64,000 bases of DNA, from contig CAKKNE010000005.1 of assembly GCA_918797485.1 (NCBI GenBank), forward strand, positions 868,001 through 932,000, read 5' to 3'. Made by a program: the position numbers and the translations under genes. Positions 1 through 64,000 of this stretch are shown here, piece by piece. The notes under the pieces are model-generated. The model was not told the origin of the DNA and made no database searches. It worked only from the letters and a program-made list of their open reading frames with translations. How positions within the stretch are numbered: the first letter of the stretch is position 1; every line of letters starts with the position of its first letter. This DNA comes from Pelagomonas calceolata (taxonomy: Eukaryota; Sar; Pelagophyceae; Pelagomonadales; Pelagomonadaceae).

Positions 1-1
1 C

Positions 2-133
2 CTCTACGATCGGTTAGAAAGACAGTACAAGTACGTGCCTGGCGGGCCGTTTAAGGTCTGGCGCACGGGGCCGCCGTTCCCGGCGCCCGAGGCGCCGGAG
101 CCCGCCGCGATCGATGAATCCCCCGTTTTATAA
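2..133 (+). CDS. 3' end of an unidentified gene (partial)
   Basis: Frame 2 is open from the window edge to a TAA at 131-133 and encodes 43 residues, ending in a proline/alanine/glutamate-rich tail (PAPEAPEPAAIDESPVL). The other two forward frames hit stops early. The tail-to-tail layout with the next minus-strand gene (42 bp gap) fits this genome's compact style. No domain can be recognised in so short a piece, and the upstream part lies outside the window. Confidence 0.5.
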   Translation, partial: LYDRLERQYKYVPGGPFKVWRTGPPFPAPEAPEPAAIDESPVL

Positions 134-175
134 TAAAACACGAAAGCAGCAGTCTTAGGCGCGGGGGAGTTCATT

Positions 176-799
176 CTAGAACGACGCGCCGTAAGCCGGC
201 GGCGCGGCCGGCGCCTGGGGCCGCTCCCAGTGCGTCGTCTTCGTGTTGTGGTCGACGTAGTAGGGCTTGCCGTCGGGCGTCTTTTTTTCTTCCCAGCCCG
301 GCGGTAGAGGTGCGGCGCCGTAGGCGGGCGGCGGCGCCTGCGCGACGGGCGCGGGCTGCGCGACCTGGGCCACCGGCGCCGCGACCTGGGCCACGACCGG
401 CACCTTCGCGAGGAACTGGCCGCCCTCAGGCACGCCCTCGGGCACGGTCACGTAGTACTGCCCCCCGTCGATGTCGACCTCGATGCTCGTGCCGGCGGGC
501 ACGCCCTGCGGGCGCTCGACCTGGACCATTCTTTCATTCTGCTGTAGTACCACACCCTGCGGCGGCGCCACGACGACGACGGGCCGCCCGTAGCGGTGGT
601 AGCGCGCCGGCCGCGTGCGGCTGGCGAGGATGACGGCTCCAGCGGTCAATCCAACAGCGGTGGCGAGCGGGCGCCGCGGCGCGAAAAATCCACCCAAACC
701 CCAGCCTGCTCCTCTAACAGGCGCCCGGCGCACGCCGCCCCCATGGAAGCCGCCGCGGTGGCCGCCGCCCCGATGCCCGCCGTGGGCTCCTTTGCCCAT
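176..799 (-). CDS. WW-domain protein with Gly-rich N-terminus
   Basis: The frame is open to 1015, but the ATG at 799 (MGKGAHGG) is the likely start: the residues upstream look like noise and a GGGCAGCCC element sits 15 bp in front of it. The 207-aa product begins with a His/Gly-rich stretch, then a hydrophobic Ala/Gly/Val segment that could be one membrane helix, then a region rich in Val, Pro and Gln. Near the C-terminus is a WW domain ([18 protein letters not shown], then [11 protein letters not shown]) with both signature tryptophans and the aromatic pair. WW domains bind proline-rich peptides. The partner is unknown; the protein's own Pro-rich segments might self-associate. Confidence 0.75.
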
Positions 800-813
800 T
801 CTTACTCTTGTCT

Positions 814-822
814 GGGCAGCCC
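814..822. promoter_or_regulatory. GGGCAGCCC palindrome
   Basis: Nine-base palindrome with a free central base, 15 bp upstream of the start codon of the WW-domain gene. The same word lies just upstream of several other genes in the window. Confidence 0.4.
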
Positions 823-1080
823 TACGCAGCCAAATTTGCGGAGAGCCAGCTCGAGCTCGGAGAAGAGAAGAGAATTCCTCGTGCGGGTTGCAGACGGACG
901 CGTCCGTCGCGTCGTCTGGAGCAAATTCACCTTCGTCGTGGTCCCGGGGCAGCGTTGGCTGGACGGCGTGGCAGGTGAGGCGCGTTTCGGTCGTCTCGCG
1001 TCGTGTCCGCGACACAAACAGGGGCCACTGGTCCTAGCACCGAACAACATTACAGGGACAAACAGAGACATTACACATGG

Positions 1081-1914
1081 CTACGACGACGCGCGCATCG
1101 CGGCAAGCTCCTCGGAAAACGCCACGACGGCCGGCCCCAGCTCGTCACGCCAAAACGCGCGGTCGCGCGGCACGCGCAGAACCCGCAGATCGTGCGGCAC
1201 CCACAGCACGAGGTCGCACCAGTCTCGCTCGCAGACCTCCATCTGGCCCTGGACCTGGGCGAAGTAGCGGTTCGGACACTTGGTCAGCGGCGCGAGCTGC
1301 CGCTTGTGCCGCCGCGACCACAGGCACTTGACTTCGAGCAAGCCCGCTTCGCCCGTCGCGCGGTCGACGACGAGGCCGTCGGGCGACGCGCCGTACTTGA
1401 GTGACGCGTCGGTCCACAGGCCGGTCGCCGCGACGTCGTGGCCCGTCTTCCGCGCGTAGGCTTTGATAGCAGTGCTCTCGTGGCGCTTCCCGAACTCGAT
1501 GGGTTGGCCGCCGAGTTTCGGCCGTGGGACCTTGCCGGCCTGCCACCGCAGCACCTCCTCGCGCGACGAAAATTTGTGCTTGTCTCGCGCCGCGTCGAAT
1601 TCCGACGCGGTTAGATCAAGCGCCGCTCTACACTTCAACCAGGCCGCCTCGTCGACGCGCTGCGATAGATCTCTCGTGTCAATGTCGACGGTGCGACCGT
1701 CGAGATCGAGCTTTGCGGTGTTTTGTCCTGATATCGTGGCGTGGCGCACGGGTCCGAGGTCGAGGCCAAGCGATTCCGTGACGCGGCCGGGCTTTTCGGC
1801 GTCCGGCTCGTCTTTTGCCCGTTGCGTCTTGGTGTTGCGGCCCCATTTCTTGAGGCGTGTGGGTGCGGCGAGCGCTGCTGCTGCTGTCGCGACGAATGCG
1901 ATGCGCAGGAGCAT
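1081..1914 (-). CDS. YqaJ-family exonuclease/recombinase-like nuclease, probably organellar
   Basis: 277 aa. The C-terminal two thirds match the YqaJ nuclease fold (PD-(D/E)XK superfamily, related to lambda exonuclease). Visible signatures in order are GKRHESTAI (helix with the first acidic residue), YGASPDGLV (catalytic Asp), LLEVKC (the E-x-K core) and YFAQVQGQMEV (the conserved Gln helix). The family resects DNA ends. The N-terminus (MLLRIAFVATAAAALAAP then basic residues) resembles a signal or transit peptide, so action on organelle DNA is an inference. It shares a 340-bp divergent promoter region with the UBX-domain gene. Confidence 0.75.
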   Translation of the reverse strand: MLLRIAFVATAAAALAAPTRLKKWGRNTKTQRAKDEPDAEKPGRVTESLGLDLGPVRHATISGQNTAKLDLDGRTVDIDTRDLSQRVDEAAWLKCRAALDLTASEFDAARDKHKFSSREEVLRWQAGKVPRPKLGGQPIEFGKRHESTAIKAYARKTGHDVAATGLWTDASLKYGASPDGLVVDRATGEAGLLEVKCLWSRRHKRQLAPLTKCPNRYFAQVQGQMEVCERDWCDLVLWVPHDLRVLRVPRDRAFWRDELGPAVVAFSEELAAMRASS

Positions 1915-2128
1915 TGTGCAGTAGCGCGTGGCAGTACGGCGTGCGTAGGAGCAGGGTGCAGTGCGCAGTGCGACAGTGCAGTGAGCAGTGAGTGAGTGCA
2001 GGCAGTTCGCAGGTCAGCGAACGTGTGGCGTAGGGATGCGCAGGGATGCGCAGCAGTGTAAGTGGATGCAGCAGTCCAACTTTTGCGGGTAAACAAGTGC
2101 AATGCGACGACGACGCGCAAAAAACGGA

Positions 2129-2151
2129 GCTAGCGTCCACTTACACACTAG
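2129..2151. promoter_or_regulatory. GCTAG palindromic upstream element, copy 1
   Basis: GCTAGCG on one side, CACTAG on the other. It lies between divergent genes, 215 bp from the 1914 start and 103 bp from the 2254 start. Confidence 0.6.
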
Positions 2152-2253
2152 GAATTAGCCCAGGGACCTCAATTGCCAGCGTAGAGGTCGATAAATAAAT
2201 CCTCGCCGCGTCGGGATCAACACAGCACATCGCTGCGACAAACTAGAGCAGTC

Positions 2254-3390
2254 ATGTTCGGCCTCGTCGAGCCGGAAGGCCTCAAGACCCTCGAGGCCAT
2301 GGGCTTCCCCCGCGACGCCGCCAAGGCCGCACTGACGGCGCACAACGGCGACGTAGCGGCGGCCGCGCAGCAGCTCTCGCAGCCGTCCGTCGAGGACAAG
2401 TGCCGATCGATAGCATCAAGACTCGCCAAAGCCGACGCGGCCGCGGCGGCCGAGGTCGCAGAACTCCTAACGAACGTGGCAGCGAACCCGCGCGACCAGC
2501 GCCACACCATCATCCTGTTAGGAGGCACAGCACCTCTACAAAGCGCACTGCGGGCCGGCCAGAACGCCGGCGTCGAGTTATTGATAGAGGCGGGCTACCG
2601 GCGCCACGACGCCTCGACGTTGTCGTTGACGCGGGCCGATCCCGCTAGACTGTACGCTGCTAAAAGCGCTTTGGACGCGGCCCGGACGTCGTCTCCTGGA
2701 AGACAAGGCAGAAACAAAGCGTTACAAGCCCAAGCGTCGCGAGAGGCACGTGCAGCGGCCGCAAAGTCCTTTGCGTCCGTCCAGGAGCCGCGCGGCGGTT
2801 GTGTATTGACCTTCGCCGACGGTTCGGGCGCGAAGTTCGCCACGCGTCGATTTGATGGTGATGATACCTTAGATCGGGTCGTGCGGTTTCTAGCGACTTG
2901 TGAGGTAGGCTGTCCTCCCGACGGCGACGGGTGGCGCGTCGTGGCGGAGACGACGCCGCCCTCGTTCTGGTGCGACGGCTGGGTCCTGAGCGATAAGACG
3001 ACGCGCGACGAGCAGATCTTCACCGTCAAAGATTTGCCGCGGACGCTGCAATCTTTACAGTTGTGGCCGTCGGCTACTTTGGTGGTGGAGAGTGCTGATG
3101 ATGATGTAGTCTTAACCAAACCACAACGCGTGCGGCCGCCGTCTCCAACAAAGGGCCACCGCCTCGGCCCGAAGCCCAAGCCCTCGGATCTGTTTAAGAG
3201 GGTCACGGCGCGGCACGACCCTCGGGACCTGTCTGGCGCCGACAAGCCGCGCGGGAGGGTCGCCGTGAGCGCGGACAAGGTCCCTGGTCTGGGCCGGCTT
3301 CTGGCGATGGGCTTCCCCGAAGCGAAGGCGCGCGACGCTCTCAGGAGGGCGAACGGCGACGTGAACGCGGCCGTGGCCGCGTTATTGTAA
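2254..3390 (+). CDS. UBA-PUB-UBX-UBA protein, probable Cdc48/p97 cofactor
   Basis: 378 aa with four readable modules. A UBA domain comes first (about residues 4-42, MGFPRDAAKAALTAHNGDV). A PUB/PUG-like domain follows (about 55-135, ELLTNVAANPRDQRH then LQSALRAGQNAGVELL). A UBX-like beta-grasp domain covers about 170-290 (CVLTFADGSGAKFATRRF, then DLPRTLQSLQLWPSATLVV). A second UBA lies at the C-terminus (about 340-378, LLAMGFPEAKARDALRRANGDV). UBX and PUB domains both dock on Cdc48/p97 and UBA domains bind ubiquitin, so it is probably an adaptor feeding ubiquitylated clients to Cdc48. It converges on the SDR gene with only 10 bp between stop codons. Confidence 0.8.
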   Translation: MFGLVEPEGLKTLEAMGFPRDAAKAALTAHNGDVAAAAQQLSQPSVEDKCRSIASRLAKADAAAAAEVAELLTNVAANPRDQRHTIILLGGTAPLQSALRAGQNAGVELLIEAGYRRHDASTLSLTRADPARLYAAKSALDAARTSSPGRQGRNKALQAQASREARAAAAKSFASVQEPRGGCVLTFADGSGAKFATRRFDGDDTLDRVVRFLATCEVGCPPDGDGWRVVAETTPPSFWCDGWVLSDKTTRDEQIFTVKDLPRTLQSLQLWPSATLVVESADDDVVLTKPQRVRPPSPTKGHRLGPKPKPSDLFKRVTARHDPRDLSGADKPRGRVAVSADKVPGLGRLLAMGFPEAKARDALRRANGDVNAAVAALL

Positions 3391-3400
3391 TTTATTATTG

Positions 3401-4366
3401 TTAAGCCTGGTAGGCGGTCAGAATGTTCACCTTCGGCACGAAGCCGAGCTCCTCGCGCACGAGGGAGTTGTCGTAGAGCGAGTCGCGCTCGTGGCCCGGT
3501 TGTTCGTAATGGGAGAAGTCGATGTGCGCCACCGCGTCGGCGCCGTAGGTGGCCCGCATGACCTGGGGCACGGTGCAGCCGTCGGCGACGAAGGCGTGCT
3601 CCGCCGTGACGTTCATCTGGCGCACGCCGGGCTTGAATTCCTCCTTGAGCGCGGCGAGGCAGAGGCACTCGACCATGTCCGAAATCGCGATCGCCGAGAT
3701 CGCACTCTCGGGGCTGTAGCCCTCCGGCGAGTTCGTCCCGTCGGCCGGCGCGATCGGGATCTCCTTGCCGATGCCGGTCTCGAGGTGGCGTGGCGGGCCG
3801 TCGCCCGGGTCCGTGAGGCAGCAGCCGATGCGGAGCATAGTGACGTCGAGAGGCTCCTCCGGATCCTCGCGTTCGTAGCGGGTAGCGATGAAGCGGACCA
3901 ATTGCTCCATTTGCCACTTCGAGAGCGCATACGCCCACGGGTAGCCGACGTACGGATGGGTGTCAGCCATGGGCAGGTGTTGTGGCGGGAAGCCTCTGCC
4001 GGTGCCAACGGTAGATATAGAGCTCGCTACGACGAAGCGCTTGCAGGCTGGGTCACCGCCGGGCGGCGCGAGTGCGTCGAGGAGGCGCCGCGTGCCTTGG
4101 ACGTTTACCTCGAGGCAGTCACCGAGCTCGCCCCAGCCGGCCACCGCCGCGAGGTGCACGCAGCAGTCGATCTCGCAGACGTCAAAATCATTCAATTTTT
4201 CGAGCCCGGCGCCCGTCGCGAGGTCCGCGGTGAGGCTTGTTACGCCGGCGACCTCAGTCTTGCGGCGCGCCAGGCCGACGACTTTCTCGCCGCGTTTGAC
4301 GAGGGCCTCGCACAGTTTGCCGCCGAGCCAGCCCGTCGATCCAGTGACCAATATGGTTTTGACCAT
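3401..4366 (-). CDS. Extended short-chain dehydrogenase / NAD-dependent epimerase
   Basis: 321 aa. The N-terminal Rossmann motif TGSTGWLGG (residues 8-16) and the catalytic Y146-ALS-K150 pair place it in the extended SDR (epimerase/3-beta-HSD-like) family. HLAAVAGW and VNVQGTRRLLDA fit the usual positions of the fourth beta strand and following helix. There is no evident targeting peptide, so it is probably cytosolic. The substrate cannot be read from the sequence. It starts divergently from the classical SDR gene at 4703, and the two share a 336-bp promoter region with an AAAACGGGTTT element. Confidence 0.8.
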   Translation of the reverse strand: MVKTILVTGSTGWLGGKLCEALVKRGEKVVGLARRKTEVAGVTSLTADLATGAGLEKLNDFDVCEIDCCVHLAAVAGWGELGDCLEVNVQGTRRLLDALAPPGGDPACKRFVVASSISTVGTGRGFPPQHLPMADTHPYVGYPWAYALSKWQMEQLVRFIATRYEREDPEEPLDVTMLRIGCCLTDPGDGPPRHLETGIGKEIPIAPADGTNSPEGYSPESAISAIAISDMVECLCLAALKEEFKPGVRQMNVTAEHAFVADGCTVPQVMRATYGADAVAHIDFSHYEQPGHERDSLYDNSLVREELGFVPKVNILTAYQA

Positions 4367-4514
4367 TTTTGAGAGGAGTTACGCCACGTCGCGACACTTG
4401 CGATGCTTTGCGGTTGATAACTGGCGCGACGGCGTGCCCTCGGTCGGTCTCACACTCAAAACCGACGGCAAAATGAGCAGGCCGGCCTTTTTTCCTTTAA
4501 TTCTTTTTGTCTAT

Positions 4515-4526
4515 AAAACGGGTTTC
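4515..4526. promoter_or_regulatory. AAAACGGGTTT upstream element
   Basis: AT-flanked CGGG core between divergent SDR genes, about 150 bp from one start and 180 bp from the other. Similar words occur at 13827, 44599 and 46624. Confidence 0.35.
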
Positions 4527-4702
4527 CCAGGCGCAAAAATCGGGCGCAGATGGCCATTGTAGCCTTTAGAGATCGATTTTTTGCTTGATTCGCATCACTG
4601 TGGCACTGGTGCGTCCCTCTGCTCGCGCTGGACGACTCTTGGCGCAGTGTTACCGGCTCCACCGAGTGCTGCTGCAGCCCTGCAGCCAAGCGGTGCCGCG
4701 AG

Positions 4703-5578
4703 ATGATGCGATCAGTCATCCTTCTCATAGCAAGCGCACTGGCAGCACCGAAACAGCACTCCAATGCCGCCGCGCGCATACGTCGCGCCGCTCGAAACCG
4801 CGCGGCCGCTGACGTCGGCATCGACCTGCTACCACTACAAGGCAAGCTCGCAATCGTGACCGGCGGCGGCCGCGGCATCGGCGCAGCTGTGGCAAGAGCG
4901 CTGGCGCAGCGAGGCTGCCGCGTCCTGATCACCTACCGAAGCAACGTCGACGCTGCGGCCGACACAATGCTCTCGCTCCCTGGAGACGGCCACGACGCGC
5001 GGCAATGCGACGTGACGGATGCCGACGCCGTCGCGCAGCTCTTCGAGGACCTCGGAGAGAGCGTTGATATTGTCATTAATAATGCCGCGATATACGAAGA
5101 GTCTCATTTCCTCGACAGCACGTTTGACGACTGGCAACGAGTATGGCGCGATACAATCGATGCGAATCTGGTCGGCCCGGCCAACGTCATATTCCACGCG
5201 GGGCGAAGTATGGCGCGACGCGGCGGCGGCGTTATCGTGTGCGTGAGCAGTCGCGGGGCCTTTAGAGGCGAACCCACGGCGCCGGCCTACGGCGCGAGCA
5301 AAGCGGGCCTCAACCAGCTCTCGCAGAGTGCCGCCAAAGCTCTGGCTCCGTCGAATGTTGTTGTAGGCGTCGTGGCCCCGGGCTTTGTGGACACGGCGAT
5401 GGCCGCCGAGGTTTTGAATGGAGAGAGAGGAGACGCCATCCGCGGCGACAGCCCGTTCAACAGGGTCGCGAGCGCCGACGAGGTCGCCGAGGCGGTCCTC
5501 TACTTCACTCATACAAACGCGAAGTGGAGCTCCGGCGCGATCATCGACGTGAACGGTGCGAGCTATCTAAGATCATAA
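4703..5578 (+). CDS. Classical SDR oxidoreductase (FabG-like) with N-terminal signal
   Basis: 291 aa. The N-terminus MMRSVILLIASALAAP is a hydrophobic signal or first part of a plastid presequence. The classical SDR signatures follow: TGGGRGIG cofactor loop (53-60), NNAA, catalytic Ser in VCVSSRGA, and YGASK active-site Tyr/Lys. VAPGFVDTAM is the usual nucleotide-contact segment after the active site. It reduces or oxidises a carbonyl/hydroxyl with NAD(P); a 3-oxoacyl reductase role is possible but unproven. Its stop lies 3 bp from that of the convergent SPRY gene. Confidence 0.82.
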   Translation: MMRSVILLIASALAAPKQHSNAAARIRRAARNRAAADVGIDLLPLQGKLAIVTGGGRGIGAAVARALAQRGCRVLITYRSNVDAAADTMLSLPGDGHDARQCDVTDADAVAQLFEDLGESVDIVINNAAIYEESHFLDSTFDDWQRVWRDTIDANLVGPANVIFHAGRSMARRGGGVIVCVSSRGAFRGEPTAPAYGASKAGLNQLSQSAAKALAPSNVVVGVVAPGFVDTAMAAEVLNGERGDAIRGDSPFNRVASADEVAEAVLYFTHTNAKWSSGAIIDVNGASYLRS

Positions 5579-5581
5579 ACA

Positions 5582-6112
5582 TTATATGAGGCTCTGGGAC
5601 GCGCGCAGCGCCGTGTGCCCCCGCGGCGGCTCGTGCTTGAATTGTGCCTCATCGAAAACGCACCGCAGTTTGGTGGAGCCGGCGACGGACACGGCGGGGT
5701 GCACCGCGCCGCGCACGCGCTGCACTTCTGCTTTTGGTAATTCATCACCGTTCCGGTAAAATCGTAGATTCGGCAGTTCGGCCTGACCGAAGGCAATACC
5801 AATGACGTCTCCATCACTACACTCGCACGACGCCGACGCCAGCGCCCAGGACTTCTCCTCGTCGCCTATCGAGCCGGCGAGCGCGCCGCCCTTCAAAGCC
5901 CGCGCCACGCCGATGCGGAAGGGCCCCGCGCTCTCCACAATAACTTCCCAATACGCGGCGTCCTGCTCGATCGTGTTTGAGGAATATGCAACACCAGTAC
6001 CCGAGATCAGCGACTTTTTTTGGGAGACGTCGGGGCCTTTCTCGGTGAGCTCGATCGCCTGCGGCGCGGCGACCGGCCCGTCATTATTGCTTTTGCTGCA
6101 GCAGCAGCCCAT
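5582..6112 (-). CDS. SPRY-domain protein with N-myristoylation signal
   Basis: The frame opens at 6130, but the second ATG at 6112 (MGCCCSKS) is preferred because it gives a textbook N-myristoylation start followed by palmitoylatable cysteines. The 176-aa product then carries a SPRY/B30.2-like beta-sandwich: AYWEVIVESAGPFRIGVARA, DGDVIGIAFGQAELPNLRFY-type strands and AVHPAVSVAGSTKLRCVF. SPRY domains bind peptides; the lipid anchor suggests a plasma- or endomembrane-attached binding protein. The partner is unknown. Confidence 0.75.
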   Translation of the reverse strand: MGCCCSKSNNDGPVAAPQAIELTEKGPDVSQKKSLISGTGVAYSSNTIEQDAAYWEVIVESAGPFRIGVARALKGGALAGSIGDEEKSWALASASCECSDGDVIGIAFGQAELPNLRFYRNGDELPKAEVQRVRGAVHPAVSVAGSTKLRCVFDEAQFKHEPPRGHTALRASQSLI

Positions 6113-6329
6113 TGTTGCTTTCTTTTTCAAGCTCAGTCGGTGACGCTAAAGCAATCGCGGCGACTTGGTTGTCACAGCTGCTGGGAGAGCAGTTATTTAT
6201 GCGTGGGCGCGATTGTGAAGCGTTGCAATGCTACTAGCCGTCGTAAGAGTGTCGGGTGGCTGCCTGCGAATGCAAACACGCACGTAACCGGTCGTCGAGG
6301 GACAAAAGTTTGGGCAAAAAACAGCAGCT

Positions 6330-6354
6330 GCTAGCGTGCTGTAAAGACACTAGC
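6330..6354. promoter_or_regulatory. GCTAG palindromic upstream element, copy 2
   Basis: GCTAGCG, spacer, GACACTAGC; 218 bp upstream of the SPRY gene start and next to a MITE-like repeat. Confidence 0.6.
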
Positions 6355-6364
6355 ACAGCACTTT

Positions 6365-6449
6365 GATGAAAACGCGGCACGCGCCGCCGCCGATGAGTCG
6401 GCGACGCGCGGCCTCAGGTGACTCCGCCCACTAGTCCTAGCACCGTAAC
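6365..6449 (+). repeat. MITE-like dispersed repeat, copy A (diverged)
   Basis: About 85 bp containing the family landmarks CGCCGATGAGTCGGCG (hairpin) and ACTAGTCCTAGCACCGTAAC at the right end. It is more diverged than the copies at 20937 and 53828. The whole 440-bp gap between the SPRY gene and the next gene holds only this repeat and the GCTAG element. Confidence 0.6.
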
Positions 6450-6553
6450 AGGTTACCCTCAAAACGCGCGCGGCTTCGTCGAATCGGGCTCGTCTAGAGG
6501 GCTCGTCGACGGCTTGAAGTGCAAAACTAGTATACCATTACCCGCCTCAGCGA

Positions 6554-7384
6554 CTAGTACCCGAAGATCGACGCGCGGCACAGGTCCGAGCGCTGGCCCC
6601 GCGTCTTCAGCGTGTTGAGCACCTGCGACGACTGCTTGTAGGACGCGACCGAGAACTCCGCGTCAAACGGCACGTGCGACGGATTGGCAGCACCGGGGTG
6701 GTCGTCCAAATGCTTGATCTTGTACTTGTGGTTGCGGACATGTTTGAATCTATCTACTTTGCCGAGGATGGTCGTAGGAATCCGACGAACCCGCTGAGAA
6801 ATGGGCCCCACACCCCGAGGCTTCGGCTTCTCGATCACAATACTTTCCGGAGGCTGGAACATCTCCATGAGCTTCGTCTCGCGAATTTTACCCTTGACTA
6901 CTTCATATTCCGCCTTGCCGCCCAGGTACGCATCAATACAAGCTTTGGTCTTTTCTTCGCTGAAATGAGTATCTTTGTATCGACCAGGTCTGGCTCTCTG
7001 TACAGTAACAGGCCTTGGTCCAGTAGGAAAGACGCACTCCGCCGCCTCGGTCTCGTACGTCCTAGCTTTATGGTGGTCGTAGGCCGAGTGCGCTTCGATG
7101 AGCGACGCCAAAGCCTCGCTCTCGGGATGGTCCTCGACGATGGCGTAGCCGTGCCGATTCTGGTTATCCAATGGATTGCCGCCGATGGTCTCCTGGAAAC
7201 TTGCGGCCATCTCGAAGGGCGCTCTATCAGCTAGGGTATCGTGCGCGACCGAGGCATACTCCAACTGCGCGGCGGCCTGGGCCTTGTCGCCCTCCTCGTC
7301 GGTACCGTAGGGCGCGCCCTTCGAGAATAGATATTTGGTCTTGAGGGGGTTGATAGCCGGCGCGGACTTCAGTTCCGTGGGCAT
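6554..7384 (-). CDS. Conserved-looking protein of unknown function
   Basis: 276 aa, basic, with no signal peptide or membrane segment. I do not recognise a domain. Ordered-looking stretches include QRVRRIPTTILGKVDRFKHV, NHKYKIKHLDDHPGAANPSH and the C-terminus SDLCRASIFGY; codon use and length argue for a real gene. The short motifs and charge pattern recall axoneme-associated proteins, but that is only an impression. The start at 7384 gives MPTELKSAPAINPLKTKYL. The 459 bp upstream hold no other gene. Confidence 0.65.
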   Translation of the reverse strand: MPTELKSAPAINPLKTKYLFSKGAPYGTDEEGDKAQAAAQLEYASVAHDTLADRAPFEMAASFQETIGGNPLDNQNRHGYAIVEDHPESEALASLIEAHSAYDHHKARTYETEAAECVFPTGPRPVTVQRARPGRYKDTHFSEEKTKACIDAYLGGKAEYEVVKGKIRETKLMEMFQPPESIVIEKPKPRGVGPISQRVRRIPTTILGKVDRFKHVRNHKYKIKHLDDHPGAANPSHVPFDAEFSVASYKQSSQVLNTLKTRGQRSDLCRASIFGY

Positions 7385-7822
7385 GGTGCCGGAGGGCTGC
7401 CTCGGGGCCCTTGGAGAACGCTGTTTTTTGCAGCCGCGGCGGCGCCGCCGGTGGGGTGCGGTCTCCGAGGTCGAAAGGCAGCCGCTTTACGTGCCGAGGG
7501 GGTGCGCGGCGGCTATTTCAGTCTCGGAGAGGCATCCGCGTTATGTAGCTGTAGGTTCTAGTGCGGGGCGGCGCCGAAATCCGTCCTCGGCAGGGCTCAC
7601 GGGCCCATCGAGGAGGTCTCTCGGCGGCCCGAACGGTGCGGACCGGCGCGGCGACCCCCGACCATCGGCCGATAAAACCGACAGCTGTGCTCGTTGCGAG
7701 ACGCAGGCCGGGCGCACGCCGTCGCCGGCACGCGCAGTGGACCGCGCGCGAGCGCTCTCCTCAAAGACCACCGCGGGGCAGCGCAAGCCCCGGCGTTCGG
7801 GCGGCGCCGAGCACCCACTGGT

Positions 7823-7831
7823 GGGCAGCCC
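7823..7831. promoter_or_regulatory. GGGCAGCCC palindrome
   Basis: 12 bp upstream of the ATG of the LRR gene at 7844. Confidence 0.4.
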
Positions 7832-7843
7832 TGCCCATAGACG

Positions 7844-9925
7844 ATGCCCACGCCGTCGACGACGCCGTCGTCGACGCCCCGCCGCATTTTAGACACAGAC
7901 GCCGTCGAAACACTCCTGAAACAGCAGGGCGTCGACGACGCCGAGCAGGCTTATGTACTGGAAGCGTGCAACGAAGGTTTTGATCAAATACTGGACCTGA
8001 GCGCGTGCCCCAAGTTGAGGACGTTAAACGTGAACGGGAATCGGTTGAAGGACCTGCGGCACCTGCAGGGCGCGCCGCACCTCCGCGAACTGAAGGCAGG
8101 AAATAATCGCCTAGAAGATGCTGATGATGTGGAGTTCTGCAAGGAACTCGAGACGCTGCATCTGCACAACAATCCGGGCCTCGAGAAGGCGCCGCGGTGT
8201 TTGGGGAAATTGCGGCATCTGAGGACTTTGAGACTAGACAGATGTGGCTTGGTCGAGTTAGGTTCAGGACTGAGGAATTGTAATTCGATACGCGTGTTAG
8301 ATTTGAGTGGCAATTGCATCTCAGCGCTCTCTACGTCATTAGCGTCGCTCTCAGGCTTAGTGGAACTGGACCTGTCGGGCAACGAACTTAAGAGAATCCC
8401 GACCGGTGCGTTAGATGGGTGCCGAGCGACGCTGGAAAGTCTGAAACTGTCAGACAACGAGCTCGGCGCGTCGCCGGTCCAGGAGCCCTCCGAGCTCGTG
8501 AACGGCGTTCAAAGAAAACTAAGACGATTACCGGCCAAGAAGTCGAAGCGGAGCGGCCCGCTGGACGGGTTGCAGCGCTTCGCTTCTCTAAAAACATTAC
8601 ATGTGGCGGGCAACCGCTTTGCGTCCTTCGCGGCGTTTCCTTTGCTGTCCGAGCTGAACGAGCTGGACGTCGCGCGGAACCGCCTCGAGTCCCTCGGAGG
8701 GTTATCAACGAAGTGTCCTGCCGTCGATGTTTTAGATGCGTCCGACAATTGCATCGGTGATCTAGGGGGTCTGGCCGGATCGCTGGGCGCCTTGTCTCAT
8801 TTAGCAGAACTGCGCTTGAAGGGCAACCCCTGCGTGCCTCTACAAAGACCAAAATCGTCGAGACGGCCGCAGTCGCGGTCGAGACCAGTATCGCGAGCCG
8901 GGACGAAGACGCCCGCCTGGGCCCTCGTCTGCGCGCGGGCCTGCACGACGCTCGAACTCTTAGATGATTTCCAGCTCAAGGACGGCGCAGCAGCCCCACC
9001 GTCGGACAAGAAGCCCCATCCCGTGAGGCAGGTCGAGCCCATGGCCGACACGGACGCACGGGCCCAGGAGTTCCGGGCCTTGTTGCAGGGGGCGCGAAGC
9101 ACGTTGCGAGTTATGGAGCAGAAGGAGGTCGCATTGGTCGCGGGCGGGTGCAAGCCGCCACCATCGAGGCCGAGACCGCCACCAAGAGATTATTCTACGA
9201 ACAACGCGCTCGCGAAGAAATTGTCAGGGCTGGAGCGCGCCCTGGCCTTCAACAAGACGAAGCCGGAGGTCGAGGTCACGAAGCCGGTGCTGGCGCCGGT
9301 GACGCCGCCCCAGGCCGTCGACCGGGCCTTCGCCGTCGACGAGGACGACGAGTCCTTCCTCGAGCGACGGCGGGAGGCCTGGGCCGAGGAGAAGGTCGAA
9401 GAGTTAGTTATAGACTCGGATAGCTCCGATGACGAAGGTGTTGAGCAGAAGACGCCTGTTTTAGTTGCGCCCTCGCCGCTGCGAGAATTGCCACCGGAGC
9501 TCCAGAAAACTTTGGACGTGTTTTTGACGAACACGGCGACGCCCGCGCAACTCAAGGAAGCGGCAGAAACGACCGCCGAGGCCCTGAAGGCTTGCTTGAC
9601 GGCCGGCGGTCTCAAGGAGGAATCTGATTCTGATAGTGTAGATGATCCCGAAGCATTTGCGATCAAGGCCAAGTACGAGTCCGCCAAGGTCGACTACGAG
9701 GCGGCCATGAAGTCTGCCTTAGATGAGAAGAGTGGATTTGGGGATAGTGAGGACGAGGACGCCCAATGGCCGCCCGACGCGTCCGGTTTTATGGGCACGG
9801 AGACGCCCGTGTCGTCGCCCCCGAAGCCCCGGAAGACGACGCCGCCGGTGGCAAGACGGCCTCCCAAGAAGAAGGCGGCCTTCGTCGTCCCGCGGCGGGG
9901 GTCCAAGGACGCGGTCCACCTCTAA
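7844..9925 (+). CDS. Leucine-rich-repeat protein with long acidic tail
   Basis: 693 aa. Residues about 40-330 form roughly a dozen LRRs (LRTLNVNGNRLKDL, LETLHLHNNPGL, IRVLDLSGNCISAL, LVELDLSGNELKRI, LKTLHVAGNRFASF), ending in an LRR-cap-like segment with LKGNPCVPL. A basic, serine-rich linker and a low-complexity acidic C-terminal half (VIDSDSSDDEG, SDSDSVDDPE) follow. The repeat style resembles SDS22/axonemal LRR scaffolds that bind phosphatases or dynein parts. No enzyme domain is present. Confidence 0.8.
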   Translation: MPTPSTTPSSTPRRILDTDAVETLLKQQGVDDAEQAYVLEACNEGFDQILDLSACPKLRTLNVNGNRLKDLRHLQGAPHLRELKAGNNRLEDADDVEFCKELETLHLHNNPGLEKAPRCLGKLRHLRTLRLDRCGLVELGSGLRNCNSIRVLDLSGNCISALSTSLASLSGLVELDLSGNELKRIPTGALDGCRATLESLKLSDNELGASPVQEPSELVNGVQRKLRRLPAKKSKRSGPLDGLQRFASLKTLHVAGNRFASFAAFPLLSELNELDVARNRLESLGGLSTKCPAVDVLDASDNCIGDLGGLAGSLGALSHLAELRLKGNPCVPLQRPKSSRRPQSRSRPVSRAGTKTPAWALVCARACTTLELLDDFQLKDGAAAPPSDKKPHPVRQVEPMADTDARAQEFRALLQGARSTLRVMEQKEVALVAGGCKPPPSRPRPPPRDYSTNNALAKKLSGLERALAFNKTKPEVEVTKPVLAPVTPPQAVDRAFAVDEDDESFLERRREAWAEEKVEELVIDSDSSDDEGVEQKTPVLVAPSPLRELPPELQKTLDVFLTNTATPAQLKEAAETTAEALKACLTAGGLKEESDSDSVDDPEAFAIKAKYESAKVDYEAAMKSALDEKSGFGDSEDEDAQWPPDASGFMGTETPVSSPPKPRKTTPPVARRPPKKKAAFVVPRRGSKDAVHL

Positions 9926-10521
9926 GTTTGCAAGTAGTAGTATTTCGTGCGCTCGGTGCGCGTCCGTGCGCCTGGTATGCGTCCGCACGCTCCTCTCGGC
10001 GGGGTACCATAACCCTCCCTGGCCCAGGGCCCCCCATAACCCGTCGACGCCGCGGCGGGGCGGCCGCGCGTCGCGCGCTCGGTGCGGTTCCCTGCGCTAC
10101 TCATCAGGGAGGCTTCCTAGCCGTCGCGGAGCGTCTGCCCGGCCGCGCGACTAGCTCCCACGACGCCGGGCGCCCGCACGATTGCTTTTGCTCTGTGGTA
10201 GGGGACAAGCAAAATCAGTGCCAGCTCGTCACCGCGCGCACTATTCGTGCCCGCGCGTCACGAGACAGCGCAGCGGGACCTCACCTCGCCGCTCGCAGCG
10301 ACCGCGCGACGAATAGCGCTCCACGTGACGCGCACGGCGTCCTGCAAAGCTACAGCTGTAGTCGTCTTTGGTTGCCCGCTCCGTCGATTGCGAGACGAAG
10401 GGCAGCCGCGCCCGTGGACAACGCCGTCGGGTCCTTTCATCGGCTGACCGCCGCCGCAGCCCCGCCGCCGCAGCTCATCGTGGAGCCTCACGCGCGGCCC
10501 CGCACCGCAGGCAAAGACAAG
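9926..10521. other. Intergenic region, 596 bp
   Basis: Open frames run through this GC-rich stretch but look like noise. I see no dispersed repeat or GCTAG element. A GGGCAGCC word occurs near 10394, 120 bp before the next gene. Confidence 0.4.
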
Positions 10522-12217
10522 ATGGGCGCCCACGTCCGCCTCGCCGGTCCCGACTACGACGAGCACGTCGCCCTGAACCCCCAAGAAGAGGAGGAAGCCC
10601 CGCTCTTCTACTACAAGGACGACCCTTCGAGAGACGCGCGAAGCGTCCGCGGCTGTTTTTTGGATGAAATTTATGCGAAGCCGCGCCTCGAACAGAAGCT
10701 CGCGGATTTTTATTTCGATGGGGATGTCCCCTACATGCGGGACAACGTGCATTGTTTGACGGATGCGCAGTGGCGGTGCTTCTTCGAAGGGTACCTCGTA
10801 GAACCTTTACCGAGAGCCGAGAGGAAGTATGCTGTGGTGTTCTACGGCGTTTCAGGTTATACGGGTAGTCTCGTGATGGAGTACCTCAAGCGGGAGTGTC
10901 TGGATGATGTCAATGTTTGTTTCGCGGGCCGGACGCTCCACAAGGTCATCAAGATGCGAGACAAAGTACTCCAAGGGACGCGGTGGGCGAACTGTGATTG
11001 CGTCTCCTGCGACCTGAAGGAGCCGTTTGAAGTGGAGGCGTTGGTCTCGTCCTGTCGCGTGGTTTGTAACATCGCAGGACCGTTCATGTTGACGGGCGGC
11101 GAGCGACTCGTCGAAGCTTGCATTCATTATGATACGGACTACTGTGACGTGTCCGGCGAGATTCCTTGGAGTGCGAAGTTGCTGGAGTTCCATGATGTGG
11201 CTCGGGACGCGGGCGTTTATATCGTCCCGTCGACGGCGTACGCGGGCGGCCTGCCGGACATCATGTGTTATGCGATGGCCAAGGAAGCTAGAGAGAAGTA
11301 TGATGAACAACTGAAGGAGTTCCACGGCTACGTCAGCATGTATCAGGAGCGCGAAGGGACGGTCGGCGCGAGCGGCGGCACGTTAAGCACGCGGGCCGCG
11401 ATGGCGTCGGGCGACGCGTGGGTGCGCAAGGTCATGACCGACCCCTTCGCGCTCGGTGGTGCTGTTGAGAATGGCGAGCGCGAGGAGGACCAGGATCGGG
11501 TGCTGACGAAGGTGTTTCGCGACGGAGCCATCAAGTCGTGGGTCGCGCCGCACGTCTACGCGTTTTTTGAAACTAGAGTCGTGCGCCGGTCGAACGAGTT
11601 GCATCGTACCTTAGTCGGCGGGCCGGACAAGGGCCCGTTCTACGGCGAAAAATTAAACGTCACCGTTTATACTTTGATGCCGAGCGCGCGGCCGCGTCCT
11701 GTCTTGAGGCCATTCGGACCGAGTTTGTCACGCAGGCGAGGCCGCCGCGAAGGAGTTCAAGAAGTCCGGGAGCACGTCTACCAAGGCCGAAGAAGAACGG
11801 TTGAAAAAGGAGGGCAAGTACTACGGGCCGGGCGAGGGTCCACCTCTTGATGACTTGTTCGAGATTGGTGTGTATTCGTTGTACCACGGTGTTGGTATCA
11901 CGGAGAGCGGCAAGAAGGTCTGCTGGAGTATCAAGGGGCGGGACGGCTACTTCGAGACGGCTAGGATGGCGGTGGAAGCCGCTTTAGCTATGAGCGAGTC
12001 CGGGGACGAACTGCGATCCGGCTCCGAATCTGTCCGAGGTGGTGTGTTGACACCGGGCATCGCGGGCAAGCACGTTCTCTTCGACCGCATCCGCGCGGCG
12101 GGCATGGGCTTCATCGACTGGTCGCCGGGTACCTCGTGGGACGGCGTCAAGCCCGATGATCGACTCGGCGTCGACGTCTGGGGCAACAAGGCGACGCCGC
12201 CGCCCGTCGCCGAGTAG
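10522..12217 (+). CDS. Saccharopine-dehydrogenase-like / trans-acting enoyl-reductase-like protein (one short intron or frame break)
   Basis: The start MGAHVRLAGPDYDE at 10522 is chosen because the open frame upstream looks non-coding. A Rossmann domain starts with VVFYGVSGYTGSLVMEYL (G-x-S/A-x-x-G fingerprint), followed by CFAGRTLHK and VVCNIAGPFMLTGGERLVEAC, all typical of the saccharopine dehydrogenase / trans-acting enoyl reductase family. The C-terminal domain (YFETARMAVEAALA, GGVLTPGIAGKHVLFDRIRAAGM) lies in another frame. A 40-bp GT...AG stretch at 11696-11735 would join the two in phase, giving 551 aa. Otherwise there are base errors or a frameshift there. The tail is 38 bp from the convergent C5orf22-like gene. 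Confidence 0.7.
11696..11735 (+). other. Putative 40-bp intron or frame break
   Basis: Starts GTCCTG, ends CACGCAG, phase 1, and restores a single reading frame across the reductase gene. It is unusually short, and the intervening bases are also open in a third frame with plausible residues (DAERAAASCLEAIRTEF), so two small indels are an alternative. Confidence 0.35.
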
Positions 12218-12254
12218 TTCCCTTCCCCCCCTCCCCTTCCCCCTGTCATAACAG

Positions 12255-13598
12255 TTACACAGTTACACTCCTGAAACCCTCACAGCCCGTCCTCGTCACA
12301 TCCACCCTACCTTCGTGGGAGACCTCGAAGGCGCCATAAACCTCTGTCAAAGTGCGCAGCGTCCGGCATTCCAGCAGAGCTAAGTAGCGCACGGGCACGT
12401 AGCCCGGCGACCGCACAATGTTCACCAACACGGGCCGTTGGAGACGGGGCAGGATCCGTGCCGCGAGCATGTCATCTAACGCGAAGTCCACTTCCTCTGA
12501 CAACGCCCGCGGTTCGGGGACGTGGAAGGGCTGCTCGAAGAAGACCTCGGGCTCGTCGCCGCGCAAATGACCGCCTTTGATCGGTATCGACGCGAGGAAC
12601 TCGCGCAGCAAAGATCTCCTTTCCGATGTAACACTGGTCCGCCGCGACACCGCCTCGCGGAAATGAGTGGCCAGCGCCGACTTCTGGCCCCCCGCGACGA
12701 TGTTCCGAGCCCGCTCCGTGTCAAAGCTCATTGACTCTCGCCCTTTATGGTCACCTTTTCTCAGGTACTCGACCGAAAGCTCCGGAAAGTCCCAGGCCAG
12801 ATGATAGGCCGTCATGAGGTCCTCATCACTTATCCCAAGTTCATCCCTCAGAGGTATGGCCCCGAAGTTTTCCGTCGCGAAGTAGTCCAGGTCAATATCC
12901 AATATCAACGGTTTTGTCCTATCGATGCTCGCCACTAAAATGTCGTCTAAATGAGCATGCTCTTCGTTGATCACCGTAATTCGAAAATCGCGCGTGTTCA
13001 TCAAGTCATCGACTGAAGCTGTTCGGGATTGACCGTCCCTCCAAAACACGTGGCCCAGTCTTCTAGCCATCGGGCCCGCGACCCTCACGTTGTTCTGGTC
13101 ATCGACACCAACCGTGAATTGGAAGGTAGCACTCCCTTCGTAGACACAACATCTAAATTGGTTCGACCACGGCGGTTCCACAAACACCAAGTGCTCGGCG
13201 ACGCCCGTCAACGCAGCGGTAATCATAAAATCGTTGATCGCCGAAAAACGCTCCATGTGCGCGTCCGCTTTCAGATAAGCGCGGGGCACGCCCATGTCCG
13301 CGTGGGAGTCCAAGTGTAAGATCGTGGCTTTACCGTCCACAGGTATGGTGTTCTTCGCGACCTCGCGCGCGTAGTACGGCAGCACGTGGTGGTGCTCCTC
13401 GACGACGCCGACGACTATCGCTGGTGTTTGCTCTTCTAGAATCGGTGGTGTTGTAGCGGGCCGGAAGTAGTACGCGCCTCCCGCGAGCGCGAGCAATGCG
13501 ATCATAAAGCCGCCTCGACCGCTGCAGCTTTGTCTGTGCTGCGCGGCCTTGCTTTTCTGGCCTTTCTTCGCCTTGGGTTTCGCCTTGCGCTCGCGCAT
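12255..13598 (-). CDS. UPF0489 (C5orf22-like) membrane-anchored protein
   Basis: 447 aa. After a Lys/Arg-rich N-terminus there is one membrane span (about residues 31-45, FMIALLALAGGAYYF). The UPF0489 family signatures follow: VVEEHHHVLPYY, ILHLDSHADMGVP and ILDIDLDYFATEN. The spaced Asp/His residues look like a binuclear metal site of the arginase/deacetylase type. The biochemical role of the family is not established as far as I know. The type II membrane topology is an inference from the single helix with a positive N-terminal side. Confidence 0.78.
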   Translation of the reverse strand: MRERKAKPKAKKGQKSKAAQHRQSCSGRGGFMIALLALAGGAYYFRPATTPPILEEQTPAIVVGVVEEHHHVLPYYAREVAKNTIPVDGKATILHLDSHADMGVPRAYLKADAHMERFSAINDFMITAALTGVAEHLVFVEPPWSNQFRCCVYEGSATFQFTVGVDDQNNVRVAGPMARRLGHVFWRDGQSRTASVDDLMNTRDFRITVINEEHAHLDDILVASIDRTKPLILDIDLDYFATENFGAIPLRDELGISDEDLMTAYHLAWDFPELSVEYLRKGDHKGRESMSFDTERARNIVAGGQKSALATHFREAVSRRTSVTSERRSLLREFLASIPIKGGHLRGDEPEVFFEQPFHVPEPRALSEEVDFALDDMLAARILPRLQRPVLVNIVRSPGYVPVRYLALLECRTLRTLTEVYGAFEVSHEGRVDVTRTGCEGFRSVTV

Positions 13599-13826
13599 TT
13601 TTTTTTCTGGCTGCCAACGAGTGCTACTGGGCTTGCGGCGGCCACGGCGCTTTGGTTTGGCAGCAAATGGGTGCTATTTGGTTTTGGGCCCTGCAGCAGC
13701 CGCACGCGTGCCGGTTTTCGACACCAGTCGCAGGGTTGCAGGAATGCCTTCACAGGAGGCTCTCCAATCGGCCAACAGTGGCTCTATACCAGCTCTACGC
13801 TCGGCGCGGCTTGAAAATTTTCTTGG

Positions 13827-13839
13827 AAAAACGGGTTTT
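13827..13839. promoter_or_regulatory. AAAACGGGTTTTA upstream element
   Basis: 229 bp upstream of the C5orf22-like gene, in the divergent promoter region. The left flank (TCTTG, then A-rich) is shared with the copy at 44599. Confidence 0.35.
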
Positions 13840-14092
13840 ACGGACCGTTCCGACGCCTCGTCAAATACACACGAGAGCAGTACTCGGAGCACCCGCAAGC
13901 GCCGGGGAGGCGTCGCAGCCGACCGCCCGAGTAACTAGGGCAGCCATCCAACGCCGCCTTCGCGGAGCGGCGTCTCGTGCACCCAAACTCGCGCCGCCCG
14001 GCCGCAGCGGCCGTCCACAGCCTCCCTTTACGGTCGACGGACGCGCGGTCGCCGCGGCGCGCGCCTCCTCGTTGCTGGGGCAGCCTCGCCCG

Positions 14093-14101
14093 GGGCAGCC
14101 C
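14093..14101. promoter_or_regulatory. GGGCAGCCC palindrome
   Basis: Ends 9 bp before the ATG at 14111. A related GGGGCAGCC word lies 15 bp further upstream. Confidence 0.4.
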
Positions 14102-14110
14102 GCCGGCGCG

Positions 14111-14749
14111 ATGGGCTCCCCAAGCAAGACCGCGAGCACCATCGTCTTAGGCAGCGGCGAGACGGGCTACGACCGGTGGGCGCGGTCGTCCCAACAGATC
14201 GGCGCCTACTACGCGGCGCCCAAGAAGCCGACGACGCCGGGTCGCGCGCCCGGCACCGCCGCTCTTATTGGTAGAGCAAATCGCGCAAGTGCCGCCATGC
14301 GCGTGCTCGGCAGCACGATGGGCTACGACACGAACCCGCCGCCGCCGGTGGCCGTGACGATGTTGGGGAAAAGGACGCATAGCGACCACTCGCTCTACCT
14401 CACGCTCGGCCATTCCCAAAACATGTACAAGTCGGCGAGCGGCTTCTGGGAGGCGTCGGTCACGCGGGCATCTCGAGCGTTACCGCAGGTTGACCAGAGA
14501 CCACCGACCGACACGCGCGTGACGTTTGAGGGCGACCGGCCGGCCGTCGACGTCGACGCGACTGGTGAAGAGGACGCGCCGCTATCGCCGACGTTGGACG
14601 AGCACGCCTTCGGCGAAACACCCTTATCCAACGACCAGCCGGGCCCGTCGTTCGGGATTGAAGGGGCGGACCCGCCGGACGACGGTCTCTTCGAGGAGGC
14701 GTCGGTGGACGTGTTGACCGTGGGCGGCGACGGGTCCCTGCAGGAATAG
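14111..14749 (+). CDS. Protein of unknown function
   Basis: 212 aa starting MGSPSKTASTIVLGSGETGY, chosen because the open frame upstream is compositionally odd and a GGGCAGCCC word lies just before this ATG. The N-terminal 120 residues look ordered (GYDRWARSSQQIGAYYAAP, HSDHSLYLTLGHSQNMYKSA). The C-terminal half is acidic and probably disordered. There is no membrane segment and I recognise no family. Confidence 0.65.
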   Translation: MGSPSKTASTIVLGSGETGYDRWARSSQQIGAYYAAPKKPTTPGRAPGTAALIGRANRASAAMRVLGSTMGYDTNPPPPVAVTMLGKRTHSDHSLYLTLGHSQNMYKSASGFWEASVTRASRALPQVDQRPPTDTRVTFEGDRPAVDVDATGEEDAPLSPTLDEHAFGETPLSNDQPGPSFGIEGADPPDDGLFEEASVDVLTVGGDGSLQE

Positions 14750-14907
14750 TCTGCGTAAATTCCAAGGTTAGTCACTAGTCACCGCGCATCGATGGCGTCG
14801 AGGCGGTGGCGTCACCGACGGTGACCGACCGGGGCGTGCGCCTTCGAGACGCCACGTGGCCACGGGGAACGACGTCGCGGCGCGGTGAGGCAGCGGAACC
14901 GGGTGTT

Positions 14908-14975
14908 GTTACGGTGCTAAAACTAGTGGGCGGAGCCCTGCCTCGCCAGCTGGGGGGGGGGACACCGCGCGGCGG
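14908..14975 (-). repeat. MITE-like dispersed repeat, copy D (partial)
   Basis: Begins GTTACGGTGCTAAAACTAGTG and runs through GGGCGGAGCCC and the G-run to ACACCGCGCGGCGG. The hairpin half is missing or diverged. Confidence 0.5.
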
Positions 14976-15169
14976 AACCAGCAGCCCAGGGGTGGCGGAA
15001 CGTCGGCGTCCGAGCCGTCCCCGCGACCCGGGCGACCACTCCGGCGGCGCCTAGAGGTCGCCGGGGCCGCGGCCTTAACCTAACGGCTCGCTGCTCGGCG
15101 GCGCTGTGGCCCGCGTTGAGAGGCGAATAGGCGCGCGCAACGAGCGTGAAAGCGCTGCCCCCGTCAGAA

Positions 15170-15178
15170 GGGCAGCCC
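15170..15178. promoter_or_regulatory. GGGCAGCCC palindrome
   Basis: 100 bp upstream of the coiled-coil gene start at 15278. Confidence 0.35.
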
Positions 15179-15277
15179 GACGAACACCGAACGAAGGCCC
15201 GCCGCCAGCGGAGCGGCCCCGGCGCCGCCAGCGGGCGCGCGCCGCGCCCCAGCGCCGCGCGCCGAGCGAGCGCCAAA

Positions 15278-16849
15278 ATGCTACCCCCGAAAGGAACCAT
15301 CAAGAACCTCGGCCATGCGAGTCGCGGTAGAAGACCGAAGTCCGCCGGCGCCATCAAGGCGAGAACCAAGGCGGCCAAAATGGCCGAAGCTCAAGCGCAG
15401 GCCGAGCATCGCGAACGACTGAGGAAGCTCCTGACCCAGAAACTGACCGCGAAGCACGGCCCCGGCAAAAAACAAGCGATCAGGCAGAACGTCGACCAGT
15501 TCATTCAGAAAAACACGGCCGTGTCTGAGCTGGAGCTCAAAAAGCTCGATAAGTTGGTAGAAGACAAGAACACGATCGACCAGGTCTGGCCCTCGGCCCG
15601 TCCTGTAGAAGTGAAGCCGGCGGCGGGAAGTGCGGTCCAGGTCATCAAGCAGAAGGAATCGTTGTCACGTTCCGAAACGCCGGAGCTCACGCAGGAGATC
15701 GACCGCCACTCGAAGTGGAAAGTGTTGAACGCGTACAGCGCTCTCAAGAATGAAGACTTCGAAGCGAGCTTCGTCCAGAAGGAACGGGACAAGAAAAAGG
15801 AATACCGCAAGATCTTGGACGAGCAGATGGTCATCAAACAGTCGAAGTCGCAGGAAGCCGAGTTGCGGAGACAAGATGAAGATTTCGTGCGATCGCAGAA
15901 ACAATTACTGTCGGAATGGCGCGAGCAGATGAAGGTCCAGGAGAAGGAGACGAAGGGTAGGTACCTCGACCAGCACAAGACGCGGCAGCTCCAGGCCCAA
16001 CTCAAAAAGGATCGAGCCGCGAAAGAATTTGATGCTCAAAGAGCCATGGAGTGGGCGCAGGTCGCGTCCAATCAACTGACCATCGAAGCTAATAAGCGAG
16101 CAGCGAAGGAAGCCCAAGAAGCGGCAAGACGTAAAAATGAAGAAATAGTCAGGCAGAATATCTTGGATCGGGCCAAGAAGGCCGAGCGGAAGAAGCGAGA
16201 GGGCGAGGAGGACGTGAAGTTGATGAAGTTGTATAAGGAGAAGCTGCGCAAACAAGAGTTACAACGAAAAGAGGCGTTCAAGAAGGTGCAGGACCGCTTA
16301 GATGCCTTTGCTGCGAAGTCTGCAGGTCAAAAAGGTGGGGCTTTGTATGAAAAACAACAAAATGATTTAGCTTTAGAGTTAAAAATACTGCGGGAGGCCG
16401 ACATCAAGGACAAGGCGGATGCGGAACGAGACCGGAGGGACAAAGAAGACGTGCGCACGAAGGCGAAACAGATGCAGGAGTGGAATCTCAAATCAGCTGC
16501 TCTCAAGAAAGCTCGCGAGCGCAAGGAGGTGACCGACGAGCTCCACTACGCCGAGGATTTTATAAGACAAAGTGAGGACTTCATGAGGGCCGAAAAGGAG
16601 AAATTTGATAGAATAAGAAAGATGCGCGAGAAGCACAACGTCGAGCTCTTGGAGCACGTGCGCCTGCACAAGCTCGCCCAGAAGCACGTCGAGATGGACG
16701 AGAAGGAGGAGAAGGTCAATAGAGGCTTGCTGAAAGATATCTATGCGGACGATAAATATCGCAAACGACTGGCGGAGCGGCTGAAGTTCGGCCAGAAGTT
16801 CACGATGAAGAAGAGCGAGGAGTTCAAGTACAAGTCGAACGTGCTCTAG
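15278..16849 (+). CDS. Long coiled-coil protein, possibly axonemal
   Basis: 523 aa starting MLPPKGTIKNLGH at an ATG with an A-rich leader (GCCAAAATG). Almost the whole chain after residue 30 is Lys/Glu/Arg/Gln-rich helix with heptad character (for example ELKKLDKLVEDKNTI, EAQEAARRKNEEIVRQNI, RRDKEDVRTKAKQMQEW). It resembles trichohyalin/plectin-homology and other flagellum-associated coiled-coil proteins, but low-complexity coils are easy to over-match. Tail-to-tail with the mTERF locus, 30 bp apart. Confidence 0.75.
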   Translation: MLPPKGTIKNLGHASRGRRPKSAGAIKARTKAAKMAEAQAQAEHRERLRKLLTQKLTAKHGPGKKQAIRQNVDQFIQKNTAVSELELKKLDKLVEDKNTIDQVWPSARPVEVKPAAGSAVQVIKQKESLSRSETPELTQEIDRHSKWKVLNAYSALKNEDFEASFVQKERDKKKEYRKILDEQMVIKQSKSQEAELRRQDEDFVRSQKQLLSEWREQMKVQEKETKGRYLDQHKTRQLQAQLKKDRAAKEFDAQRAMEWAQVASNQLTIEANKRAAKEAQEAARRKNEEIVRQNILDRAKKAERKKREGEEDVKLMKLYKEKLRKQELQRKEAFKKVQDRLDAFAAKSAGQKGGALYEKQQNDLALELKILREADIKDKADAERDRRDKEDVRTKAKQMQEWNLKSAALKKARERKEVTDELHYAEDFIRQSEDFMRAEKEKFDRIRKMREKHNVELLEHVRLHKLAQKHVEMDEKEEKVNRGLLKDIYADDKYRKRLAERLKFGQKFTMKKSEEFKYKSNVL

Positions 16850-16879
16850 TTGAGTTCCCTGGCGTAAATTTGTCAAAAC

Positions 16880-18055
16880 TCACACACTTACTAGTACATC
16901 GGGCGCGATGCCGGTCCGCTCGCAGAAGGTCTCGTCCGTTTGCGACGCGTACGAGAGGACGCGTCGCGCGTCGACGCCGGCGGCGCGACACGCCTCGAGG
17001 CGCGGGCGGTAGCGGTTGGCCAGGCTGAATCCGAGAATGGATGGATTTTTCACGACCCAGTCGCGCAGCTCGGCGCGCGAGAGACCGATCTCCCGCTCAA
17101 GGTAGGCGAGCTTTGGTGCCATGTTGGCCTCGACGCTGTAGCCCAGCAGTCCCGGAAGCGTCATAACGATCTTCCTCAGCTGAGCGTCGTCCAGCTCGAG
17201 GCGCGTCCGCAGCCAGTTGAGCTTCGGCGCCATATTGTCCTCGACGCTGTAGCCCAGCAGTGCCGGACGTGTCATAACGATCTTCCTCAGTCCCGCGTCG
17301 TCCAGGTCAAAGCGCGTCTGCAGCCATTCAAGCTTCGGCGCCATATTGTCCTCGACGCTGTAGCCCAGCACTGGCGGTAGCCCTAGCACCACCTTCCTTA
17401 GCCCCGCGTCGTCCAAGTCGAGCCGCCTCTGCAGCCACTCCAGCGTCGGCGCCAGGTTCTCCTCGACACTTAGATACAACAGCGGCGGAAGCCTCAGAAC
17501 CATCTTCCTCAGGTGCGCCTCGTCCAGGTCGAGGCGCGTCTGCAACCAGTCGTAAGTCGATTCCATGCTCTCCACGCGCTTCGTCAGCAGTGCCGGAAAC
17601 CTCACCACCACCTTCCCCAGTTGCGCCGCGTCCAGCTTGAGGTGCGCCTGAAACCACGCAAGCTTCGGCTCCACGGTCGCTCTGGCGCCCGCGGGTTGAT
17701 ACCGCTCTACCCTATCTACCTCCGCCTCGGTCAAGGCGAGCCGCGTCCGCAACAGGTCGCGCACGTCCACCGCGTTTCGAGCGGTCGTCTCAGCCCTAGT
17801 GCTAAACGCCCGTCGCCGCGGCGCCGCGACCGGTGGCCGCGCGCGCGACGCCGCCGCTGTGACACTTAGTACACTTTCTCGGGCCGCGACGAGGGCCTCG
17901 GGCGCGATACCAGTAATTTCGCAGAAGAATTCGTCCGCACGCGTCGCGTAGGAGAGGACGCGCTTCGCGTCGACGCCTGCCGCGCGGCACGCCTCGAGGC
18001 GCGGGCGGTAGCGGTTGGCCAGGCTCATTCCCAGCAGGGAAGGAGTCGTCACCAC
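16880..18055 (-). CDS. mTERF-repeat protein, downstream half of a tandem locus (probably a frame-broken continuation)
   Basis: 391 codons with no natural start: the first codon is GTG, the first ATG is at 18028, and both lie inside what corresponds to the C-terminal cap of the neighbour (VVTTPSLLGMSLANRYRPRLE). The order is a neighbour-type C-terminus (RVLSYATRADEFFCEITGIAPEAL), then RAFSTRAETT, then a full mTERF array of about seven 37-residue repeats (the LEWLQTRFDLDDAGLRKIV type) and its own C-terminus ending IAPDVLVSV. mTERF proteins bind organelle nucleic acids in transcription or ribosome assembly. This layout looks like a tandem duplication fused head to tail. Confidence 0.6.
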   Translation of the reverse strand: MVTTPSLLGMSLANRYRPRLEACRAAGVDAKRVLSYATRADEFFCEITGIAPEALVAARESVLSVTAAASRARPPVAAPRRRAFSTRAETTARNAVDVRDLLRTRLALTEAEVDRVERYQPAGARATVEPKLAWFQAHLKLDAAQLGKVVVRFPALLTKRVESMESTYDWLQTRLDLDEAHLRKMVLRLPPLLYLSVEENLAPTLEWLQRRLDLDDAGLRKVVLGLPPVLGYSVEDNMAPKLEWLQTRFDLDDAGLRKIVMTRPALLGYSVEDNMAPKLNWLRTRLELDDAQLRKIVMTLPGLLGYSVEANMAPKLAYLEREIGLSRAELRDWVVKNPSILGFSLANRYRPRLEACRAAGVDARRVLSYASQTDETFCERTGIAPDVLVSV

Positions 18056-19626
18056 CCAATCGCGTAGCTCGGCGCGCGAGAGGCCAATCTCCCGCGCAAG
18101 GAAGTCTCGAGCTTCGGCTCCATGTTGTCCTCGGCGCTGTAATTAAACAGGGCCGGAAGCGTCACAACAATCTTCCTCAGTCCCGCGTCGTCCAGACCGA
18201 GGCGCTTCTGCAGCCAATCGAGCTTCGGCTCAATGTTGTCCTCGACGCTTAGAGACAACAGGGGCGGAAGCGTCAGAACCATCTTCCTCAGCTGCATGTC
18301 GTCCAGGTCGAGGCGCGTCTGCAACCACTCGAGTTTCGGTGCCATGTTGTCCTCGACACTACAGCTCAGCAGTGACGGGCGCCCCAGAACCACCTTCTGT
18401 AGCTGCGCCGCGTCTAGGTCAAGACGTGTCTGCAACCACTTGAGCGTCGGCTCCATGTTGTCCTCGATGCTGTAGCCCATCAGTGGCGGGCACGCCACAA
18501 CCATCTTCCTCAGCTCCGCCTCGTCCAGGTCAAGACGCGTCTGTAGCCACTCGAGCGTCGGCGCCACGTTGTCCTCGACGCTTAAGGCCAGCAGTGGTGG
18601 AAGCCTCAGAACCATTTTCCTCAGCCCCACCTCGTCCAGACCGAGGCGCGTCTGTAGCCAATCGAGCGTCGGCGCCACGTTGTCCTCGACGCTGTAGCCT
18701 AGCAGTTGCGGAAGCCTCAGAACCATCTTCCTCAGTCCCGCGTTGTTCAGACCGAGGCGTCGCTGCAGCCAGTCGCAATTCGACTCCATGCTCTCGACGC
18801 TTCGTCGCAGCAGATGCGGATGCTTCACAACTATCTTCTTTAACTGCGCCGCGTCCAGCTCGAGGCGCGACTGCAGCCAAGCAAGTTTCGGCTCCACGGT
18901 CGCTCTGGCACCCGCGGGTCGACGCCGCTCCACTCTATCCACCTCCGCATCGGTCAGCGAGAGCCGCGTCCGCAGCAGGTCGCGCACGTCCGCGGCATTT
19001 TCTGCGGCCTGTGCAGCGCTGGTCCCGAACGCTCGTCGCGGCGCCGCGAAAGGTCGCGCGCGCGCCGCCGCCGTGAGGACAACGCAGCGCTCGAGCGCCC
19101 CGTCCGCCGCGGTCCAGCCCGCCGGCGCGACGAGAAGCTCCGCGTCGGCGGCGACGCGGCGCAGGCGCGGCAGTGCAAATAAACGCGGCGGCAGCGCCTC
19201 GAGCGCCGTCTCGGTCACGTCGAGCGTCTCCAAGCTTTCCAGCGCCGCGAGGTCGTCGGGCAGCGCGCGCAGCAGCTCGTTGCGCGACAGGTCGAGCTCC
19301 CGGAGCAACGGTAGCCTTAGTACCGCGTCCGGCACGGCCCGCAGCCCCGCGCCGCGGAGCGACAGCGTCTCGAGCTTCGGGAAGCTCCGCCGCTCGAGGA
19401 ACGCGGCGATCCTGCAGCCGCACGGCTCGCCGACGTGCTCGCACATCATGTTGTGGCAGGTCAATGCTTTGGCTTGCGAGAGGTCCAGGTTTACGGCGTC
19501 GGTGGCGAGCGGAGACGTGGCCAAGCGCCGCCAACTTTGTGGCGCGGCCGCCGCGGCCCGGGCCGCCGCGGTGCCGTTTCGCGCGGAGGTGCGCGCGAGG
19601 TTTCGGAGGAGCAGCGTCGCGCGCAT
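18049..19626 (-). CDS. LRR plus mTERF-repeat protein with mitochondrial presequence
   Basis: 525 aa. The N-terminus (MRATLLLRNLARTSARNGTA) is Arg-rich and free of acidic residues, like a mitochondrial targeting peptide. A short LRR block follows (LETLSLRGAGLRAVPDAVL, LRELDLSRNELLRALPDDL). Next comes a linker shared with the downstream copy (RDLLRTRLSLTDAEVDRVE) and about eight nearly identical 37-residue mTERF repeats. The frame breaks near 18105: compared with the equivalent site of the downstream copy there are two extra bases after AAGCTCG, which leads to an early TGA. The tail shared by both copies continues in the next frame. Confidence 0.7.
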   Translation of the reverse strand: MRATLLLRNLARTSARNGTAAARAAAAAPQSWRRLATSPLATDAVNLDLSQAKALTCHNMMCEHVGEPCGCRIAAFLERRSFPKLETLSLRGAGLRAVPDAVLRLPLLRELDLSRNELLRALPDDLAALESLETLDVTETALEALPPRLFALPRLRRVAADAELLVAPAGWTAADGALERCVVLTAAARARPFAAPRRAFGTSAAQAAENAADVRDLLRTRLSLTDAEVDRVERRRPAGARATVEPKLAWLQSRLELDAAQLKKIVVKHPHLLRRSVESMESNCDWLQRRLGLNNAGLRKMVLRLPQLLGYSVEDNVAPTLDWLQTRLGLDEVGLRKMVLRLPPLLALSVEDNVAPTLEWLQTRLDLDEAELRKMVVACPPLMGYSIEDNMEPTLKWLQTRLDLDAAQLQKVVLGRPSLLSCSVEDNMAPKLEWLQTRLDLDDMQLRKMVLTLPPLLSLSVEDNIEPKLDWLQKRLGLDDAGLRKIVVTLPALFNYSAEDNMEPKLETSLRGRLASRAPSYAIGW

Positions 19627-19832
19627 TGTTTAGTGCGTTCGATCGCGTATTTTGTCTCGCGCGCGCTGGATCTGCTGCGGGAGGCGACTGCAGATCTGAC
19701 AGCCAGAGGCCTTCCAGCGGCGCAGCGATGGCGCACGCGTCACGACCTCAAACAGTGATCTACTACGCAAGTTCTTGGCGTTCCAGTTAGCACGTTTACG
19801 CCCATGAGTGCGCTGTGCGCAAAAGCTGACTT

Positions 19833-19856
19833 GCTAGTGCCTTACATGCCGCTAGC
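19833..19856. promoter_or_regulatory. GCTAG palindromic upstream element, copy 3
   Basis: Midway between divergent genes: 207 bp from the mTERF start and 205 bp from the EF-hand gene start. Confidence 0.6.
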
Positions 19857-20060
19857 TCGATCTGTTAAAAACCCAAAAGCCGGCGTTCTGGACGCGCGAG
19901 ACGCATACAGGTCCTGAGACGTGTTTTACCAGCTGCGCTGCGACAAACCGCCAGCAACCCGCCAGAACGCGTAACCCGGCACCACAAACACTGGCAGCAG
20001 TGCGTTGTGGGTCGCACGACTCCTGCGCAGCGGTCGACGCGTCGCACGAAGGAGTGAGCG

Positions 20061-20846
20061 ATGCCCTCCTTCGAGCTGCCCATGCGCGGCTCGCGCAACG
20101 AACCACCGCCGAAGCCGTCGCTCCTCGCGCGCGCGCGGGCGTCGCTGTCCCGGTCCAAAGCCGAGCCGGATAGACCGAGGCCGCGCCGGAGCATCCTGAT
20201 CGGCGGCGCGCCGAAGACGCCGTCGGCGCGGGGCCTGATCAACCCGAATTATACGAGACGAGCAGTGTGCCAGTGTAAATGTCTCAGAAGGTTGCTGGTC
20301 GGCGCCGGGCTGGCCCAGCCGTCGAAGGAGGACGACGCCGAATTACTAAGTGAAATCGACGTCACGACGGAGGAGGGCCTGGAGCGGTTCTTAGAACGGT
20401 TTGAATTACCAGACTGCCACAACCCGCGCGACCTGACTGGAGACGACCGGCAACGACTACTACGCTTATTTGATTTTTTCGACCTGGACAAGGAGCGCCA
20501 CATTTCCAAAAGGGAGTTAAGGATAGGCCTGTCGGCGCTGGGCCAGCCGCCGACCGACAGTGACGCGAAGCGCATGATCGCCCAATTGGATTTATCTAGA
20601 GGTCGGAGCGGCGACGGCCAAGTGGACTTCGAGGAGTTTTGCTTGGGGTTATTGCACCGGCGCTGCGACTTGTATCTTGCGCTCTACGAGCCCGATAAAA
20701 AGAAGTGTAGGGGCACGCCCGTGACCGCGTCGGACCTCGACAAAATTCAATCCAAAGACAAAGGTGGATCCGCTGCGGACTCGCGGAAGCGGCTCTCGGC
20801 GGTCATTTCCGCGTACACGGGCCGGCCGGACAGCGCGTTCGTCTGA
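20061..20846 (+). CDS. EF-hand calcium-binding protein
   Basis: 261 aa. The N-terminal third is basic and probably disordered. A calmodulin-like EF-hand pair sits at about residues 130-200. The first loop is DLDKERHISKRE, with acidic residues at positions 1, 3 and 12 but Arg in place of the usual Gly. The second is extended and degenerate (DLSRGRSGDGQVDFEEF). So calcium binding is likely at the first site and uncertain at the second. No membrane segment or enzyme domain; probably a small sensor or adaptor. Confidence 0.75.
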   Translation: MPSFELPMRGSRNEPPPKPSLLARARASLSRSKAEPDRPRPRRSILIGGAPKTPSARGLINPNYTRRAVCQCKCLRRLLVGAGLAQPSKEDDAELLSEIDVTTEEGLERFLERFELPDCHNPRDLTGDDRQRLLRLFDFFDLDKERHISKRELRIGLSALGQPPTDSDAKRMIAQLDLSRGRSGDGQVDFEEFCLGLLHRRCDLYLALYEPDKKKCRGTPVTASDLDKIQSKDKGGSAADSRKRLSAVISAYTGRPDSAFV

Positions 20847-20936
20847 CTGTCTTCTCGTTCTTGTTATTATTCGCCTCCGCTAAGTATGGGCTCTGTGTAT
20901 CTTCTAAACGCGCCATGCCCTCTCGTAGTAGTCGAT

Positions 20937-21040
20937 GTTACGGTGCTAGGACTAGTGGGCGGAGCCCCTGGGGGGGAGACACCGCGCGTCGCCGATTCAT
21001 CGGCGGCGGGCGCGGGCCGCTTCTTTCATAACAGCGTACC
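20937..21040 (-). repeat. MITE-like dispersed repeat, copy C (104 bp)
   Basis: Nearly identical, in opposite orientation, to the copy at 53828 apart from a 10-bp difference next to the C-run. The ends form an imperfect inverted repeat (GTTACGGTGCTA against GGTACGCTGTTA) and the middle holds a hairpin CGCCGAT-GA-ATCGGCG. Confidence 0.65.
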
Positions 21041-21057
21041 TCTCGTAGTCTTCCCAC

Positions 21058-21080
21058 GCTAGCGGCTGTGAGACACTAGC
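21058..21080. promoter_or_regulatory. GCTAG palindromic upstream element, copy 4
   Basis: GCTAGCGGCTG, then GAGACACTAGC; 179 bp upstream of the 21259 start. Confidence 0.6.
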
Positions 21081-21258
21081 AAGATGAGCACACGGCGGTG
21101 CCACACGCTACGAGCGGCGACGCGTCGACTGCGAGGCTGCCCATCGCACGCCATCGACGCGATAAATTAGCTAGCTGCAGCAAGGCCGTGCACCGGCAGT
21201 GGCGGCACCAAAAGACACGATTGACATGAGCATCTCATGAGCAGGCTGTCATAGCACC

Positions 21259-22113
21259 ATGCGGCGCCTGCTGTGGTGCCTGCTCGGGTGGGCGGCCGCG
21301 CGCGCCGACACGAACACCACGCGCCAGCGCCTCAGCGTCCTGCCGAAGGCCTGGCTCTTCGGCTCGGCCGACGACCGCCTGAGGAAGAAGCGTGTCGCGC
21401 TGCTCATGGCGGGCAATGTGAGGACGCACGACAGCTGCGCGCCGTCCATACGAAAACACCTGCTCGAGCACAAGTACAACGACCGCTGGCGCTTCGAGGT
21501 CGTGGCGCTCGCGTACAAGGAGCGCTTCGGCAAGGCCATCCACAAGGACGCCGTCTCCAAGACCTGGACGCAGGGCAAGGACGTGACCGACCTAGATATC
21601 CGGAAACATTATATGACGTGGCCCTGCCACGTCAAAATTGTGGACGAAGAGGCCGTCAAGAAGTCCATCAAGAAGCCGCCGACGTCGCCGCACTTCGCGC
21701 GGTTCACGTACATGTTCCGCATGCTCCGGGACACGTACGTGTTCATGGACTCGCTAGGAACCTTCGACGGCGTCGTGCGGTTCCGGTTCGACTTGAAATT
21801 ACTCGCGCCGTTCAAGCTACACAACTTTGAATGTGATAAGTGTGTTGTGGTTCCTGGTCGCATGCAGCCGGGCCCGGCGGCGATGCACCTCGGGACGAAC
21901 TGTGGCGGCGGCAGGCTCTGGGTCCAGGACCACGTCGCATATGGTGGTAGGAACGCGATGCGCGCCTACTTCGTGGACACTTACGAGAAGTATGATCGGG
22001 GGGGCCGGCCGCCGCGCCAGAAGCAGGTCGAGGCGCATTTAGCGTCTGTCCTGAAGGAGAAGGGCGTCGCCGTCAAATGCGACACGTCGATCAAGTACAC
22101 GATCGTTCGGTAA
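21259..22113 (+). CDS. Secretory-pathway glycosyltransferase-like protein
   Basis: 284 aa with a cleavable-looking signal peptide (MRRLLWCLLGWAAARA). RVALLMAGNVRTHDSC begins an alpha/beta domain, and ARFTYMFRMLRDTYVF then GVVRFRFDLKLLAPF resemble the nucleotide-sugar region of uncharacterised algal glycosyltransferases, where an R-x-R-x-D-type motif follows a Tyr-rich helix. The assignment is tentative because no DXD motif is clear. It probably acts in the ER or Golgi lumen. The stop is 12 bp from that of the convergent MYND gene. Confidence 0.55.
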   Translation: MRRLLWCLLGWAAARADTNTTRQRLSVLPKAWLFGSADDRLRKKRVALLMAGNVRTHDSCAPSIRKHLLEHKYNDRWRFEVVALAYKERFGKAIHKDAVSKTWTQGKDVTDLDIRKHYMTWPCHVKIVDEEAVKKSIKKPPTSPHFARFTYMFRMLRDTYVFMDSLGTFDGVVRFRFDLKLLAPFKLHNFECDKCVVVPGRMQPGPAAMHLGTNCGGGRLWVQDHVAYGGRNAMRAYFVDTYEKYDRGGRPPRQKQVEAHLASVLKEKGVAVKCDTSIKYTIVR

Positions 22114-22125
22114 ATTTGTTGTGTC

Positions 22126-23997
22126 TTACTTCTTGCGGCGACCCTTCTTGCCCTTCTTCCTACCACCGGAAGGCTTCGCGGGCGCGGGACGCCGGGCTTC
22201 CTCGTCGGTGTCGTCCGAATCGTCCGGCCGCGTCCCCTCGAGGACGTGTCGCTCGACGCGGGCCCGGGCCTCGGCGATGACTCGGCGCGCCATCTCCGCG
22301 TCTCCGCCGCAATTCGCCGTCCAGCGCTCGAGGTCGTACGACGCGTCGGAGTCCTCACGGTCGCGAGAGGCCCAGCCGAGCAGCTCGAGGCGGCTCGTCA
22401 AGACCTTCTCGAAGATAAATGCCGCCGAGCCCTCCTCGGTGTCGTAGGATCCCTTCGACCGCGCGAACGCCTCGGTCTCCGCCGAGTAGCGCGGCGGAGG
22501 CATGCGCGCGCCGGCCGCGGCGAGCGCGCCGCGGACCTGCGGGTCAGTCTCCGACTCGCGCGAGAGCTGGTCGCCGATTTGGGCCTCGTCTACGCCGCTC
22601 ATGACGGCCTGGACGTCCGCGGCCGAGACCGAGCCCGTCACCGGCGCGTTTTTGCACGCCTCCGGGTCGACGCCGTACTCGCCCCGCAGCTGCTTGCGGA
22701 GCTGCCGCTGCATCGCCGGCTCCTTGACAAAGCCACGAAGCTGATCGTACATCATCCACAGCGACCGGCGACAACCACCCGCCGCCTTGAGGCGTAGCAT
22801 TTTGAAGAACACGGCGCCCATGGGGTTGGCGAAGTCGATGGCCACGTACTTTTCCGCGTCGACGTCCAGCATGTAGTCGCCGCCGTTTTCGCGCAGCAAC
22901 TTGTCCTGTTTCGCGAGGAGGGGGCTCGGCCCGGTGCGCGCCTTGGCGGTGGCCGCCGCGGCCGCCGCGCCGCCGCCGGCCGTCGGGCGGCAGAGCTGCT
23001 TGTGGCCCTGCTTCCAATGGCGGGTCTGGCACTCGCGCGAGCAATACGACACCAAGCCGCAACGGTTGCACTTGAAGGGCGCTGCGTTGGAGCAGTTCGG
23101 CCCGTCGCAGATCCGCCGCCGCGCCGCTTTGTTCCGGGCTTTGAACTCCGAGGCCTCCTGCTGGAACCTCGCAGCCCTTCCCAGAAATCCTTCCGACGGC
23201 GCGACCAAAATATCGTGGAGCGCGTTGTAAGTGTGTGCATCGAGCTGAGGGCGCGCTTGTTCGAGCGCTTCCACAAAGAAATCACGATGTCGCGCTGGGC
23301 ATAATGTCAGTGCCTCTGAAGGCAGGTCGAGATGGTTGCCAACGTCAAGGCCGAGCAGCATGAGTTCGGCTATCGCTTGCGGCGGAAACGCGTCGGGTCG
23401 CCCCGCGCGCGCGTCGAAGTGCCGCAGGCACGCGACGACGTCGTCCCAGAGCGCCTCATAGCCGCCGGCGCCCAGGAAGTCCTCGTATGCGGCACGCGGC
23501 TTCTTCAGGAGATCGCCAACCATGCGCAGCAAGCCCACGCAGGAGATGATCAACGCCGCGCGCCGGTCCTGCGGCGCGCGCAGCGCGTCGCGGCACCAGC
23601 GGAGGAGCCGCCCGTTCGTCGCGATCCGTTTGCACGGCAGGTGCAGCGGGAAATTCTCGGCACCCAGTCCGCCCGCCTCGCAGCGCGCGCCGCGCGTGAG
23701 CATCGCGTACTCCAGGGCGTACAGCAGCACCGCGCGACCGTCATTGGCCGTCGAGGGGCCGTCGAGGACGTCGTCGAAGATCCGCGCCGGGTTTTGGAGA
23801 AGTTCGACGTAGAAGGACTTGAGCGCGTCGAGATCCTCGTTTGAAGCCTCACGCGGTGGGGGCACGCGGTACGGCAGCCAGGCGGAATAACTCGCAGTCA
23901 AATCGAGTGCCCGGCGCTCGTCTGCGATGCGGCAGTGCGCGTACAGATCGGCAGCCGTCAGCTCGTGGAGCCAGGGCTTTGCTTCTTCGGCAGCCAT
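22126..23997 (-). CDS. MYND zinc-finger protein
   Basis: About 623 aa from the ATG at 23997 (MAAEEAKPWLHEL); an upstream ATG at 24027 would add ten residues. Near the middle is a complete MYND finger with the C-x4-C, C-x2-C, C-x3-C, H-x3-C ligand pattern (CDGPNCSNAAPFKC, NRCGLVSYCSREC, HWKQGHKQLC). MYND fingers mediate protein-protein contacts. The surrounding helix-rich region (DFFVEALEQARPQLDAHTYN) has no SET methyltransferase signature, so this is an adaptor-like protein and not a SMYD enzyme. The C-terminus is a lysine-rich, nuclear-localisation-like tail (GGRKKGKKGRRKK). Confidence 0.75.
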   Translation of the reverse strand: MAAEEAKPWLHELTAADLYAHCRIADERRALDLTASYSAWLPYRVPPPREASNEDLDALKSFYVELLQNPARIFDDVLDGPSTANDGRAVLLYALEYAMLTRGARCEAGGLGAENFPLHLPCKRIATNGRLLRWCRDALRAPQDRRAALIISCVGLLRMVGDLLKKPRAAYEDFLGAGGYEALWDDVVACLRHFDARAGRPDAFPPQAIAELMLLGLDVGNHLDLPSEALTLCPARHRDFFVEALEQARPQLDAHTYNALHDILVAPSEGFLGRAARFQQEASEFKARNKAARRRICDGPNCSNAAPFKCNRCGLVSYCSRECQTRHWKQGHKQLCRPTAGGGAAAAAATAKARTGPSPLLAKQDKLLRENGGDYMLDVDAEKYVAIDFANPMGAVFFKMLRLKAAGGCRRSLWMMYDQLRGFVKEPAMQRQLRKQLRGEYGVDPEACKNAPVTGSVSAADVQAVMSGVDEAQIGDQLSRESETDPQVRGALAAAGARMPPPRYSAETEAFARSKGSYDTEEGSAAFIFEKVLTSRLELLGWASRDREDSDASYDLERWTANCGGDAEMARRVIAEARARVERHVLEGTRPDDSDDTDEEARRPAPAKPSGGRKKGKKGRRKK

Positions 23998-24160
23998 TGT
24001 CGAATGCCAAGGATGCTGCCCAGTCAAAAGTTAGGATGCTGGCAGTCGGCCAGGCCGGACGATCTCCGAACCCGCACCGATGGGTTAAGTGCCGAGGAAC
24101 GGTCCCTGGGTCAGGCTTCCGCACGAGAGGGGTCGTTCCGGACCAACTTGACGGATCCCT

Positions 24161-24183
24161 GCTAGTGTCTTACAGCCGCTAGC
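24161..24183. promoter_or_regulatory. GCTAG palindromic upstream element, copy 5
   Basis: Between the divergent MYND and Sec61 gamma genes, 164 bp and 188 bp from their starts. Confidence 0.6.
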
Positions 24184-24370
24184 TAGCTTGCGCCGCGTGT
24201 GAGTTGAGCCAGCTGTGTGTACGCTGCTCGTCCCTAGCGCTGCGTAGCAGACCAGAAGAGCTGTATATCGATACACTGTACGCCTCGAAGCCGTAACTCC
24301 GCTGGTTGTGCAGTTGCCGCAGCGACCCAGATAGCGACAGCGACCGCAGCGACCAGATCCCGCAGCGAAT

Positions 24371-24822
24371 ATGTCGGACGTCAACGCTGTAATCGTACAG
24401 CCCTTCAAGCAGTTCGTCAAGGTACGTCTTGCTGCGTCGAAAACGAGTCATTGCCGGGACGCGCCCGCCGCGCCGCGCCTGCTCCGCCACACTACTGCGC
24501 CGCTGCCGCCGTCGCGAGGCGCATTAACGCAACACACACGCCGCGCCGTCGCCGCGACAGACGCGCCCGCCGCGTTGCGCCCGCTCCGCCACCACACTAC
24601 TGCGCAACACACACGCCGCCGCCGCGCCGTCGCCGTCGCCGCGACGCAGACACATCCCACACGCAGGACTCGATCCACCTCGTGAAGAAATGTACCAAAC
24701 CCGATAGGAAAGAGTTCGCGCGGATCGCGTCGGCGACGATGATCGGCTTCCTGATCATGGGCTTCGTCGGCTTCTTCGTCAAGCTCGTGCACATCCCGAT
24801 CAACAACATACTCATGACCTAG
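24371..24822 (+). CDS. SEC61G: Sec61 gamma, translocon subunit (two exons)
   Basis: Exon 1 (24371-24421) encodes [24 protein letters not shown] donor and an ACGCAG acceptor remove 24422-24666. Exon 2 (24667-24822) encodes [17 protein letters not shown], then the single membrane helix ([18 protein letters not shown]) and the terminal PINNILMT. The 68-aa product matches the length, tail-anchored topology and conserved KKCxKPDRKEF segment of eukaryotic Sec61 gamma/SecE, part of the ER protein-conducting channel. Neither exon looks like a gene alone. Tail-to-tail with the helicase gene, 11 bp apart. Confidence 0.92.
24422..24666 (+). other. Sec61 gamma intron with short GC-rich repeats
   Basis: 245-bp GT-AG intron (GTACGT ... 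ACGCAG). Inside are repeated CGCCCGCCGCG, CTCCGCCACACTACTGCG and ACACACGCCGC words, arranged as two or three imperfect ~90-bp units. Confidence 0.8.
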
Positions 24823-24833
24823 CGACTAGTGTA

Positions 24834-26267
24834 CTAAGTTACTAGCTCCTCAAACACGACCTGGCCGAGCTGGTTCGCCCACGATTCTAGAGAGGCCACG
24901 GCCTTGGGGTGGATGACGGTGACGACTGTGCCCTCCGCCACCTCCTCCCCTAAGCGTCTTCCGGTCCGGCCCGCGACGTGTAGATACGACGACGCCGAAT
25001 TTGGTAATCCAACAGCGATGACGAGGTCGACGCCGTCGAAGTGCAGCCCGCGCGCGGAGTCCTCGAAGGTGACCAACACAGGACGATTGTCGGACGAGAG
25101 GGCGTCCGTGAACTGTCCCGAGACGTCCGAACGGCCTCCTAAGACATCACCGAGTGCCGCGGGGCCGTCGGGCCGATTCCTCCTACTATTCTTGTCGAGC
25201 TGTAGAGCTTCGTGTAGAGGTGCGGCCTCGACGCCTACCGCATTTAGTTGTCGTACGGCGTCGGCGACCGTGTGCCCCGAGCCGGCACTCAGGAAGATTA
25301 GGGCACTCCGCGGTTTCACTGATGATAAAACCTCATTGATTCTCTTAGCTATAATTTTGAGAGCAGCGTTCTTCTCCACAAAAGCATATTTGTGCCTCAC
25401 GGCAGAAGGCACGACCACAGAACGCGCTGACTCCTGACTGGCGTCCGCCGCCCGGAGCACCTCGACCTCGTTCGAGGACCACCTTCCGTACGGGTCACCT
25501 CTCAAGGCTTTCCTGAGAGCGTCGCGCGTCGCCCGAGACGCTGTCGCGGAGGCGGCCACAACTTGCAATTGAGTATTCGCGTTGCGCTTCACACAAAACT
25601 GGACAACATCAGCCGCGGGCGGTGCAGGGGGAGGCTTCAACCGCTGCTTCTTGCCCTGGGCCTTCGCTCGCTCCTTGGACTGTTTTGATCTCCGATCAGT
25701 TTTTTGTTGTGGTAACAAGGCGTCTACTTCGTCGAGGACGATAGCTGACAACTGCGACGCCTTCTCCGCCAACAAGGAGTAGGTCTCGAAGGCCTGCTTC
25801 GCTTCCTTCGGCGTCGCGATGAGCACTCTCGCTTCTTTGAGGGCTTCTGCTGTGGTCGCGGCGCCGACCACTATTAATTGAACGGCACTCTCACCTACTA
25901 ACGAAGCAGCATCCGCCGCGAGCTGCGTGGCCAGTTCCCGTGTCGGTGCCAGCACCAGTACGGCTGAATCCGTTTCTAGGGCGCGCTGTAAAGTTGGTAC
26001 TAAGAACGCTAACGTCTTGCCGCTGCCGGTCTCGGCCGCCAGCACGGCGGACGCGCCGTCTCGTAAGGGTTGCAGAGCTACTTTTTGTATTGGTGTGGGC
26101 GTCTGGATGTTTCTCTGCTTTAGTGCTTCTTGCAGCGACGGTGCGAGGTCTGGGAGCTCGGCGCTGAAGGGCGCTGCTGCGCTCGGTCGGCAGCTTAGGG
26201 CTCGGCGCGGCGGCGCCTGCAGCGCTCGCGCGGCATGGCAAAGGAGTGCTAGCTTGCAGATGCGCAT
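24834..26267 (-). CDS. DEAD-box RNA helicase, probably organellar
   Basis: 477 aa. After a presequence-like N-terminus (MRICKLALLCHAARALQAPP) come a Q-motif region (TPTPIQKVALQPL), Walker A AAETGSGKT (78-85), APTRELATQ, VLDEVDALLP (DEVD in place of DEAD), ASATASRATR (motif III), and the C-terminal motifs LIFLSAGSG, VTFEDSARGLHFDGVDLVI and HVAGRTGRRLG (motif VI, His-x-x-GRxGR). A basic insertion follows DEVD (KTDRRSKQSKERAKAQGKK). It remodels RNA with ATP. Plastid or mitochondrial location is inferred from the presequence. Confidence 0.85.
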   Translation of the reverse strand: MRICKLALLCHAARALQAPPRRALSCRPSAAAPFSAELPDLAPSLQEALKQRNIQTPTPIQKVALQPLRDGASAVLAAETGSGKTLAFLVPTLQRALETDSAVLVLAPTRELATQLAADAASLVGESAVQLIVVGAATTAEALKEARVLIATPKEAKQAFETYSLLAEKASQLSAIVLDEVDALLPQQKTDRRSKQSKERAKAQGKKQRLKPPPAPPAADVVQFCVKRNANTQLQVVAASATASRATRDALRKALRGDPYGRWSSNEVEVLRAADASQESARSVVVPSAVRHKYAFVEKNAALKIIAKRINEVLSSVKPRSALIFLSAGSGHTVADAVRQLNAVGVEAAPLHEALQLDKNSRRNRPDGPAALGDVLGGRSDVSGQFTDALSSDNRPVLVTFEDSARGLHFDGVDLVIAVGLPNSASSYLHVAGRTGRRLGEEVAEGTVVTVIHPKAVASLESWANQLGQVVFEELVT

Positions 26268-26308
26268 GTTTATCGCGCTGTTGCCCTTCGGTGCGCCGGC
26301 GTCGCTCA

Positions 26309-26334
26309 GCTAGCGTGCTGCAAGACATACTAGG
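26309..26334. promoter_or_regulatory. GCTAG palindromic upstream element, copy 6
   Basis: 42 bp upstream of the helicase start; one of the closest spacings in the window. Confidence 0.6.
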
Positions 26335-26515
26335 AAGCAAATTTTGCGTTCAGTCCTACTCAGCCTCCCTCCGGATTCCACATACGCCGAAGGTATCGCG
26401 CAGACCAGCCACGGCGTCCTCCGAGGCGGGAGCACCCGGCGCGACCACCGCCCCGTTCGACGCCCGGACGAATAAGCTAAGATAATTACAAAACAACAAA
26501 ACGCCGTCGCGCAGA

Positions 26516-27980
26516 TCACACGAACGGCGCGAACAAGGACGCCCGGTGCGCGTCGGGCGGCCGCAGCGACGCGTCGAGGGGCGGCCACCGCTCGTCCCAG
26601 TCCTTGCATTTTGGCGTGAAATTCGCCATCGTTGCGTCCGTGAACGACGCGCGCCCCGCCTGCTTCTGGTCGAGGGCGTACAAACACTTCGCCGCGCAAC
26701 TTTGCGGCGGCGACGCGAAGGACTTGCGATGGAGCACGTACTGCCACCACCAGTCCTGGGCGCACTTGTGGCCGCCCCATCTCAAATCCACTTCGTCGGA
26801 CTCCCTGTAAGCAGCATGTTTCTGGCAGTGCTTGCCGGGGCAGAACCAGGGCCTGCGTGGACGGACCCGTCGCGGTCCGAACGGCCTTAAAATCGGAAAA
26901 GAGACCACCCCCCGCCTTCTCTCCTGGAGACGACGCGCGTCGATGGCGTGAAACCGCCGCAGACCCCCAAACCGTTGAGATACAAGACACCGATGTCTGC
27001 TTCGGAGGCATGTTAAAATGCACATATTTCAGCTTGCACGTCCGATGGCTGACGGAGTACAAATTCTTGTTTTGTAGTGCAAAAAAGTGTTCCGCGAAGC
27101 CCTGGTCCGTGAAGCCCGCGCCCATGCCCTCCCAGGGCGACGCGCCGATGCGGAAGCGCCTTCGGCCCGTTTGCGCTTTCCGCATGGCCCAGGCGTGCGG
27201 TTTGTAGGTCGTAACGTTGTAGGCATTCAATCCGAAGCGCGCGCCACTCGGTGGCGGCGTCGTGTGATTCGCCAACCAACCAAGAGCGTAGATCCTTCGC
27301 TTGTTGCAAATCGCGCCGCCGCCGCACACGCGATACAGTTCATTTGATAATGAGTCCCACGTCTCTTGTGACGGATAGGCCAAGAAAAACGCCGTGAGGA
27401 TGGGCGTGCCCACCGTCTGCTGCGCTAATGCGACGGGTTGTGCCTGACAGACGTCGTCCGTTTCTGGCCAACACCGGTCCCGTTCATCAGCATCTGTGGA
27501 AGACAGGGCGTTGCCGCAGGACGCTTTGTTTACGAAGAGATGCCTCAGAGAACCGACCACAATCGTGTCCGTGTCCAACAGGAGTACCTTGTCGTATTCC
27601 GTCAGCGTGAAAATGTAATATTTCCGCATCAATAAATAGTCGCCGAACAGCTTGGAACGTTTCTTATCGCCGAAGTCCATCTCCTTCGGTATTATATCGT
27701 TCTCGACCAGGGATACTTTGAGCTGTGGTGGACACGGTTTATCTACCAGTGCGACGAAATCCGCATCAGGTATGTTCCCGTACTGGCGGACCGTGGCTCG
27801 CAGTACTAACACCGCACAGAGCGAAGGACCGCTTGCGCAGGCCTCCGTCGCCTTGCCAGCTTTCACGCTTCTAGGGCTCCATCCATCAGCTTTGCCTGAT
27901 GGTTTGGTCGTGAGGAGCACGGCGACGGCGTCCTTCGCTGCTGCATGGTGCAGCGCTGCGAGGAGGAGGAAGCGGCGCAT
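26516..27980 (-). CDS. GT8-like (glycogenin-type) glycosyltransferase, secretory, with one intron
   Basis: A signal-like N-terminus (MRRFLLLAALHHAAA) precedes a GT-A domain: FGDYLLMRKYYIFTLTEYDK, then VLLLDTDTIVVGS with the DXD metal/nucleotide-sugar motif, and TPILTAFFLAYPS. After KYVHFNMPPKQTS the frame becomes noisy, while a Cys-rich C-terminal region (RRPWFCPGKHCQKHAAYR, GHKCAQDWWWQYVLH, CAAKCLYALDQ) continues in another frame to the stop at 26516. A short intron inside 26853-26990 joins them in phase. Two models work: 26853-26964 (112 bp) or 26924-26990 (67 bp), giving 450 or 465 aa. The acceptor sugar is unknown. Confidence 0.72.
26853..26990 (-). other. Intron region of the GT8-like gene, carries the introner hairpin core
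   Basis: Contains GTTTCACGCCATCGACGCG on the minus strand, the same core seen in the introners at 31400, 35787 and 37685. The exact splice sites are not decided by the sequence alone. Confidence 0.55.
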
Positions 27981-28060
27981 TTTTTATGGGAGGAGCATCT
28001 GTGCGTGCAACGGGGCAGCGTTTGAGGGGCGGTGCCACACCAAAAAATTTTATCGATGTT

Positions 28061-28082
28061 GCTAGTATGTTAGTACCGCTAG
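28061..28082. promoter_or_regulatory. GCTAG palindromic upstream element, copy 7 (diverged)
   Basis: GCTAGTATGTTAGTACCGCTAGG; 81 bp from the GT8-like start and 235 bp from the divergent beta-helix gene. Confidence 0.5.
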
Positions 28083-28316
28083 GTCAAGCGCCGCACACAC
28101 AAAAGCGGCTTATACGCTTGCGCAGCGACTGCATTAGTCGCATTCGTGCAGCGACAGCGCTGCAGCTAGCGCTGCGGCTCTCCGTCGGCTCTCAAGCCAA
28201 GTAGGCACAAGGCGCCTCTCAAAGAGCAGTCAATACTGCGCGCGCGGCGCGATAGCAACCGCGACAGGCCGCTCTCGGTCAAGCGCTCGTCGTCAAGCGC
28301 TCGTATCCATAAAAAG

Positions 28317-29627
28317 ATGCCGCGCACGCGCGCGCAGCGCCGCCACGCGCTCGCGACGGCACTCGACGGGGACTCCGTCTCCTACATCCTATCGTTCCTG
28401 CCCAAGCTCGGCGTCGTTCCCGGCCGCTTGTACACGCTATCCGGGTCGGGCACTCAGCACACATGCGGTGGGCTCTCGCTCAAAGCAATCCTCGCGCCGC
28501 GGCGGCGGCGCCTGATCAAGTGCCCCGGTGACATTCCGCGGCTCGAGAACGCGGTCGCCGCGGCGCGCGAGGGCGATGTCGTGCTGCTCACGGAGAGCGT
28601 CGAGCTCCAGGCGCCGATCGTCGCGCCGCCGTTTCATGTGACGATCGCGGCGGTGTCGCGGCGGCGCTTCGGCCGCTACAGGAGTGACAACGTGCCGCCG
28701 GGGCAGCACTACAGTCACGGACAGCTCGAGCGGGCGCTCGGCCGTCCGTCTCACGGCGCCTACGTCTACGTCAACAGGAATAGATTCTCGGGCGGCGACG
28801 GAGAAGAGTCCGACTCAGACGGCGACAATCCGCAGCTGTATGCTCGCGACACCTTGGGTGCGGTCGTGGCCTCTGGAGCAGACGTGCGCCTCGAGCTACG
28901 CGGGCTCGCGTGGGTCGGTGAGGAACTCGACGAGGACGTACCCGAGGACCCAGGCCCTCTGTTCTTGCCCTTCGCCATCGACGCGCAAGACGGGGCGCGC
29001 GTCGACGTAGAAAACTGCTGGCTCTCCAGTATCTCCAGGGCCGCCCTGCGTGCTTCTAGCGGTGCCTCTATCTATGCGCGAGACCTGACGATTGGCCTTA
29101 GCTCCAAGGGCGTTATGGCATATGACGGCGGTAGTGTGATTGTCGAAAATTGCTTGTTTAAAGGGAACCACATATATGGAGGGATGGCGCACAACGGCGG
29201 TCGGATCGACGTGCGTTCGTGCCGCATTGATTGCTGCTTCCTCGTGGGATTCTGTGCAAGAGGAGTCGGCTCGCACATCCGCATCCGCAAGACGGTATAC
29301 ATGTCGCGCCTAGTAGAGCTCGCCGACGAGGAGAGCTGGACTCCGCGATTTACCATCAAACGCGGCGGATGTGTTACATTCTCCGCCACGGAGAACGAAA
29401 CGTATAGGTGGGCGTCGACCGAGCCATACCCAAACGTCGAGCTTGTGGAGTGCGACGGAGGCGACCTGGAGGGCTTCGAGGACCTCTCGGGCGGCGAGCC
29501 CGAGCCGGTCCTGTCTCTCACGTATGAGGCCGGAGGCGCTGAATTCGTGTCGCGGGTCCGCTTGGACGAGCCCACCGAAACGAGCAACTACTGGTTCGAC
29601 GGTTCCTCTGGATACCGCCTGGCGTAA
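28317..29627 (+). CDS. Right-handed beta-helix repeat protein with F-box-like N-terminus
   Basis: 436 aa. The N-terminus LDGDSVSYILSFLPKLGVV resembles an F-box helix pair. Then come RLENAVAAAREGDVVLLTESV and VTIAAVSRRR, which look like the entry of a pectate-lyase-type parallel beta-helix. The regular coils ARVDVENCWLSSIS, ASIYARDLTIGLSS, GSVIVENCLFKGN and GRIDVRSCRIDCCF follow. F-box plus beta-helix (FBXO11-like) proteins can be substrate receptors of SCF ubiquitin ligases, but the F-box match is weak. No signal peptide is present, which argues against a secreted polysaccharide lyase. Confidence 0.7.
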   Translation: MPRTRAQRRHALATALDGDSVSYILSFLPKLGVVPGRLYTLSGSGTQHTCGGLSLKAILAPRRRRLIKCPGDIPRLENAVAAAREGDVVLLTESVELQAPIVAPPFHVTIAAVSRRRFGRYRSDNVPPGQHYSHGQLERALGRPSHGAYVYVNRNRFSGGDGEESDSDGDNPQLYARDTLGAVVASGADVRLELRGLAWVGEELDEDVPEDPGPLFLPFAIDAQDGARVDVENCWLSSISRAALRASSGASIYARDLTIGLSSKGVMAYDGGSVIVENCLFKGNHIYGGMAHNGGRIDVRSCRIDCCFLVGFCARGVGSHIRIRKTVYMSRLVELADEESWTPRFTIKRGGCVTFSATENETYRWASTEPYPNVELVECDGGDLEGFEDLSGGEPEPVLSLTYEAGGAEFVSRVRLDEPTETSNYWFDGSSGYRLA

Positions 29628-29693
29628 TTTGTATTAACATTAGTCAACTCTGCACGAGAGAGCCGAAGACAGGGGGAGGCATCCCCGCCGCCC

Positions 29694-29745
29694 GCGCCGT
29701 CGGGCCGCGCACCTAAAGTAGAGTGCGCGGCCGTCATCGTGGCAC
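29694..29745 (-). promoter_or_regulatory. Candidate SECIS element of selenoprotein K
   Basis: On the minus strand, about 49 bases beyond the gene's final TAG: a lower stem GTGCC/GGCGC, then ATGAC facing CGA (the non-Watson-Crick quartet), then a perfect 10-bp stem GGCCGCGCAC/GTGCGCGGCC closed by a 10-base loop TCTACTTTAG. Layout and stem length fit a eukaryotic SECIS; the loop lacks an obvious AA or CC. Confidence 0.6.
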
Positions 29746-29793
29746 AGTGACGAGGACACAGAACGAGGAAGGGGCCCACAAGAAGTGGACCCC

Positions 29794-30081
29794 CTAGCCT
29801 CAGCCGCCCGCGCCGCACGCGCTCATCGCGCCCTGCGTGTCCTTCATGCCCCGAATTTTCTTCCCTCCACCAGCACCGCCGGGCCCGCCGCCTCGTCCGG
29901 TGGAGCCGCCGCCGCCGCGCGGCCTTCTCCTCATCTCGGCCTTGGCGCCTTCGGGATCAATCAACGTCTGGAAGAAGATGCTCACAAAATCAATGACGCC
30001 CCACAGAATATCGAGAGGTAGGGAGAGGCGGAATAATGAGCGTTTTTCGACGACCGAGCCGTCGGCCGTCAGGTAGACCAT
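29794..30081 (-). CDS. SELENOK: Selenoprotein K with in-frame UGA (selenocysteine)
   Basis: The N-terminus MVYLTADGSVVEKRSLFRLS, the single membrane helix (about residues 22-41, LDILWGVIDFVSIFFQTLI) and the basic, Gly/Arg-rich cytosolic tail are those of selenoprotein K, an ER membrane protein of the ERAD/palmitoylation machinery. A conventional reading stops at TGA (29802-29800). Reading it as selenocysteine adds U-G and then TAG, giving the family's C-terminal G-G-U-G ending and 95 residues, as in animal SelK (about 94). A SECIS-like hairpin lies downstream. An ORF caller would lose the active residue. Confidence 0.85.
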
Positions 30082-30239
30082 GATTCTTCAGTGGGCAGCG
30101 CCACACTCTGTAGGCGTCGCGGCGAAGACAGCGCGAGCTCGTAGCGCTGGCGCGGGGCTGTGGCCGCAACCAGTCGTCGCCAATGCGTCGTCACAGGGAG
30201 CCACGCGGTGCACGACGCTCGACGCCCGAGACGCGATTA

Positions 30240-30263
30240 GCTAGCGCCATGTAAGGCACTAGG
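30240..30263. promoter_or_regulatory. GCTAG palindromic upstream element, copy 8
   Basis: GCTAGCGCCATGTAAGGCACTAGG; 159 bp upstream of selenoprotein K and 324 bp from the divergent gene at 30587. The rest of this 505-bp gap holds nothing else I can name. Confidence 0.6.
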
Positions 30264-30586
30264 AAGAAAAAGAGAGGTCTCTGGGAGCGACGCCTAAACG
30301 CGGCCCGCCGGACGCCCTCGCCCCGACGTATGGACGAAGGACTTTAAACAGTTTCTCAGAACGTGCCAGCGGCCCCCTCAAGCAAATCCTGGCCATAAAA
30401 CGCGCCCGCAGCCCCCGGACCTAATAAGGAGTTGTGTCGGGGCAGCCGCCCGCCGTACTCTAGTCCCAGGACCCGCGTGGGGGCCGGCGCGCGGCGGCGC
30501 GACGGCCCGGTGGGAGGGGCTGCTCCCAGATCCCCAGATCAGCGCTGGGTCCCGACGCCCGACGCCGACAAAACACGTTTCATTAG

Positions 30587-31219
30587 ATGTTCCGCGTCGC
30601 GGGCCACGCGCTGGACGGCGTCACCGGACACGCGCCGACCGCCGCCGCCCGCTGGACGCCGGACCCGGTCGACGCCCTGAAAGTAGAGCCGGAGCCCTCG
30701 CCCAACTCATCGGCGGCGGACGTCGCCTCGCCTAGAAACAACGCCCGGCGGGCGACGCCGCCGCGGGCCCAGACACCACCACCACCACCAACAAACCTGC
30801 CGCCGTCGCCCATCTGGTGCTCGGCGTCGCCGACGCCGCGGTCGCCCGATGCCTTACCGTTGGTGCGCCCCTGGCCGCGGCCGCCGACGCTGCCGGACCT
30901 CCCAATGATGCCGGACCTCGCGCGGCCGGCGTCGGGATCGTTCTCCGACGACGGCGCCGACGCCGCCCCGCCGCCGACCTCGCGGGCCCGTGCTCGGACG
31001 GTCTCGGACTGCCGGCGGCCGTCGGTGCTCACGCGCGAGCTCGCGGACCTCTCCGTGTCGATCTCGACGACGCGGAAGCGGCGGCGCGCGCGGTCCTGCG
31101 ACGACGACGGCTGCTGGGGCCAGTTCCTCGAACTTTCCGGGGACGAGAACGACCGGCCGCGCAAGCTGACGATCAGCCCGGCGCTGAAGATCGGCTCCTG
31201 GCCGCCGCGCGCTGTATAG
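30587..31219 (+). CDS. Proline-rich, mostly disordered protein of unknown function
   Basis: 210 aa, rich in Pro, Ala, Arg and Ser (TPPPPPTNLPPSP, RPWPRPPTLPDLPMMPD). The only ordered-looking part is near the C-terminus: LTRELADLSVSISTTRKRRR, a nuclear-localisation-like cluster, then CDDDGCWGQFLELSGDEN. Low-complexity GC-rich sequence makes gene calls risky, but the upstream GCTAG element and a clean stop at the edge of the convergent gene support it. No function can be assigned. Confidence 0.5.
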   Translation: MFRVAGHALDGVTGHAPTAAARWTPDPVDALKVEPEPSPNSSAADVASPRNNARRATPPRAQTPPPPPTNLPPSPIWCSASPTPRSPDALPLVRPWPRPPTLPDLPMMPDLARPASGSFSDDGADAAPPPTSRARARTVSDCRRPSVLTRELADLSVSISTTRKRRRARSCDDDGCWGQFLELSGDENDRPRKLTISPALKIGSWPPRAV

Positions 31220-31309
31220 GTTTCGCGTCGATCACGCGAGACCTAGTACCCCTCTCCCCAAAGTTTAACGAAATGTTGGGCGGGAATTCCTCAGTAGAAC
31301 TTACCAGAC

Positions 31310-32667
31310 CTAGAAGTAGACGACGCAGTCCGCCGGGTAGCCCTTCGTCAGCGTCAGGTGCGAGACCACCTGGTCCACGAAGTGGTCGGGCCCGGCCACC
31401 TGTGTGGAAATAAACCAGTGACTCGGGTGCACGGTCAGGAACGAGCACCACCACGCTATCGAGCAGGCGTCGCGTCGATGGCGTGAACGCGCCGTAAAAT
31501 TTTGATTTCCACACAGCCCGCCACCACAGCTAGTGTCCCGGGCGCCCACGGCTCCACGGCACCGGACAAGTCAGAATTGCGCTGGAAGACGAGATCCGAC
31601 GTCTTCTTCCTTTTCGCAAGCCGTTTCCCTTCGTCGCTACTGCCCGCGGGCTGCGCGTTCGCGTGCAATTCACCGTCCACTACACAAGCCAGCTCCATCT
31701 TCCGCGCAAATTTATAAAATAACGCCTCCAACCCATCATAGAGCGCAAAGTCGTCCTCGTCGCCGTTGATCCAGAAGACCGAGGCCTTGTCGATCGTACT
31801 TTGGCCTCTCGGTAGGGATTCCTTGAGGAGCTGGATGATGGGTAAAGCCCCAGCCTCCTCGCAGAAGCACGTGAGCTTGGTGATGGGTAGGTACGACCCC
31901 TCGTACTGGAAGGCTAACCTACCGGGCCGTACCGCGGCCTCGCCGCCCGCCTGCAACTGATCAAAGGCATCGACCACAGCCTTTTGATCGGGCGTGCAGC
32001 CGCCCATGGCTACCCTTGCATCTCGCCTAGCTCCGGCCGCGGGCGCCACGATTTCCACATATCCTGGTTCTCGCCGTCCCGACGCGAGCGGAAAGGACGC
32101 CCGTACTGGTCTGTTGCGATCGTCTAACCCGACGAAGGTGACCTCCTGGCCCAACTCCAACGGCAAGATCGCTTTACTACCTTGTTTCAGTTTGAACCGG
32201 TACGCCGTGTACGCGGGACCTCCTCGCCACTCGCCAAAGTCCTCGCGCGCTTCCAAGAGACAAGGCGCCCACGTATCTTCCAGCGTGATGGAGTCGTCCC
32301 GTTGTAAATCCTGGAAAGCTAACGAAACGGACTCGCCGACGGCTTTGAGCTGGCCGACCCGCCTCTTCGCCCAGTCGGGACCAGCCAAGTTCGCGCCGGC
32401 CACGAGGTTGCCCGCGTAGTACAACCCATAGCCGCCCGCGACGACGGCGGCGGCGCCAACAACGGTCGCGCCAGCCACGGCGCCGACCGCCGGGACCCAG
32501 TTCGTGACCTTGTTGCCTATCCTTAACAGGGGCTGGTCGAGGCGCAGCGCTTTCTGGGACACGTCTCGCCGTCGCACGGTTTTATGGTGGTGGAGCTGCA
32601 GCGCGTCGACGCGCGTACAACATGCCACTATCAACAAAGCGGGCCGCATCGTGCGCGCGCGTCTCAT
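31310..32667 (-). CDS. FNR/cytochrome-b5-reductase-like protein, split by an introner
   Basis: Exons 31525-32667 and 31310-31399 join in phase 0 across the introner and give 410 aa. The start is one of two close ATGs (32667 or 32649), opening an organelle-type presequence (MRPALLIVACCTRVDALQ). A hydrophobic Ala/Gly/Val segment (VGAVAGATVVGAAAVVAGGYG) may be a membrane helix. The C-terminal half has a ferredoxin-reductase-like NAD(P) domain: LPITKLTCFCEEAGALPII, ASVFWINGDEDDF, then GTLAVV joined to VAGPDHFVDQVV and the aromatic end CVVYF. The substrate is unknown. Without splicing, the last conserved segment is lost. Confidence 0.7.
31400..31516 (-). mobile_element. Introner element 1 (117 bp)
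   Basis: Terminal inverted repeats CTGTGTGGAAATC and its near-complement (TATTTCCACACAG). Flanking 8-bp duplications GTGGCGGG and GTGGCCGG (7/8). The left duplication supplies the GT donor and the right repeat the AG acceptor, so the intron is 31400-31524 (125 bp). The internal hairpin core is ACGCCATCGACGCG. Confidence 0.85.
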
Positions 32668-33080
32668 TTGGAGCTGCTCTCCCTGCAGCACTGTGAGCTG
32701 CTGTGGCTCGGCGTTCGCAGACTTACCGCCTCCCGCTCTTGTACTATAAAAATAGATGCTTTGAACTGCAACGCGCCCCCAATTGCAGTACTCGGCGCGT
32801 ATATCGCGAGGGCTGCTCAAACATGCACACAGCCTCTCTCTGAAGCTCGAGGTCCTTGCAAGCGTCCGGACGCCTTCGTTCGGCTCATGACGCCCTGCGA
32901 TGGCCCTTGGGCTGCTCCACAGGCATCTGTTTCGCTAGTTATACCCACTAGTTTACGTCCCATCGAGTCAAAAAACCAAAAAAAGCGTGGCATAGATATA
33001 GGCGCGCGTCGGGTGACCGGCAAAGCTGCAGTGATCACTGCTCCAGCGCATCGATCAACGCATCGATCCAAAATGCAAAA

Positions 33081-34577
33081 ATGCACGGCTCCGTAGAGAT
33101 CATGGCCACCAAGCCCGACGAGCCGCAGCACAACCCCCTGCGAAGCCAGGACTCCACGGCGTCGAGCGACGACGAGCGCGCGCCCCTCGCCGAACCGACC
33201 GAAGACTGGCAGTCGTCCCGAAAGACGTTTGGCGTTGCTTTATTAGCGGTGCTCAACCAGATCGCCTTCGGCTACGACGTCGGCGCGGTGTCGCAGTGCC
33301 TGCAGCCCATTGAAAGAACGTTCCGCCTGACGCAATTACAGACGGGCTTCGTGACGTCCGCACTTAACTATTTCGCGGCCGCCGGCGCTCTCATGGTCTC
33401 GGGCGCGTTGCTCGATCGCTATGGGAGAAGGAAAGCATTAATAGCGGCGGCGTGGTTGTTGATCGCTGGAGGAATCGCAGTAGCAGCAGCCAACTCCTTC
33501 GAAGCGCTGGTCATTGGGCGATTACTCCAGGGCCTGGGGGTGGGGTGTTCCTGGAGTGCCTCAGGCATCTACGTGACGGAGATCGCACCTTCCAAACTGA
33601 GAGGGTCATTAGTAGCTTTAGTGGACGTCGCGATCAACCTCGGAATCATTGTGGGGTACTGTGCCGCGTTTCTCGTCGACGCGACACAGTTAGGCCGCTC
33701 CTTCAGTATAGCGCCGTGGCGCGTGTCCATGGGCTTATCCGCCTTGCCTTCGTTAGTCTTCATGCTCTTCGTCATATCACTACCGGAATCGCCGCGATGG
33801 TTAATAAAAAGATCACGTCCGATCGCCGCCAAGCGTAGCTTGCAAAGGCTAGCTAGATCGGAAGCTTCGGATGCGGATATCGATGCTGCCTTAGCGTCGC
33901 TAGGTGAGACGGTGGACGAGACGTCTTCGTGGACAGAAGCTACTCTATCGCCAGAGGGTGGGTATGCGGCTCTCCTAGGCGTCGTGCAGCAATTGACAGG
34001 AACGGAGGCCATACTCTATTTCGCACCGACCGTCCTCCCAGGCGGGTCCAAACGGGACAAGTTCCTGGGCAACGTCGGGGTCGGCTCCGCAAAATTTATT
34101 GGGGAGTTATTGGCCTCGTACATGGCCGACTCCGAGACGGCCTTACTGGGGAGAAGGACACTCACAATAGGCGGCTCGTTTGGCGTCTGCGTCGGTTTAG
34201 CGATATTCGCCAAGTTTTCGGAGGACAACTCCGCGTTGCCACTGCTCGCGGCGGCGCTGTCGTGGACCATGTTCACGTTCTCGCTGGGGCCCGGGCCCTT
34301 CTCCATCGTCTTCGTGAACGAGGTCGTGCCGACGCGACTCAGAGCGAAGTCTTCCGCGTGGAGCTGTTTTCTGAACCGCATCACTTCTGCTTCCGTGGCG
34401 CTGTCGTTCCTGCCTTTGAGTACGGCCTACTCGGCGTCGTCGGTCTTCGCTTTGTATGCGTGCGTGGCCTTCGGGGCCACGGTCTTCTACGCGAAGACAT
34501 TACCTAATACGGTGGGTGTGTCGCTGGAACAGCTCCACGGCGAGGGGCGGGTCGATGCCGGGCCGGCGTCGCCCTAG
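33081..34577 (+). CDS. MFS sugar-transporter-like protein
   Basis: 498 aa; a second ATG at 33102 (MATKPDEPQ) is equally possible. Twelve hydrophobic segments are visible. Sugar-porter signatures include GYDVGAVSQCLQ in helix 1, DRYGRRKAL between helices 2 and 3, GRLLQGLGVGCSWSASGIYV, ISLPESPRWLIKR after helix 6, a QQLTGTEAILYFAPT segment matching the QQxxGxNxxxYY region of helix 7, and a final PNTVGVSLEQL. It probably carries a hexose or polyol with protons at the plasma membrane or plastid envelope. A second MFS gene follows in tandem. Confidence 0.82.
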   Translation: MHGSVEIMATKPDEPQHNPLRSQDSTASSDDERAPLAEPTEDWQSSRKTFGVALLAVLNQIAFGYDVGAVSQCLQPIERTFRLTQLQTGFVTSALNYFAAAGALMVSGALLDRYGRRKALIAAAWLLIAGGIAVAAANSFEALVIGRLLQGLGVGCSWSASGIYVTEIAPSKLRGSLVALVDVAINLGIIVGYCAAFLVDATQLGRSFSIAPWRVSMGLSALPSLVFMLFVISLPESPRWLIKRSRPIAAKRSLQRLARSEASDADIDAALASLGETVDETSSWTEATLSPEGGYAALLGVVQQLTGTEAILYFAPTVLPGGSKRDKFLGNVGVGSAKFIGELLASYMADSETALLGRRTLTIGGSFGVCVGLAIFAKFSEDNSALPLLAAALSWTMFTFSLGPGPFSIVFVNEVVPTRLRAKSSAWSCFLNRITSASVALSFLPLSTAYSASSVFALYACVAFGATVFYAKTLPNTVGVSLEQLHGEGRVDAGPASP

Positions 34578-34681
34578 TTATTGTGCTAAGTTATTTATAT
34601 TTATATATATATACTACGCGCAGTGTTCCCCAGCCTGCGGAGGGCGCGTCGACGTCGTCAAAGGCAAAACAGCAAAACCGC

Positions 34682-34704
34682 GCTAGTGTCCTACGGACGC
34701 TAGC
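34682..34704. promoter_or_regulatory. GCTAG palindromic upstream element, copy 9
   Basis: GCTAGTGTCC, then GGACGCTAGC; 175 bp upstream of the second MFS gene, between two genes in the same direction. Confidence 0.6.
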
Positions 34705-34878
34705 TAACTTTGCGGTGCGCTTGGTTTGGGATGTGCGCAATTGCCAGAGTTCTCGTGTAAGACCGATAACAGTGACAGCAAACGCAGCGAAAACACTGCC
34801 ACACTTATCGCAGCCACGCGCGTACAGTTCTGGTAAAGCAGCAGGACAACACAAAAGCATGGAGACACGGCAAGCAAC

Positions 34879-36429
34879 ATGACAGCCGAAGGCATCCAAG
34901 CCGCCCACGACGCCGCCGTGCTGCGAGCAGCTTTATTAGTGGGCGTCGGCGGCGTCGCCTGGGGTCTCGATCTCGGCGCGGTCTCGGGTGCGTTGGAGGG
35001 CGCGCGACACGACCTGAACCTCTCGAGCCAGCAGACGGCGCTGGCCGTCTCCATATTTGGCCCCGGCGAACTCATAGGAGGCCTGGCCGCGGGCCTCATC
35101 GGGGACCGCTTCGGCCGCGTCAAATCACTGATGCTCTCGGCACTCGTGATCGTCATCATGGCTTTGACTACAGCCGTGGCACCTTCACCACAAGCTCTGA
35201 TCGCGTGCCGCTTCGGCGCGGGCATTGGTGCTGGTTTATCTTTCGTGGCGCACATCGCCTGGGCGTCGGATATCGCACCAATAGGACGGTCCGGCTCGCT
35301 GACGTCGTGCTTCGAGCTGGCCGTGTGTGGTGGCTTTTTGGCCACGTTCGCCGTCTTCGCGTCAGGTGCTATAAAGTGGCGCGGGCTGTTTCTGCTGCCC
35401 GCGGCGCCGGCGCTGCTGGAGTTTATTTTACTTACAAGAGCGCCGGAGAGCGCCCCGTGGTCTCTGGTCGTGAAAGGGCCCGAGAGTGCGAAGGCCGCCC
35501 ACACAGATTTATATGAGAGGTGGGCCTCCACAATGGTCCCGCCCTACGAGCCGCAAGCGGAAAAACTACCCGGCGTCGCCTCCTGGGCCGAATGCCACTA
35601 CTGGTGGCCGGCGGCGGTCGCGTTCGTCGTGCAGTCGTTTCTGACATTCTTCACGGGCGGGTTTACGCTCTTCATCTTCGTGGTGGAAATCATCGAGGCG
35701 GCGGGCGGGTCTAGAAGAGCAGCCGGCGTCATCGTCGTGCTTTTTGGTGTGGCTAAATTACTCGCGACGCTGGGCGTTGTCACCGCCTGTGTGGAAATCA
35801 AAATTTTACGGCGCGTTCACGCCATCGACGCGACGCCTGCTCGATGGCGCCACCCGACACGCTAATTGATTTCCACACAGGTCGCCGCGATCGACGACAC
35901 CGATAGGAGACCGCTCCTCGCCGTGTGTTGCGTCGTGCTGGCGCTCGCGAACGGCGCCTTCTCGCTCGTTTTTTCGTCATCGAAGCCGTCGCTGACGCTG
36001 GCCGCCGTGCTGGTCATAGTGATGGCCACTGCCTTTCCCCCGGCGTTCGGGGCGCTGAACTTCGTGCTGCTCGGCGAGTTGTTCCCGCCGGCCGTGAAGG
36101 CGCGACTTGTATCACTAGAGATGCTTCCTGCGGCGTTTTTCAAGTTCCTGGCGACGTACGGTACTTCCAGAGCCATCGACAAGGGCGACCTCGTGCTCTT
36201 GTTCGCATTCCAAAGTACCGTGGCGGCGCTCGGCGCGCTCGTCGCGTGGGTAGCGATGCCCGAGACGCGCGGGCGCACCCCGCGGCAGATTCGATCGGCG
36301 CTGGTCGGTCGCCCGGACGACGGGTCCCCGGTCCCGTCGCGGGCGGCATCGCTAGCAGGGAGCCCCCGGCGGAGCGGGTCGCCGCGCCCGCGGCCGCTCG
36401 CGCGCCCGTCGTCGGTCGGTATGGTGTGA
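34879..36429 (+). CDS. MFS transporter, split by an introner
   Basis: Exons 34879-35778 and 35881-36429 join in phase 0 and give 482 aa. Helix 1 carries GVGGVAWGLDLGAVSGAL, the helix 2-3 loop is GDRFGRVKSL, and CRFGAGIGAGLSFVAHI matches helix 4 of sugar porters. LLTRAPESAPWSLV stands where PESPRWL normally is, so the motif is diverged. After the introner come ALNFVLLGELFPPAVKARLV and a C-terminal MPETRGRTP motif. It is related to, but clearly different from, the upstream MFS gene; the substrate is unknown. Confidence 0.8.
35787..35880 (+). mobile_element. Introner element 2 (94 bp)
   Basis: Terminal repeats CTGTGTGGAAATCAA and TTGATTTCCACACAG are exact complements. The 8-bp duplications are GTCACCGC and GTCGCCGC (7/8). 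The intron is 35779-35880, with the GT donor in the left duplication. The core GCCATCGACGCGACGCCTGC then TCGATGGC forms a hairpin. Confidence 0.9.
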
Positions 36430-36459
36430 TGTGTGAGTTAATGACTGTAATTAGTAGCC

Positions 36460-36681
36460 TCAAACGCCGCCGCGGTCGACGATGGGGAGCGGGAACTCGC
36501 CGTCAAAGTACCCATAGCGCCGGAAGAGCTGCGGCGAGATCACGCTACCGCCGGAGCGCGGCGCCGGCGCCTCCACCACGGGAGGGGCCTCAACCACCGG
36601 CGTGTCGTAGCCGCGCCAGAACTCCCGGAGGGGCCCGTACCGCTCGTCGCTCGGCACGAGGCGGTCGCCCGTCTCACACAT
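36460..36681 (-). CDS. Small protein of unknown function
   Basis: 73 aa from the ATG at 36681 (MCETGDRLVPSDERYGPL); the frame is open to 36801 but would then overlap the divergent TPR gene. It has a PVVEAPPVVEAPAP repeat and an aromatic tail (LFRRYGYFDGEFPLP). It ends 30 bp from the second MFS gene's stop, the spacing typical of real convergent genes here. No family is recognised and it could be spurious. Confidence 0.4.
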   Translation of the reverse strand: MCETGDRLVPSDERYGPLREFWRGYDTPVVEAPPVVEAPAPRSGGSVISPQLFRRYGYFDGEFPLPIVDRGGV

Positions 36682-36743
36682 CCTTCTCCAGACGGAACGG
36701 TTCAGATCAGGGAGGGCGGCCGGAGACGGACACGGCTCGGCGC

Positions 36744-37334
36744 ATGGCAATAGGGATTCTTGGGAACGGTTTACACTATGCAAAACAATTTGAGGGCGCA
36801 TTATCCGTGGGAGAGGCCGAGTTGGCTATGCTGCGGCGCGTTGGCGCGCCAGAAGACATCATGCTCGTCGCGCAGGGCAATCTTGCGACAACGTATAACA
36901 CGCTCGGACGGCACGAGCAGGCCATACATATGTTTCGAGACGTTCATTTGGGATATGCCAGGCTCTTGAACGAGGAAGATAGATCCAACATAATAGCAGC
37001 CCTCGGCCACACGTTTCCCCTTCTCTGTCTACAGCGCTTCGCAGAAGCCAAGGCACTGCTGCAGAAAATGATACCCGTTGCGCAACGTGCCCTTGGAGAG
37101 AGTGATGAGCTCACGCTCAGGATGAGGGCGAGATACGCGACGGCGCTCTACGGGGACCCCGCCGCCACGCTCGACGATCTCCGCGAGGCAGTGGCGACGC
37201 TCGAGGAGATCGAACGGACCGCGCGACGCGTGCTCGGCGGCGCGCACCCGCTCACAGAGATAATTGAGGACGACTTGCGAAAGTCGCGGGCCGCGCTCCG
37301 CGCCCGCGAAACGCCTTCGCCGGGGAGCGCGTAA
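36744..37334 (+). CDS. Tetratricopeptide-repeat protein (kinesin-light-chain-like repeats)
   Basis: 196 aa from MAIGILGNGLHYAKQF. Helical pairs of 42-residue TPRs are readable: GALSVGEAELAMLRRVGAPE, NLATTYNTLGRHEQAIHMF, LCLQRFAEAKALLQKMIPV with AQRALGESDELTLRMRARYA, and TLEEIERTARRVLGGAHPL. The pattern (R-x-LG then HP/DEL-T) is that of kinesin-light-chain/NB-ARC-type TPRs. It is short, about four repeats, and may be a truncated member of a larger family. Confidence 0.65.
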   Translation: MAIGILGNGLHYAKQFEGALSVGEAELAMLRRVGAPEDIMLVAQGNLATTYNTLGRHEQAIHMFRDVHLGYARLLNEEDRSNIIAALGHTFPLLCLQRFAEAKALLQKMIPVAQRALGESDELTLRMRARYATALYGDPAATLDDLREAVATLEEIERTARRVLGGAHPLTEIIEDDLRKSRAALRARETPSPGSA

Positions 37335-37411
37335 GTAAGAGCGTCGATGGAGCTCGTCTCATGAGGCGGCCAGAGTCGAGTAGTATCCTATGAATAATAA
37401 CACAATAGCAA

Positions 37412-38988
<1,577 letters not shown>

Positions 38989-39068
38989 TTGATGGCTGCC
39001 TTTTTACGTGGGAGCTCTGCTTGACTGACTGACCGACTGACTGATCTCTGCTTGTCGAAAGGCTGCCC

Positions 39069-39077
39069 GGGCTGCCC
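39069..39077. promoter_or_regulatory. GGGCTGCCC palindrome pair
   Basis: Two overlapping words (39061-39077), 81 bp upstream of the katanin-like gene. Confidence 0.35.
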
Positions 39078-39179
39078 CGGCAGCAGGACCTGGTCTTCTG
39101 CGCCACGCCTGGCCCGCGTGGCCCGCGTGGACGGTGGTAATTGCCGCGCACCGCGCCGCGTCCAGCGCTGCTGTGTTTT

Positions 39180-39203
39180 CTAGTGTGTCTTACTGGCCGC
39201 TAG
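39180..39203. promoter_or_regulatory. GCTAG palindromic upstream element, copy 10
   Basis: CTAGTGTGTCTTAC, then GGCCGCTAGCG; 192 bp upstream of the katanin-like gene. Confidence 0.6.
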
Positions 39204-39256
39204 CGCGCGGATTTCCTAAACGCGACGACGGGCGGCAGGAAAAAAACACAGTAGAC

Positions 39257-40951
39257 TTAACTCACCTTGAGCGCCTTCATCGCCGCCGCGTACCGCGCGG
39301 AGACGGCCTGGAGCCGTTCCTGGCCAGCGAGGCGCGCCGCGGCGGCCGCCGACGCGTCGCGCCCGGCCGCGCGCAGGTCCGCCTCGCGCGCGGCCGCGTC
39401 GGCGATGTCGGCCAGGATCGGGTTCGACTCCGCCAATTGCTCCCGTAATAATGAAGACGCCGCGGCGTCGCCGCGCTGGGCCGCGCTAGAGAGCTCTATG
39501 GAGAGAAACAGCACGAGGAAGTTGCGAATCCCGAACCCGCCGCACCCCGGCCGCGGGAGCTCTCTGGCGGAGCACACTCGTTGTATAAATTCCAGGAACG
39601 GCGCCTCCTCGTTCGCATTCGATTGCAGGATCGGCCTCGTAAAGATCTGCAACAGCACGTCGTCGCCCTGGACGTCCACCAGCACGCGCTCGCGCACCCA
39701 GCCCACGTACGTCTTCTCGTCGAAGCGGTCGCCGAGCATGAGGTGCACGTTGTAGTACCTCGATAAGGCGACGGCCTCCGCGAGAGCTTTAACGTGAGGC
39801 AGGCCACCCAACGCTTCTGCCGCCTTCTCAGCATCACAGTCTAGCGCCACGACGCCCGCGTCGTCGACCAAGCCGTTACTCAGAAGGCGCTCGTAGGCCT
39901 CCGAGGCGTCGTCCACCCTGGCGCGTTCGGCGAGCACGTCAGCTGAAGCCAGGTCGCCGTAGTACGACCGCGGCACCGCTAAGAACGCGAGACCTTCCCC
40001 ACAACACCGCCTAATAAGATTGGCCCGGCGCACGACCATCAGCAAATCGTCGACGCGCGTCGCGACGTGCTGCACGCCGTTGCCCAATTGATCCAAGAAC
40101 GACGCGACGTGGCCCGCGTCCGACAGCGCGTTGTTCACCGGCAAGAAGACCGACCGGTCGGAGGGCCCCGCGACCGTGCTTTCAATCACCGCGTCTCCGG
40201 CCGCAACGACGCCGGAGGCAAATTCGACCTGCGACTCGTACCCCAGGCAGTCGCCTAGCGTCTTCAGGAAGCCCTGGCGGTTGTGGACGTTCGAGACCCA
40301 GTGGTCGGGTTTTGCCTTGATTGACTGCGAGAAGTCCGGGTCTCTCCATGTAAGGCCGGGCAGTTCATCTCCTTCCACGAAGCGCAACACGGTCCCAAAA
40401 TCCGGTCCGTCTCCGTCGTAGTACGCGTAGGCCTCGAGCATGCCCTCCTCTTTCGTTTTTATTAACGCGGGATGCGTCTCCAGGTACGAAGCGTGTACAT
40501 CATCAACAGTCGTCTCGCCGACGCAGCGGAAGGCCAGACACCCGACGGAGGCGCGGCCCGCGTTCGCCTCTCGGGCTTCAGCCCATCTTTCATGGCAAGC
40601 CCAGGCCGGGCCCTGTCCACCAGGTCCCGTGATCACGAATGTCGACGCGTCGTCGTCCTGCGACGCGGCGACGACGACCGACGTCGCGCAGTGGGCGACG
40701 ACGCGCCACTGGAGGGCCCAGAGGAGCTGGGCGACGACGTCGCGGTTCGTCGAGTCGAAGACGCGCTCGTCTTCCTCTTGTAATGTGGCGCACGCCTGAC
40801 TTGCGCGTGTCTCGACGGCCGCGTAGGTCTCCACCGGTGCGACGGCATCGGCGAAGATCTGTACGTGGTCGAAGCGCAGGTCGAGCGGCCGCGGTGCGAG
40901 TGCTGCTGCTGGCGTGCAGCAGAGCAGGAGCACGGCCACGGCTCCTCGCAT
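39257..40951 (-). CDS. 4-hydroxyphenylpyruvate-dioxygenase-like enzyme with N-terminal signal
   Basis: 564 aa. The signal-like N-terminus is MRGAVAVLLLCCTPAAALAP. Two vicinal-oxygen-chelate domains follow. The three iron ligands of the HPPD/HMS family are all present: H217 in PDHWVSNV, H295 in GNGVQHVATRVDD, and E454 in FLEFIQRV. The C-terminal GCGGFGIRNFLVLFLSIE matches the family's substrate-pocket lid. HPPD makes homogentisate for tyrosine breakdown and tocopherol/plastoquinone. The chain is about 170 residues longer than typical HPPD and the N-terminal domain is unusual, so the substrate may differ. Confidence 0.78.
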   Translation of the reverse strand: MRGAVAVLLLCCTPAAALAPRPLDLRFDHVQIFADAVAPVETYAAVETRASQACATLQEEDERVFDSTNRDVVAQLLWALQWRVVAHCATSVVVAASQDDDASTFVITGPGGQGPAWACHERWAEAREANAGRASVGCLAFRCVGETTVDDVHASYLETHPALIKTKEEGMLEAYAYYDGDGPDFGTVLRFVEGDELPGLTWRDPDFSQSIKAKPDHWVSNVHNRQGFLKTLGDCLGYESQVEFASGVVAAGDAVIESTVAGPSDRSVFLPVNNALSDAGHVASFLDQLGNGVQHVATRVDDLLMVVRRANLIRRCCGEGLAFLAVPRSYYGDLASADVLAERARVDDASEAYERLLSNGLVDDAGVVALDCDAEKAAEALGGLPHVKALAEAVALSRYYNVHLMLGDRFDEKTYVGWVRERVLVDVQGDDVLLQIFTRPILQSNANEEAPFLEFIQRVCSARELPRPGCGGFGIRNFLVLFLSIELSSAAQRGDAAASSLLREQLAESNPILADIADAAAREADLRAAGRDASAAAAARLAGQERLQAVSARYAAAMKALKVS

Positions 40952-41063
40952 TGTGATAGAATTGTTCCTAGCTATCGTGAGTGCATGTTCGCGATCCCTG
41001 GCCTAATTTTGGGTCGCGCTTGCAGTGCTTGCGTGTTGTGAGCTGTTTGCACCCCAGGCATCC

Positions 41064-41086
41064 CTAGTGTCTTACAGGACGCTAGC
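41064..41086. promoter_or_regulatory. GCTAG palindromic upstream element, copy 11
   Basis: CTAGTGTCTTACAGGACGCTAGC; 113 bp upstream of the HPPD-like gene. Confidence 0.65.
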
Positions 41087-41323
41087 AAGCGCTTGGGGTC
41101 CGACCGGGGGTGGGTTCAATAAGCGACACACACACTCTCTCTCGTGGGGCCCGTGGCCTTATTTGATCACCCGAAGGAATAATCATGAACTAGACCCCAT
41201 GCGAGAGACGGGGGGGGGGAGATGTGCGAGTAGCATCGACCGCACTTCTTGTGGATCGCGCTTCGGCCGGGGGCCTTGGGGGCACCCGACGGGAGCACTC
41301 GCGGGGAAGGTCCTTCTCACCGC

Positions 41324-42637
41324 TCAGGAGAGCGCGCGCACGCCCGCGACGCCCGACCCGCGCGCGGCGTCGCGCTGGAGGCTCGCGTCGAGCTTCTCCT
41401 CGATTTTCATCATGCGCGCCTCGAAGCGAGCCGCCCACGCTGGCGCGGCCGCGTCGCCGCTCGCCGGCGCGGCGGCCCGCGACTCCGCGATGGCCGCCAC
41501 CCGTTCCGCGAGCGCTTGCGAGGCCTCCTCCGACCCGTCGCTGAGCGCGGTCGCGACGAAGACGTCGTGCTGCTTCATCTCGACGCGTCGCTGCGCGGCG
41601 CGTTTCTCTATGGCCGCCTTCACCTCCTCCGGGTCCGTCAACAGCGTCCACACGGCGGTACCGTCGTCGTCGCCGATGCGCCGCAGGCCCGCGTAGCTTC
41701 CCTGTTTATCACGTTCTGCAAAAAACGTTTTCAGCTCCCGCAGGGCCGCGCCGCGCGTCGTCTTCGTCTCCTCCCCTCCGCCCAGTACCTCCTCGTGGAC
41801 CGCGCCGAAGGCCTCCACCGAACTTTCCTGCTTCAGTATCTCGACCGAGTCTTGCGCACCCGCGCGCCACGCCTCGGGAACCTTGGGGCATGGGTAGCCA
41901 AAGCATCGGACGACGCCCGCGACGCCGTTGACCAGTGACGCCGCGTGCAGGCCGACCTGCATGACCGGCAGGAGCTTCGAAACGACCTCTGCCGGCTTGG
42001 TGATGCGAATAGGGTAGATGGATTCGCCCTCCGGCACCACGGGTTTCCCTGTCAGCTCGTCGACGAGGTATAACCACATCTCCTCTCCCACCACCAGTTC
42101 ATCGCAGGCCTTGTGGACCGCGTCGCTAATGGTCTTCGGGTTGCACTTCATGACGCCACGGCCAAATTTCGCCAAAGTACCCATCCATGTCTTGCCCTCC
42201 TCGTAGCGTTCCTTCGCCTCGGCGACGGCCTTGCCCTCCACCGCAAACCCGGTGCCGTCATCGTTCAACGTCAACTCGACCCTGGCCTGCCCCGTCGGAA
42301 GTTTCTTCTTCAGAATGACGAACGCCGTCGGCGTCGAGACCTCCGTGGCATCGAAGACGGCTCTGATCAGCGTGCTGCGCGTCTGGCGGAGCTCGTCGCG
42401 GTGCTCCTCGCTCAATCTCAGAATGGACGACGTGTCCTCCTTGACCGAGTCCAACGTCTTCTGCATCATTTCGAGTTGCTTAACTATTTCAAGGTTGAGG
42501 TTCCCCGTCGAGTCGCCGTTGTTCACCGTCGAGTCGCCGCCATGATCTGGTGGATTAAAGAACGGGTGTGTCGCGAGCGCGTCGATGATGCTAAATTTGG
42601 CTCGTTCTTTAGGATTGCGGACGAGCAGCTTCGACAC
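41324..42637 (-). CDS. Kinase-tail plus C-terminal regulatory region, probably the frame-shifted end of the LRR gene
   Basis: 437 codons from the first ATG, but reading this frame further upstream gives FLKDAAAFDLVSKLLV before NPKERAKF and LATHPFF: the last subdomain (XI) of a protein kinase. No catalytic part (VAIK, HRD, DFG) lies anywhere upstream. The rest is a helical region (LEIVKQLEMMQKTLDSVKED, ILRLSEEHRDELRQTRSTL), a VSTPTAFVILKKKLP-type domain and an Ala-rich tail. It most likely continues the LRR protein at 42642 with a 2-base break near 42670. Confidence 0.55.
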   Translation of the reverse strand: MSKLLVRNPKERAKFSIIDALATHPFFNPPDHGGDSTVNNGDSTGNLNLEIVKQLEMMQKTLDSVKEDTSSILRLSEEHRDELRQTRSTLIRAVFDATEVSTPTAFVILKKKLPTGQARVELTLNDDGTGFAVEGKAVAEAKERYEEGKTWMGTLAKFGRGVMKCNPKTISDAVHKACDELVVGEEMWLYLVDELTGKPVVPEGESIYPIRITKPAEVVSKLLPVMQVGLHAASLVNGVAGVVRCFGYPCPKVPEAWRAGAQDSVEILKQESSVEAFGAVHEEVLGGGEETKTTRGAALRELKTFFAERDKQGSYAGLRRIGDDDGTAVWTLLTDPEEVKAAIEKRAAQRRVEMKQHDVFVATALSDGSEEASQALAERVAAIAESRAAAPASGDAAAPAWAARFEARMMKIEEKLDASLQRDAARGSGVAGVRALS

Positions 42638-42641
42638 GAGA

Positions 42642-44303
42642 TCAAAAGCGGCCGCGTCCTTCAGAAATCTCGCCGGCGAGGAGCCGGGTCGTGTTCTTCA
42701 GCAGGCGCTTGACTCGTTTGAGGTCGCCGTGCGTGTTCGGGGGCGGGAACGTCAGCTTGGGGCAGGCGCGCACGTCGAGGTTCGCCAGCGCGTCGAGGCC
42801 GGCGATCGACTCCGGTAGGGCGACGAGGCTCGAGCAGCCGCTCAAGTTGAGCTGCGTCAGCTCACCGAGCTCGCCGATCGCCGCCGGCAGTTCGGCGAGG
42901 CTCGCGCACCCTCTCAAGCTGAGATACTTTAGCGCGCCCAGCTCACCGATCGCGTCCGGTAGTTCGGTGAGGCTCGAGCAGTTGAACAAGCTGAGCTTTG
43001 TCAGCGCGCCGAGCTCGCCGATCGCGTCCGGTAGCGCGGTGAGGCTCGAGCACCCTTGCAATTTGAGCTCCGTCAGCGCCTTGAGCCCGCCGATTGCGGC
43101 CGGCAGCGTGGTGAGGCTCGAGCACTCGAACAAGTCAAGATAATTCACCCGACTGTCCGCCACCGCGACACATTTCTGTTTTTTTCCGTAAAGTTCGTAT
43201 TTCCAATCGCGCGGGTCCTCGCCATCCCCAAAAAACTCCTTCAGCGCACCGCTCGCGTCGTCGTCGCGCAGTTTCCGCAGAGCGGTTAAGTCCTCGCGCA
43301 GGGATGCTGGGATCTCAAAGAGTATTGGCAGCGTCACCTTCAGCCCTTCACGCTCGACAATCCCTTCCGGCAATTTTTCGAGGCTCCAACATCCGGACAA
43401 GTCGAGCTTCATCAGCGCTCCGAGCTTGCCGATCGCGTCCGGCAGCGCGGTGAGGCTCGTGCATTCTCGCAAGTCGAGCTCCTTCAACGCGCCGAGCCTG
43501 CCAATGGAGTCCGGCAGCGCGGCGAGTTTCTTGCAATTGGACAAGTCGAGCACCGCCAGCGCTTTGAGCTCGCCGATCGCGTCCGGCAGCGCGGCCAGGT
43601 CCGAGCAGTATTGCAAGTTGAGCGTCGTCAGCGCTTTGAGCCCGCCGATCGCGTCCGGCAGCGCGGCGAGGCTCGTGCAAACGGTCAACTCTAGCTTCGT
43701 CAGCGCGTTGAGCCCGCCGATCGCGGCCGGGAGGGCGGTGAGGCTCGTGCAAGCGTACAAGCTGAGCTTCGTCAGCGCTTTAAGCTCGCCGATCGCGCCC
43801 GGTAGCGCGACGAGGCTCGTGCAGCTGGTCAGGTCGAGCTCCGTCAGCGCTCCGAGCTCCCCTATCGCGTCCGGCAGCGCGGCGAGGCTCGAGCACTGTT
43901 GCAAGTTGAGCGTCGTCAGCGCTTTGAGCCCGCCGATTGCGGCCGGCAGCGCGGCGAGGCTCAAGGAACATTGCAAGTTGAGCGTTGTCAGCGCTTTGAG
44001 CTCGCCGATCGCATCCGGTAGCGCGGTGAGGCTCGAGCACCCGCGCAAGTCGAGCGTCCTCAGCTCACCGAGCCCGCCGATCGCGGCCGGTAGCGCGGTC
44101 ACTCTCGTGCAACTGTCCGAGTTGAACCCAGTCACCCGGCCGTCCTGCACCCTGACAGCTCTGCCGTACTTCCACTCGCGCGGGTCCTCGCCATCCCCAA
44201 AGAACTTCTTGAGCGCACCGCTCGCGTCGTCGTCGCGCAGCTTCCGCAGCGTCGCAAGGTCATCCTCCAAAGACTTGTTCTTCTTCGCGCCGAAGAGGCC
44301 CAT
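42642..44303 (-). CDS. Large plant-type LRR protein with duplicated N-terminal module
   Basis: The start MGLFGAKKNKSLEDDLATL at 44303 is preferred over upstream ATGs. A module LRKLRDDDASGAL then FGDGEDPREWKY leads into about ten 24-residue LRRs of the form SLTALPDAIGELKALTTLNL. The same module then recurs (LRKLRDDDASGAL, DPRDWKYELYGK) followed by about five more LRRs. The repeat units are almost identical in DNA, a sign of recent amplification. The frame ends with LKRVKRLLKNTTRLLAGEIS, where the kinase-tail frame takes over. Related algal proteins join such LRRs to a kinase; here the kinase core is missing. Confidence 0.7.
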   Translation of the reverse strand: MGLFGAKKNKSLEDDLATLRKLRDDDASGALKKFFGDGEDPREWKYGRAVRVQDGRVTGFNSDSCTRVTALPAAIGGLGELRTLDLRGCSSLTALPDAIGELKALTTLNLQCSLSLAALPAAIGGLKALTTLNLQQCSSLAALPDAIGELGALTELDLTSCTSLVALPGAIGELKALTKLSLYACTSLTALPAAIGGLNALTKLELTVCTSLAALPDAIGGLKALTTLNLQYCSDLAALPDAIGELKALAVLDLSNCKKLAALPDSIGRLGALKELDLRECTSLTALPDAIGKLGALMKLDLSGCWSLEKLPEGIVEREGLKVTLPILFEIPASLREDLTALRKLRDDDASGALKEFFGDGEDPRDWKYELYGKKQKCVAVADSRVNYLDLFECSSLTTLPAAIGGLKALTELKLQGCSSLTALPDAIGELGALTKLSLFNCSSLTELPDAIGELGALKYLSLRGCASLAELPAAIGELGELTQLNLSGCSSLVALPESIAGLDALANLDVRACPKLTFPPPNTHGDLKRVKRLLKNTTRLLAGEISEGRGRF

Positions 44304-44598
44304 GTCTCCGGACAGGCTTCCGCTTCCGAGGCTGTCCTGCAGATGCCACTCTGCTCGGCCCCCACAGGCGGCTCCAACCAACGCGATGCGAGTCGACCCG
44401 ACGCTCCACTACGTGCGCGCGCGAGGCTGCCCTTCACTAGTTCGCCAGCAAGCAGGCAGGCGCGCACTGCGCAGCGCCGCAGATCCGGCCGATTTGTGTC
44501 TGTGAGATTGGAAGATGAGCAAGAAGCCTCAAGAAGGCGAACGCACGACTCGCACGAGAAGGATGGCTTCGAACATGCGTCTCGGTGATAATCTTGAA

Positions 44599-44611
44599 AA
44601 AACGGGTTTTC
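44599..44611. promoter_or_regulatory. AAAACGGGTTTT upstream element
   Basis: Set in a longer palindrome TTGAAAA ... TTTTCAA. It is about 115 bp upstream of the lipin gene and 300 bp from the LRR gene start. Confidence 0.4.
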
Positions 44612-44725
44612 AAAAATCCAAAAAATCGCCGCAACGCGGGGCGCGAGCAACGTGGCAACTCTCACGTCGCATTCGTCATTTTTTCCAGCCATTCGAGGCG
44701 TTGGCACCCAAAGAAGGCATCACTA

Positions 44726-45742
44726 ATGAGCGCCTACGCCGTCGACGCGGTGGTCGTGCAGCGCGAGGACGGCACGCGGCAGGCCACGGCGTTTCATGTC
44801 CGTTTCGAGCCGACCACGAGGGCGCAGCTGCGCCGCGCGTCGACGAGCATCAGCCAGCGGGCGACGCGCGCGCTGCGCTGGGCGCGCGGCGGCGAGGACG
44901 ACGGAGGCTTCTCCGAGGACGAGGAAGAGGAGAACGACGTCCGCGTCGAGTTGGACGGCGAAGGCATGGTCACCTGCGAGTGCGTTTCTGATGGAGACGA
45001 CGGCTGGTGCCGCTTTGCCGGCGGCGACCGCCCTTCGCCAGAGGAGCTGGCGACGTGGCCTCTGCAACCGGGCCGCAACGACCTCGTCTATGAGAGCGGT
45101 TCTAGAAAATGCAAAAGCCGCTGCTACCTCTGGCGTGAGGGCGACTTTGTGCTTGCGTGCGACGTCGACGGGACCGTGACGAAATCTGACGTAAGGGGCT
45201 TCCTCGACTCGACGCTCTCCATGGTACCGACGCACGCCCACGACGGTGTTTGTGCGTTCATGGCGCAGGTCGTCGCCCCACCCAGAGCCCGCATGCTCTA
45301 CTTGACCAATAGACCCGCGGGCTGGGCAGGCAAGACGCGGGCCTTCCTAGCGAAGCTCGACCAACGCGGCTCTAAGTTACCGGACGGGCCCGTCCTCTGC
45401 CAGCCCGCCGACGTCATGGCCGCTTTTGCTGGCGAGGTCACGCATGCCCCGAACCCGTTCAAGACGAAGGCGTTACTAGATGTGTCAAGGGCGGGGCTGC
45501 GCCTGGCTTGTGGGTTTGGGAACAATGGGAGGGACGCGGACGCCTACGCCCGGGCGGGCGTGCCCGATCTGGCCATATTTGTGATTGACGAGGCGTCTTC
45601 CATAACGCTGCCGCGGGCGCACAGGTCCGCGGGGCGCTTCGACGGCTACGGGGATGCGGCGCTCGTCGAGCGCGTGCGCGGGCTGCTGTCGGACGTCGTC
45701 GATCGGCTCATGGAGAAGACCGGCGACGCTGTGGTGATTTGA
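44726..45742 (+). CDS. LPIN: Compact lipin-type phosphatidate phosphatase
   Basis: 338 aa from MSAYAVDAVVVQREDG, the N-Lip domain start (DAVVV, then AFHVRFEP). After an acidic linker come NDLVYESGSRKC and CYLWREGDFVLACDVDGT, with the catalytic D146-V-D148-G-T of the lipin/HAD family, then TKSDVRGFLDST, LYLTNRPAGWAGKTRAFL, LPDGPVLCQP and NPFKTKALLD. It removes phosphate from phosphatidate to make diacylglycerol for triacylglycerol and membrane lipids. The protein is much shorter than animal or yeast lipins: the two domains are kept and the middle is almost absent. Confidence 0.85.
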   Translation: MSAYAVDAVVVQREDGTRQATAFHVRFEPTTRAQLRRASTSISQRATRALRWARGGEDDGGFSEDEEEENDVRVELDGEGMVTCECVSDGDDGWCRFAGGDRPSPEELATWPLQPGRNDLVYESGSRKCKSRCYLWREGDFVLACDVDGTVTKSDVRGFLDSTLSMVPTHAHDGVCAFMAQVVAPPRARMLYLTNRPAGWAGKTRAFLAKLDQRGSKLPDGPVLCQPADVMAAFAGEVTHAPNPFKTKALLDVSRAGLRLACGFGNNGRDADAYARAGVPDLAIFVIDEASSITLPRAHRSAGRFDGYGDAALVERVRGLLSDVVDRLMEKTGDAVVI

Positions 45743-45771
45743 CGCTTTTTGTGGTAGTTAAGACAAGTATA

Positions 45772-46551
45772 TTAGCCGAGGAGCGCCTGGAGCGCGCCCC
45801 CGACGGCCTGGAAGAGCGCGTACTGGGGCGACTTCCGCCAGGGCCGGGCCTCGGGAAAGGGCAGTGGCCTCCCGATCGCGTAGAGGACGCCGTAGAGCCC
45901 GCCGAGGCCGCCCGTCGTGCCGACCTGGCGGTCGACGACGTAGCCGATCGTGTAGCGCGTCACGAGGCCGGACTTGTCGAAGGTCAGCGAGCAGACTTGC
46001 GGCGGGTTCACGAGCTGCTTGCCCGTCGCCTGGGGCGCGAACGGCGGCAGCGGACCCGTGTTCGTGCCGCGCCCGCGCGCCGTGTACCACACTCTGTTTA
46101 AATCGAAGGGATCGACATGGAAGCCGTAGAACTCGCCCTGAAAGTCGGGGAAGGCCTTGTCAAAATCGACGGAGCCGATCGCATCCACAAAAGCCTGCTT
46201 GTCGAGCGGACCGACGACGGGGCCCTCAAAAACAAAACTCTCGGCCAGCAGCGCGGGGTCCGCACCCAGGCCGCCGCGGCTCGAGATGAATCGTTTGGAG
46301 AGCGTGATCATCTCGTCGGCCGAGAGCGGAAAGGTGCTCCGCGCGAGCGCGGCCGCCTCGTCGACGAACAACGACTCATCAATATCAGCTTCTTTTACGA
46401 GCTCTGGTTCCGCGACCGCGGCTGCATAGTGTGGCGCGGCTGCATAGTGTGGTGCAGCAGTCTGAGGTTGTAAAGGCCTTTCGAATCGCATTAATGCCGA
46501 TGATGCGCGAGCCAGCAGGAATGTTGTCACAGTGCTCAGTGCCATCTTCAT
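45772..46551 (-). CDS. NTF2-like-fold protein, probably plastid-targeted
   Basis: 259 aa. The N-terminus MKMALSTVTTFLLARASSAL, followed by MRFERPLQP, looks like a bipartite plastid presequence. A repeated APHYAAAPHYAAA linker follows. The main domain (LAESFVFEGPVVGPLDKQAF, FYGFHVDPFDLNRVWYTARG, VCSLTFDKSGLVTRYTIGYV) fits the SnoaL/NTF2-like cone fold found in many uncharacterised algal plastid proteins. Catalytic residues cannot be assigned. An AACGGGTTTT word sits 75 bp upstream. Its stop is 29 bp from that of the lipin gene. Confidence 0.65.
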   Translation of the reverse strand: MKMALSTVTTFLLARASSALMRFERPLQPQTAAPHYAAAPHYAAAVAEPELVKEADIDESLFVDEAAALARSTFPLSADEMITLSKRFISSRGGLGADPALLAESFVFEGPVVGPLDKQAFVDAIGSVDFDKAFPDFQGEFYGFHVDPFDLNRVWYTARGRGTNTGPLPPFAPQATGKQLVNPPQVCSLTFDKSGLVTRYTIGYVVDRQVGTTGGLGGLYGVLYAIGRPLPFPEARPWRKSPQYALFQAVGGALQALLG

Positions 46552-46623
46552 TTTGCTCGATGTCGTTCGTTTTGCTTTTTACGTGCGATGCGCTGGCAAG
46601 CTCCAAACTTGGCTGGCTCAGGT

Positions 46624-46634
46624 GAACGGGTTTT
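46624..46634. promoter_or_regulatory. AACGGGTTTT upstream element
   Basis: About 75 bp upstream of the NTF2-like gene start. Confidence 0.35.
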
Positions 46635-46646
46635 CTCGTGATATAA

Positions 46647-47345
46647 CTAAGACTTATTCTTCGCCTCCGCGAACTTCTTCAGCCCGTTCGCCCACTCGCT
46701 ATACTGGAGGCCCCGCGGCGTCCGCTGCGCCACGACGCCCGGGCAGTTCCGCGCGACGATGGCGCAGTGGTCGCTCCAGTTACTGTCGTCGAAAAATAAC
46801 ATCCCGTCATAATCAATGCCCGTCGCCTCCCGGATGAGCGGGAAGTGCGTCTTGGATTTGTCCGACGACAGCGGCGGCGTCCGCCCGATCCGGATGTGGT
46901 CCATCATATTCTCGGGATGACCGCGGCACAAGACCTCGCGCAGCGTCACGCCCGGCACGATCTCGAGAATATCTAGCGCCGCCTGCGCGATGGCTGCCGC
47001 AAACGGCGTGTCCGCCGAGGAGGCCACCGCGAGCTTCGTCGGGTCGTGCTGACCGTCGTGAAACTCCTGCAGGACCCGCAGCGCGTCCGGGAAAAGGCGA
47101 ATCACATCCGAACCGGACCGCACGCCGATCACGCCCTCTCCTCTTCCATTGAGGTCGCCACGCACGGGGTCCGACGGCATCTCGGATAACGTGAACATCT
47201 CCGGCGACCAGAGGCAGTCGTCCATGTCCCAGACCACCAATGCCGGCGTCGCGGCCACCCTGATGCGCCGTCGCGCCACCGCTGCGTGCCGTGTAAACGC
47301 GTGCGCGCGGCGCATGGCGAGCAGGAGCATCAGTGCGCCGCGCAT
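46647..47345 (-). CDS. MDP1: Magnesium-dependent phosphatase-1 (HAD family), plastid-type presequence
   Basis: 232 aa from the ATG at 47345; the longer open frame upstream lacks signal character. MRGALMLLLAMRRAHAFTRHAA is a signal with an A-F-x cleavage site like stramenopile plastid presequences. The HAD core is plain: VVWDMDDCLW (D40 and D42 nucleophile pair), a VASSADTP motif II region and LFFDDSNWSDH (motif IV). MDP-1 enzymes remove phosphate from small molecules or glycated proteins; the substrate here is unknown. It shares a divergent promoter with the RAP-domain gene. Confidence 0.82.
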   Translation of the reverse strand: MRGALMLLLAMRRAHAFTRHAAVARRRIRVAATPALVVWDMDDCLWSPEMFTLSEMPSDPVRGDLNGRGEGVIGVRSGSDVIRLFPDALRVLQEFHDGQHDPTKLAVASSADTPFAAAIAQAALDILEIVPGVTLREVLCRGHPENMMDHIRIGRTPPLSSDKSKTHFPLIREATGIDYDGMLFFDDSNWSDHCAIVARNCPGVVAQRTPRGLQYSEWANGLKKFAEAKNKS

Positions 47346-47511
47346 TGCAGCGTGTGACGATGCAACTTGCTCGAGCGGGCGTGTGGTGCCAGCGTTTGCA
47401 CTGGCGACTGCCGCACAATTCGATGCAAATGGGTCCAGCGCCTTGCCGTGCACTTATAGTGCAGCACCTGTCTCGCGGTGGTCGAGAGGAGAGGGCCGGC
47501 AAAAAAGCGGA

Positions 47512-47534
47512 GCTAGCGGCAGTAAGACACTAGC
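47512..47534. promoter_or_regulatory. GCTAG palindromic upstream element, copy 12
   Basis: Midway between divergent genes: 167 bp from MDP-1 and 179 bp from the RAP gene. Confidence 0.65.
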
Positions 47535-47663
47535 AAGACAAAAAAGCTCGCAGATCGCGCGCGCCGCGATTCGCGCGGAGGAAAGCAGCCAAGCATCGTC
47601 GCCAGCACTGCGAATTGCTCGTTTCGAACGCATCGAGGCAACCCCGCGCCCATTTGTTCGGGC

Positions 47664-47691
47664 GGGCAGCCCAGAAGCAAGAGGGCAGCCC
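47664..47691. promoter_or_regulatory. Two GGGCAGCCC palindromes
   Basis: Words at 47664-47672 and 47683-47691; the nearer one ends 21 bp before the RAP gene ATG. This gene therefore has both the GCTAG element and this word. Confidence 0.4.
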
Positions 47692-47712
47692 GAAAGGCAA
47701 ACACAGCTCGCG

Positions 47713-50098
47713 ATGAGCAGCTGGCGCCCCGGCGACGCGCCGCGCGGCCGCCGCGACTACCGCGACGGTCCGCCGCCGCAGAACTACTACCCGCCGCAGC
47801 GCTACGACGACCGCCGCGGCCGCTCGCGGTCGCGCGACCGCGGGCCGCCGCCCGGGCGCTACGAGGACCGCGGGCCGCCCGGCCCGGGCTACGGCTACCA
47901 ACGTGGCGGCCCGGGCTACGGAAACCAAGGCTACGGACGTCAGGGAGGCTACCAAGGCCGCGACGTCTACCCCCGAGAAAGGCGCCGTGACCAGCCCATC
48001 CGGAAGGGCCGCATCGGCCCGCGGCCGTCGCGCGAGTGCATCGCGCTGAATCGGGAACTCACGAACCCGCGCACCGACGTGCTACAACTCTTCGATCGGA
48101 GGGGCCACGAATTTAATGGAGTGAACCTCGCGACGGCAATTTATCAACTGGCCAAGCGCCGCGTGAAGAACACGGAGGCCGTCGAGCGCATGCTCGAACG
48201 CGCCGCGGAACGGATCAATTCCGACGTGAGCGAGTTCGACGCGCGGGCCCTCGCGAACTGCGCGTGGGGCGCCGTCAAGCTCGAATCGTCGAACATGCGT
48301 ATTCTAGATGCCGTGGCCGACGCGACGCCGCGCGTGCTCGAGGACTTCAATCCGCAAGCCATCGCGAACACGCTGTGGGCCTTCGCGACGAAAGACGTAG
48401 CCGCGCCGGAGTTGTTTGAAACATTATCGACCGCGGCCCTGCCGTTGATGGACCGCTTCAACGCGCAAGATTTGGGGAACACGGCCTGGGCGTGCGCCAA
48501 AGCGGACAAATGCGATTCTAGGTTATTTCAGCGCATCGAGGCGCAGTGCTGTCGGACCTTGCACAAGTTCGAGCCCCAGAATATTTCCAATGTTGTGTGG
48601 AGTTTTGCTACTGCTGGCATCCCGGCTCCTAATTTATTTAGAGCGGTCGCCGACGGTATCGTCGAGGACGGTCGAAGGAACTCGCACCGCTGGCGGCGCT
48701 TCAACGCCCAGGCCTTTGCCAACTTAGTCTGGGCCTACGCTACCGTCAAGCACGACCACCCGCAGATGTTCGACGTCATTGAGCATGCAGCTATCCAATG
48801 CTTCGACCAGTTCGATCCCCAGAACCTGGCGAATTTCGCCTGGGCCTACGCGACGGTCGAGCGGGCCTCGCCCCAGTTGTTCGGTGCTTTAGCGCAAGCT
48901 TTGCTGCCTCGTTTGGACGACTTCATCGCCGAAGGTCTCAGCTCGACGGCCTGGGCCTACGCCAAGGCCGGTATTGCGGCACCCGCGCTCTTCCGCGAGA
49001 TTGCGAAAAATGCGCAAGCGAAGCTGGGGTCCTTCAACCACCAGGCTTTGTACGTAGCAGCGTCCCATGTCTCGCCTCGACGGCGTGGAGGGTGTCGAGT
49101 CCTATTCCAACGCCATCGACGCGATGCCGTCCCGGCGACCGCGTCGCCTCGACGGCGAGTACCGCACCTCACACACGACGACGCTTACCACACGCAGGGC
49201 CAACGTCGCCTGGGCCTTCGCCGCGGCCGACGTCCACGCGCCCGAGCTCTTCGACGCCATCGCCGAGACGGCATTATCTCAAGGAGAGCGCTTCAACTCC
49301 CAAGATTTAGCGAACCTGGCCCAGGCCTTCTCGAACGCTCGGAGGTCCTCGCCGAAGCTCTTCGACTTCATCGCGAAGACCTGCCTGCAACGCGGGTTGG
49401 GGGCGTTCAACTCCCAGGACCTCGCGAACACGGCCTTCGCTTTCGGGACCGCCGGCCACGCGTCCCGGGAATTGTTCGATGCCATCGGCGAGGCGGCGCC
49501 GCGCTCGATCGGGAGCTTCACGGGGCAGGGCCTGGCCAACACCTTGTGGGCCTACTGCGTCTTAGGTGTCGATGCTCCTGCCTTCTTCACGGCGGCGGCC
49601 GAGGCCCTGCCTGCTCATATTGATAGATTAAGGGAAGACTTCGCGGCATCTTCTCAGTTATATCAGGTCTTCTTGTATCTACAAATTGAAAGCCCGCACC
49701 AGAAGCTGCTACCCGTCCTCGCGGAGCATCGACAAATATGGCTCGACGCCTTCTGGAACGATAGTATAAGACCGTCGCAATCTCAGTTGGGCGTGTCGCA
49801 CGCGTTGAATGTCTTAGGTTGGGATCACGAGGACGAGCTCAGGACGGAAGATGGTCTTTCATTAGATATGGCCAACTCCTCCACAAAGACGGTGGTCGAG
49901 TTCGACGGGCCGACCCACTACCTCCAAGGGCCCGACGGGCCGTCGCTCGACGGCCGCACGCACTTCAAGCGGCGGCTTTTGGCTCGGTTGGGCTGGACGT
50001 GCGCGGCGGTGCCCTACTTCGAGTGGGACCCGCTACTCGCTTCCGGCGCGACGGAGCCGTATCTGCGGGGCGTGCTCGCTCGGTTGAAGAGCGAGTAA
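47713..50098 (+). CDS. Heptatricopeptide-like repeat protein with C-terminal RAP domain (two exons)
   Basis: Exons 47713-49049 and 49198-50098 give 745 aa. The N-terminal 90 residues are RS/RGG-rich (RDYRDGPPPQNYYPPQRYDD). Then come about ten helical repeats with the signature FN-x-Q-x-LAN-x-x-WA-x-A (FNPQAIANTLWAFATKD, FDPQNLANFAWAYATVE). The C-terminal RAP domain has VVEFDGPTHYLQG, HFKRRLLARLGW and VPYFEW. RAP/HPR proteins act in organelle RNA and rRNA processing. The repeat across the splice (FNHQAL joined to ANVAWAFA) proves the intron. Confidence 0.85.
49050..49197 (+). other. Intron of the RAP gene, 148 bp
   Basis: GTACGT donor and CACGCAG acceptor, phase 2. It contains AACGCCATCGACGCGATG and two CTCGACGGCG words, resembling the introner hairpin core, but its ends lack the CTGTGTGG terminal repeats. 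Confidence 0.8.
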
Positions 50099-50418
50099 GG
50101 TCGTAGTCCTTCGTGCTTGAAATCCCGCGCGCGCGGCACGCGTTGTATTGCCCCCCGTTCTGGGACTCGTGATTTGGCGCCGTTGCGCCGTTGCGAGGCT
50201 TATTTACGGCTCGAAACGCGTGCGCGTGAGAGCCACGGAGGTTGCGATATGGCACGCTCTCCTCGAAGCAGGAGAGGCATTGCACAGCAGCGCCTCAAGC
50301 GCAACGCAAGGACGCCAGGAGCAGCAACGAAGCGATGTGGGTGACATATTTAGACCCCGACTCGAGGTCCGGGCAACAATTCAGGCATTGAACGACAGCT
50401 GTGCAGCTCTGAGCAGCC

Positions 50419-52821
50419 ATGCCGCGCCCGCCCTCCAACTCACTGGAGCTCGACGACGGTGCAAGCGAAGCGGCCGAAGAATTGCCGACGCCGCAGTGCT
50501 GGTCCCAGGAGCCGTCCACCAGCGTCCGACGGCGGCGGCGACGACGGTGGCCGACGTCTGTCCTCGCGCGCCTCGCGGCCGGCACCGTCGCGGCATCACT
50601 GGCGTACGCTGGCCACAGCAAATTCAAGCGCTCCGACCTCTACGGCGTCGCGGACCGATCAAAGTGGCGTTCCTGCGCCGGCTACGACCAGCGCGACTTC
50701 GCCGCCGTCGCCGCGGCCACCGTCGGCTTCCCGGTCGCGTGGTTTTGTTTCGCCGGCGCGGGGAGCGCCGCGGCGCGGCTCGGGTCACTGCCCCTATTAA
50801 TGGCGCTCGCCGCGGGAGCACTAATTACGGTCGCGCTCGCGTATCGCGACGCTTCAGCAATCTTACGGTGCGGCGTGCTCTGGTGCGACGCCGCAGTCCA
50901 TAACGAAGCGTCGAACTACGCCACCACCGTCGCCCTCATGCTCTTGATAGGCGGTTTGGCAGCATTCCTACTCTTCGCCGGCCTCGCCCTCCGCGTCGCG
51001 CGGCGGCGGTCAACACCCACAACAACCTTAACGGAGCCGCTCCTCGACGACGCGGAGGCGGGACCACCGGAGCCACTTCCCACAAAAGCGCCCAACACCA
51101 TAGCGTGGACGGTCTCACTGATAGTTGTATTAGCTTTACTATTGCTCCTCACGTCGATACTCCCGAACTCGTGGCAGGGCTTTACTTCAGCGGGCATCGC
51201 CAAATACCGACGGACGGGCGCCGGTGCGATGGTCGACCAGTGGACGCCCGCCGCGCCCGAAGGGAAGCATGCATGGTTCCACACCGCCTTCTACCAAATA
51301 AACGCGCGCCTGACGCTTAAGGTGTACCCCGACGTGGTCCTGTACTACGCCTTCCTGGCGGCCCTGGCTGTGATAGCGTGCGCGGGGCGCGTCTCCCCGA
51401 GAGTCGGGAGGCTGCTCCGGCGGCGGCTGCGTATGGGGTCCGTCGGCGAATGCGTCGCCCTGGGCCTCTTCGCGCTGCTCCTGGTCTTGGAAGGGCGTTA
51501 TGCGTTTGTTGACCACCAGTACGCCTCGGACCCGACGAAGGGACGGTGGGAGGTCGTCGCGCGAGGTTTTGGCCAGTTTGCGAACCTCGGTCTGGCGCTG
51601 CTCTTGCTACCCGTGGCGCGAACCTCGATAATAGCCGAGGCCTTCGGCCTGGCCTGGGAGCAGCTGCTGTGGGTCCACATCTGGGTCGGCTACGCGACGT
51701 TATTGTTATTCGTTGTCCACGCCTTGTGCTGGTACAAAGTCTACGCAGCGCTCCACATTTTTCCCGAAGACGTCCTGGAGATACCGATGTACTACCCCAC
51801 GAACGGCCAGCCCAAGTCCGCGGGACGGTGCTCCGACGACTGGACCGTGCCGCTCGCGACCATCACGACGTTCCTCGCTTTGATATTCCTCGGCGTCCTC
51901 TCGCACCACCAGGTCCGCCGCAACCACTTCGAGGTGTTTTATTATACGCACCACTTCTTTATCGCGGTCTACGCCGTCGCGCTGTGGCACGCCGCGTCCT
52001 GCTGGTATCTTGTTGTTGGTAGTTTAGTGCACGCGTGTGCCGATCGCATGGCGCGCTTAAGTGAAGCTGGTCGGAGGTGGCGCGTCGTGGCACTGGAGCC
52101 CTGCTTCGACGGCGTCGTCCACTTGGAGCTAGCCTTACGGGACGGCGCGTTCGCCTTCGAGGCGGGCCAGTACTGCTTTTTGCGAGTCGGTCGCATCTCC
52201 GACCTGGAGTGGCACCCCTTCACCTTGTCCGGGGCGCCGTCGGACCGACGGATCCAGTTCGATATAAAGGCGATGGGTGCCGAGGGCACGTTCGCGGCGC
52301 GGCTGCTGCGCTTGGCCGAGGACCGCGTTGACGCGAAGACGCTCGACGTCGCCGTCGAGGGCCCCTACGGCTGCGCGCCTTCGTATACACAGTACGACGC
52401 CGTGCTCCTCGTCGCGGGCGGCATCGGCGTGACGCCGTGTCACTCCATCTTCCGGGAACTGTACATCCGCGCGGCGGCGGGGCGCAACGGGCCCGCTGTC
52501 AAGTTATTGTGGGTCGCGCGGCACCGCCGGTGCTTCGAGCTTTTTGGGACGACCCTACGCGCCGCGGTGGGCGACGACGCCTTCCGCCTCGCGCTCTACG
52601 TCGACGGCGAGAAGCCTCGCGACGCCTGGGGCGAGGCCGACGCGCATCAAGGAATCCCCTTCACGCACGGCCGGCCGGACGTTAAGCGAGCCGTCGCGGA
52701 CCTCGCGGCATGTTCGTCGCCGTACGTCTTCGTCTGCGGGCCGCCGGGGCTCTCCGCGGCGTGCGCGGCGGCCGCGCTCGAGCACGACGTGGCTTTTCAT
52801 TCGGAGGTGTTCGCCTTTTAA
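50419..52821 (+). CDS. Ferric-reductase / NADPH-oxidase-family membrane protein
   Basis: 800 aa. Several membrane helices precede the heme-binding core: LLWVHIWVGYATLLLFVVHA and HHQVRRNHFEVFYYTHHFF then LWHAAS supply His residues spaced as in FRE/FRO/NOX proteins. The cytosolic part has an FAD-binding HPFTLSGAP, then VAGGIGVTPCHSIFREL (NADPH loop) and YVFVCGPPGLS. It moves electrons from NADPH across the membrane, either to ferric chelates or to oxygen. No EF-hands are present, so a ferric reductase role in iron uptake is more likely than a calcium-controlled oxidase. Confidence 0.82.
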   Translation: MPRPPSNSLELDDGASEAAEELPTPQCWSQEPSTSVRRRRRRRWPTSVLARLAAGTVAASLAYAGHSKFKRSDLYGVADRSKWRSCAGYDQRDFAAVAAATVGFPVAWFCFAGAGSAAARLGSLPLLMALAAGALITVALAYRDASAILRCGVLWCDAAVHNEASNYATTVALMLLIGGLAAFLLFAGLALRVARRRSTPTTTLTEPLLDDAEAGPPEPLPTKAPNTIAWTVSLIVVLALLLLLTSILPNSWQGFTSAGIAKYRRTGAGAMVDQWTPAAPEGKHAWFHTAFYQINARLTLKVYPDVVLYYAFLAALAVIACAGRVSPRVGRLLRRRLRMGSVGECVALGLFALLLVLEGRYAFVDHQYASDPTKGRWEVVARGFGQFANLGLALLLLPVARTSIIAEAFGLAWEQLLWVHIWVGYATLLLFVVHALCWYKVYAALHIFPEDVLEIPMYYPTNGQPKSAGRCSDDWTVPLATITTFLALIFLGVLSHHQVRRNHFEVFYYTHHFFIAVYAVALWHAASCWYLVVGSLVHACADRMARLSEAGRRWRVVALEPCFDGVVHLELALRDGAFAFEAGQYCFLRVGRISDLEWHPFTLSGAPSDRRIQFDIKAMGAEGTFAARLLRLAEDRVDAKTLDVAVEGPYGCAPSYTQYDAVLLVAGGIGVTPCHSIFRELYIRAAAGRNGPAVKLLWVARHRRCFELFGTTLRAAVGDDAFRLALYVDGEKPRDAWGEADAHQGIPFTHGRPDVKRAVADLAACSSPYVFVCGPPGLSAACAAAALEHDVAFHSEVFAF

Positions 52822-52918
52822 TTTTGGTTTTGTGTTATGAATGGTTGCCTGGGGCACTGGCACGACACGCCTTTTAATTTAATTTTGTGTTATGAACACC
52901 TAGTCGGTGCCTGGAGCA
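52816..52918 (+). repeat. Direct duplication in the 3' flank of the reductase gene
   Basis: CCTTTTAATTT ... TTTTGTGTTATGAA followed by GGTTGCCTGGGGCACTGG is repeated about 55 bp later as TTTTAATTTAATTTTGTG, TTATGAA and GGTGCCTGGAGCAC. Probable 3' UTR duplication. Confidence 0.55.
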
Positions 52919-52919
52919 C

Positions 52920-53417
52920 CTAGTGGACAATCGCCGTCGCCTTCGCGACGGCGGCCCGGCCGCCCTCCGCGAGGACATCCACCATCTTCTGCGCCGCCGG
53001 CATGGCCACGTCCATGACGCCCATGACCACGTCGCGCGGCAGGAGCGCGACGGCGCCCGCCACGACGGCGCCGACCAAAGCGAGGACGCCCAGGAAGCCC
53101 AAACCAGTCGACTTCGCCTGGGCTTTCTTCGCCCGCGGCGTCATCGTTTTAGTGGGCGGCGGCGGCGGCACGGGCGTCGCCGGCGCGTTGTAGGCCGTCA
53201 TCCTGTATTCGGGCGCCCCTCCAAGCCGCTTGAACAGCAAGTTCTTCCAGCAGGCGCGCACGCCGGCCTGCGTCAGCGTCTCGTCCGTGACGTAGCGGTC
53301 GAGCTCGTAGACGGCCTTGAGCTCCGACAGCGAGCCGAAGGCTTCCACGATGCGGTCGGTGGTACCCTCGTCAAATCCGTCGCAGAACTCCCTCAATTCT
53401 TCTTCCTCGTCGCTCAT
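52920..53417 (-). CDS. Small membrane-anchored protein of unknown function
   Basis: 165 aa from MSDEEEELREFCDGF; an ATG two codons earlier is possible. The N-terminal 80 residues are acidic and helical (IVEAFGSLSELKAVYELDRY, VTDETLTQAGVRACWKNLLF) and could form a SAM-like helical bundle. After a Pro-rich linker (ATPVPPPPPTKTMTP) comes one clear membrane helix (LGFLGVLALVGAVVAGAVALL) near the C-terminus. No known family is recognised. Confidence 0.6.
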   Translation of the reverse strand: MSDEEEELREFCDGFDEGTTDRIVEAFGSLSELKAVYELDRYVTDETLTQAGVRACWKNLLFKRLGGAPEYRMTAYNAPATPVPPPPPTKTMTPRAKKAQAKSTGLGFLGVLALVGAVVAGAVALLPRDVVMGVMDVAMPAAQKMVDVLAEGGRAAVAKATAIVH

Positions 53418-53606
53418 GATCACCGTCGGCGGCGTAACCTATGCACACAAAATGAATGACTATGTCATTGCTTGGGCGGGGCGCGCGAGCAACGATGGAC
53501 GCGGCAGGGCACGGCGCGCGGGCTTTCGACAGTCTGCATGAATGGGCAGCGCGTGGGCTGCTTCTGTCGTCAGTTGGCTTATGAGCAAAATTTGGTGCGA
53601 AATCTT

Positions 53607-53626
53607 GCTAGTGTCTTACGCCGCTA
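53607..53626. promoter_or_regulatory. GCTAG palindromic upstream element, copy 13
   Basis: GCTAGTGTCTTACGCCGCTA; 190 bp upstream of the 53417 start. Confidence 0.6.
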
Positions 53627-53827
53627 CCACACGAGTATTCCCAATATGGGGCGTGGCGATTGTCAAGGGTCGGGCCGAGTGTCTACTGGCTTTGTTGGAA
53701 TGTACAGTACCGAACGCGTCGCCGCGGTCCAAGGTCGCCTGCGGGAAGTCGCGGGACAAGTTGATTGAACGGGCGAACGTTGCACATTGTTCGGGGGGGT
53801 TTGCCGAGGCGGTTCAGCTTAGAAGGA

Positions 53828-53941
53828 GGTACGCTGTTATGAAAGAAGCGGCCCGCGCCCGCCGCCGATGAATCGGCGACGCGCGGTGTCTCCCCCCCAG
53901 CCCTGGGCAGGGGCTCCGCCCACTAGTCCTAGCACCGTAAC
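53828..53941 (+). repeat. MITE-like dispersed repeat, copy B (114 bp)
   Basis: Almost identical to the copy at 20937, with an extra 10 bp in the C-rich part. The left end GGTACGCTGTTATG and right end CACCGTAAC are imperfect inverted repeats; the hairpin CGCCGAT-GA-ATCGGCG is in the middle. Confidence 0.65.
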
Positions 53942-53997
53942 ATCGAGACCGAGTATTCCCAAGGCGCCCCGCGGGCCCGAAGGCCGCAGCCCGGGAC

Positions 53998-54072
53998 GGT
54001 ACCCCCTCAAACTGGCCCATCGCCGAAGGACCATTCGTGGGGCCCCGACAGCTAGGTCGAGATCTCACCACC
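53998..54072. repeat. Left arm of a ~75-bp inverted repeat
   Basis: GGTACC ... GATCTCACCACC is the complement of 58490-58564 at roughly 80% identity. Weaker similarity continues outward for another 30-40 bp. Confidence 0.6.
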
Positions 54073-54144
54073 CCGCACGAAACAAACAAACCAACAACAA
54101 ATAGTCCTACTAATAGTAGTAGCAGCACCGTAAAAATTACACGT

Positions 54145-55038
54145 CTATCCCTTGGGCAGGATCGGCTTGGACACGAAGCCCTCGTGCGCGTTCGCCTCCA
54201 CAAGAATCCCCCGCGCCGCGCACCGCTCGCGCAGCAGCGCCGCCGCCGCGTCGTAGAGCGCCTCGTCGTAGACGTCCTCGTAGGCCGTCAGGTTCGCCAT
54301 CGCCGCGGCGCGCTCGCGTTTCGTGTACTGGTGCCGCGCCTGCGCGCTCTTGACCAGCTCGGCAGAGCTCGTCGCGTTGAACTCCGCCAACGCGAGCTGC
54401 ACGCTCGCGCTCCAGTGGTCCTGGACGCCGACGAAGCGAAAGTCCTCCTCTAAACGGCGGATCGCCTCCCTACTCATATCCGGCGTCACGTCCACCGCCT
54501 CCCCGCAGTGTATCCCAAGAACCATTTTTGTCTGGCAGTGCGCGATGCCCGGGTAGCGCGCGTAGGCCTGAATCGTCGGCATCGCCCGCCTCAGGCGCCG
54601 CCGCGCGGCCCAGCCCGACCGGTTCTTTTCCGGGTGGCCGAGGGGCAGCATGGGATGGCCCACCTCCCGCAACCCGAAGAACCACGCGCTCGCGAGCCGC
54701 GCCCGCGGCGATCTTATTAAAGTGACCGCGGTGCCGACGCCGTGCCTCGCCCTGATATACGGGCTGTGCGTGTGCGAGCCGGCTCCGAGCGCGTAGCTGC
54801 ATGCGTCTGACCATTTCCTTACGTTTCTTCGCTTGGGCTGCTCGGGGCAGGCCGCGGCCGCCAGCGTGGTGCCAAATGCCGTGCCCGTTTTTTGGATGTG
54901 CATCCAGAAAACGCAAGGCTTCGGCCCCCGGCGCGGGCAGCGGCCCCGGGCGACCTGCGGCTGTTCGGCCGGCTGCTGCGGTGCGACGGCGCTCACCGCC
55001 ATGGGTAGCAGCATGTGGAGGAGAGTTGCACGAATCAT
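54145..55038 (-). CDS. Sulfotransferase-like protein, secretory pathway
   Basis: 297 aa. Start MIRATLLHMLLPMAVSAVAP, a signal peptide or anchor. VFWMHIQKTGTAFGTTL is the 5'-phosphosulfate (PAPS) loop of Golgi sulfotransferases, and VTLIRSPRARLASAWFF the 3'-phosphate motif with Arg and Ser. The C-terminal part (VGVQDHWSASVQLALAEFN) fits the same family. It probably transfers sulfate to a cell-surface or secreted glycan. The upstream region with the first ~20 codons has been copied, inverted, at 55660-55890. Confidence 0.75.
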   Translation of the reverse strand: MIRATLLHMLLPMAVSAVAPQQPAEQPQVARGRCPRRGPKPCVFWMHIQKTGTAFGTTLAAAACPEQPKRRNVRKWSDACSYALGAGSHTHSPYIRARHGVGTAVTLIRSPRARLASAWFFGLREVGHPMLPLGHPEKNRSGWAARRRLRRAMPTIQAYARYPGIAHCQTKMVLGIHCGEAVDVTPDMSREAIRRLEEDFRFVGVQDHWSASVQLALAEFNATSSAELVKSAQARHQYTKRERAAAMANLTAYEDVYDEALYDAAAALLRERCAARGILVEANAHEGFVSKPILPKG

Positions 55039-55180
55039 CGCGTCGCCCCCACGCCGTCGACTCTACTCATGGCCTCAGCAGCTCCCCATGCTGCTGCCCA
55101 TTGGAAAATTGGCCCGCCGCACAGTGGCAGACGGCTGCCCGGTGGGCCGCAGCGACGCGGGCAGCCCGGTTGGCCGCGCT
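55000..55180. repeat. Arm 1 of an inverted promoter duplication
   Basis: Promoter and signal-peptide region of the sulfotransferase-like gene. Shared blocks with arm 2 are GGGCTGCCCGCGTCGCTGCG, CTTCCAATGGGCAGCA-type and GACGCGATGATTCG. Confidence 0.65.
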
Positions 55181-55229
55181 TGGCCCTGCGGTACGGCTCA
55201 GAGGTTGCGCAGACTCGGGCAAGGTCGGG

Positions 55230-55253
55230 GCTAGCGGCCTGTAAGACACTAGG
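55230..55253. promoter_or_regulatory. GCTAG palindromic upstream element, copy 14
   Basis: GCTAGCGGCCTGTAAGACACTAGG reads as the near-consensus form; 192 bp upstream of the sulfotransferase-like gene. Confidence 0.65.
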
Positions 55254-55659
55254 AAGCACAAGTGGCGAGTCGTCAATCGACGAGCAAAAAGAAAGGAGGG
55301 GGTGCCCACCACTCCAGCTGTTCCGTGATCTTTTCCAAGTCACCCAAGGTACTTCTCGAATACGTGTTCCTGGACGCGAGACAGAGGTTCGGATGGATTG
55401 CTCGGTGACCCATCTGATCCGTTCTCCGTTTAGGTTAAAGTCAGGCACGACATCTATTTGCAAGGATATCGCCGCGAGACCCTCCATCTTCGCCAGGGCG
55501 CATTGATTAAAGCGTGATTCCAAGAGTTTCAAGGCAAGTGACTCGTACAGCTAGAGACATGGCTCTTTCGATTACAGGCAAAGGTCGATTTAGCGATATG
55601 GCTCGTATATAGGGGGCGCCACTTTGCGCCCGAGTCAGCCCCGAATTGACCCGGGTCTC

Positions 55660-55890
55660 ATAAAAGGGCTGCCCGCGTCGCTGCGGCCCACCGGAGCGGC
55701 CTCTCGGCACGCAACATGTTGCTGGGGCAGCCCTTTGGGGACTTGCGGCGGGGCGTTCTTCCAATGGGCAGCACATGGGTAGCAAGAGTAGAGGCGACGT
55801 CGACGGCGTGGGGGGCGACGCGATGATTCGGCCGCGTGTCTCTCTCCTTCACGTGCTGCTACCCATGGCGGTAGGCGCGGCCGCGGCCAC
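55660..55890. repeat. Arm 2 of the inverted promoter duplication
   Basis: Includes two GGGCTGCCC/GGGCAGCCC words (55666 and 55725) and the ATG at 55823 with a signal peptide similar to the sulfotransferase-like gene. Confidence 0.6.
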
Positions 55891-56726
55891 GGATGGCGGT
55901 GGCACGACGCCGCGGCGGCCGGCCGAACAGCTGGAAGTTCGCTATAATGTAGAGGCGTCGAGGGCGCCGCGCTCGACGTCGTGGACCTCAGCTTCGAGCG
56001 GTACATTTGAGCGCGCCGACGCCCGAAGCACACGTGCATCGCCACTGGTCGTGGGCCGCGCTTCCACCCGTACAGCGCGACGGCGCAGCAGTTGTGCGGA
56101 GCCTAAGCGCACCATGAAACGTGCGCTTGTTGGAGAGACGCCGCACGTCCAAGGCTCACGTCATCGCGAGCCGACCGTGGCCTCGCCGGGCACGACCTTT
56201 GCGCAACGCGCGGCGGCGCCGTCGCGCTCGACGCCGTGGACACCTACACGCGCGGCGTCCTGGCGAAGGGCCGCCGTTCTGGCACCGTGACTTCCTGCGC
56301 GAATTGGATCGACGTCGACGCGACTTCTGTGTCACGTTCCCGAGGTCCCATCGGGAGCGGTCTACCGCTCGACGCGCCTTGGCGGCGCCAGCCGTCGTGA
56401 ACGACGGCGTCGAGCTCTGTGCCCGCGGTATAGTTCCAGACTCGCGGCGGCGGCGGCGCGGATCTATGTTCCAACCCGGCGCCGCGCGGTCGGCGCTTGA
56501 GAAGTCGCTGCAGGACGCGGCGCGCGGCGTCCAGGCGGCGCACACCGCGTCGTCGGCGCGGGCGCTCGACGGCTACCGCGACCGTCTCTGGCTGCGGCCG
56601 AGCCGCTCCTCGACGCGTCGCGGCTGGGCTCCATACCATCGACGCCATCGTGAGTCAGCAGCTAGTCAACAACGCGCCGCCGGCCCCGATAGGACCGGGT
56701 ACTGCACACGCGCGGGAGGGGTCTAA
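55823..56726 (+). pseudogene. Broken gene with sulfotransferase-type 5' end
   Basis: MIRPRVSLLHVLLPMAVGAA copies the signal of the sulfotransferase-like gene. After about 40 codons the frame no longer looks coding, while plausible fragments appear in other frames: GAALDVVDLSFERY near 55960, FWHRDFLRELDRRRRDF near 56275 and ALEKSLQDAARGVQAAHT near 56490. No PAPS-loop motif is found. The best reading is a decayed duplicate or chimera. A multi-exon gene with unseen introns is the alternative. Confidence 0.45.
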
Positions 56727-57481
56727 TACCAGTCTGTTTGTCTCGCTCAGGGGGCCATGGGCTCGACCGCGACGCCGCGCGCCCCGGTCCAGAAATCGAA
56801 TTTTTCGTCGGGGACGGCGTCATTGCATCGCTATTTTCGATAGCGATCTAGCTACACGTCGCTCGGCCTGAAACGCCGACACATATAATATGTATACCTA
56901 CCTAGTATGTCTATCTTAGACCAAGGGACCATCGTTGTCTCCTTGAGAGCGAAGCCAGCTCATACAAGTCGACTTCTGCAAAGCCAAGCAGCGCGCAGCG
57001 TTCGCGAACCGACGATTTTCATTTCTCATACCCCTCGCGCGGCCCGCGTGTGCGCTGTAACGCCGCACAGCGCGCCCAAACGCGCTCCGCGCCGCTTCGC
57101 AGGCTTTAGCGCATCAAGAGCGCGTCTCGCCGCACCGTTTAAAAGCCGCACCGCGCGCGCGTCACGCCGCGTCCGCACCGCGCAACCGCGCTACACACTC
57201 CCGCGTTCGTGCCCCACAAACTCGCAGCCGTGCCGCGGCCACGGCCGCGCCGCGCGCGCGGAGCCCGCCTGGGCGCGGCGCGCCGAGGTCGGCGTGGCCG
57301 CCGCGCCCGGCGGCGCGCCGCCGCCGCCGCGCGCCGGGACGAGCCGCGGTCGGCCGCGGCCGGGGTCCTGGCGCGTGCCCTGCGCGGGGCCCGCCGCGAT
57401 CGATCGATCGCGCGTGCAAATCACCAAACGCATCTTCGCCCGCCGTAAACTCACCGAGCGCCCGCACGCAGGCCCGCACTC
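56727..57481. other. Intergenic region, 755 bp
   Basis: A short AT-rich island (about 56878-56920, CATATAATATGTATACC) stands out against a very GC-rich second half. An open frame across it looks like compositional noise. No repeat or GCTAG element seen. Confidence 0.4.
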
Positions 57482-57907
57482 ATGTCCTCCTACAATGACG
57501 TCCGAAAGAAGTTACTCAACGACATGGCCGACCGCAACAGAATTGGCGGCGACGAGGCCGGTGCTGGTGTCTGGGGCGCCATGGCCGACGGCAAGATGAC
57601 CGCGGCCAACTGCGACGAGTTGGCCGAGGAAATGAAGCACGCGACCGGTCTCACCATGGAAAGGAAACGCGCCAACGAGGCGACCGCCGGCGAGAAGAGA
57701 TCCGTGGGCCAGATCCACGAGGCCGATCGCATCGCGTACGAGAAGAAGGTGTCGTCGGAGGCCGCGAAGATGAACTTGGCCCGATGGTCCGAGCTGCAGT
57801 TCGTCTTCAACGCGGAGTGCAAGGCCTTGCTGGCCGCGGCCAAGAAGGAGGTGGAGACGTACCCCGACGGTCCCGCGGCCCGGGTGGAAATGATCACACG
57901 CACGTAG
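57482..57907 (+). CDS. Small helical protein of unknown function
   Basis: 141 aa, almost wholly helical and charged: MSSYNDVRKKLLNDMADRN, TAANCDELAEEMKHATGLTM, YEKKVSSEAAKMNLARWSEL. No signal, membrane segment or recognised domain. The start context and the compact gap of 10 bp to the next gene in the same direction are unusual here and hint that the two could be co-transcribed or one split gene. Confidence 0.55.
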   Translation: MSSYNDVRKKLLNDMADRNRIGGDEAGAGVWGAMADGKMTAANCDELAEEMKHATGLTMERKRANEATAGEKRSVGQIHEADRIAYEKKVSSEAAKMNLARWSELQFVFNAECKALLAAAKKEVETYPDGPAARVEMITRT

Positions 57908-57917
57908 CCTGCCTCAC

Positions 57918-58478
57918 GTGTCGACTCCACACAGGCCCGCCCGAATTGAGACCGTCCTGGAACGCATCGAGCATCTCAGGAACTCGGAAGTGTGTCGGAA
58001 AACGCTCATTTATCCCCTACTCAAAGGCAGGATCTTCGTCTGCGATGGGAAATGCCCACACGGTTCGGGATGCACGAAGCACTATTTGTCCGCACGGGCC
58101 CTCTCCCGCCACAAGCAAGGTGCGCCCGGGGGGGGGAGACGAAGGACGGGACTCGAGCTGGCGCGCGAACGCATTCGAAATCGGGTGCCGCTGAAGCTGG
58201 AGGACGTCGGCTCGTTGAACCACAACGAGGCGAGCGAATACGCCTGGGCCATGGGAACGCGCCGGTGGGCGACTGGAACTAAGCGCAACGACCTCCGCGA
58301 GGCCTGCAAGTTGTGGTTCATCGGGCGCGAGACGGAAGAATTCGTGCCCAGTCTCGATGTTGCAAATCGAGAACGGCGAGGCGGCCGCGGCAATCAAATC
58401 AAATTCGTGCCCGCGCTTCGGCAAGGCGACGTGTCTTATGACATCTGGAGAGAGTACTGGAGGCAGATTGGTTGCTAA
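57918..58478 (+). CDS. Orphan protein with a zinc-finger-like Cys/His cluster
   Basis: 186 aa. Around residues 42-66, C-x3-C, then C and H-x11-H spacing (VCDGKCPHGSGCTKHYL, SARALSRHKQ) resembles an atypical C2H2 finger. The rest is basic and helical (RIETVLERIEHLRNSEVCRK, YAWAMGTRRWATGTKRNDL, DIWREYWRQIGC). Aromatic-rich basic patches suggest nucleic-acid binding, which is an inference. Its stop is 12 bp from the right arm of the inverted repeat. Confidence 0.55.
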   Translation: MSTPHRPARIETVLERIEHLRNSEVCRKTLIYPLLKGRIFVCDGKCPHGSGCTKHYLSARALSRHKQGAPGGGRRRTGLELARERIRNRVPLKLEDVGSLNHNEASEYAWAMGTRRWATGTKRNDLREACKLWFIGRETEEFVPSLDVANRERRGGRGNQIKFVPALRQGDVSYDIWREYWRQIGC

Positions 58479-58489
58479 CGTGCGGCCCG

Positions 58490-58564
58490 GTGGTGAGATC
58501 TCGACCAAGCCGTCGGGGCCCTAAGATTTCTCCTTCGTCGATGGGCTAGTTTGAGGGGTACCGC
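58490..58564. repeat. Right arm of the ~75-bp inverted repeat
   Basis: TGGTGAGATCTCGACC ... TTTGAGGGGTACC pairs with 53998-54072. Confidence 0.6.
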
Positions 58565-58599
58565 CCATGGCCACGGCTTCGGGGCGTCCGAGGCAATCC

Positions 58600-58623
58600 G
58601 CTAGCGGTCCGTAAGACACTAGC
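58600..58623. promoter_or_regulatory. GCTAG palindromic upstream element, copy 15
   Basis: GCTAGCGGTCCGTAAGACAC, then TAGC; 76 bp upstream of the EF-hand/MFS gene start. Confidence 0.65.
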
Positions 58624-58698
58624 CCTGACCTTGTCCGAGCTTTGCACAGCACTTTGAGCCGTCACCGATGCAAGCGACGATGGTTGACCAATAGAGCG

Positions 58699-60261
58699 AT
58701 GCTCCGTCTTGCCGCTACGACCGCGCGGCGCAGCGCTACGGCCAGGTTTCTGGCTTCTGCCAAGCATGCAGCCAAACCGCGACCGCCTGAGAGGGACCTC
58801 TCGTCGCGCCAGCTCTTCGCCGCGTTGGGACTCCGAACCTTCTCGCGCGAGGAGCTGCGCCAGCGCTTCGACGCCGCCGACGCGGACGCCGACGGGTATC
58901 TGACCCGGCACGAGGCCGCCGAGCTCTTCGGCGGCGCTTTAGATGTGGAAGCGGACCGCAAGGCGGCGGCCCGAGCCGTGCTCCGTAGATTAGACAAGGA
59001 CCAAGACAATAGAGTGTCCTGGGACGAGTTCCGGTCGACCATTTTAGAGGAGGCCTCTCGGCGCGATAGGCGCATCTGGCCTTTAGCAGGTACCATGTTT
59101 CTGGGAGGCTTGTCCGTCGGTGCGGTCATGCCGATCATGCCCATCCTCGTGAGCGAGTTGGGCTTGGGTCCAGCAGATTACGGAGTGGTCATCAGCGCCT
59201 TCGGTTTTGCGAAGTTGGTGGGCAACGTGCCCGCCGCGGCACTAGTAGAATCCTTGGGCCGGCGGCCGCTCGTGGCCGGCGGTTTACTCATGATCGCTTC
59301 CGGTTATGGAGTGACGGCCTTCGCGGACTCGACGCTCGACCTGGCCGGCGCGCGAGCGCTCACGGGCTTGGGCGTGGCCGGCCTCGTGACAGGCTCGTCC
59401 ATGGCCGCCGCCGACCTGTCCACACCATTATCGCGCGCCGCGACCCAAGCTCCCTTAGGTGCGTCCTTCAACGCGGGCACGATCATGGGCCCGGCCATCG
59501 GCGGCGGCCTCGCTGCGTTAGTGGGCCCGTCGGCGACTTTTGCGGCCGTCGGCGGCTTTGTGGCGCTCGACGCGATATTTGCTCGTGTCATGCTGAGCGA
59601 GACGCGCGGCCTTGGTAGTTTGGAGGACGGGCCGCCTCCTGACACGAACATATCTACGATAGTACGACGTGTCAAGCGCTCGTTGCAAGACTCGCCGGAG
59701 TTACGACGGTTGTGTGTCGCGAACTATGCGTATTGGGCGACGTTGGCGGGCGCGTCGATGACCGTGCTTCCATTAGTATTAGCGACGGATCTCGGTGGTT
59801 TGCAAGCTCTCGGACCGGGCCAGATCGGCGCCCTCTTCGCCGGGCAAGCGTGTATCTCGGTGGTGGGCGCCGTGCCGGCCGCTTCCTTGGCGGACAAGTA
59901 CGGCCCGGCGACCATGATCCCGCCCGCTTTGCTCGTGTACGCGGCGGCCTTCGGCGCGCTGCCCTTCGCTTCCGCGCATTCCTACGAGGCCGTCGCGTGT
60001 GCCATGGCGCTGCAGGCGTGCGGGTCGTGCTTACTGGGCTCGGCGCCGTCGGCCGCCGCCGTGAACGCCGTTCCGGATAAAGATCGCGCCGCGGCGCTGG
60101 CGGCTTTGCGCGTCTGCGGCGACGTCGGGCTGCTGACGGGCGCGGCGGCCTTGGGGGGCGTCGCGGCTTGGGCGGGCACGGACGCGGCGTTCTTCTGCGC
60201 GTCTTTTGGACTGGTGGCGTCGGCGGCGCGGTTCCGGTGGGCCGCGCCCGTTTCGACGTAA
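58699..60261 (+). CDS. EF-hand pair fused to an MFS transporter
   Basis: 520 aa. The ATG at 58699 opens a presequence-like stretch (MLRLAATTARRSATARFLAS). Two canonical EF-hand loops follow: D61-ADADGYLTRH-E72 and D99-KDQDNRVSWD-E110, both with acidic residues at positions 1, 3, 5 and 12. About 15 residues later a 12-helix MFS domain begins (WPLAGTMFLGGLSVGAVMPI), with ESLGRRPLVAGGLL between helices 2 and 3 and LADKYGPATMIPP at the equivalent second-half loop. The layout implies calcium control of transport. The Arg-rich presequence suggests an organelle membrane. Confidence 0.82.
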   Translation: MLRLAATTARRSATARFLASAKHAAKPRPPERDLSSRQLFAALGLRTFSREELRQRFDAADADADGYLTRHEAAELFGGALDVEADRKAAARAVLRRLDKDQDNRVSWDEFRSTILEEASRRDRRIWPLAGTMFLGGLSVGAVMPIMPILVSELGLGPADYGVVISAFGFAKLVGNVPAAALVESLGRRPLVAGGLLMIASGYGVTAFADSTLDLAGARALTGLGVAGLVTGSSMAAADLSTPLSRAATQAPLGASFNAGTIMGPAIGGGLAALVGPSATFAAVGGFVALDAIFARVMLSETRGLGSLEDGPPPDTNISTIVRRVKRSLQDSPELRRLCVANYAYWATLAGASMTVLPLVLATDLGGLQALGPGQIGALFAGQACISVVGAVPAASLADKYGPATMIPPALLVYAAAFGALPFASAHSYEAVACAMALQACGSCLLGSAPSAAAVNAVPDKDRAAALAALRVCGDVGLLTGAAALGGVAAWAGTDAAFFCASFGLVASAARFRWAAPVST

Positions 60262-60567
60262 GTTTTGTTTGTTGTAACTCGATCTGATTGATATCGTCTG
60301 GGAGCGGTACGGGTTTTTTCACGAGCTTGGTGTTGTTGAACTCGGCACGACGTGCTTGTACGCACGGCTTCGTACCGGTTTGTGCAAGCTTTCGATCAAT
60401 TATAGCTGCTGCCGCAGCGTCGAGAGCCGTGCGGCGCCTGGGGCAGAGCACAACTCACTGCTCTCCCAAAATACCTCACAGCCGCCAAGCCACGCCGACG
60501 CAGCGTGCAATTGCCAAGGCGCGTCCTGGCGCTGCGTTTCGCGCGGACGGCGCGAAGAGTAAGGACT

Positions 60568-61707
60568 ATGGCCCAACCATCAAAAAGCGTCGTCAAGACG
60601 GACGCGCCCATCGTCGAGAAGATGCGCAATTTATCAAAGCCGGGCGTCGCGTCGCTGGCCCAAGGCATCGTGCACTGGGCGCCGCCAGATGCCGCCGTCG
60701 AGGCCGCCGCCGCATCAACTCGGGAACCGACGAGCCACTCCTACGGCGCCGACGCCGGGCTGCCGGAGCTGAGAGCGGCTCTAGCGGACCGTTTGAGACT
60801 CAAGGGCCTCACGAATTGCGAAGTCATGGTCACGGCCGGCGCGAACCAGGCGTTTACGAACGTCGCACTAACACTGTTGGATGCCGGCGACGCGTGCGTC
60901 TTGTTCGCGCCGTACTACTTCAACCACAAGATGATGCTCGACATGCGCGGGTGTCGCGTGGTTATTGCTCAGACGGACGACGCGCTGCTGCCCACGGTCG
61001 AGGCGACGCGGAAAGCGTTAGATGGAGGCGCGAGATGCGTGGTCCTCGTAAACCCGGGCAACCCGTCGGGCGCGGTGATCCCGGAAGGGAGGCTAAGGGC
61101 CATCGCGGATCTCTGTGGTGAGAAAAACGCGTGGCTCGTCGTGGACAACACGTACGACGCCTTCGTGTACGGCGCGACGCACTCACTGGTCGAAGGCCCC
61201 CACGTCGTCAACATTTTTAGTTTTTCGAAGGCCTACGGGCTGATGGGCTGGCGCGTGGGCTACCTGGCCTACGACCCGTCGATCGGACCGCAGATGCTGA
61301 AAGCTCAAGACACGGTCGCGATCTGCGCGGCGCAGTGTTCTCAAAAAGCAGCTCTGGCGGCGTTGGAAGCGGACGTTGATGGACGGTGGACGGGCCCGCG
61401 CATCGCGGCCCTCGCCGACGCGCAGAAGAAGCACGTGTTGAAGGCGTTACAACCGCTCGGCGGCGGCGTGGGCGCGTCCGACGGAGCGATCTACGTGGTG
61501 GCCAAACTGCCGCGCGCCGACGACGAGGCCGTCGTCGAGTGGCTGGCGCGCGAGCACGGCGTCGCCGTCATCCCGGGCAGCGCGTGCGGCATGCCGGGGT
61601 TCATACGGGTCTGCTACGGAAACCTGGCGGCCGAGGCGTGCGAGGCCGCGTGCGCGCGCCTCGAGGAGGCGTGCGCCGAGCTCGCGGGCGGGGGCGGGCC
61701 TTCGTAA
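60568..61707 (+). CDS. Class I/II PLP aminotransferase
   Basis: 379 aa from MAQPSKSVVKTDAP; a longer open frame exists but begins at GTG. Fold-type I signatures are complete: SYGADAGLPELRAAL, VNPGNPSG (161-168), D193 in VVDNTYDAF (pyridine nitrogen partner), K221 in FSFSKAYGLMGWRVGY (Schiff base), and a substrate-carboxylate Arg in GFIRVCYGN. It is related to aspartate/aromatic and kynurenine aminotransferases; the amino-acid substrate is not readable. The 3' end overlaps the end of the convergent F-box/propeller gene. Confidence 0.85.
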   Translation: MAQPSKSVVKTDAPIVEKMRNLSKPGVASLAQGIVHWAPPDAAVEAAAASTREPTSHSYGADAGLPELRAALADRLRLKGLTNCEVMVTAGANQAFTNVALTLLDAGDACVLFAPYYFNHKMMLDMRGCRVVIAQTDDALLPTVEATRKALDGGARCVVLVNPGNPSGAVIPEGRLRAIADLCGEKNAWLVVDNTYDAFVYGATHSLVEGPHVVNIFSFSKAYGLMGWRVGYLAYDPSIGPQMLKAQDTVAICAAQCSQKAALAALEADVDGRWTGPRIAALADAQKKHVLKALQPLGGGVGASDGAIYVVAKLPRADDEAVVEWLAREHGVAVIPGSACGMPGFIRVCYGNLAAEACEAACARLEEACAELAGGGGPS

Positions 61708-62764
61708 TACACTTTGAATACTCGTAACAGGGGCCGAAGAGGTGCACGTAAGTACTGTCCTCACCCACTGAACTACCCGCTGGACCAAAATATGGCCCCA
61801 TGCACCATAAAAGGTTGCCGTTCAGGCAAAGACCGCCAAGCTCCTCGCCGTCCGGCGACGGGATGACTTGTAGGATTTCAGGCTCCGCGCTATCATCGTC
61901 GGGGAGACGAATCACTTGGATTTGATGGCGTTCAGAAACGTACATGGTTTTGCCACGAACTGAAATGCCACCGGGCCTATCGAAGCGAACGCGACCCCTG
62001 CCAAAGCTGCGCGAAAGGATCCCTTCGCGCCAGTTGTAAACATCGACAATATCTGCATTTCGGCGAACTATGTACAGCGCATCGCCCTGCACCGCGATGC
62101 CCCCCTGCTCTTCGTCCTGCTCAGGCCGGCCAGCCAAGGCAAACTTGCGCAGAAGCGTTCCAGTTTGATTGTCGTACACGTCAATAAAGCAAACAGTCTG
62201 TCCATTTTCGGTGCTGCGATACAAGACCAGTAGCGCATCACCGGCGAGGGCGAATGTATCGATCCAGTATGCATCAGCGATCTCGATTCTCATGAGAGAC
62301 TCGTTGTAGGCGTCTGCCTCGTCGCTATCCTCGTCTGAAGGTGGTTCTGCTAGTCGCACGCAAACGATTCGTGATTCGTCTGACAAGAGGACCCAAGCCG
62401 TACCATCGCCTCGAAGGGCAACCACCCGCGGGGTGTTGAGGTTCGTGTTTAGTTCTGCACCAGCGACGCCGTCGTTCGAGAACGTTGCGAGGCACCCGCT
62501 AAACGCCATTCGCCCGTAATTTGCAATCATCACGCCATCACCGTACGCAACGCAGTGATCGCTATACTGGAATTCTCCGATTTGCTGGCGATGCACGCGC
62601 AGCATCCCTCTGCAGCGGCGGCGCCACGCGTCACGCAACGTCTTGCTGGCCGTCGCGGCGCCAAAGCCGGCTTCGGGAGTGATAAATGAGAAGACAGTGG
62701 AGAGGACATCGTCGGACGCCAGGGCTGGATGGCTTCGCGCGCGAGCGCTGCGGGTCAAAGGCAT
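61601..62764 (-). CDS. F-box-like plus beta-propeller (NHL-type) protein
   Basis: 387 aa from the ATG at 62764 (MPLTRSARARSHPALASDD). DDVLSTVFSFITPEAGFGAA then TLRDAWRRRCRG is F-box-like. Blades of an NHL/Kelch-like propeller follow (VALRGDGTAWVLLSDESRIV, GIAVQGDALYIVRRNADIVDVYN, GISVRGKTMYVSERHQIQVIRL, GLCLNGNLLWCMG). The last ~35 residues, from SKCITKARPRPRARRTPP, are read antisense to the aminotransferase end and are probably not native: the true end or a splice site may lie near 61700-61740. Confidence 0.68.
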   Translation of the reverse strand: MPLTRSARARSHPALASDDVLSTVFSFITPEAGFGAATASKTLRDAWRRRCRGMLRVHRQQIGEFQYSDHCVAYGDGVMIANYGRMAFSGCLATFSNDGVAGAELNTNLNTPRVVALRGDGTAWVLLSDESRIVCVRLAEPPSDEDSDEADAYNESLMRIEIADAYWIDTFALAGDALLVLYRSTENGQTVCFIDVYDNQTGTLLRKFALAGRPEQDEEQGGIAVQGDALYIVRRNADIVDVYNWREGILSRSFGRGRVRFDRPGGISVRGKTMYVSERHQIQVIRLPDDDSAEPEILQVIPSPDGEELGGLCLNGNLLWCMGPYFGPAGSSVGEDSTYVHLFGPCYEYSKCITKARPRPRARRTPPRGARTRPRTPRPPGFRSRPV

Positions 62765-62810
62765 GGGTCTTTTGCAGTACTTCTGTGTGTGAGAGTGGCA
62801 AAAAATTTGC

Positions 62811-62836
62811 GCTAGCGGCATGTAAGACACACTAGG
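62811..62836. promoter_or_regulatory. GCTAG palindromic upstream element, copy 16
   Basis: GCTAGCGGCATGTAAGACAC, then ACTAGG; 47 bp upstream of the F-box/propeller gene. Confidence 0.65.
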
Positions 62837-63034
62837 CATTACCAAGCTCCAACTGGCAAGCTGAGTTTGCGACCGCTACTGCAGATATTTGGGCGCAGGA
62901 CGTGGCTGTGACGTTTTATTTTAAAACCCATTAACAGCGAGACCAGTTACGCCGCCGCGCGACACCTGTGCAGCTCTACAGCCCACGAGCCCACGCTGAC
63001 AATCCGCTGCCGCCTCCGCGTCACGCGCCGCACG

Positions 63035-63532
63035 ATGATGCGCCGCCTGCTATTCGTCGTCGCCGCCGCCGCGGCGTCCACCATCACGCCCGAGCAGGCG
63101 TCCAAGCTGAGAAGTTTGGGCTACCGCGCGTCGGAAATCGCGGCGATACGACCCAGCGTCGCGAGCGTCGTGGCGAGGCGAGGCCTGCCGCGACCGAAAG
63201 CGGGCATGCCGCCGTCGTGGGTGGTCGACGACGCGGACCTGGCGCCGGCGCGCGCCCGACCGCGGCCGCTCGCCGGCGTCGTTGGCCTCCTGCAAAAACT
63301 AGCCTTCTCGGTGAGCATGCTCGCACGGGACCTCGCAGAAGTCACACGAAGAGCCGCTATACCGGTCGGCGTTGTCCTCGTCGCGAGCCAGGCGGACCGG
63401 ATTCGATCAACAATGAAATCGCCGAGCGGGGAGGAGGGCTACTTCCTCTTCGACGGGCCGACCGATCCGGCGATGCGTGGCGGGGCGAAGGTCCAGATCT
63501 CGCCGGCGAGCGCCCCCTCGTCGAAACGATAG
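63035..63532 (+). CDS. Small secreted or organellar protein of unknown function
   Basis: 165 aa with a signal-like N-terminus (MMRRLLFVVAAAAASTITP). A UBA-like helical motif EQASKLRSLGYRASEIAAIR comes next, then a basic linker, a hydrophobic segment (AIPVGVVLVASQAD) that may be a membrane helix, and a flexible tail. No family recognised. Confidence 0.55.
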   Translation: MMRRLLFVVAAAAASTITPEQASKLRSLGYRASEIAAIRPSVASVVARRGLPRPKAGMPPSWVVDDADLAPARARPRPLAGVVGLLQKLAFSVSMLARDLAEVTRRAAIPVGVVLVASQADRIRSTMKSPSGEEGYFLFDGPTDPAMRGGAKVQISPASAPSSKR

Positions 63533-63547
63533 CGTTGTGTCTGTGCG

Positions 63548-63625
63548 GGCGAGTGTGTGGAGATTCTACGCCATCGACGCGACGTCGTCCCCGTAGCTGC
63601 GGCAGCTCGATGGCGTGGAGGTTCA
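63548..63625 (+). repeat. Introner-like relic in a 3' flank
   Basis: GTGTGTGGAGATTCTACGCC, ATCGACGCGACG, then CTCGATGGCGTGG: diverged terminal repeat plus the hairpin core, between two convergent genes. Confidence 0.5.
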
Positions 63626-63657
63626 CGAACTTATAAATAAAACCTGATATTAGTTCA

Positions 63658-64000
63658 TCATAAGAATTGGCGCACGGCGACCGCGTCATACAGGCCCTTC
63701 AGCCGCCACGCCACGGGCAGGCACAGCCGCCGGAAGACGAAGGGCCCCAGCACCGGAATGCCTCTGGACACGAACCACCGGTGGGCACTCAACAGCGGCC
63801 TAGCGCCGTCCAAGACAGAATATCCCGGTAATAAGTCGCCGGCCATGCCGTCCAAACACAGCGCGTTGATCACTAAAGTAGCGTACTGAGCGCCTATTCT
63901 AACCCGATGCTTCCGCACCAACTCCAGCAGACCCCGAACAACATCTCCGAAGTCCACGCCCGTGCCATAGCCCCGGCACTTCTCCCTGAATAAAGTTCGG
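63658..64000 (-). CDS. ABC1/ADCK (UbiB-type) atypical kinase, C-terminal part
   Basis: The frame is open to the window edge and ends at 63658; upstream codons continue as TLFREKCRGYGTGVDFGDVV. VRKHRVRIGAQYATLVINAL and CLDGMAGDLLPGYSVLDGARP are typical of the C-terminal helices of ABC1/ADCK proteins, atypical kinases tied to coenzyme Q or plastoquinone metabolism in mitochondria and plastids. The catalytic part lies outside the window, so activity and location cannot be judged. Confidence 0.65.
   Translation of the reverse strand, partial: RTLFREKCRGYGTGVDFGDVVRGLLELVRKHRVRIGAQYATLVINALCLDGMAGDLLPGYSVLDGARPLLSAHRWFVSRGIPVLGPFVFRRLCLPVAWRLKGLYDAVAVRQFL

Follow-up and report, generated by a model that had tools for sequence, protein, structure and literature searches.

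We find that a bipartite DNA element occurs, one copy per promoter, at about half of the promoters sampled in Pelagomonas calceolata, apparently a highly abundant marine alga. Its form and placement suggest that it may be the site of a single general promoter-organising factor, akin to the general regulatory factors of yeast (we put the probability at about 0.6). The window, a 64-kb stretch of contig CAKKNE010000005.1, holds 16 copies. A preliminary description had recognised these copies and suggested that they are a main promoter or transcription-factor element with a dimer-type site. Our results support such a role, still a putative one, though at only about half of promoters. Beyond that share of promoters, we add the lack of orientation preference, a preferred distance to gene starts, a flanking AT-rich zone, a CpG-poor notch locked to the element, and conservation in a sister species. 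No description of the element was found in the literature searched.

The element has the form GCTAGCGG-N(1-4)-GTAAGACACTAGC-AAGC and carries ~37 bits (36.7 bits for a matrix that is applied to the very sites from which it was built). The spacer is 1, 2, 3 or 4 bases long in 5, 13, 32 and 4 of 54 sites, respectively. Some sites have an extra AC, so that the single length of 24 bp first described gives way to a total of 22-26 bp. Conservation extends rightward into AAGC. The arms are inverted repeats, but imperfect ones, and the middle, GTAAGA, is asymmetric.

Scanning the window, with mismatches and variable spacing allowed, returned 16 sites and none in a reversed-sequence control. The set is identical to that noticed before, except that the copies placed at 39180 and 41064 begin 1 base earlier. 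Genome-wide, there are 867 occurrences of the exact 21-base form (0 in a backwards control) and 2,235 with one spacing and at most 3 mismatches (0 in the control). The strict half-site pattern CTAGYG-N8..14-CACTAG occurs 4,236 times, against 43 in reversed sequence. We estimate ~4,700-8,000 copies in the whole genome, and site density is one per about 4-7 kb. A 264-kb sample, made up of parts of contigs C1, C2 and C5, gave 65 sites scoring at least 14 bits, and 1 in its reversed control. Note that sites are denser in this sample than genome-wide (47 strict ones where 34 were expected). Given 0 control matches in the window scan and 1 in 264 kb, we reject a chance repeat. Viral contigs scanned for the element gave 0 matches, as did an Rfam search of the window at gathering scores.

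The individual copies in the window are as follows, with Pfam as the source of domain names. The copy at 2129..2152 (+), which has a degenerate middle, lies between a YqaJ-like ORF (-) and a UBA-domain gene (+). At 19833..19856 (-), an mTERF/LRR gene (-) is 218 bp away on one side and an EF-hand gene (+) 216 bp away on the other. The exact copy at 47512..47534 (+) is 177 bp 5' of an acid-phosphatase-like gene (-), and sits inside the 5' part of a FAST-kinase-like open frame (+), past its first ATG. All three had been listed as lying between divergent genes, and our models agree. Two others on that list, 24161..24183 (-), 174 bp 5' of a MYND-finger gene (-), and 30240..30263 (+), with no nearby start in the predicted models, are not divergent in those models. 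The weak copy at 28061..28083 (-) counts as divergent only if frames are read by eye: a glycosyltransferase-like ORF (-), whose Pfam match is below cut-off, and a beta-helix ORF (+). Conversely, the copy at 55230..55253 (+), 227 bp 5' of the gene at 54145-55014 (-), is divergent but had been omitted. The CATACTAGG variant at 26309..26334 (+) is 54 bp 5' of a DEAD-box helicase gene (-), and overlaps the last codons of an open frame, 26310-27980 (-), not called as a gene in our models. The GACACACTAG variant occurs twice: at 39179..39204 (-), 203 bp 5' of the predicted ORF 38044-38988 (-), and at 62811..62836 (+), at the 5' end of ORF 61601-62875 (-), between its first and second ATG. The remaining copies are at 6330..6354 (+), with a 4-base spacer and no nearby start in the predicted models; 21058..21080 (+), 190 bp 5' of the gene at 21259; 34682..34704 (-), 186 bp 5' of the gene at 34879, by eye a transporter-like ORF; 41063..41086 (-), 123 bp 5' of the gene at 39257-40951 (-); 53607..53628 (-), 200 bp 5' of the gene at 52920-53417 (-); and 58600..58623 (+), 87 bp 5' of the predicted start of an MFS/EF-hand gene (+).

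We used home-made gene models, which are ORF calls without introns, for the 264-kb sample. These genes fill 63% of the DNA and contain 0 of the 65 sites; copies are therefore not equally frequent inside genes. The original statement, that no copy lies in coding sequence, holds for modelled genes but not for all long frames, since 7/65 sites are in an ATG-to-stop frame of 200 or more codons. The corresponding figure for random positions is 76%, although avoidance is partly automatic because CTAG brings TAG stops into some frames. Three of the 7 are in the window (26309, 47512 and 62811), and those at 47512 and 62811 come after the first ATG of the frame and before a later and likelier one. Of 127 predicted starts, 58 are preceded by a site at 500 bp or less, and for 50 of the 58 it is at -100 to -300. 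The median distance from element to predicted start codon is 201.5 bp. Counted by promoter, 62/127 have one element and 65/127 have none; no promoter has two in the 60-400 bp range. The claim that copies are strictly 5' of genes is nearly right: 9/54 sites have no predicted start within 500 bp, and 3/34 gaps between convergent genes hold a site. In the window, the sites lacking such a start are 6330, 28061, 30240 and 62811, although frames are visible by eye at 28061 and 62811.

Relative to the gene, the element is found in either orientation equally often (29:29). With a median distance of 201.5 bp to the predicted start codon, it has neither the fixed orientation nor the proximity to the start site of a core promoter element. 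Instead, occupancy of a large share of promoters (62/127) and avoidance of coding DNA (0/65 in modelled genes) are as for a general regulatory factor site. The arms could, by eye, pair as an RNA hairpin in a 5' untranslated region. We reject this, and give it next to no weight, because orientation is 29:29 despite the asymmetric middle. The same orientation ratio would suit an insulator or boundary between neighbouring genes, with no direct role in initiation, and the element is indeed intergenic and often central between closely spaced divergent genes. However, 22/33 divergent gaps hold an element and only 3/34 convergent gaps do, and its distance is tied to gene starts. An insulator is therefore improbable. 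A replication origin, or other chromosome-maintenance site lying incidentally in open promoters, is a good deal less probable still. Origins of other eukaryotes are frequently in nucleosome-free promoters, but a spacing of ~4-7 kb is much closer than origins require, and neither a single copy per promoter nor a narrowly set distance from the start codon is expected of them.

DNA flanking the element has an AT content of 0.41-0.43 out to 100 bp and of 0.36 just beyond, a step that recurs at 29 further sites. On the gene side, 140-180 bp from the element, there is a CpG-poor notch. In 62 gene-side arms, CpG in the notch was 0.78, compared to 1.14 when distances were shuffled between genes, and 0/1000 shuffles reached the observed value. 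Hence, the notch is locked to the element and not to the ATG. The 65 sites are also those on which the notch was discovered. A check at 29 others gave a CpG value of 0.98 in the notch and of 1.23 and 1.33 to either side; these 29 include 5 from the sister species and some mutual orthologs, and were pooled without regard to gene direction. Arms entering coding sequence lack a notch (CpG 1.49, 15 arms), which also counts against an insulator, as does the position of the notch on the gene side. Past ~170 bp from the element, A>T skew rises. We consider the notch probably to be a transcription start zone, a prediction from base composition, and the AT-rich zone a putative nucleosome-free region. 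A less favoured reading is that the notch is a methylated nucleosome linker. CpG spectral power at periods of 100-120 and 160 bp exceeds that of nearly all of 60 random sets, as linkers might produce, but a single notch can also generate such power. Furthermore, there is no comparable dip beyond 180 bp, arms entering coding sequence have no notch, and AG and CT increase along with CA.

The element is conserved in the sister species. Orthologous promoters there retain strong sites B, C and D in the same orientation, with D shifted by ~58 bp, as well as site A, which is inverted. No clear equivalent of the weak copy E is seen on the sister contig, and F is a degenerate copy there. Five contigs of bacterial genomes also match the element (L055-L059). 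Two of them (L055 and L058) are contaminants of eukaryotic origin, derived from a sister alga; L056 has stretches 90-96% like the Pelagomonas genome, and L057 appears to be a bacterial contig that matches by chance. The inverted ortholog, together with many near-identical dispersed copies bearing inverted terminal arms, might bring to mind a very small mobile element, or its footprint. We reject this as highly improbable: target-site duplications are absent at 3-8 bp (0/54) and no commoner than chance at 2 bp (1/54, with 2.6 expected). In addition, the element avoids genes, is narrowly placed relative to their starts, and stays at orthologous promoters.

We also compared gene classes, using 26 genes from two families. 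At the usual distance, the element is found in 9/14 proteasome genes and 0/12 light-harvesting (LHC) genes (P=0.0007), a contrast that weakens when any upstream site counts (9/14 and 3/12, P=0.06; at 13 bits or more, 8/14 and 2/12, P=0.05). Such a difference, and the half of promoters with no element, would fit a transcription-factor site of one large regulon, for example for growth, cell cycle or proteostasis. We regard this as unlikely, though it deserves more weight than the other alternatives. The genes 3' of elements carry very different domains, and ~4,700-8,000 copies are many for a regulon among 16,667 annotated genes (PMC9481584). One or no copy per promoter, a preferred distance and indifference to orientation would likewise be unusual for a regulon site. 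Codon-model score per codon did not differ between genes with and without the element (P=0.09), and there was a weak tendency to avoid GGCTGCCC (9/62 vs 18/64).

One observation against a general promoter-organising factor is that 65/127 promoters have no element. The factor might work as follows. One abundant sequence-specific protein, or a dimer, would read two inverted CTAG-type half-sites and the GTAAGA middle. Acting from the promoter centre, in either orientation, it would hold a ~200-bp zone free of nucleosomes. Transcription would then start ~155 bp from the element, toward one gene or both genes of a divergent pair. Protein binding, the nucleosome-free AT zone, the use of the notch as a start zone and hence the molecular role are what we infer from the sequence. 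More tentatively, and with the odds somewhat against it, one factor with a ~28-bp site may be a molecular ruler for about half of Pelagomonas genes, and perhaps those of all pelagophytes. The element would be the symmetry centre of the promoter, with start zones ~155 bp off (about the length of one nucleosome) to one side or to both, whatever its orientation. If so, removing the element would shift or abolish transcription starts. A ~37-bit site at about half of promoters would also make a strong example of a genome that depends on a single promoter-organising protein. How start sites are set at a promoter that lacks fixed polarity is a general question that becomes testable here. The element is, in addition, a tool for locating gene starts and designing expression constructs in pelagophytes.

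The yeast general regulatory factors Reb1, Abf1, Rap1 and Cbf1 resemble this system in that many promoters carry a sequence-specific site for them, linked to a nucleosome-free region that, for our element, is putative. Their sites are much shorter, at 7-13 bp, and several factors share the work. In Pelagomonas, by contrast, one ~37-bit site would serve about half of promoters, and the lineage is an alga. By eye, the sequence of the element looks unlike the sites of the four yeast factors. In animals, the promoter motif shared by ZNF143 and THAP11 is long, as is the Pelagomonas element, though we take the two sequences to be unrelated. THAP11 (Ronin) is reported to be tied to housekeeping genes in animals (PMC10329844). 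General regulatory factors serve proteasome genes in all yeasts compared (PMC2897762), and the Pelagomonas element is likewise at proteasome genes (9/14). Another stramenopile group, the oomycetes, has the promoter elements INR, FPR and DPEP. These are 7-16 nt long, commonest 50-100 nt or less from the start codon, prefer the forward strand by ratios of 1.8-5.9, and each occur in 7-18% of promoters (PMC3599244). The Pelagomonas element differs in lying at about -200, in its 29:29 orientation, and in its presence at about half of promoters.

The preliminary description listed 16 copies of the element, a bipartite 24-bp quasi-palindrome with two inverted CTAG-type half-sites, in the window (C5:868001-932000). 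When mismatches were tolerated and the spacer could range from 0 to 4 bases, a scan returned exactly these 16 sites and none in the control, where the sequence was read backwards. Across the genome, totalling 32,445,274 bases in 8 contigs, the exact form occurs 867 times and never in the backwards control. For the form with a 3-base spacer, and up to 3 mismatches, the corresponding counts are 2,235 and 0. The looser pattern CTAGYG-N8..14-CACTAG gives 4,236 matches against 43. We then derived a two-part matrix from sampled sites (36.7 bits; 12.5 from the left half and 24.2 from the right). In a 264-kb sample, comprising the window and two other genome stretches, 65 sites reach 14 bits or more, compared to 1 in the control. 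The three stretches contribute 16, 21 and 28 sites respectively. Since 48 of the 65 score at least 30 bits, the sites are a distinct class rather than a tail. Three extrapolations put the genome total at ~4,700 copies when calibrated with the exact form, at ~5,900 with the strict pattern and at ~8,000 from density. The assembly agrees with the published P. calceolata RCC100 genome, described as having a 32.4-Mb nuclear part in six contigs, as well as plastid and mitochondrion, with 63% G+C, 16,667 genes and 0.45 introns per gene (PMC9481584). In the window, G+C per 2 kb is 58-68% and long open reading frames abound; genes include those for mTERF, FAST-kinase-like and ferric reductase proteins.

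All copies were originally said to lie outside coding regions. For our gene models, which are coding-potential calls without introns that place 127 genes in the 264-kb sample and class 63% of it as coding, this holds; none of the 65 sites is within a gene. The computed chance of such avoidance, 6e-29, is too extreme because CTAG brings TAG stops to one or two of the three frames on a strand; allowing for this, using spacer counts, gives ~6e-12. With plain ATG-to-stop frames of 200 or more codons, 7 of the 65 sites fall inside, compared to 76% of random positions. Frames of 150+ codons contain 11 sites (82% of random positions), frames of 300+ codons contain 5 (62%), and stop-to-stop frames of 250+ contain 17 (82%).

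For distance analysis, we used the 54 sites, from 58 found by the mismatch scan, with a score below 5.2. A site is present within 500 bp upstream of 58 of the 127 predicted starts. At these starts, the element is at -200 to -300 in 25 cases, at -100 to -200 in another 25, and elsewhere in 8 (median 201.5 bp). Orientation relative to the gene is evenly split, with 29 the same and 29 opposite. Between 60 and 400 bp, matrix sites occur once in 62 promoters, are absent from 65, and never occur twice. The element is present in 22 of 33 divergent gaps compared to 3 of 34 convergent gaps. The description of placement as strictly 5' largely holds. Nine of the 54 sites have no predicted start within 500 bp; frames can be seen by eye for two such sites in the window.

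Base composition changes with distance from the element. On the arms, the flanks leading away from the 65 sites, A+T is 0.405-0.432 at 20-100 bp and then falls to 0.358. At 140-180 bp there is a CpG-poor notch, where observed/expected CpG is 0.98 (95% range 0.87-1.07), compared to 1.24 and 1.35 on its flanks. The notch value is 0.78 for the 62 arms toward a predicted start, 1.01 for 52 prediction-free arms, and 1.49 for 15 arms into coding sequence. For gene-side arms, successive 10-bp bins from 140 to 180 bp score 0.61, 0.78, 0.67 and 1.01, with mostly 1.0-1.4 either side. When distances were swapped between genes, so that the ATG stayed fixed and the element was displaced, notch CpG averaged 1.14 (sd 0.05), and none of 1000 shuffles was as low as 0.78. 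No comparable notch was seen in the ATG-aligned profile. The A+T step recurs, as does the notch, at 29 further sites taken from elsewhere (56 arms; five sister-species sites among them), where notch CpG is 0.98 (range 0.85-1.10) compared to 1.23 and 1.33 on the flanks. CG frequency in the notch drops by half, and CA, AG and CT become 1.3-1.5 times as common. Because AG and CT increase alongside CA, simple decay of methylated CpG is insufficient as an explanation. CAGC is also enriched (57 compared to 40.7 after shuffling, equalled in 6 of 1000 shuffles), and an excess of A over T increases from ~170 bp outward. We read the notch as the probable transcription start zone. Separately, CAAAAAA within 60 bp of the element is about 5 times its intergenic level (1.54 and 0.31 per kb; 10 occurrences at 54 sites).

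When contigs from bacterial genome records were scanned once for the pattern in an 18-base version, there were 5 matches. Two of the matching contigs, L055 and L058, which belong to a MAG recorded as Spirochaeta sp. MED672, are eukaryotic and 83-94% identical to the Pelagomonas genome; hence, they originate from a sister alga. L058 aligns in order along C6:2236569-2246679, and L055 at C6:477195-478027 and beyond. Eukaryotic Pelagomonas-type DNA, as contaminant contigs or a chimeric stretch, occurs in bacterial records L055, L058 and L056 (uncultured Spirochaeta MAG). L058 has four sites within ~5 kb, each preceding an open frame. We compared sites, named A to F, at orthologous promoters. At B and C orientation is conserved, with one flank partly similar and the other dissimilar. 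Orientation is also conserved at D (L055), where the spacing to the neighbouring gene's end is ~58 bp larger. At A, both species have the element in opposite orientations (L058:5351-5379 and L060:3601-3630), which may reflect inversion in place, or loss and gain, and is consistent with a function lacking polarity. Site F is strong in Pelagomonas and degenerate in the sister, where the right half is retained. Site E is weak in the sister, with no clear Pelagomonas counterpart in this comparison. All four strong sister sites (at least 27 bits) have a partner of at least 20.9 bits at the orthologous promoter. A dispersed repeat of ~156 bp, at 53777-53948 of the window and L058:299-455, has at least 39 genome matches with 80-88% identity; it may be an introner, a small transposon or an RNA gene. 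Repeat matches sit at corresponding places near the starts of contigs C1 and C5, in agreement with the duplicated extremities reported for contigs 1 and 5 (PMC9481584).

Which genes carry the element was assessed in the upstream sequence of two sets. For the proteasome, 1,500 bp was examined for the best-scoring 14 of 27 matches. For light-harvesting genes, 1,100 bp ahead of the domain was examined for 12 of 93 matches, namely ranks 1 to 13 by score without the 10th, which has internal stops. Of the 14 proteasome genes, 9 carry the element at -146 to -284 relative to an in-frame ATG (8 at 13 bits or more, and a weak one of 8.2). No light-harvesting gene has one at this distance, and three have sites at -363 to -469 (37.9, 17.7 and 10.2 bits). 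For the usual distance, Fisher's test gives P=0.0007, or 0.002 without the weak proteasome site. Several light-harvesting frames are 5'-short, so true starts are possibly farther upstream. If any site in the examined stretch is counted, the contrast weakens: 9 of the 14 proteasome genes and 3 of the 12 light-harvesting genes have one (P=0.06), and with a 13-bit cut-off these numbers become 8 and 2 (P=0.05). Hence, a preference for proteasome over light-harvesting promoters is only suggested. In yeasts, open regions at proteasome genes are reported to rely, in every species compared, on general regulatory factors (PMC2897762). Another promoter word, GGCTGCCC, read directly or as its complement, is in 24 of 66 element-less promoters of the 264-kb sample, compared to 1.7 expected from shuffles; window examples are at 7823, 10400, 21135 and 39061. 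Often 10-130 bp ahead of the ATG, it is at times farther away or within genes. Within 180 bp, it is found in 18 of 64 promoters without the element and 9 of 62 with it.

Among the literature matches listed, the element is not the subject of any title or abstract beginning, and the matches listed for a motif-string search share only the 9-mer GCTAGCGGC. The stem 'palindrom' is absent from the P. calceolata genome paper (PMC9481584). An oomycete-type core element was excluded, since those described are short, oriented and close to the start codon (PMC3599244). The element resembles sites for general regulatory factors (Reb1 and Abf1, for example) in its sequence specificity, non-polar placement, single occurrence per promoter, central place in an AT-rich zone, and presence at about half of promoters. 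By analogy, it may work like a general regulatory factor site, the likeness being one of placement.
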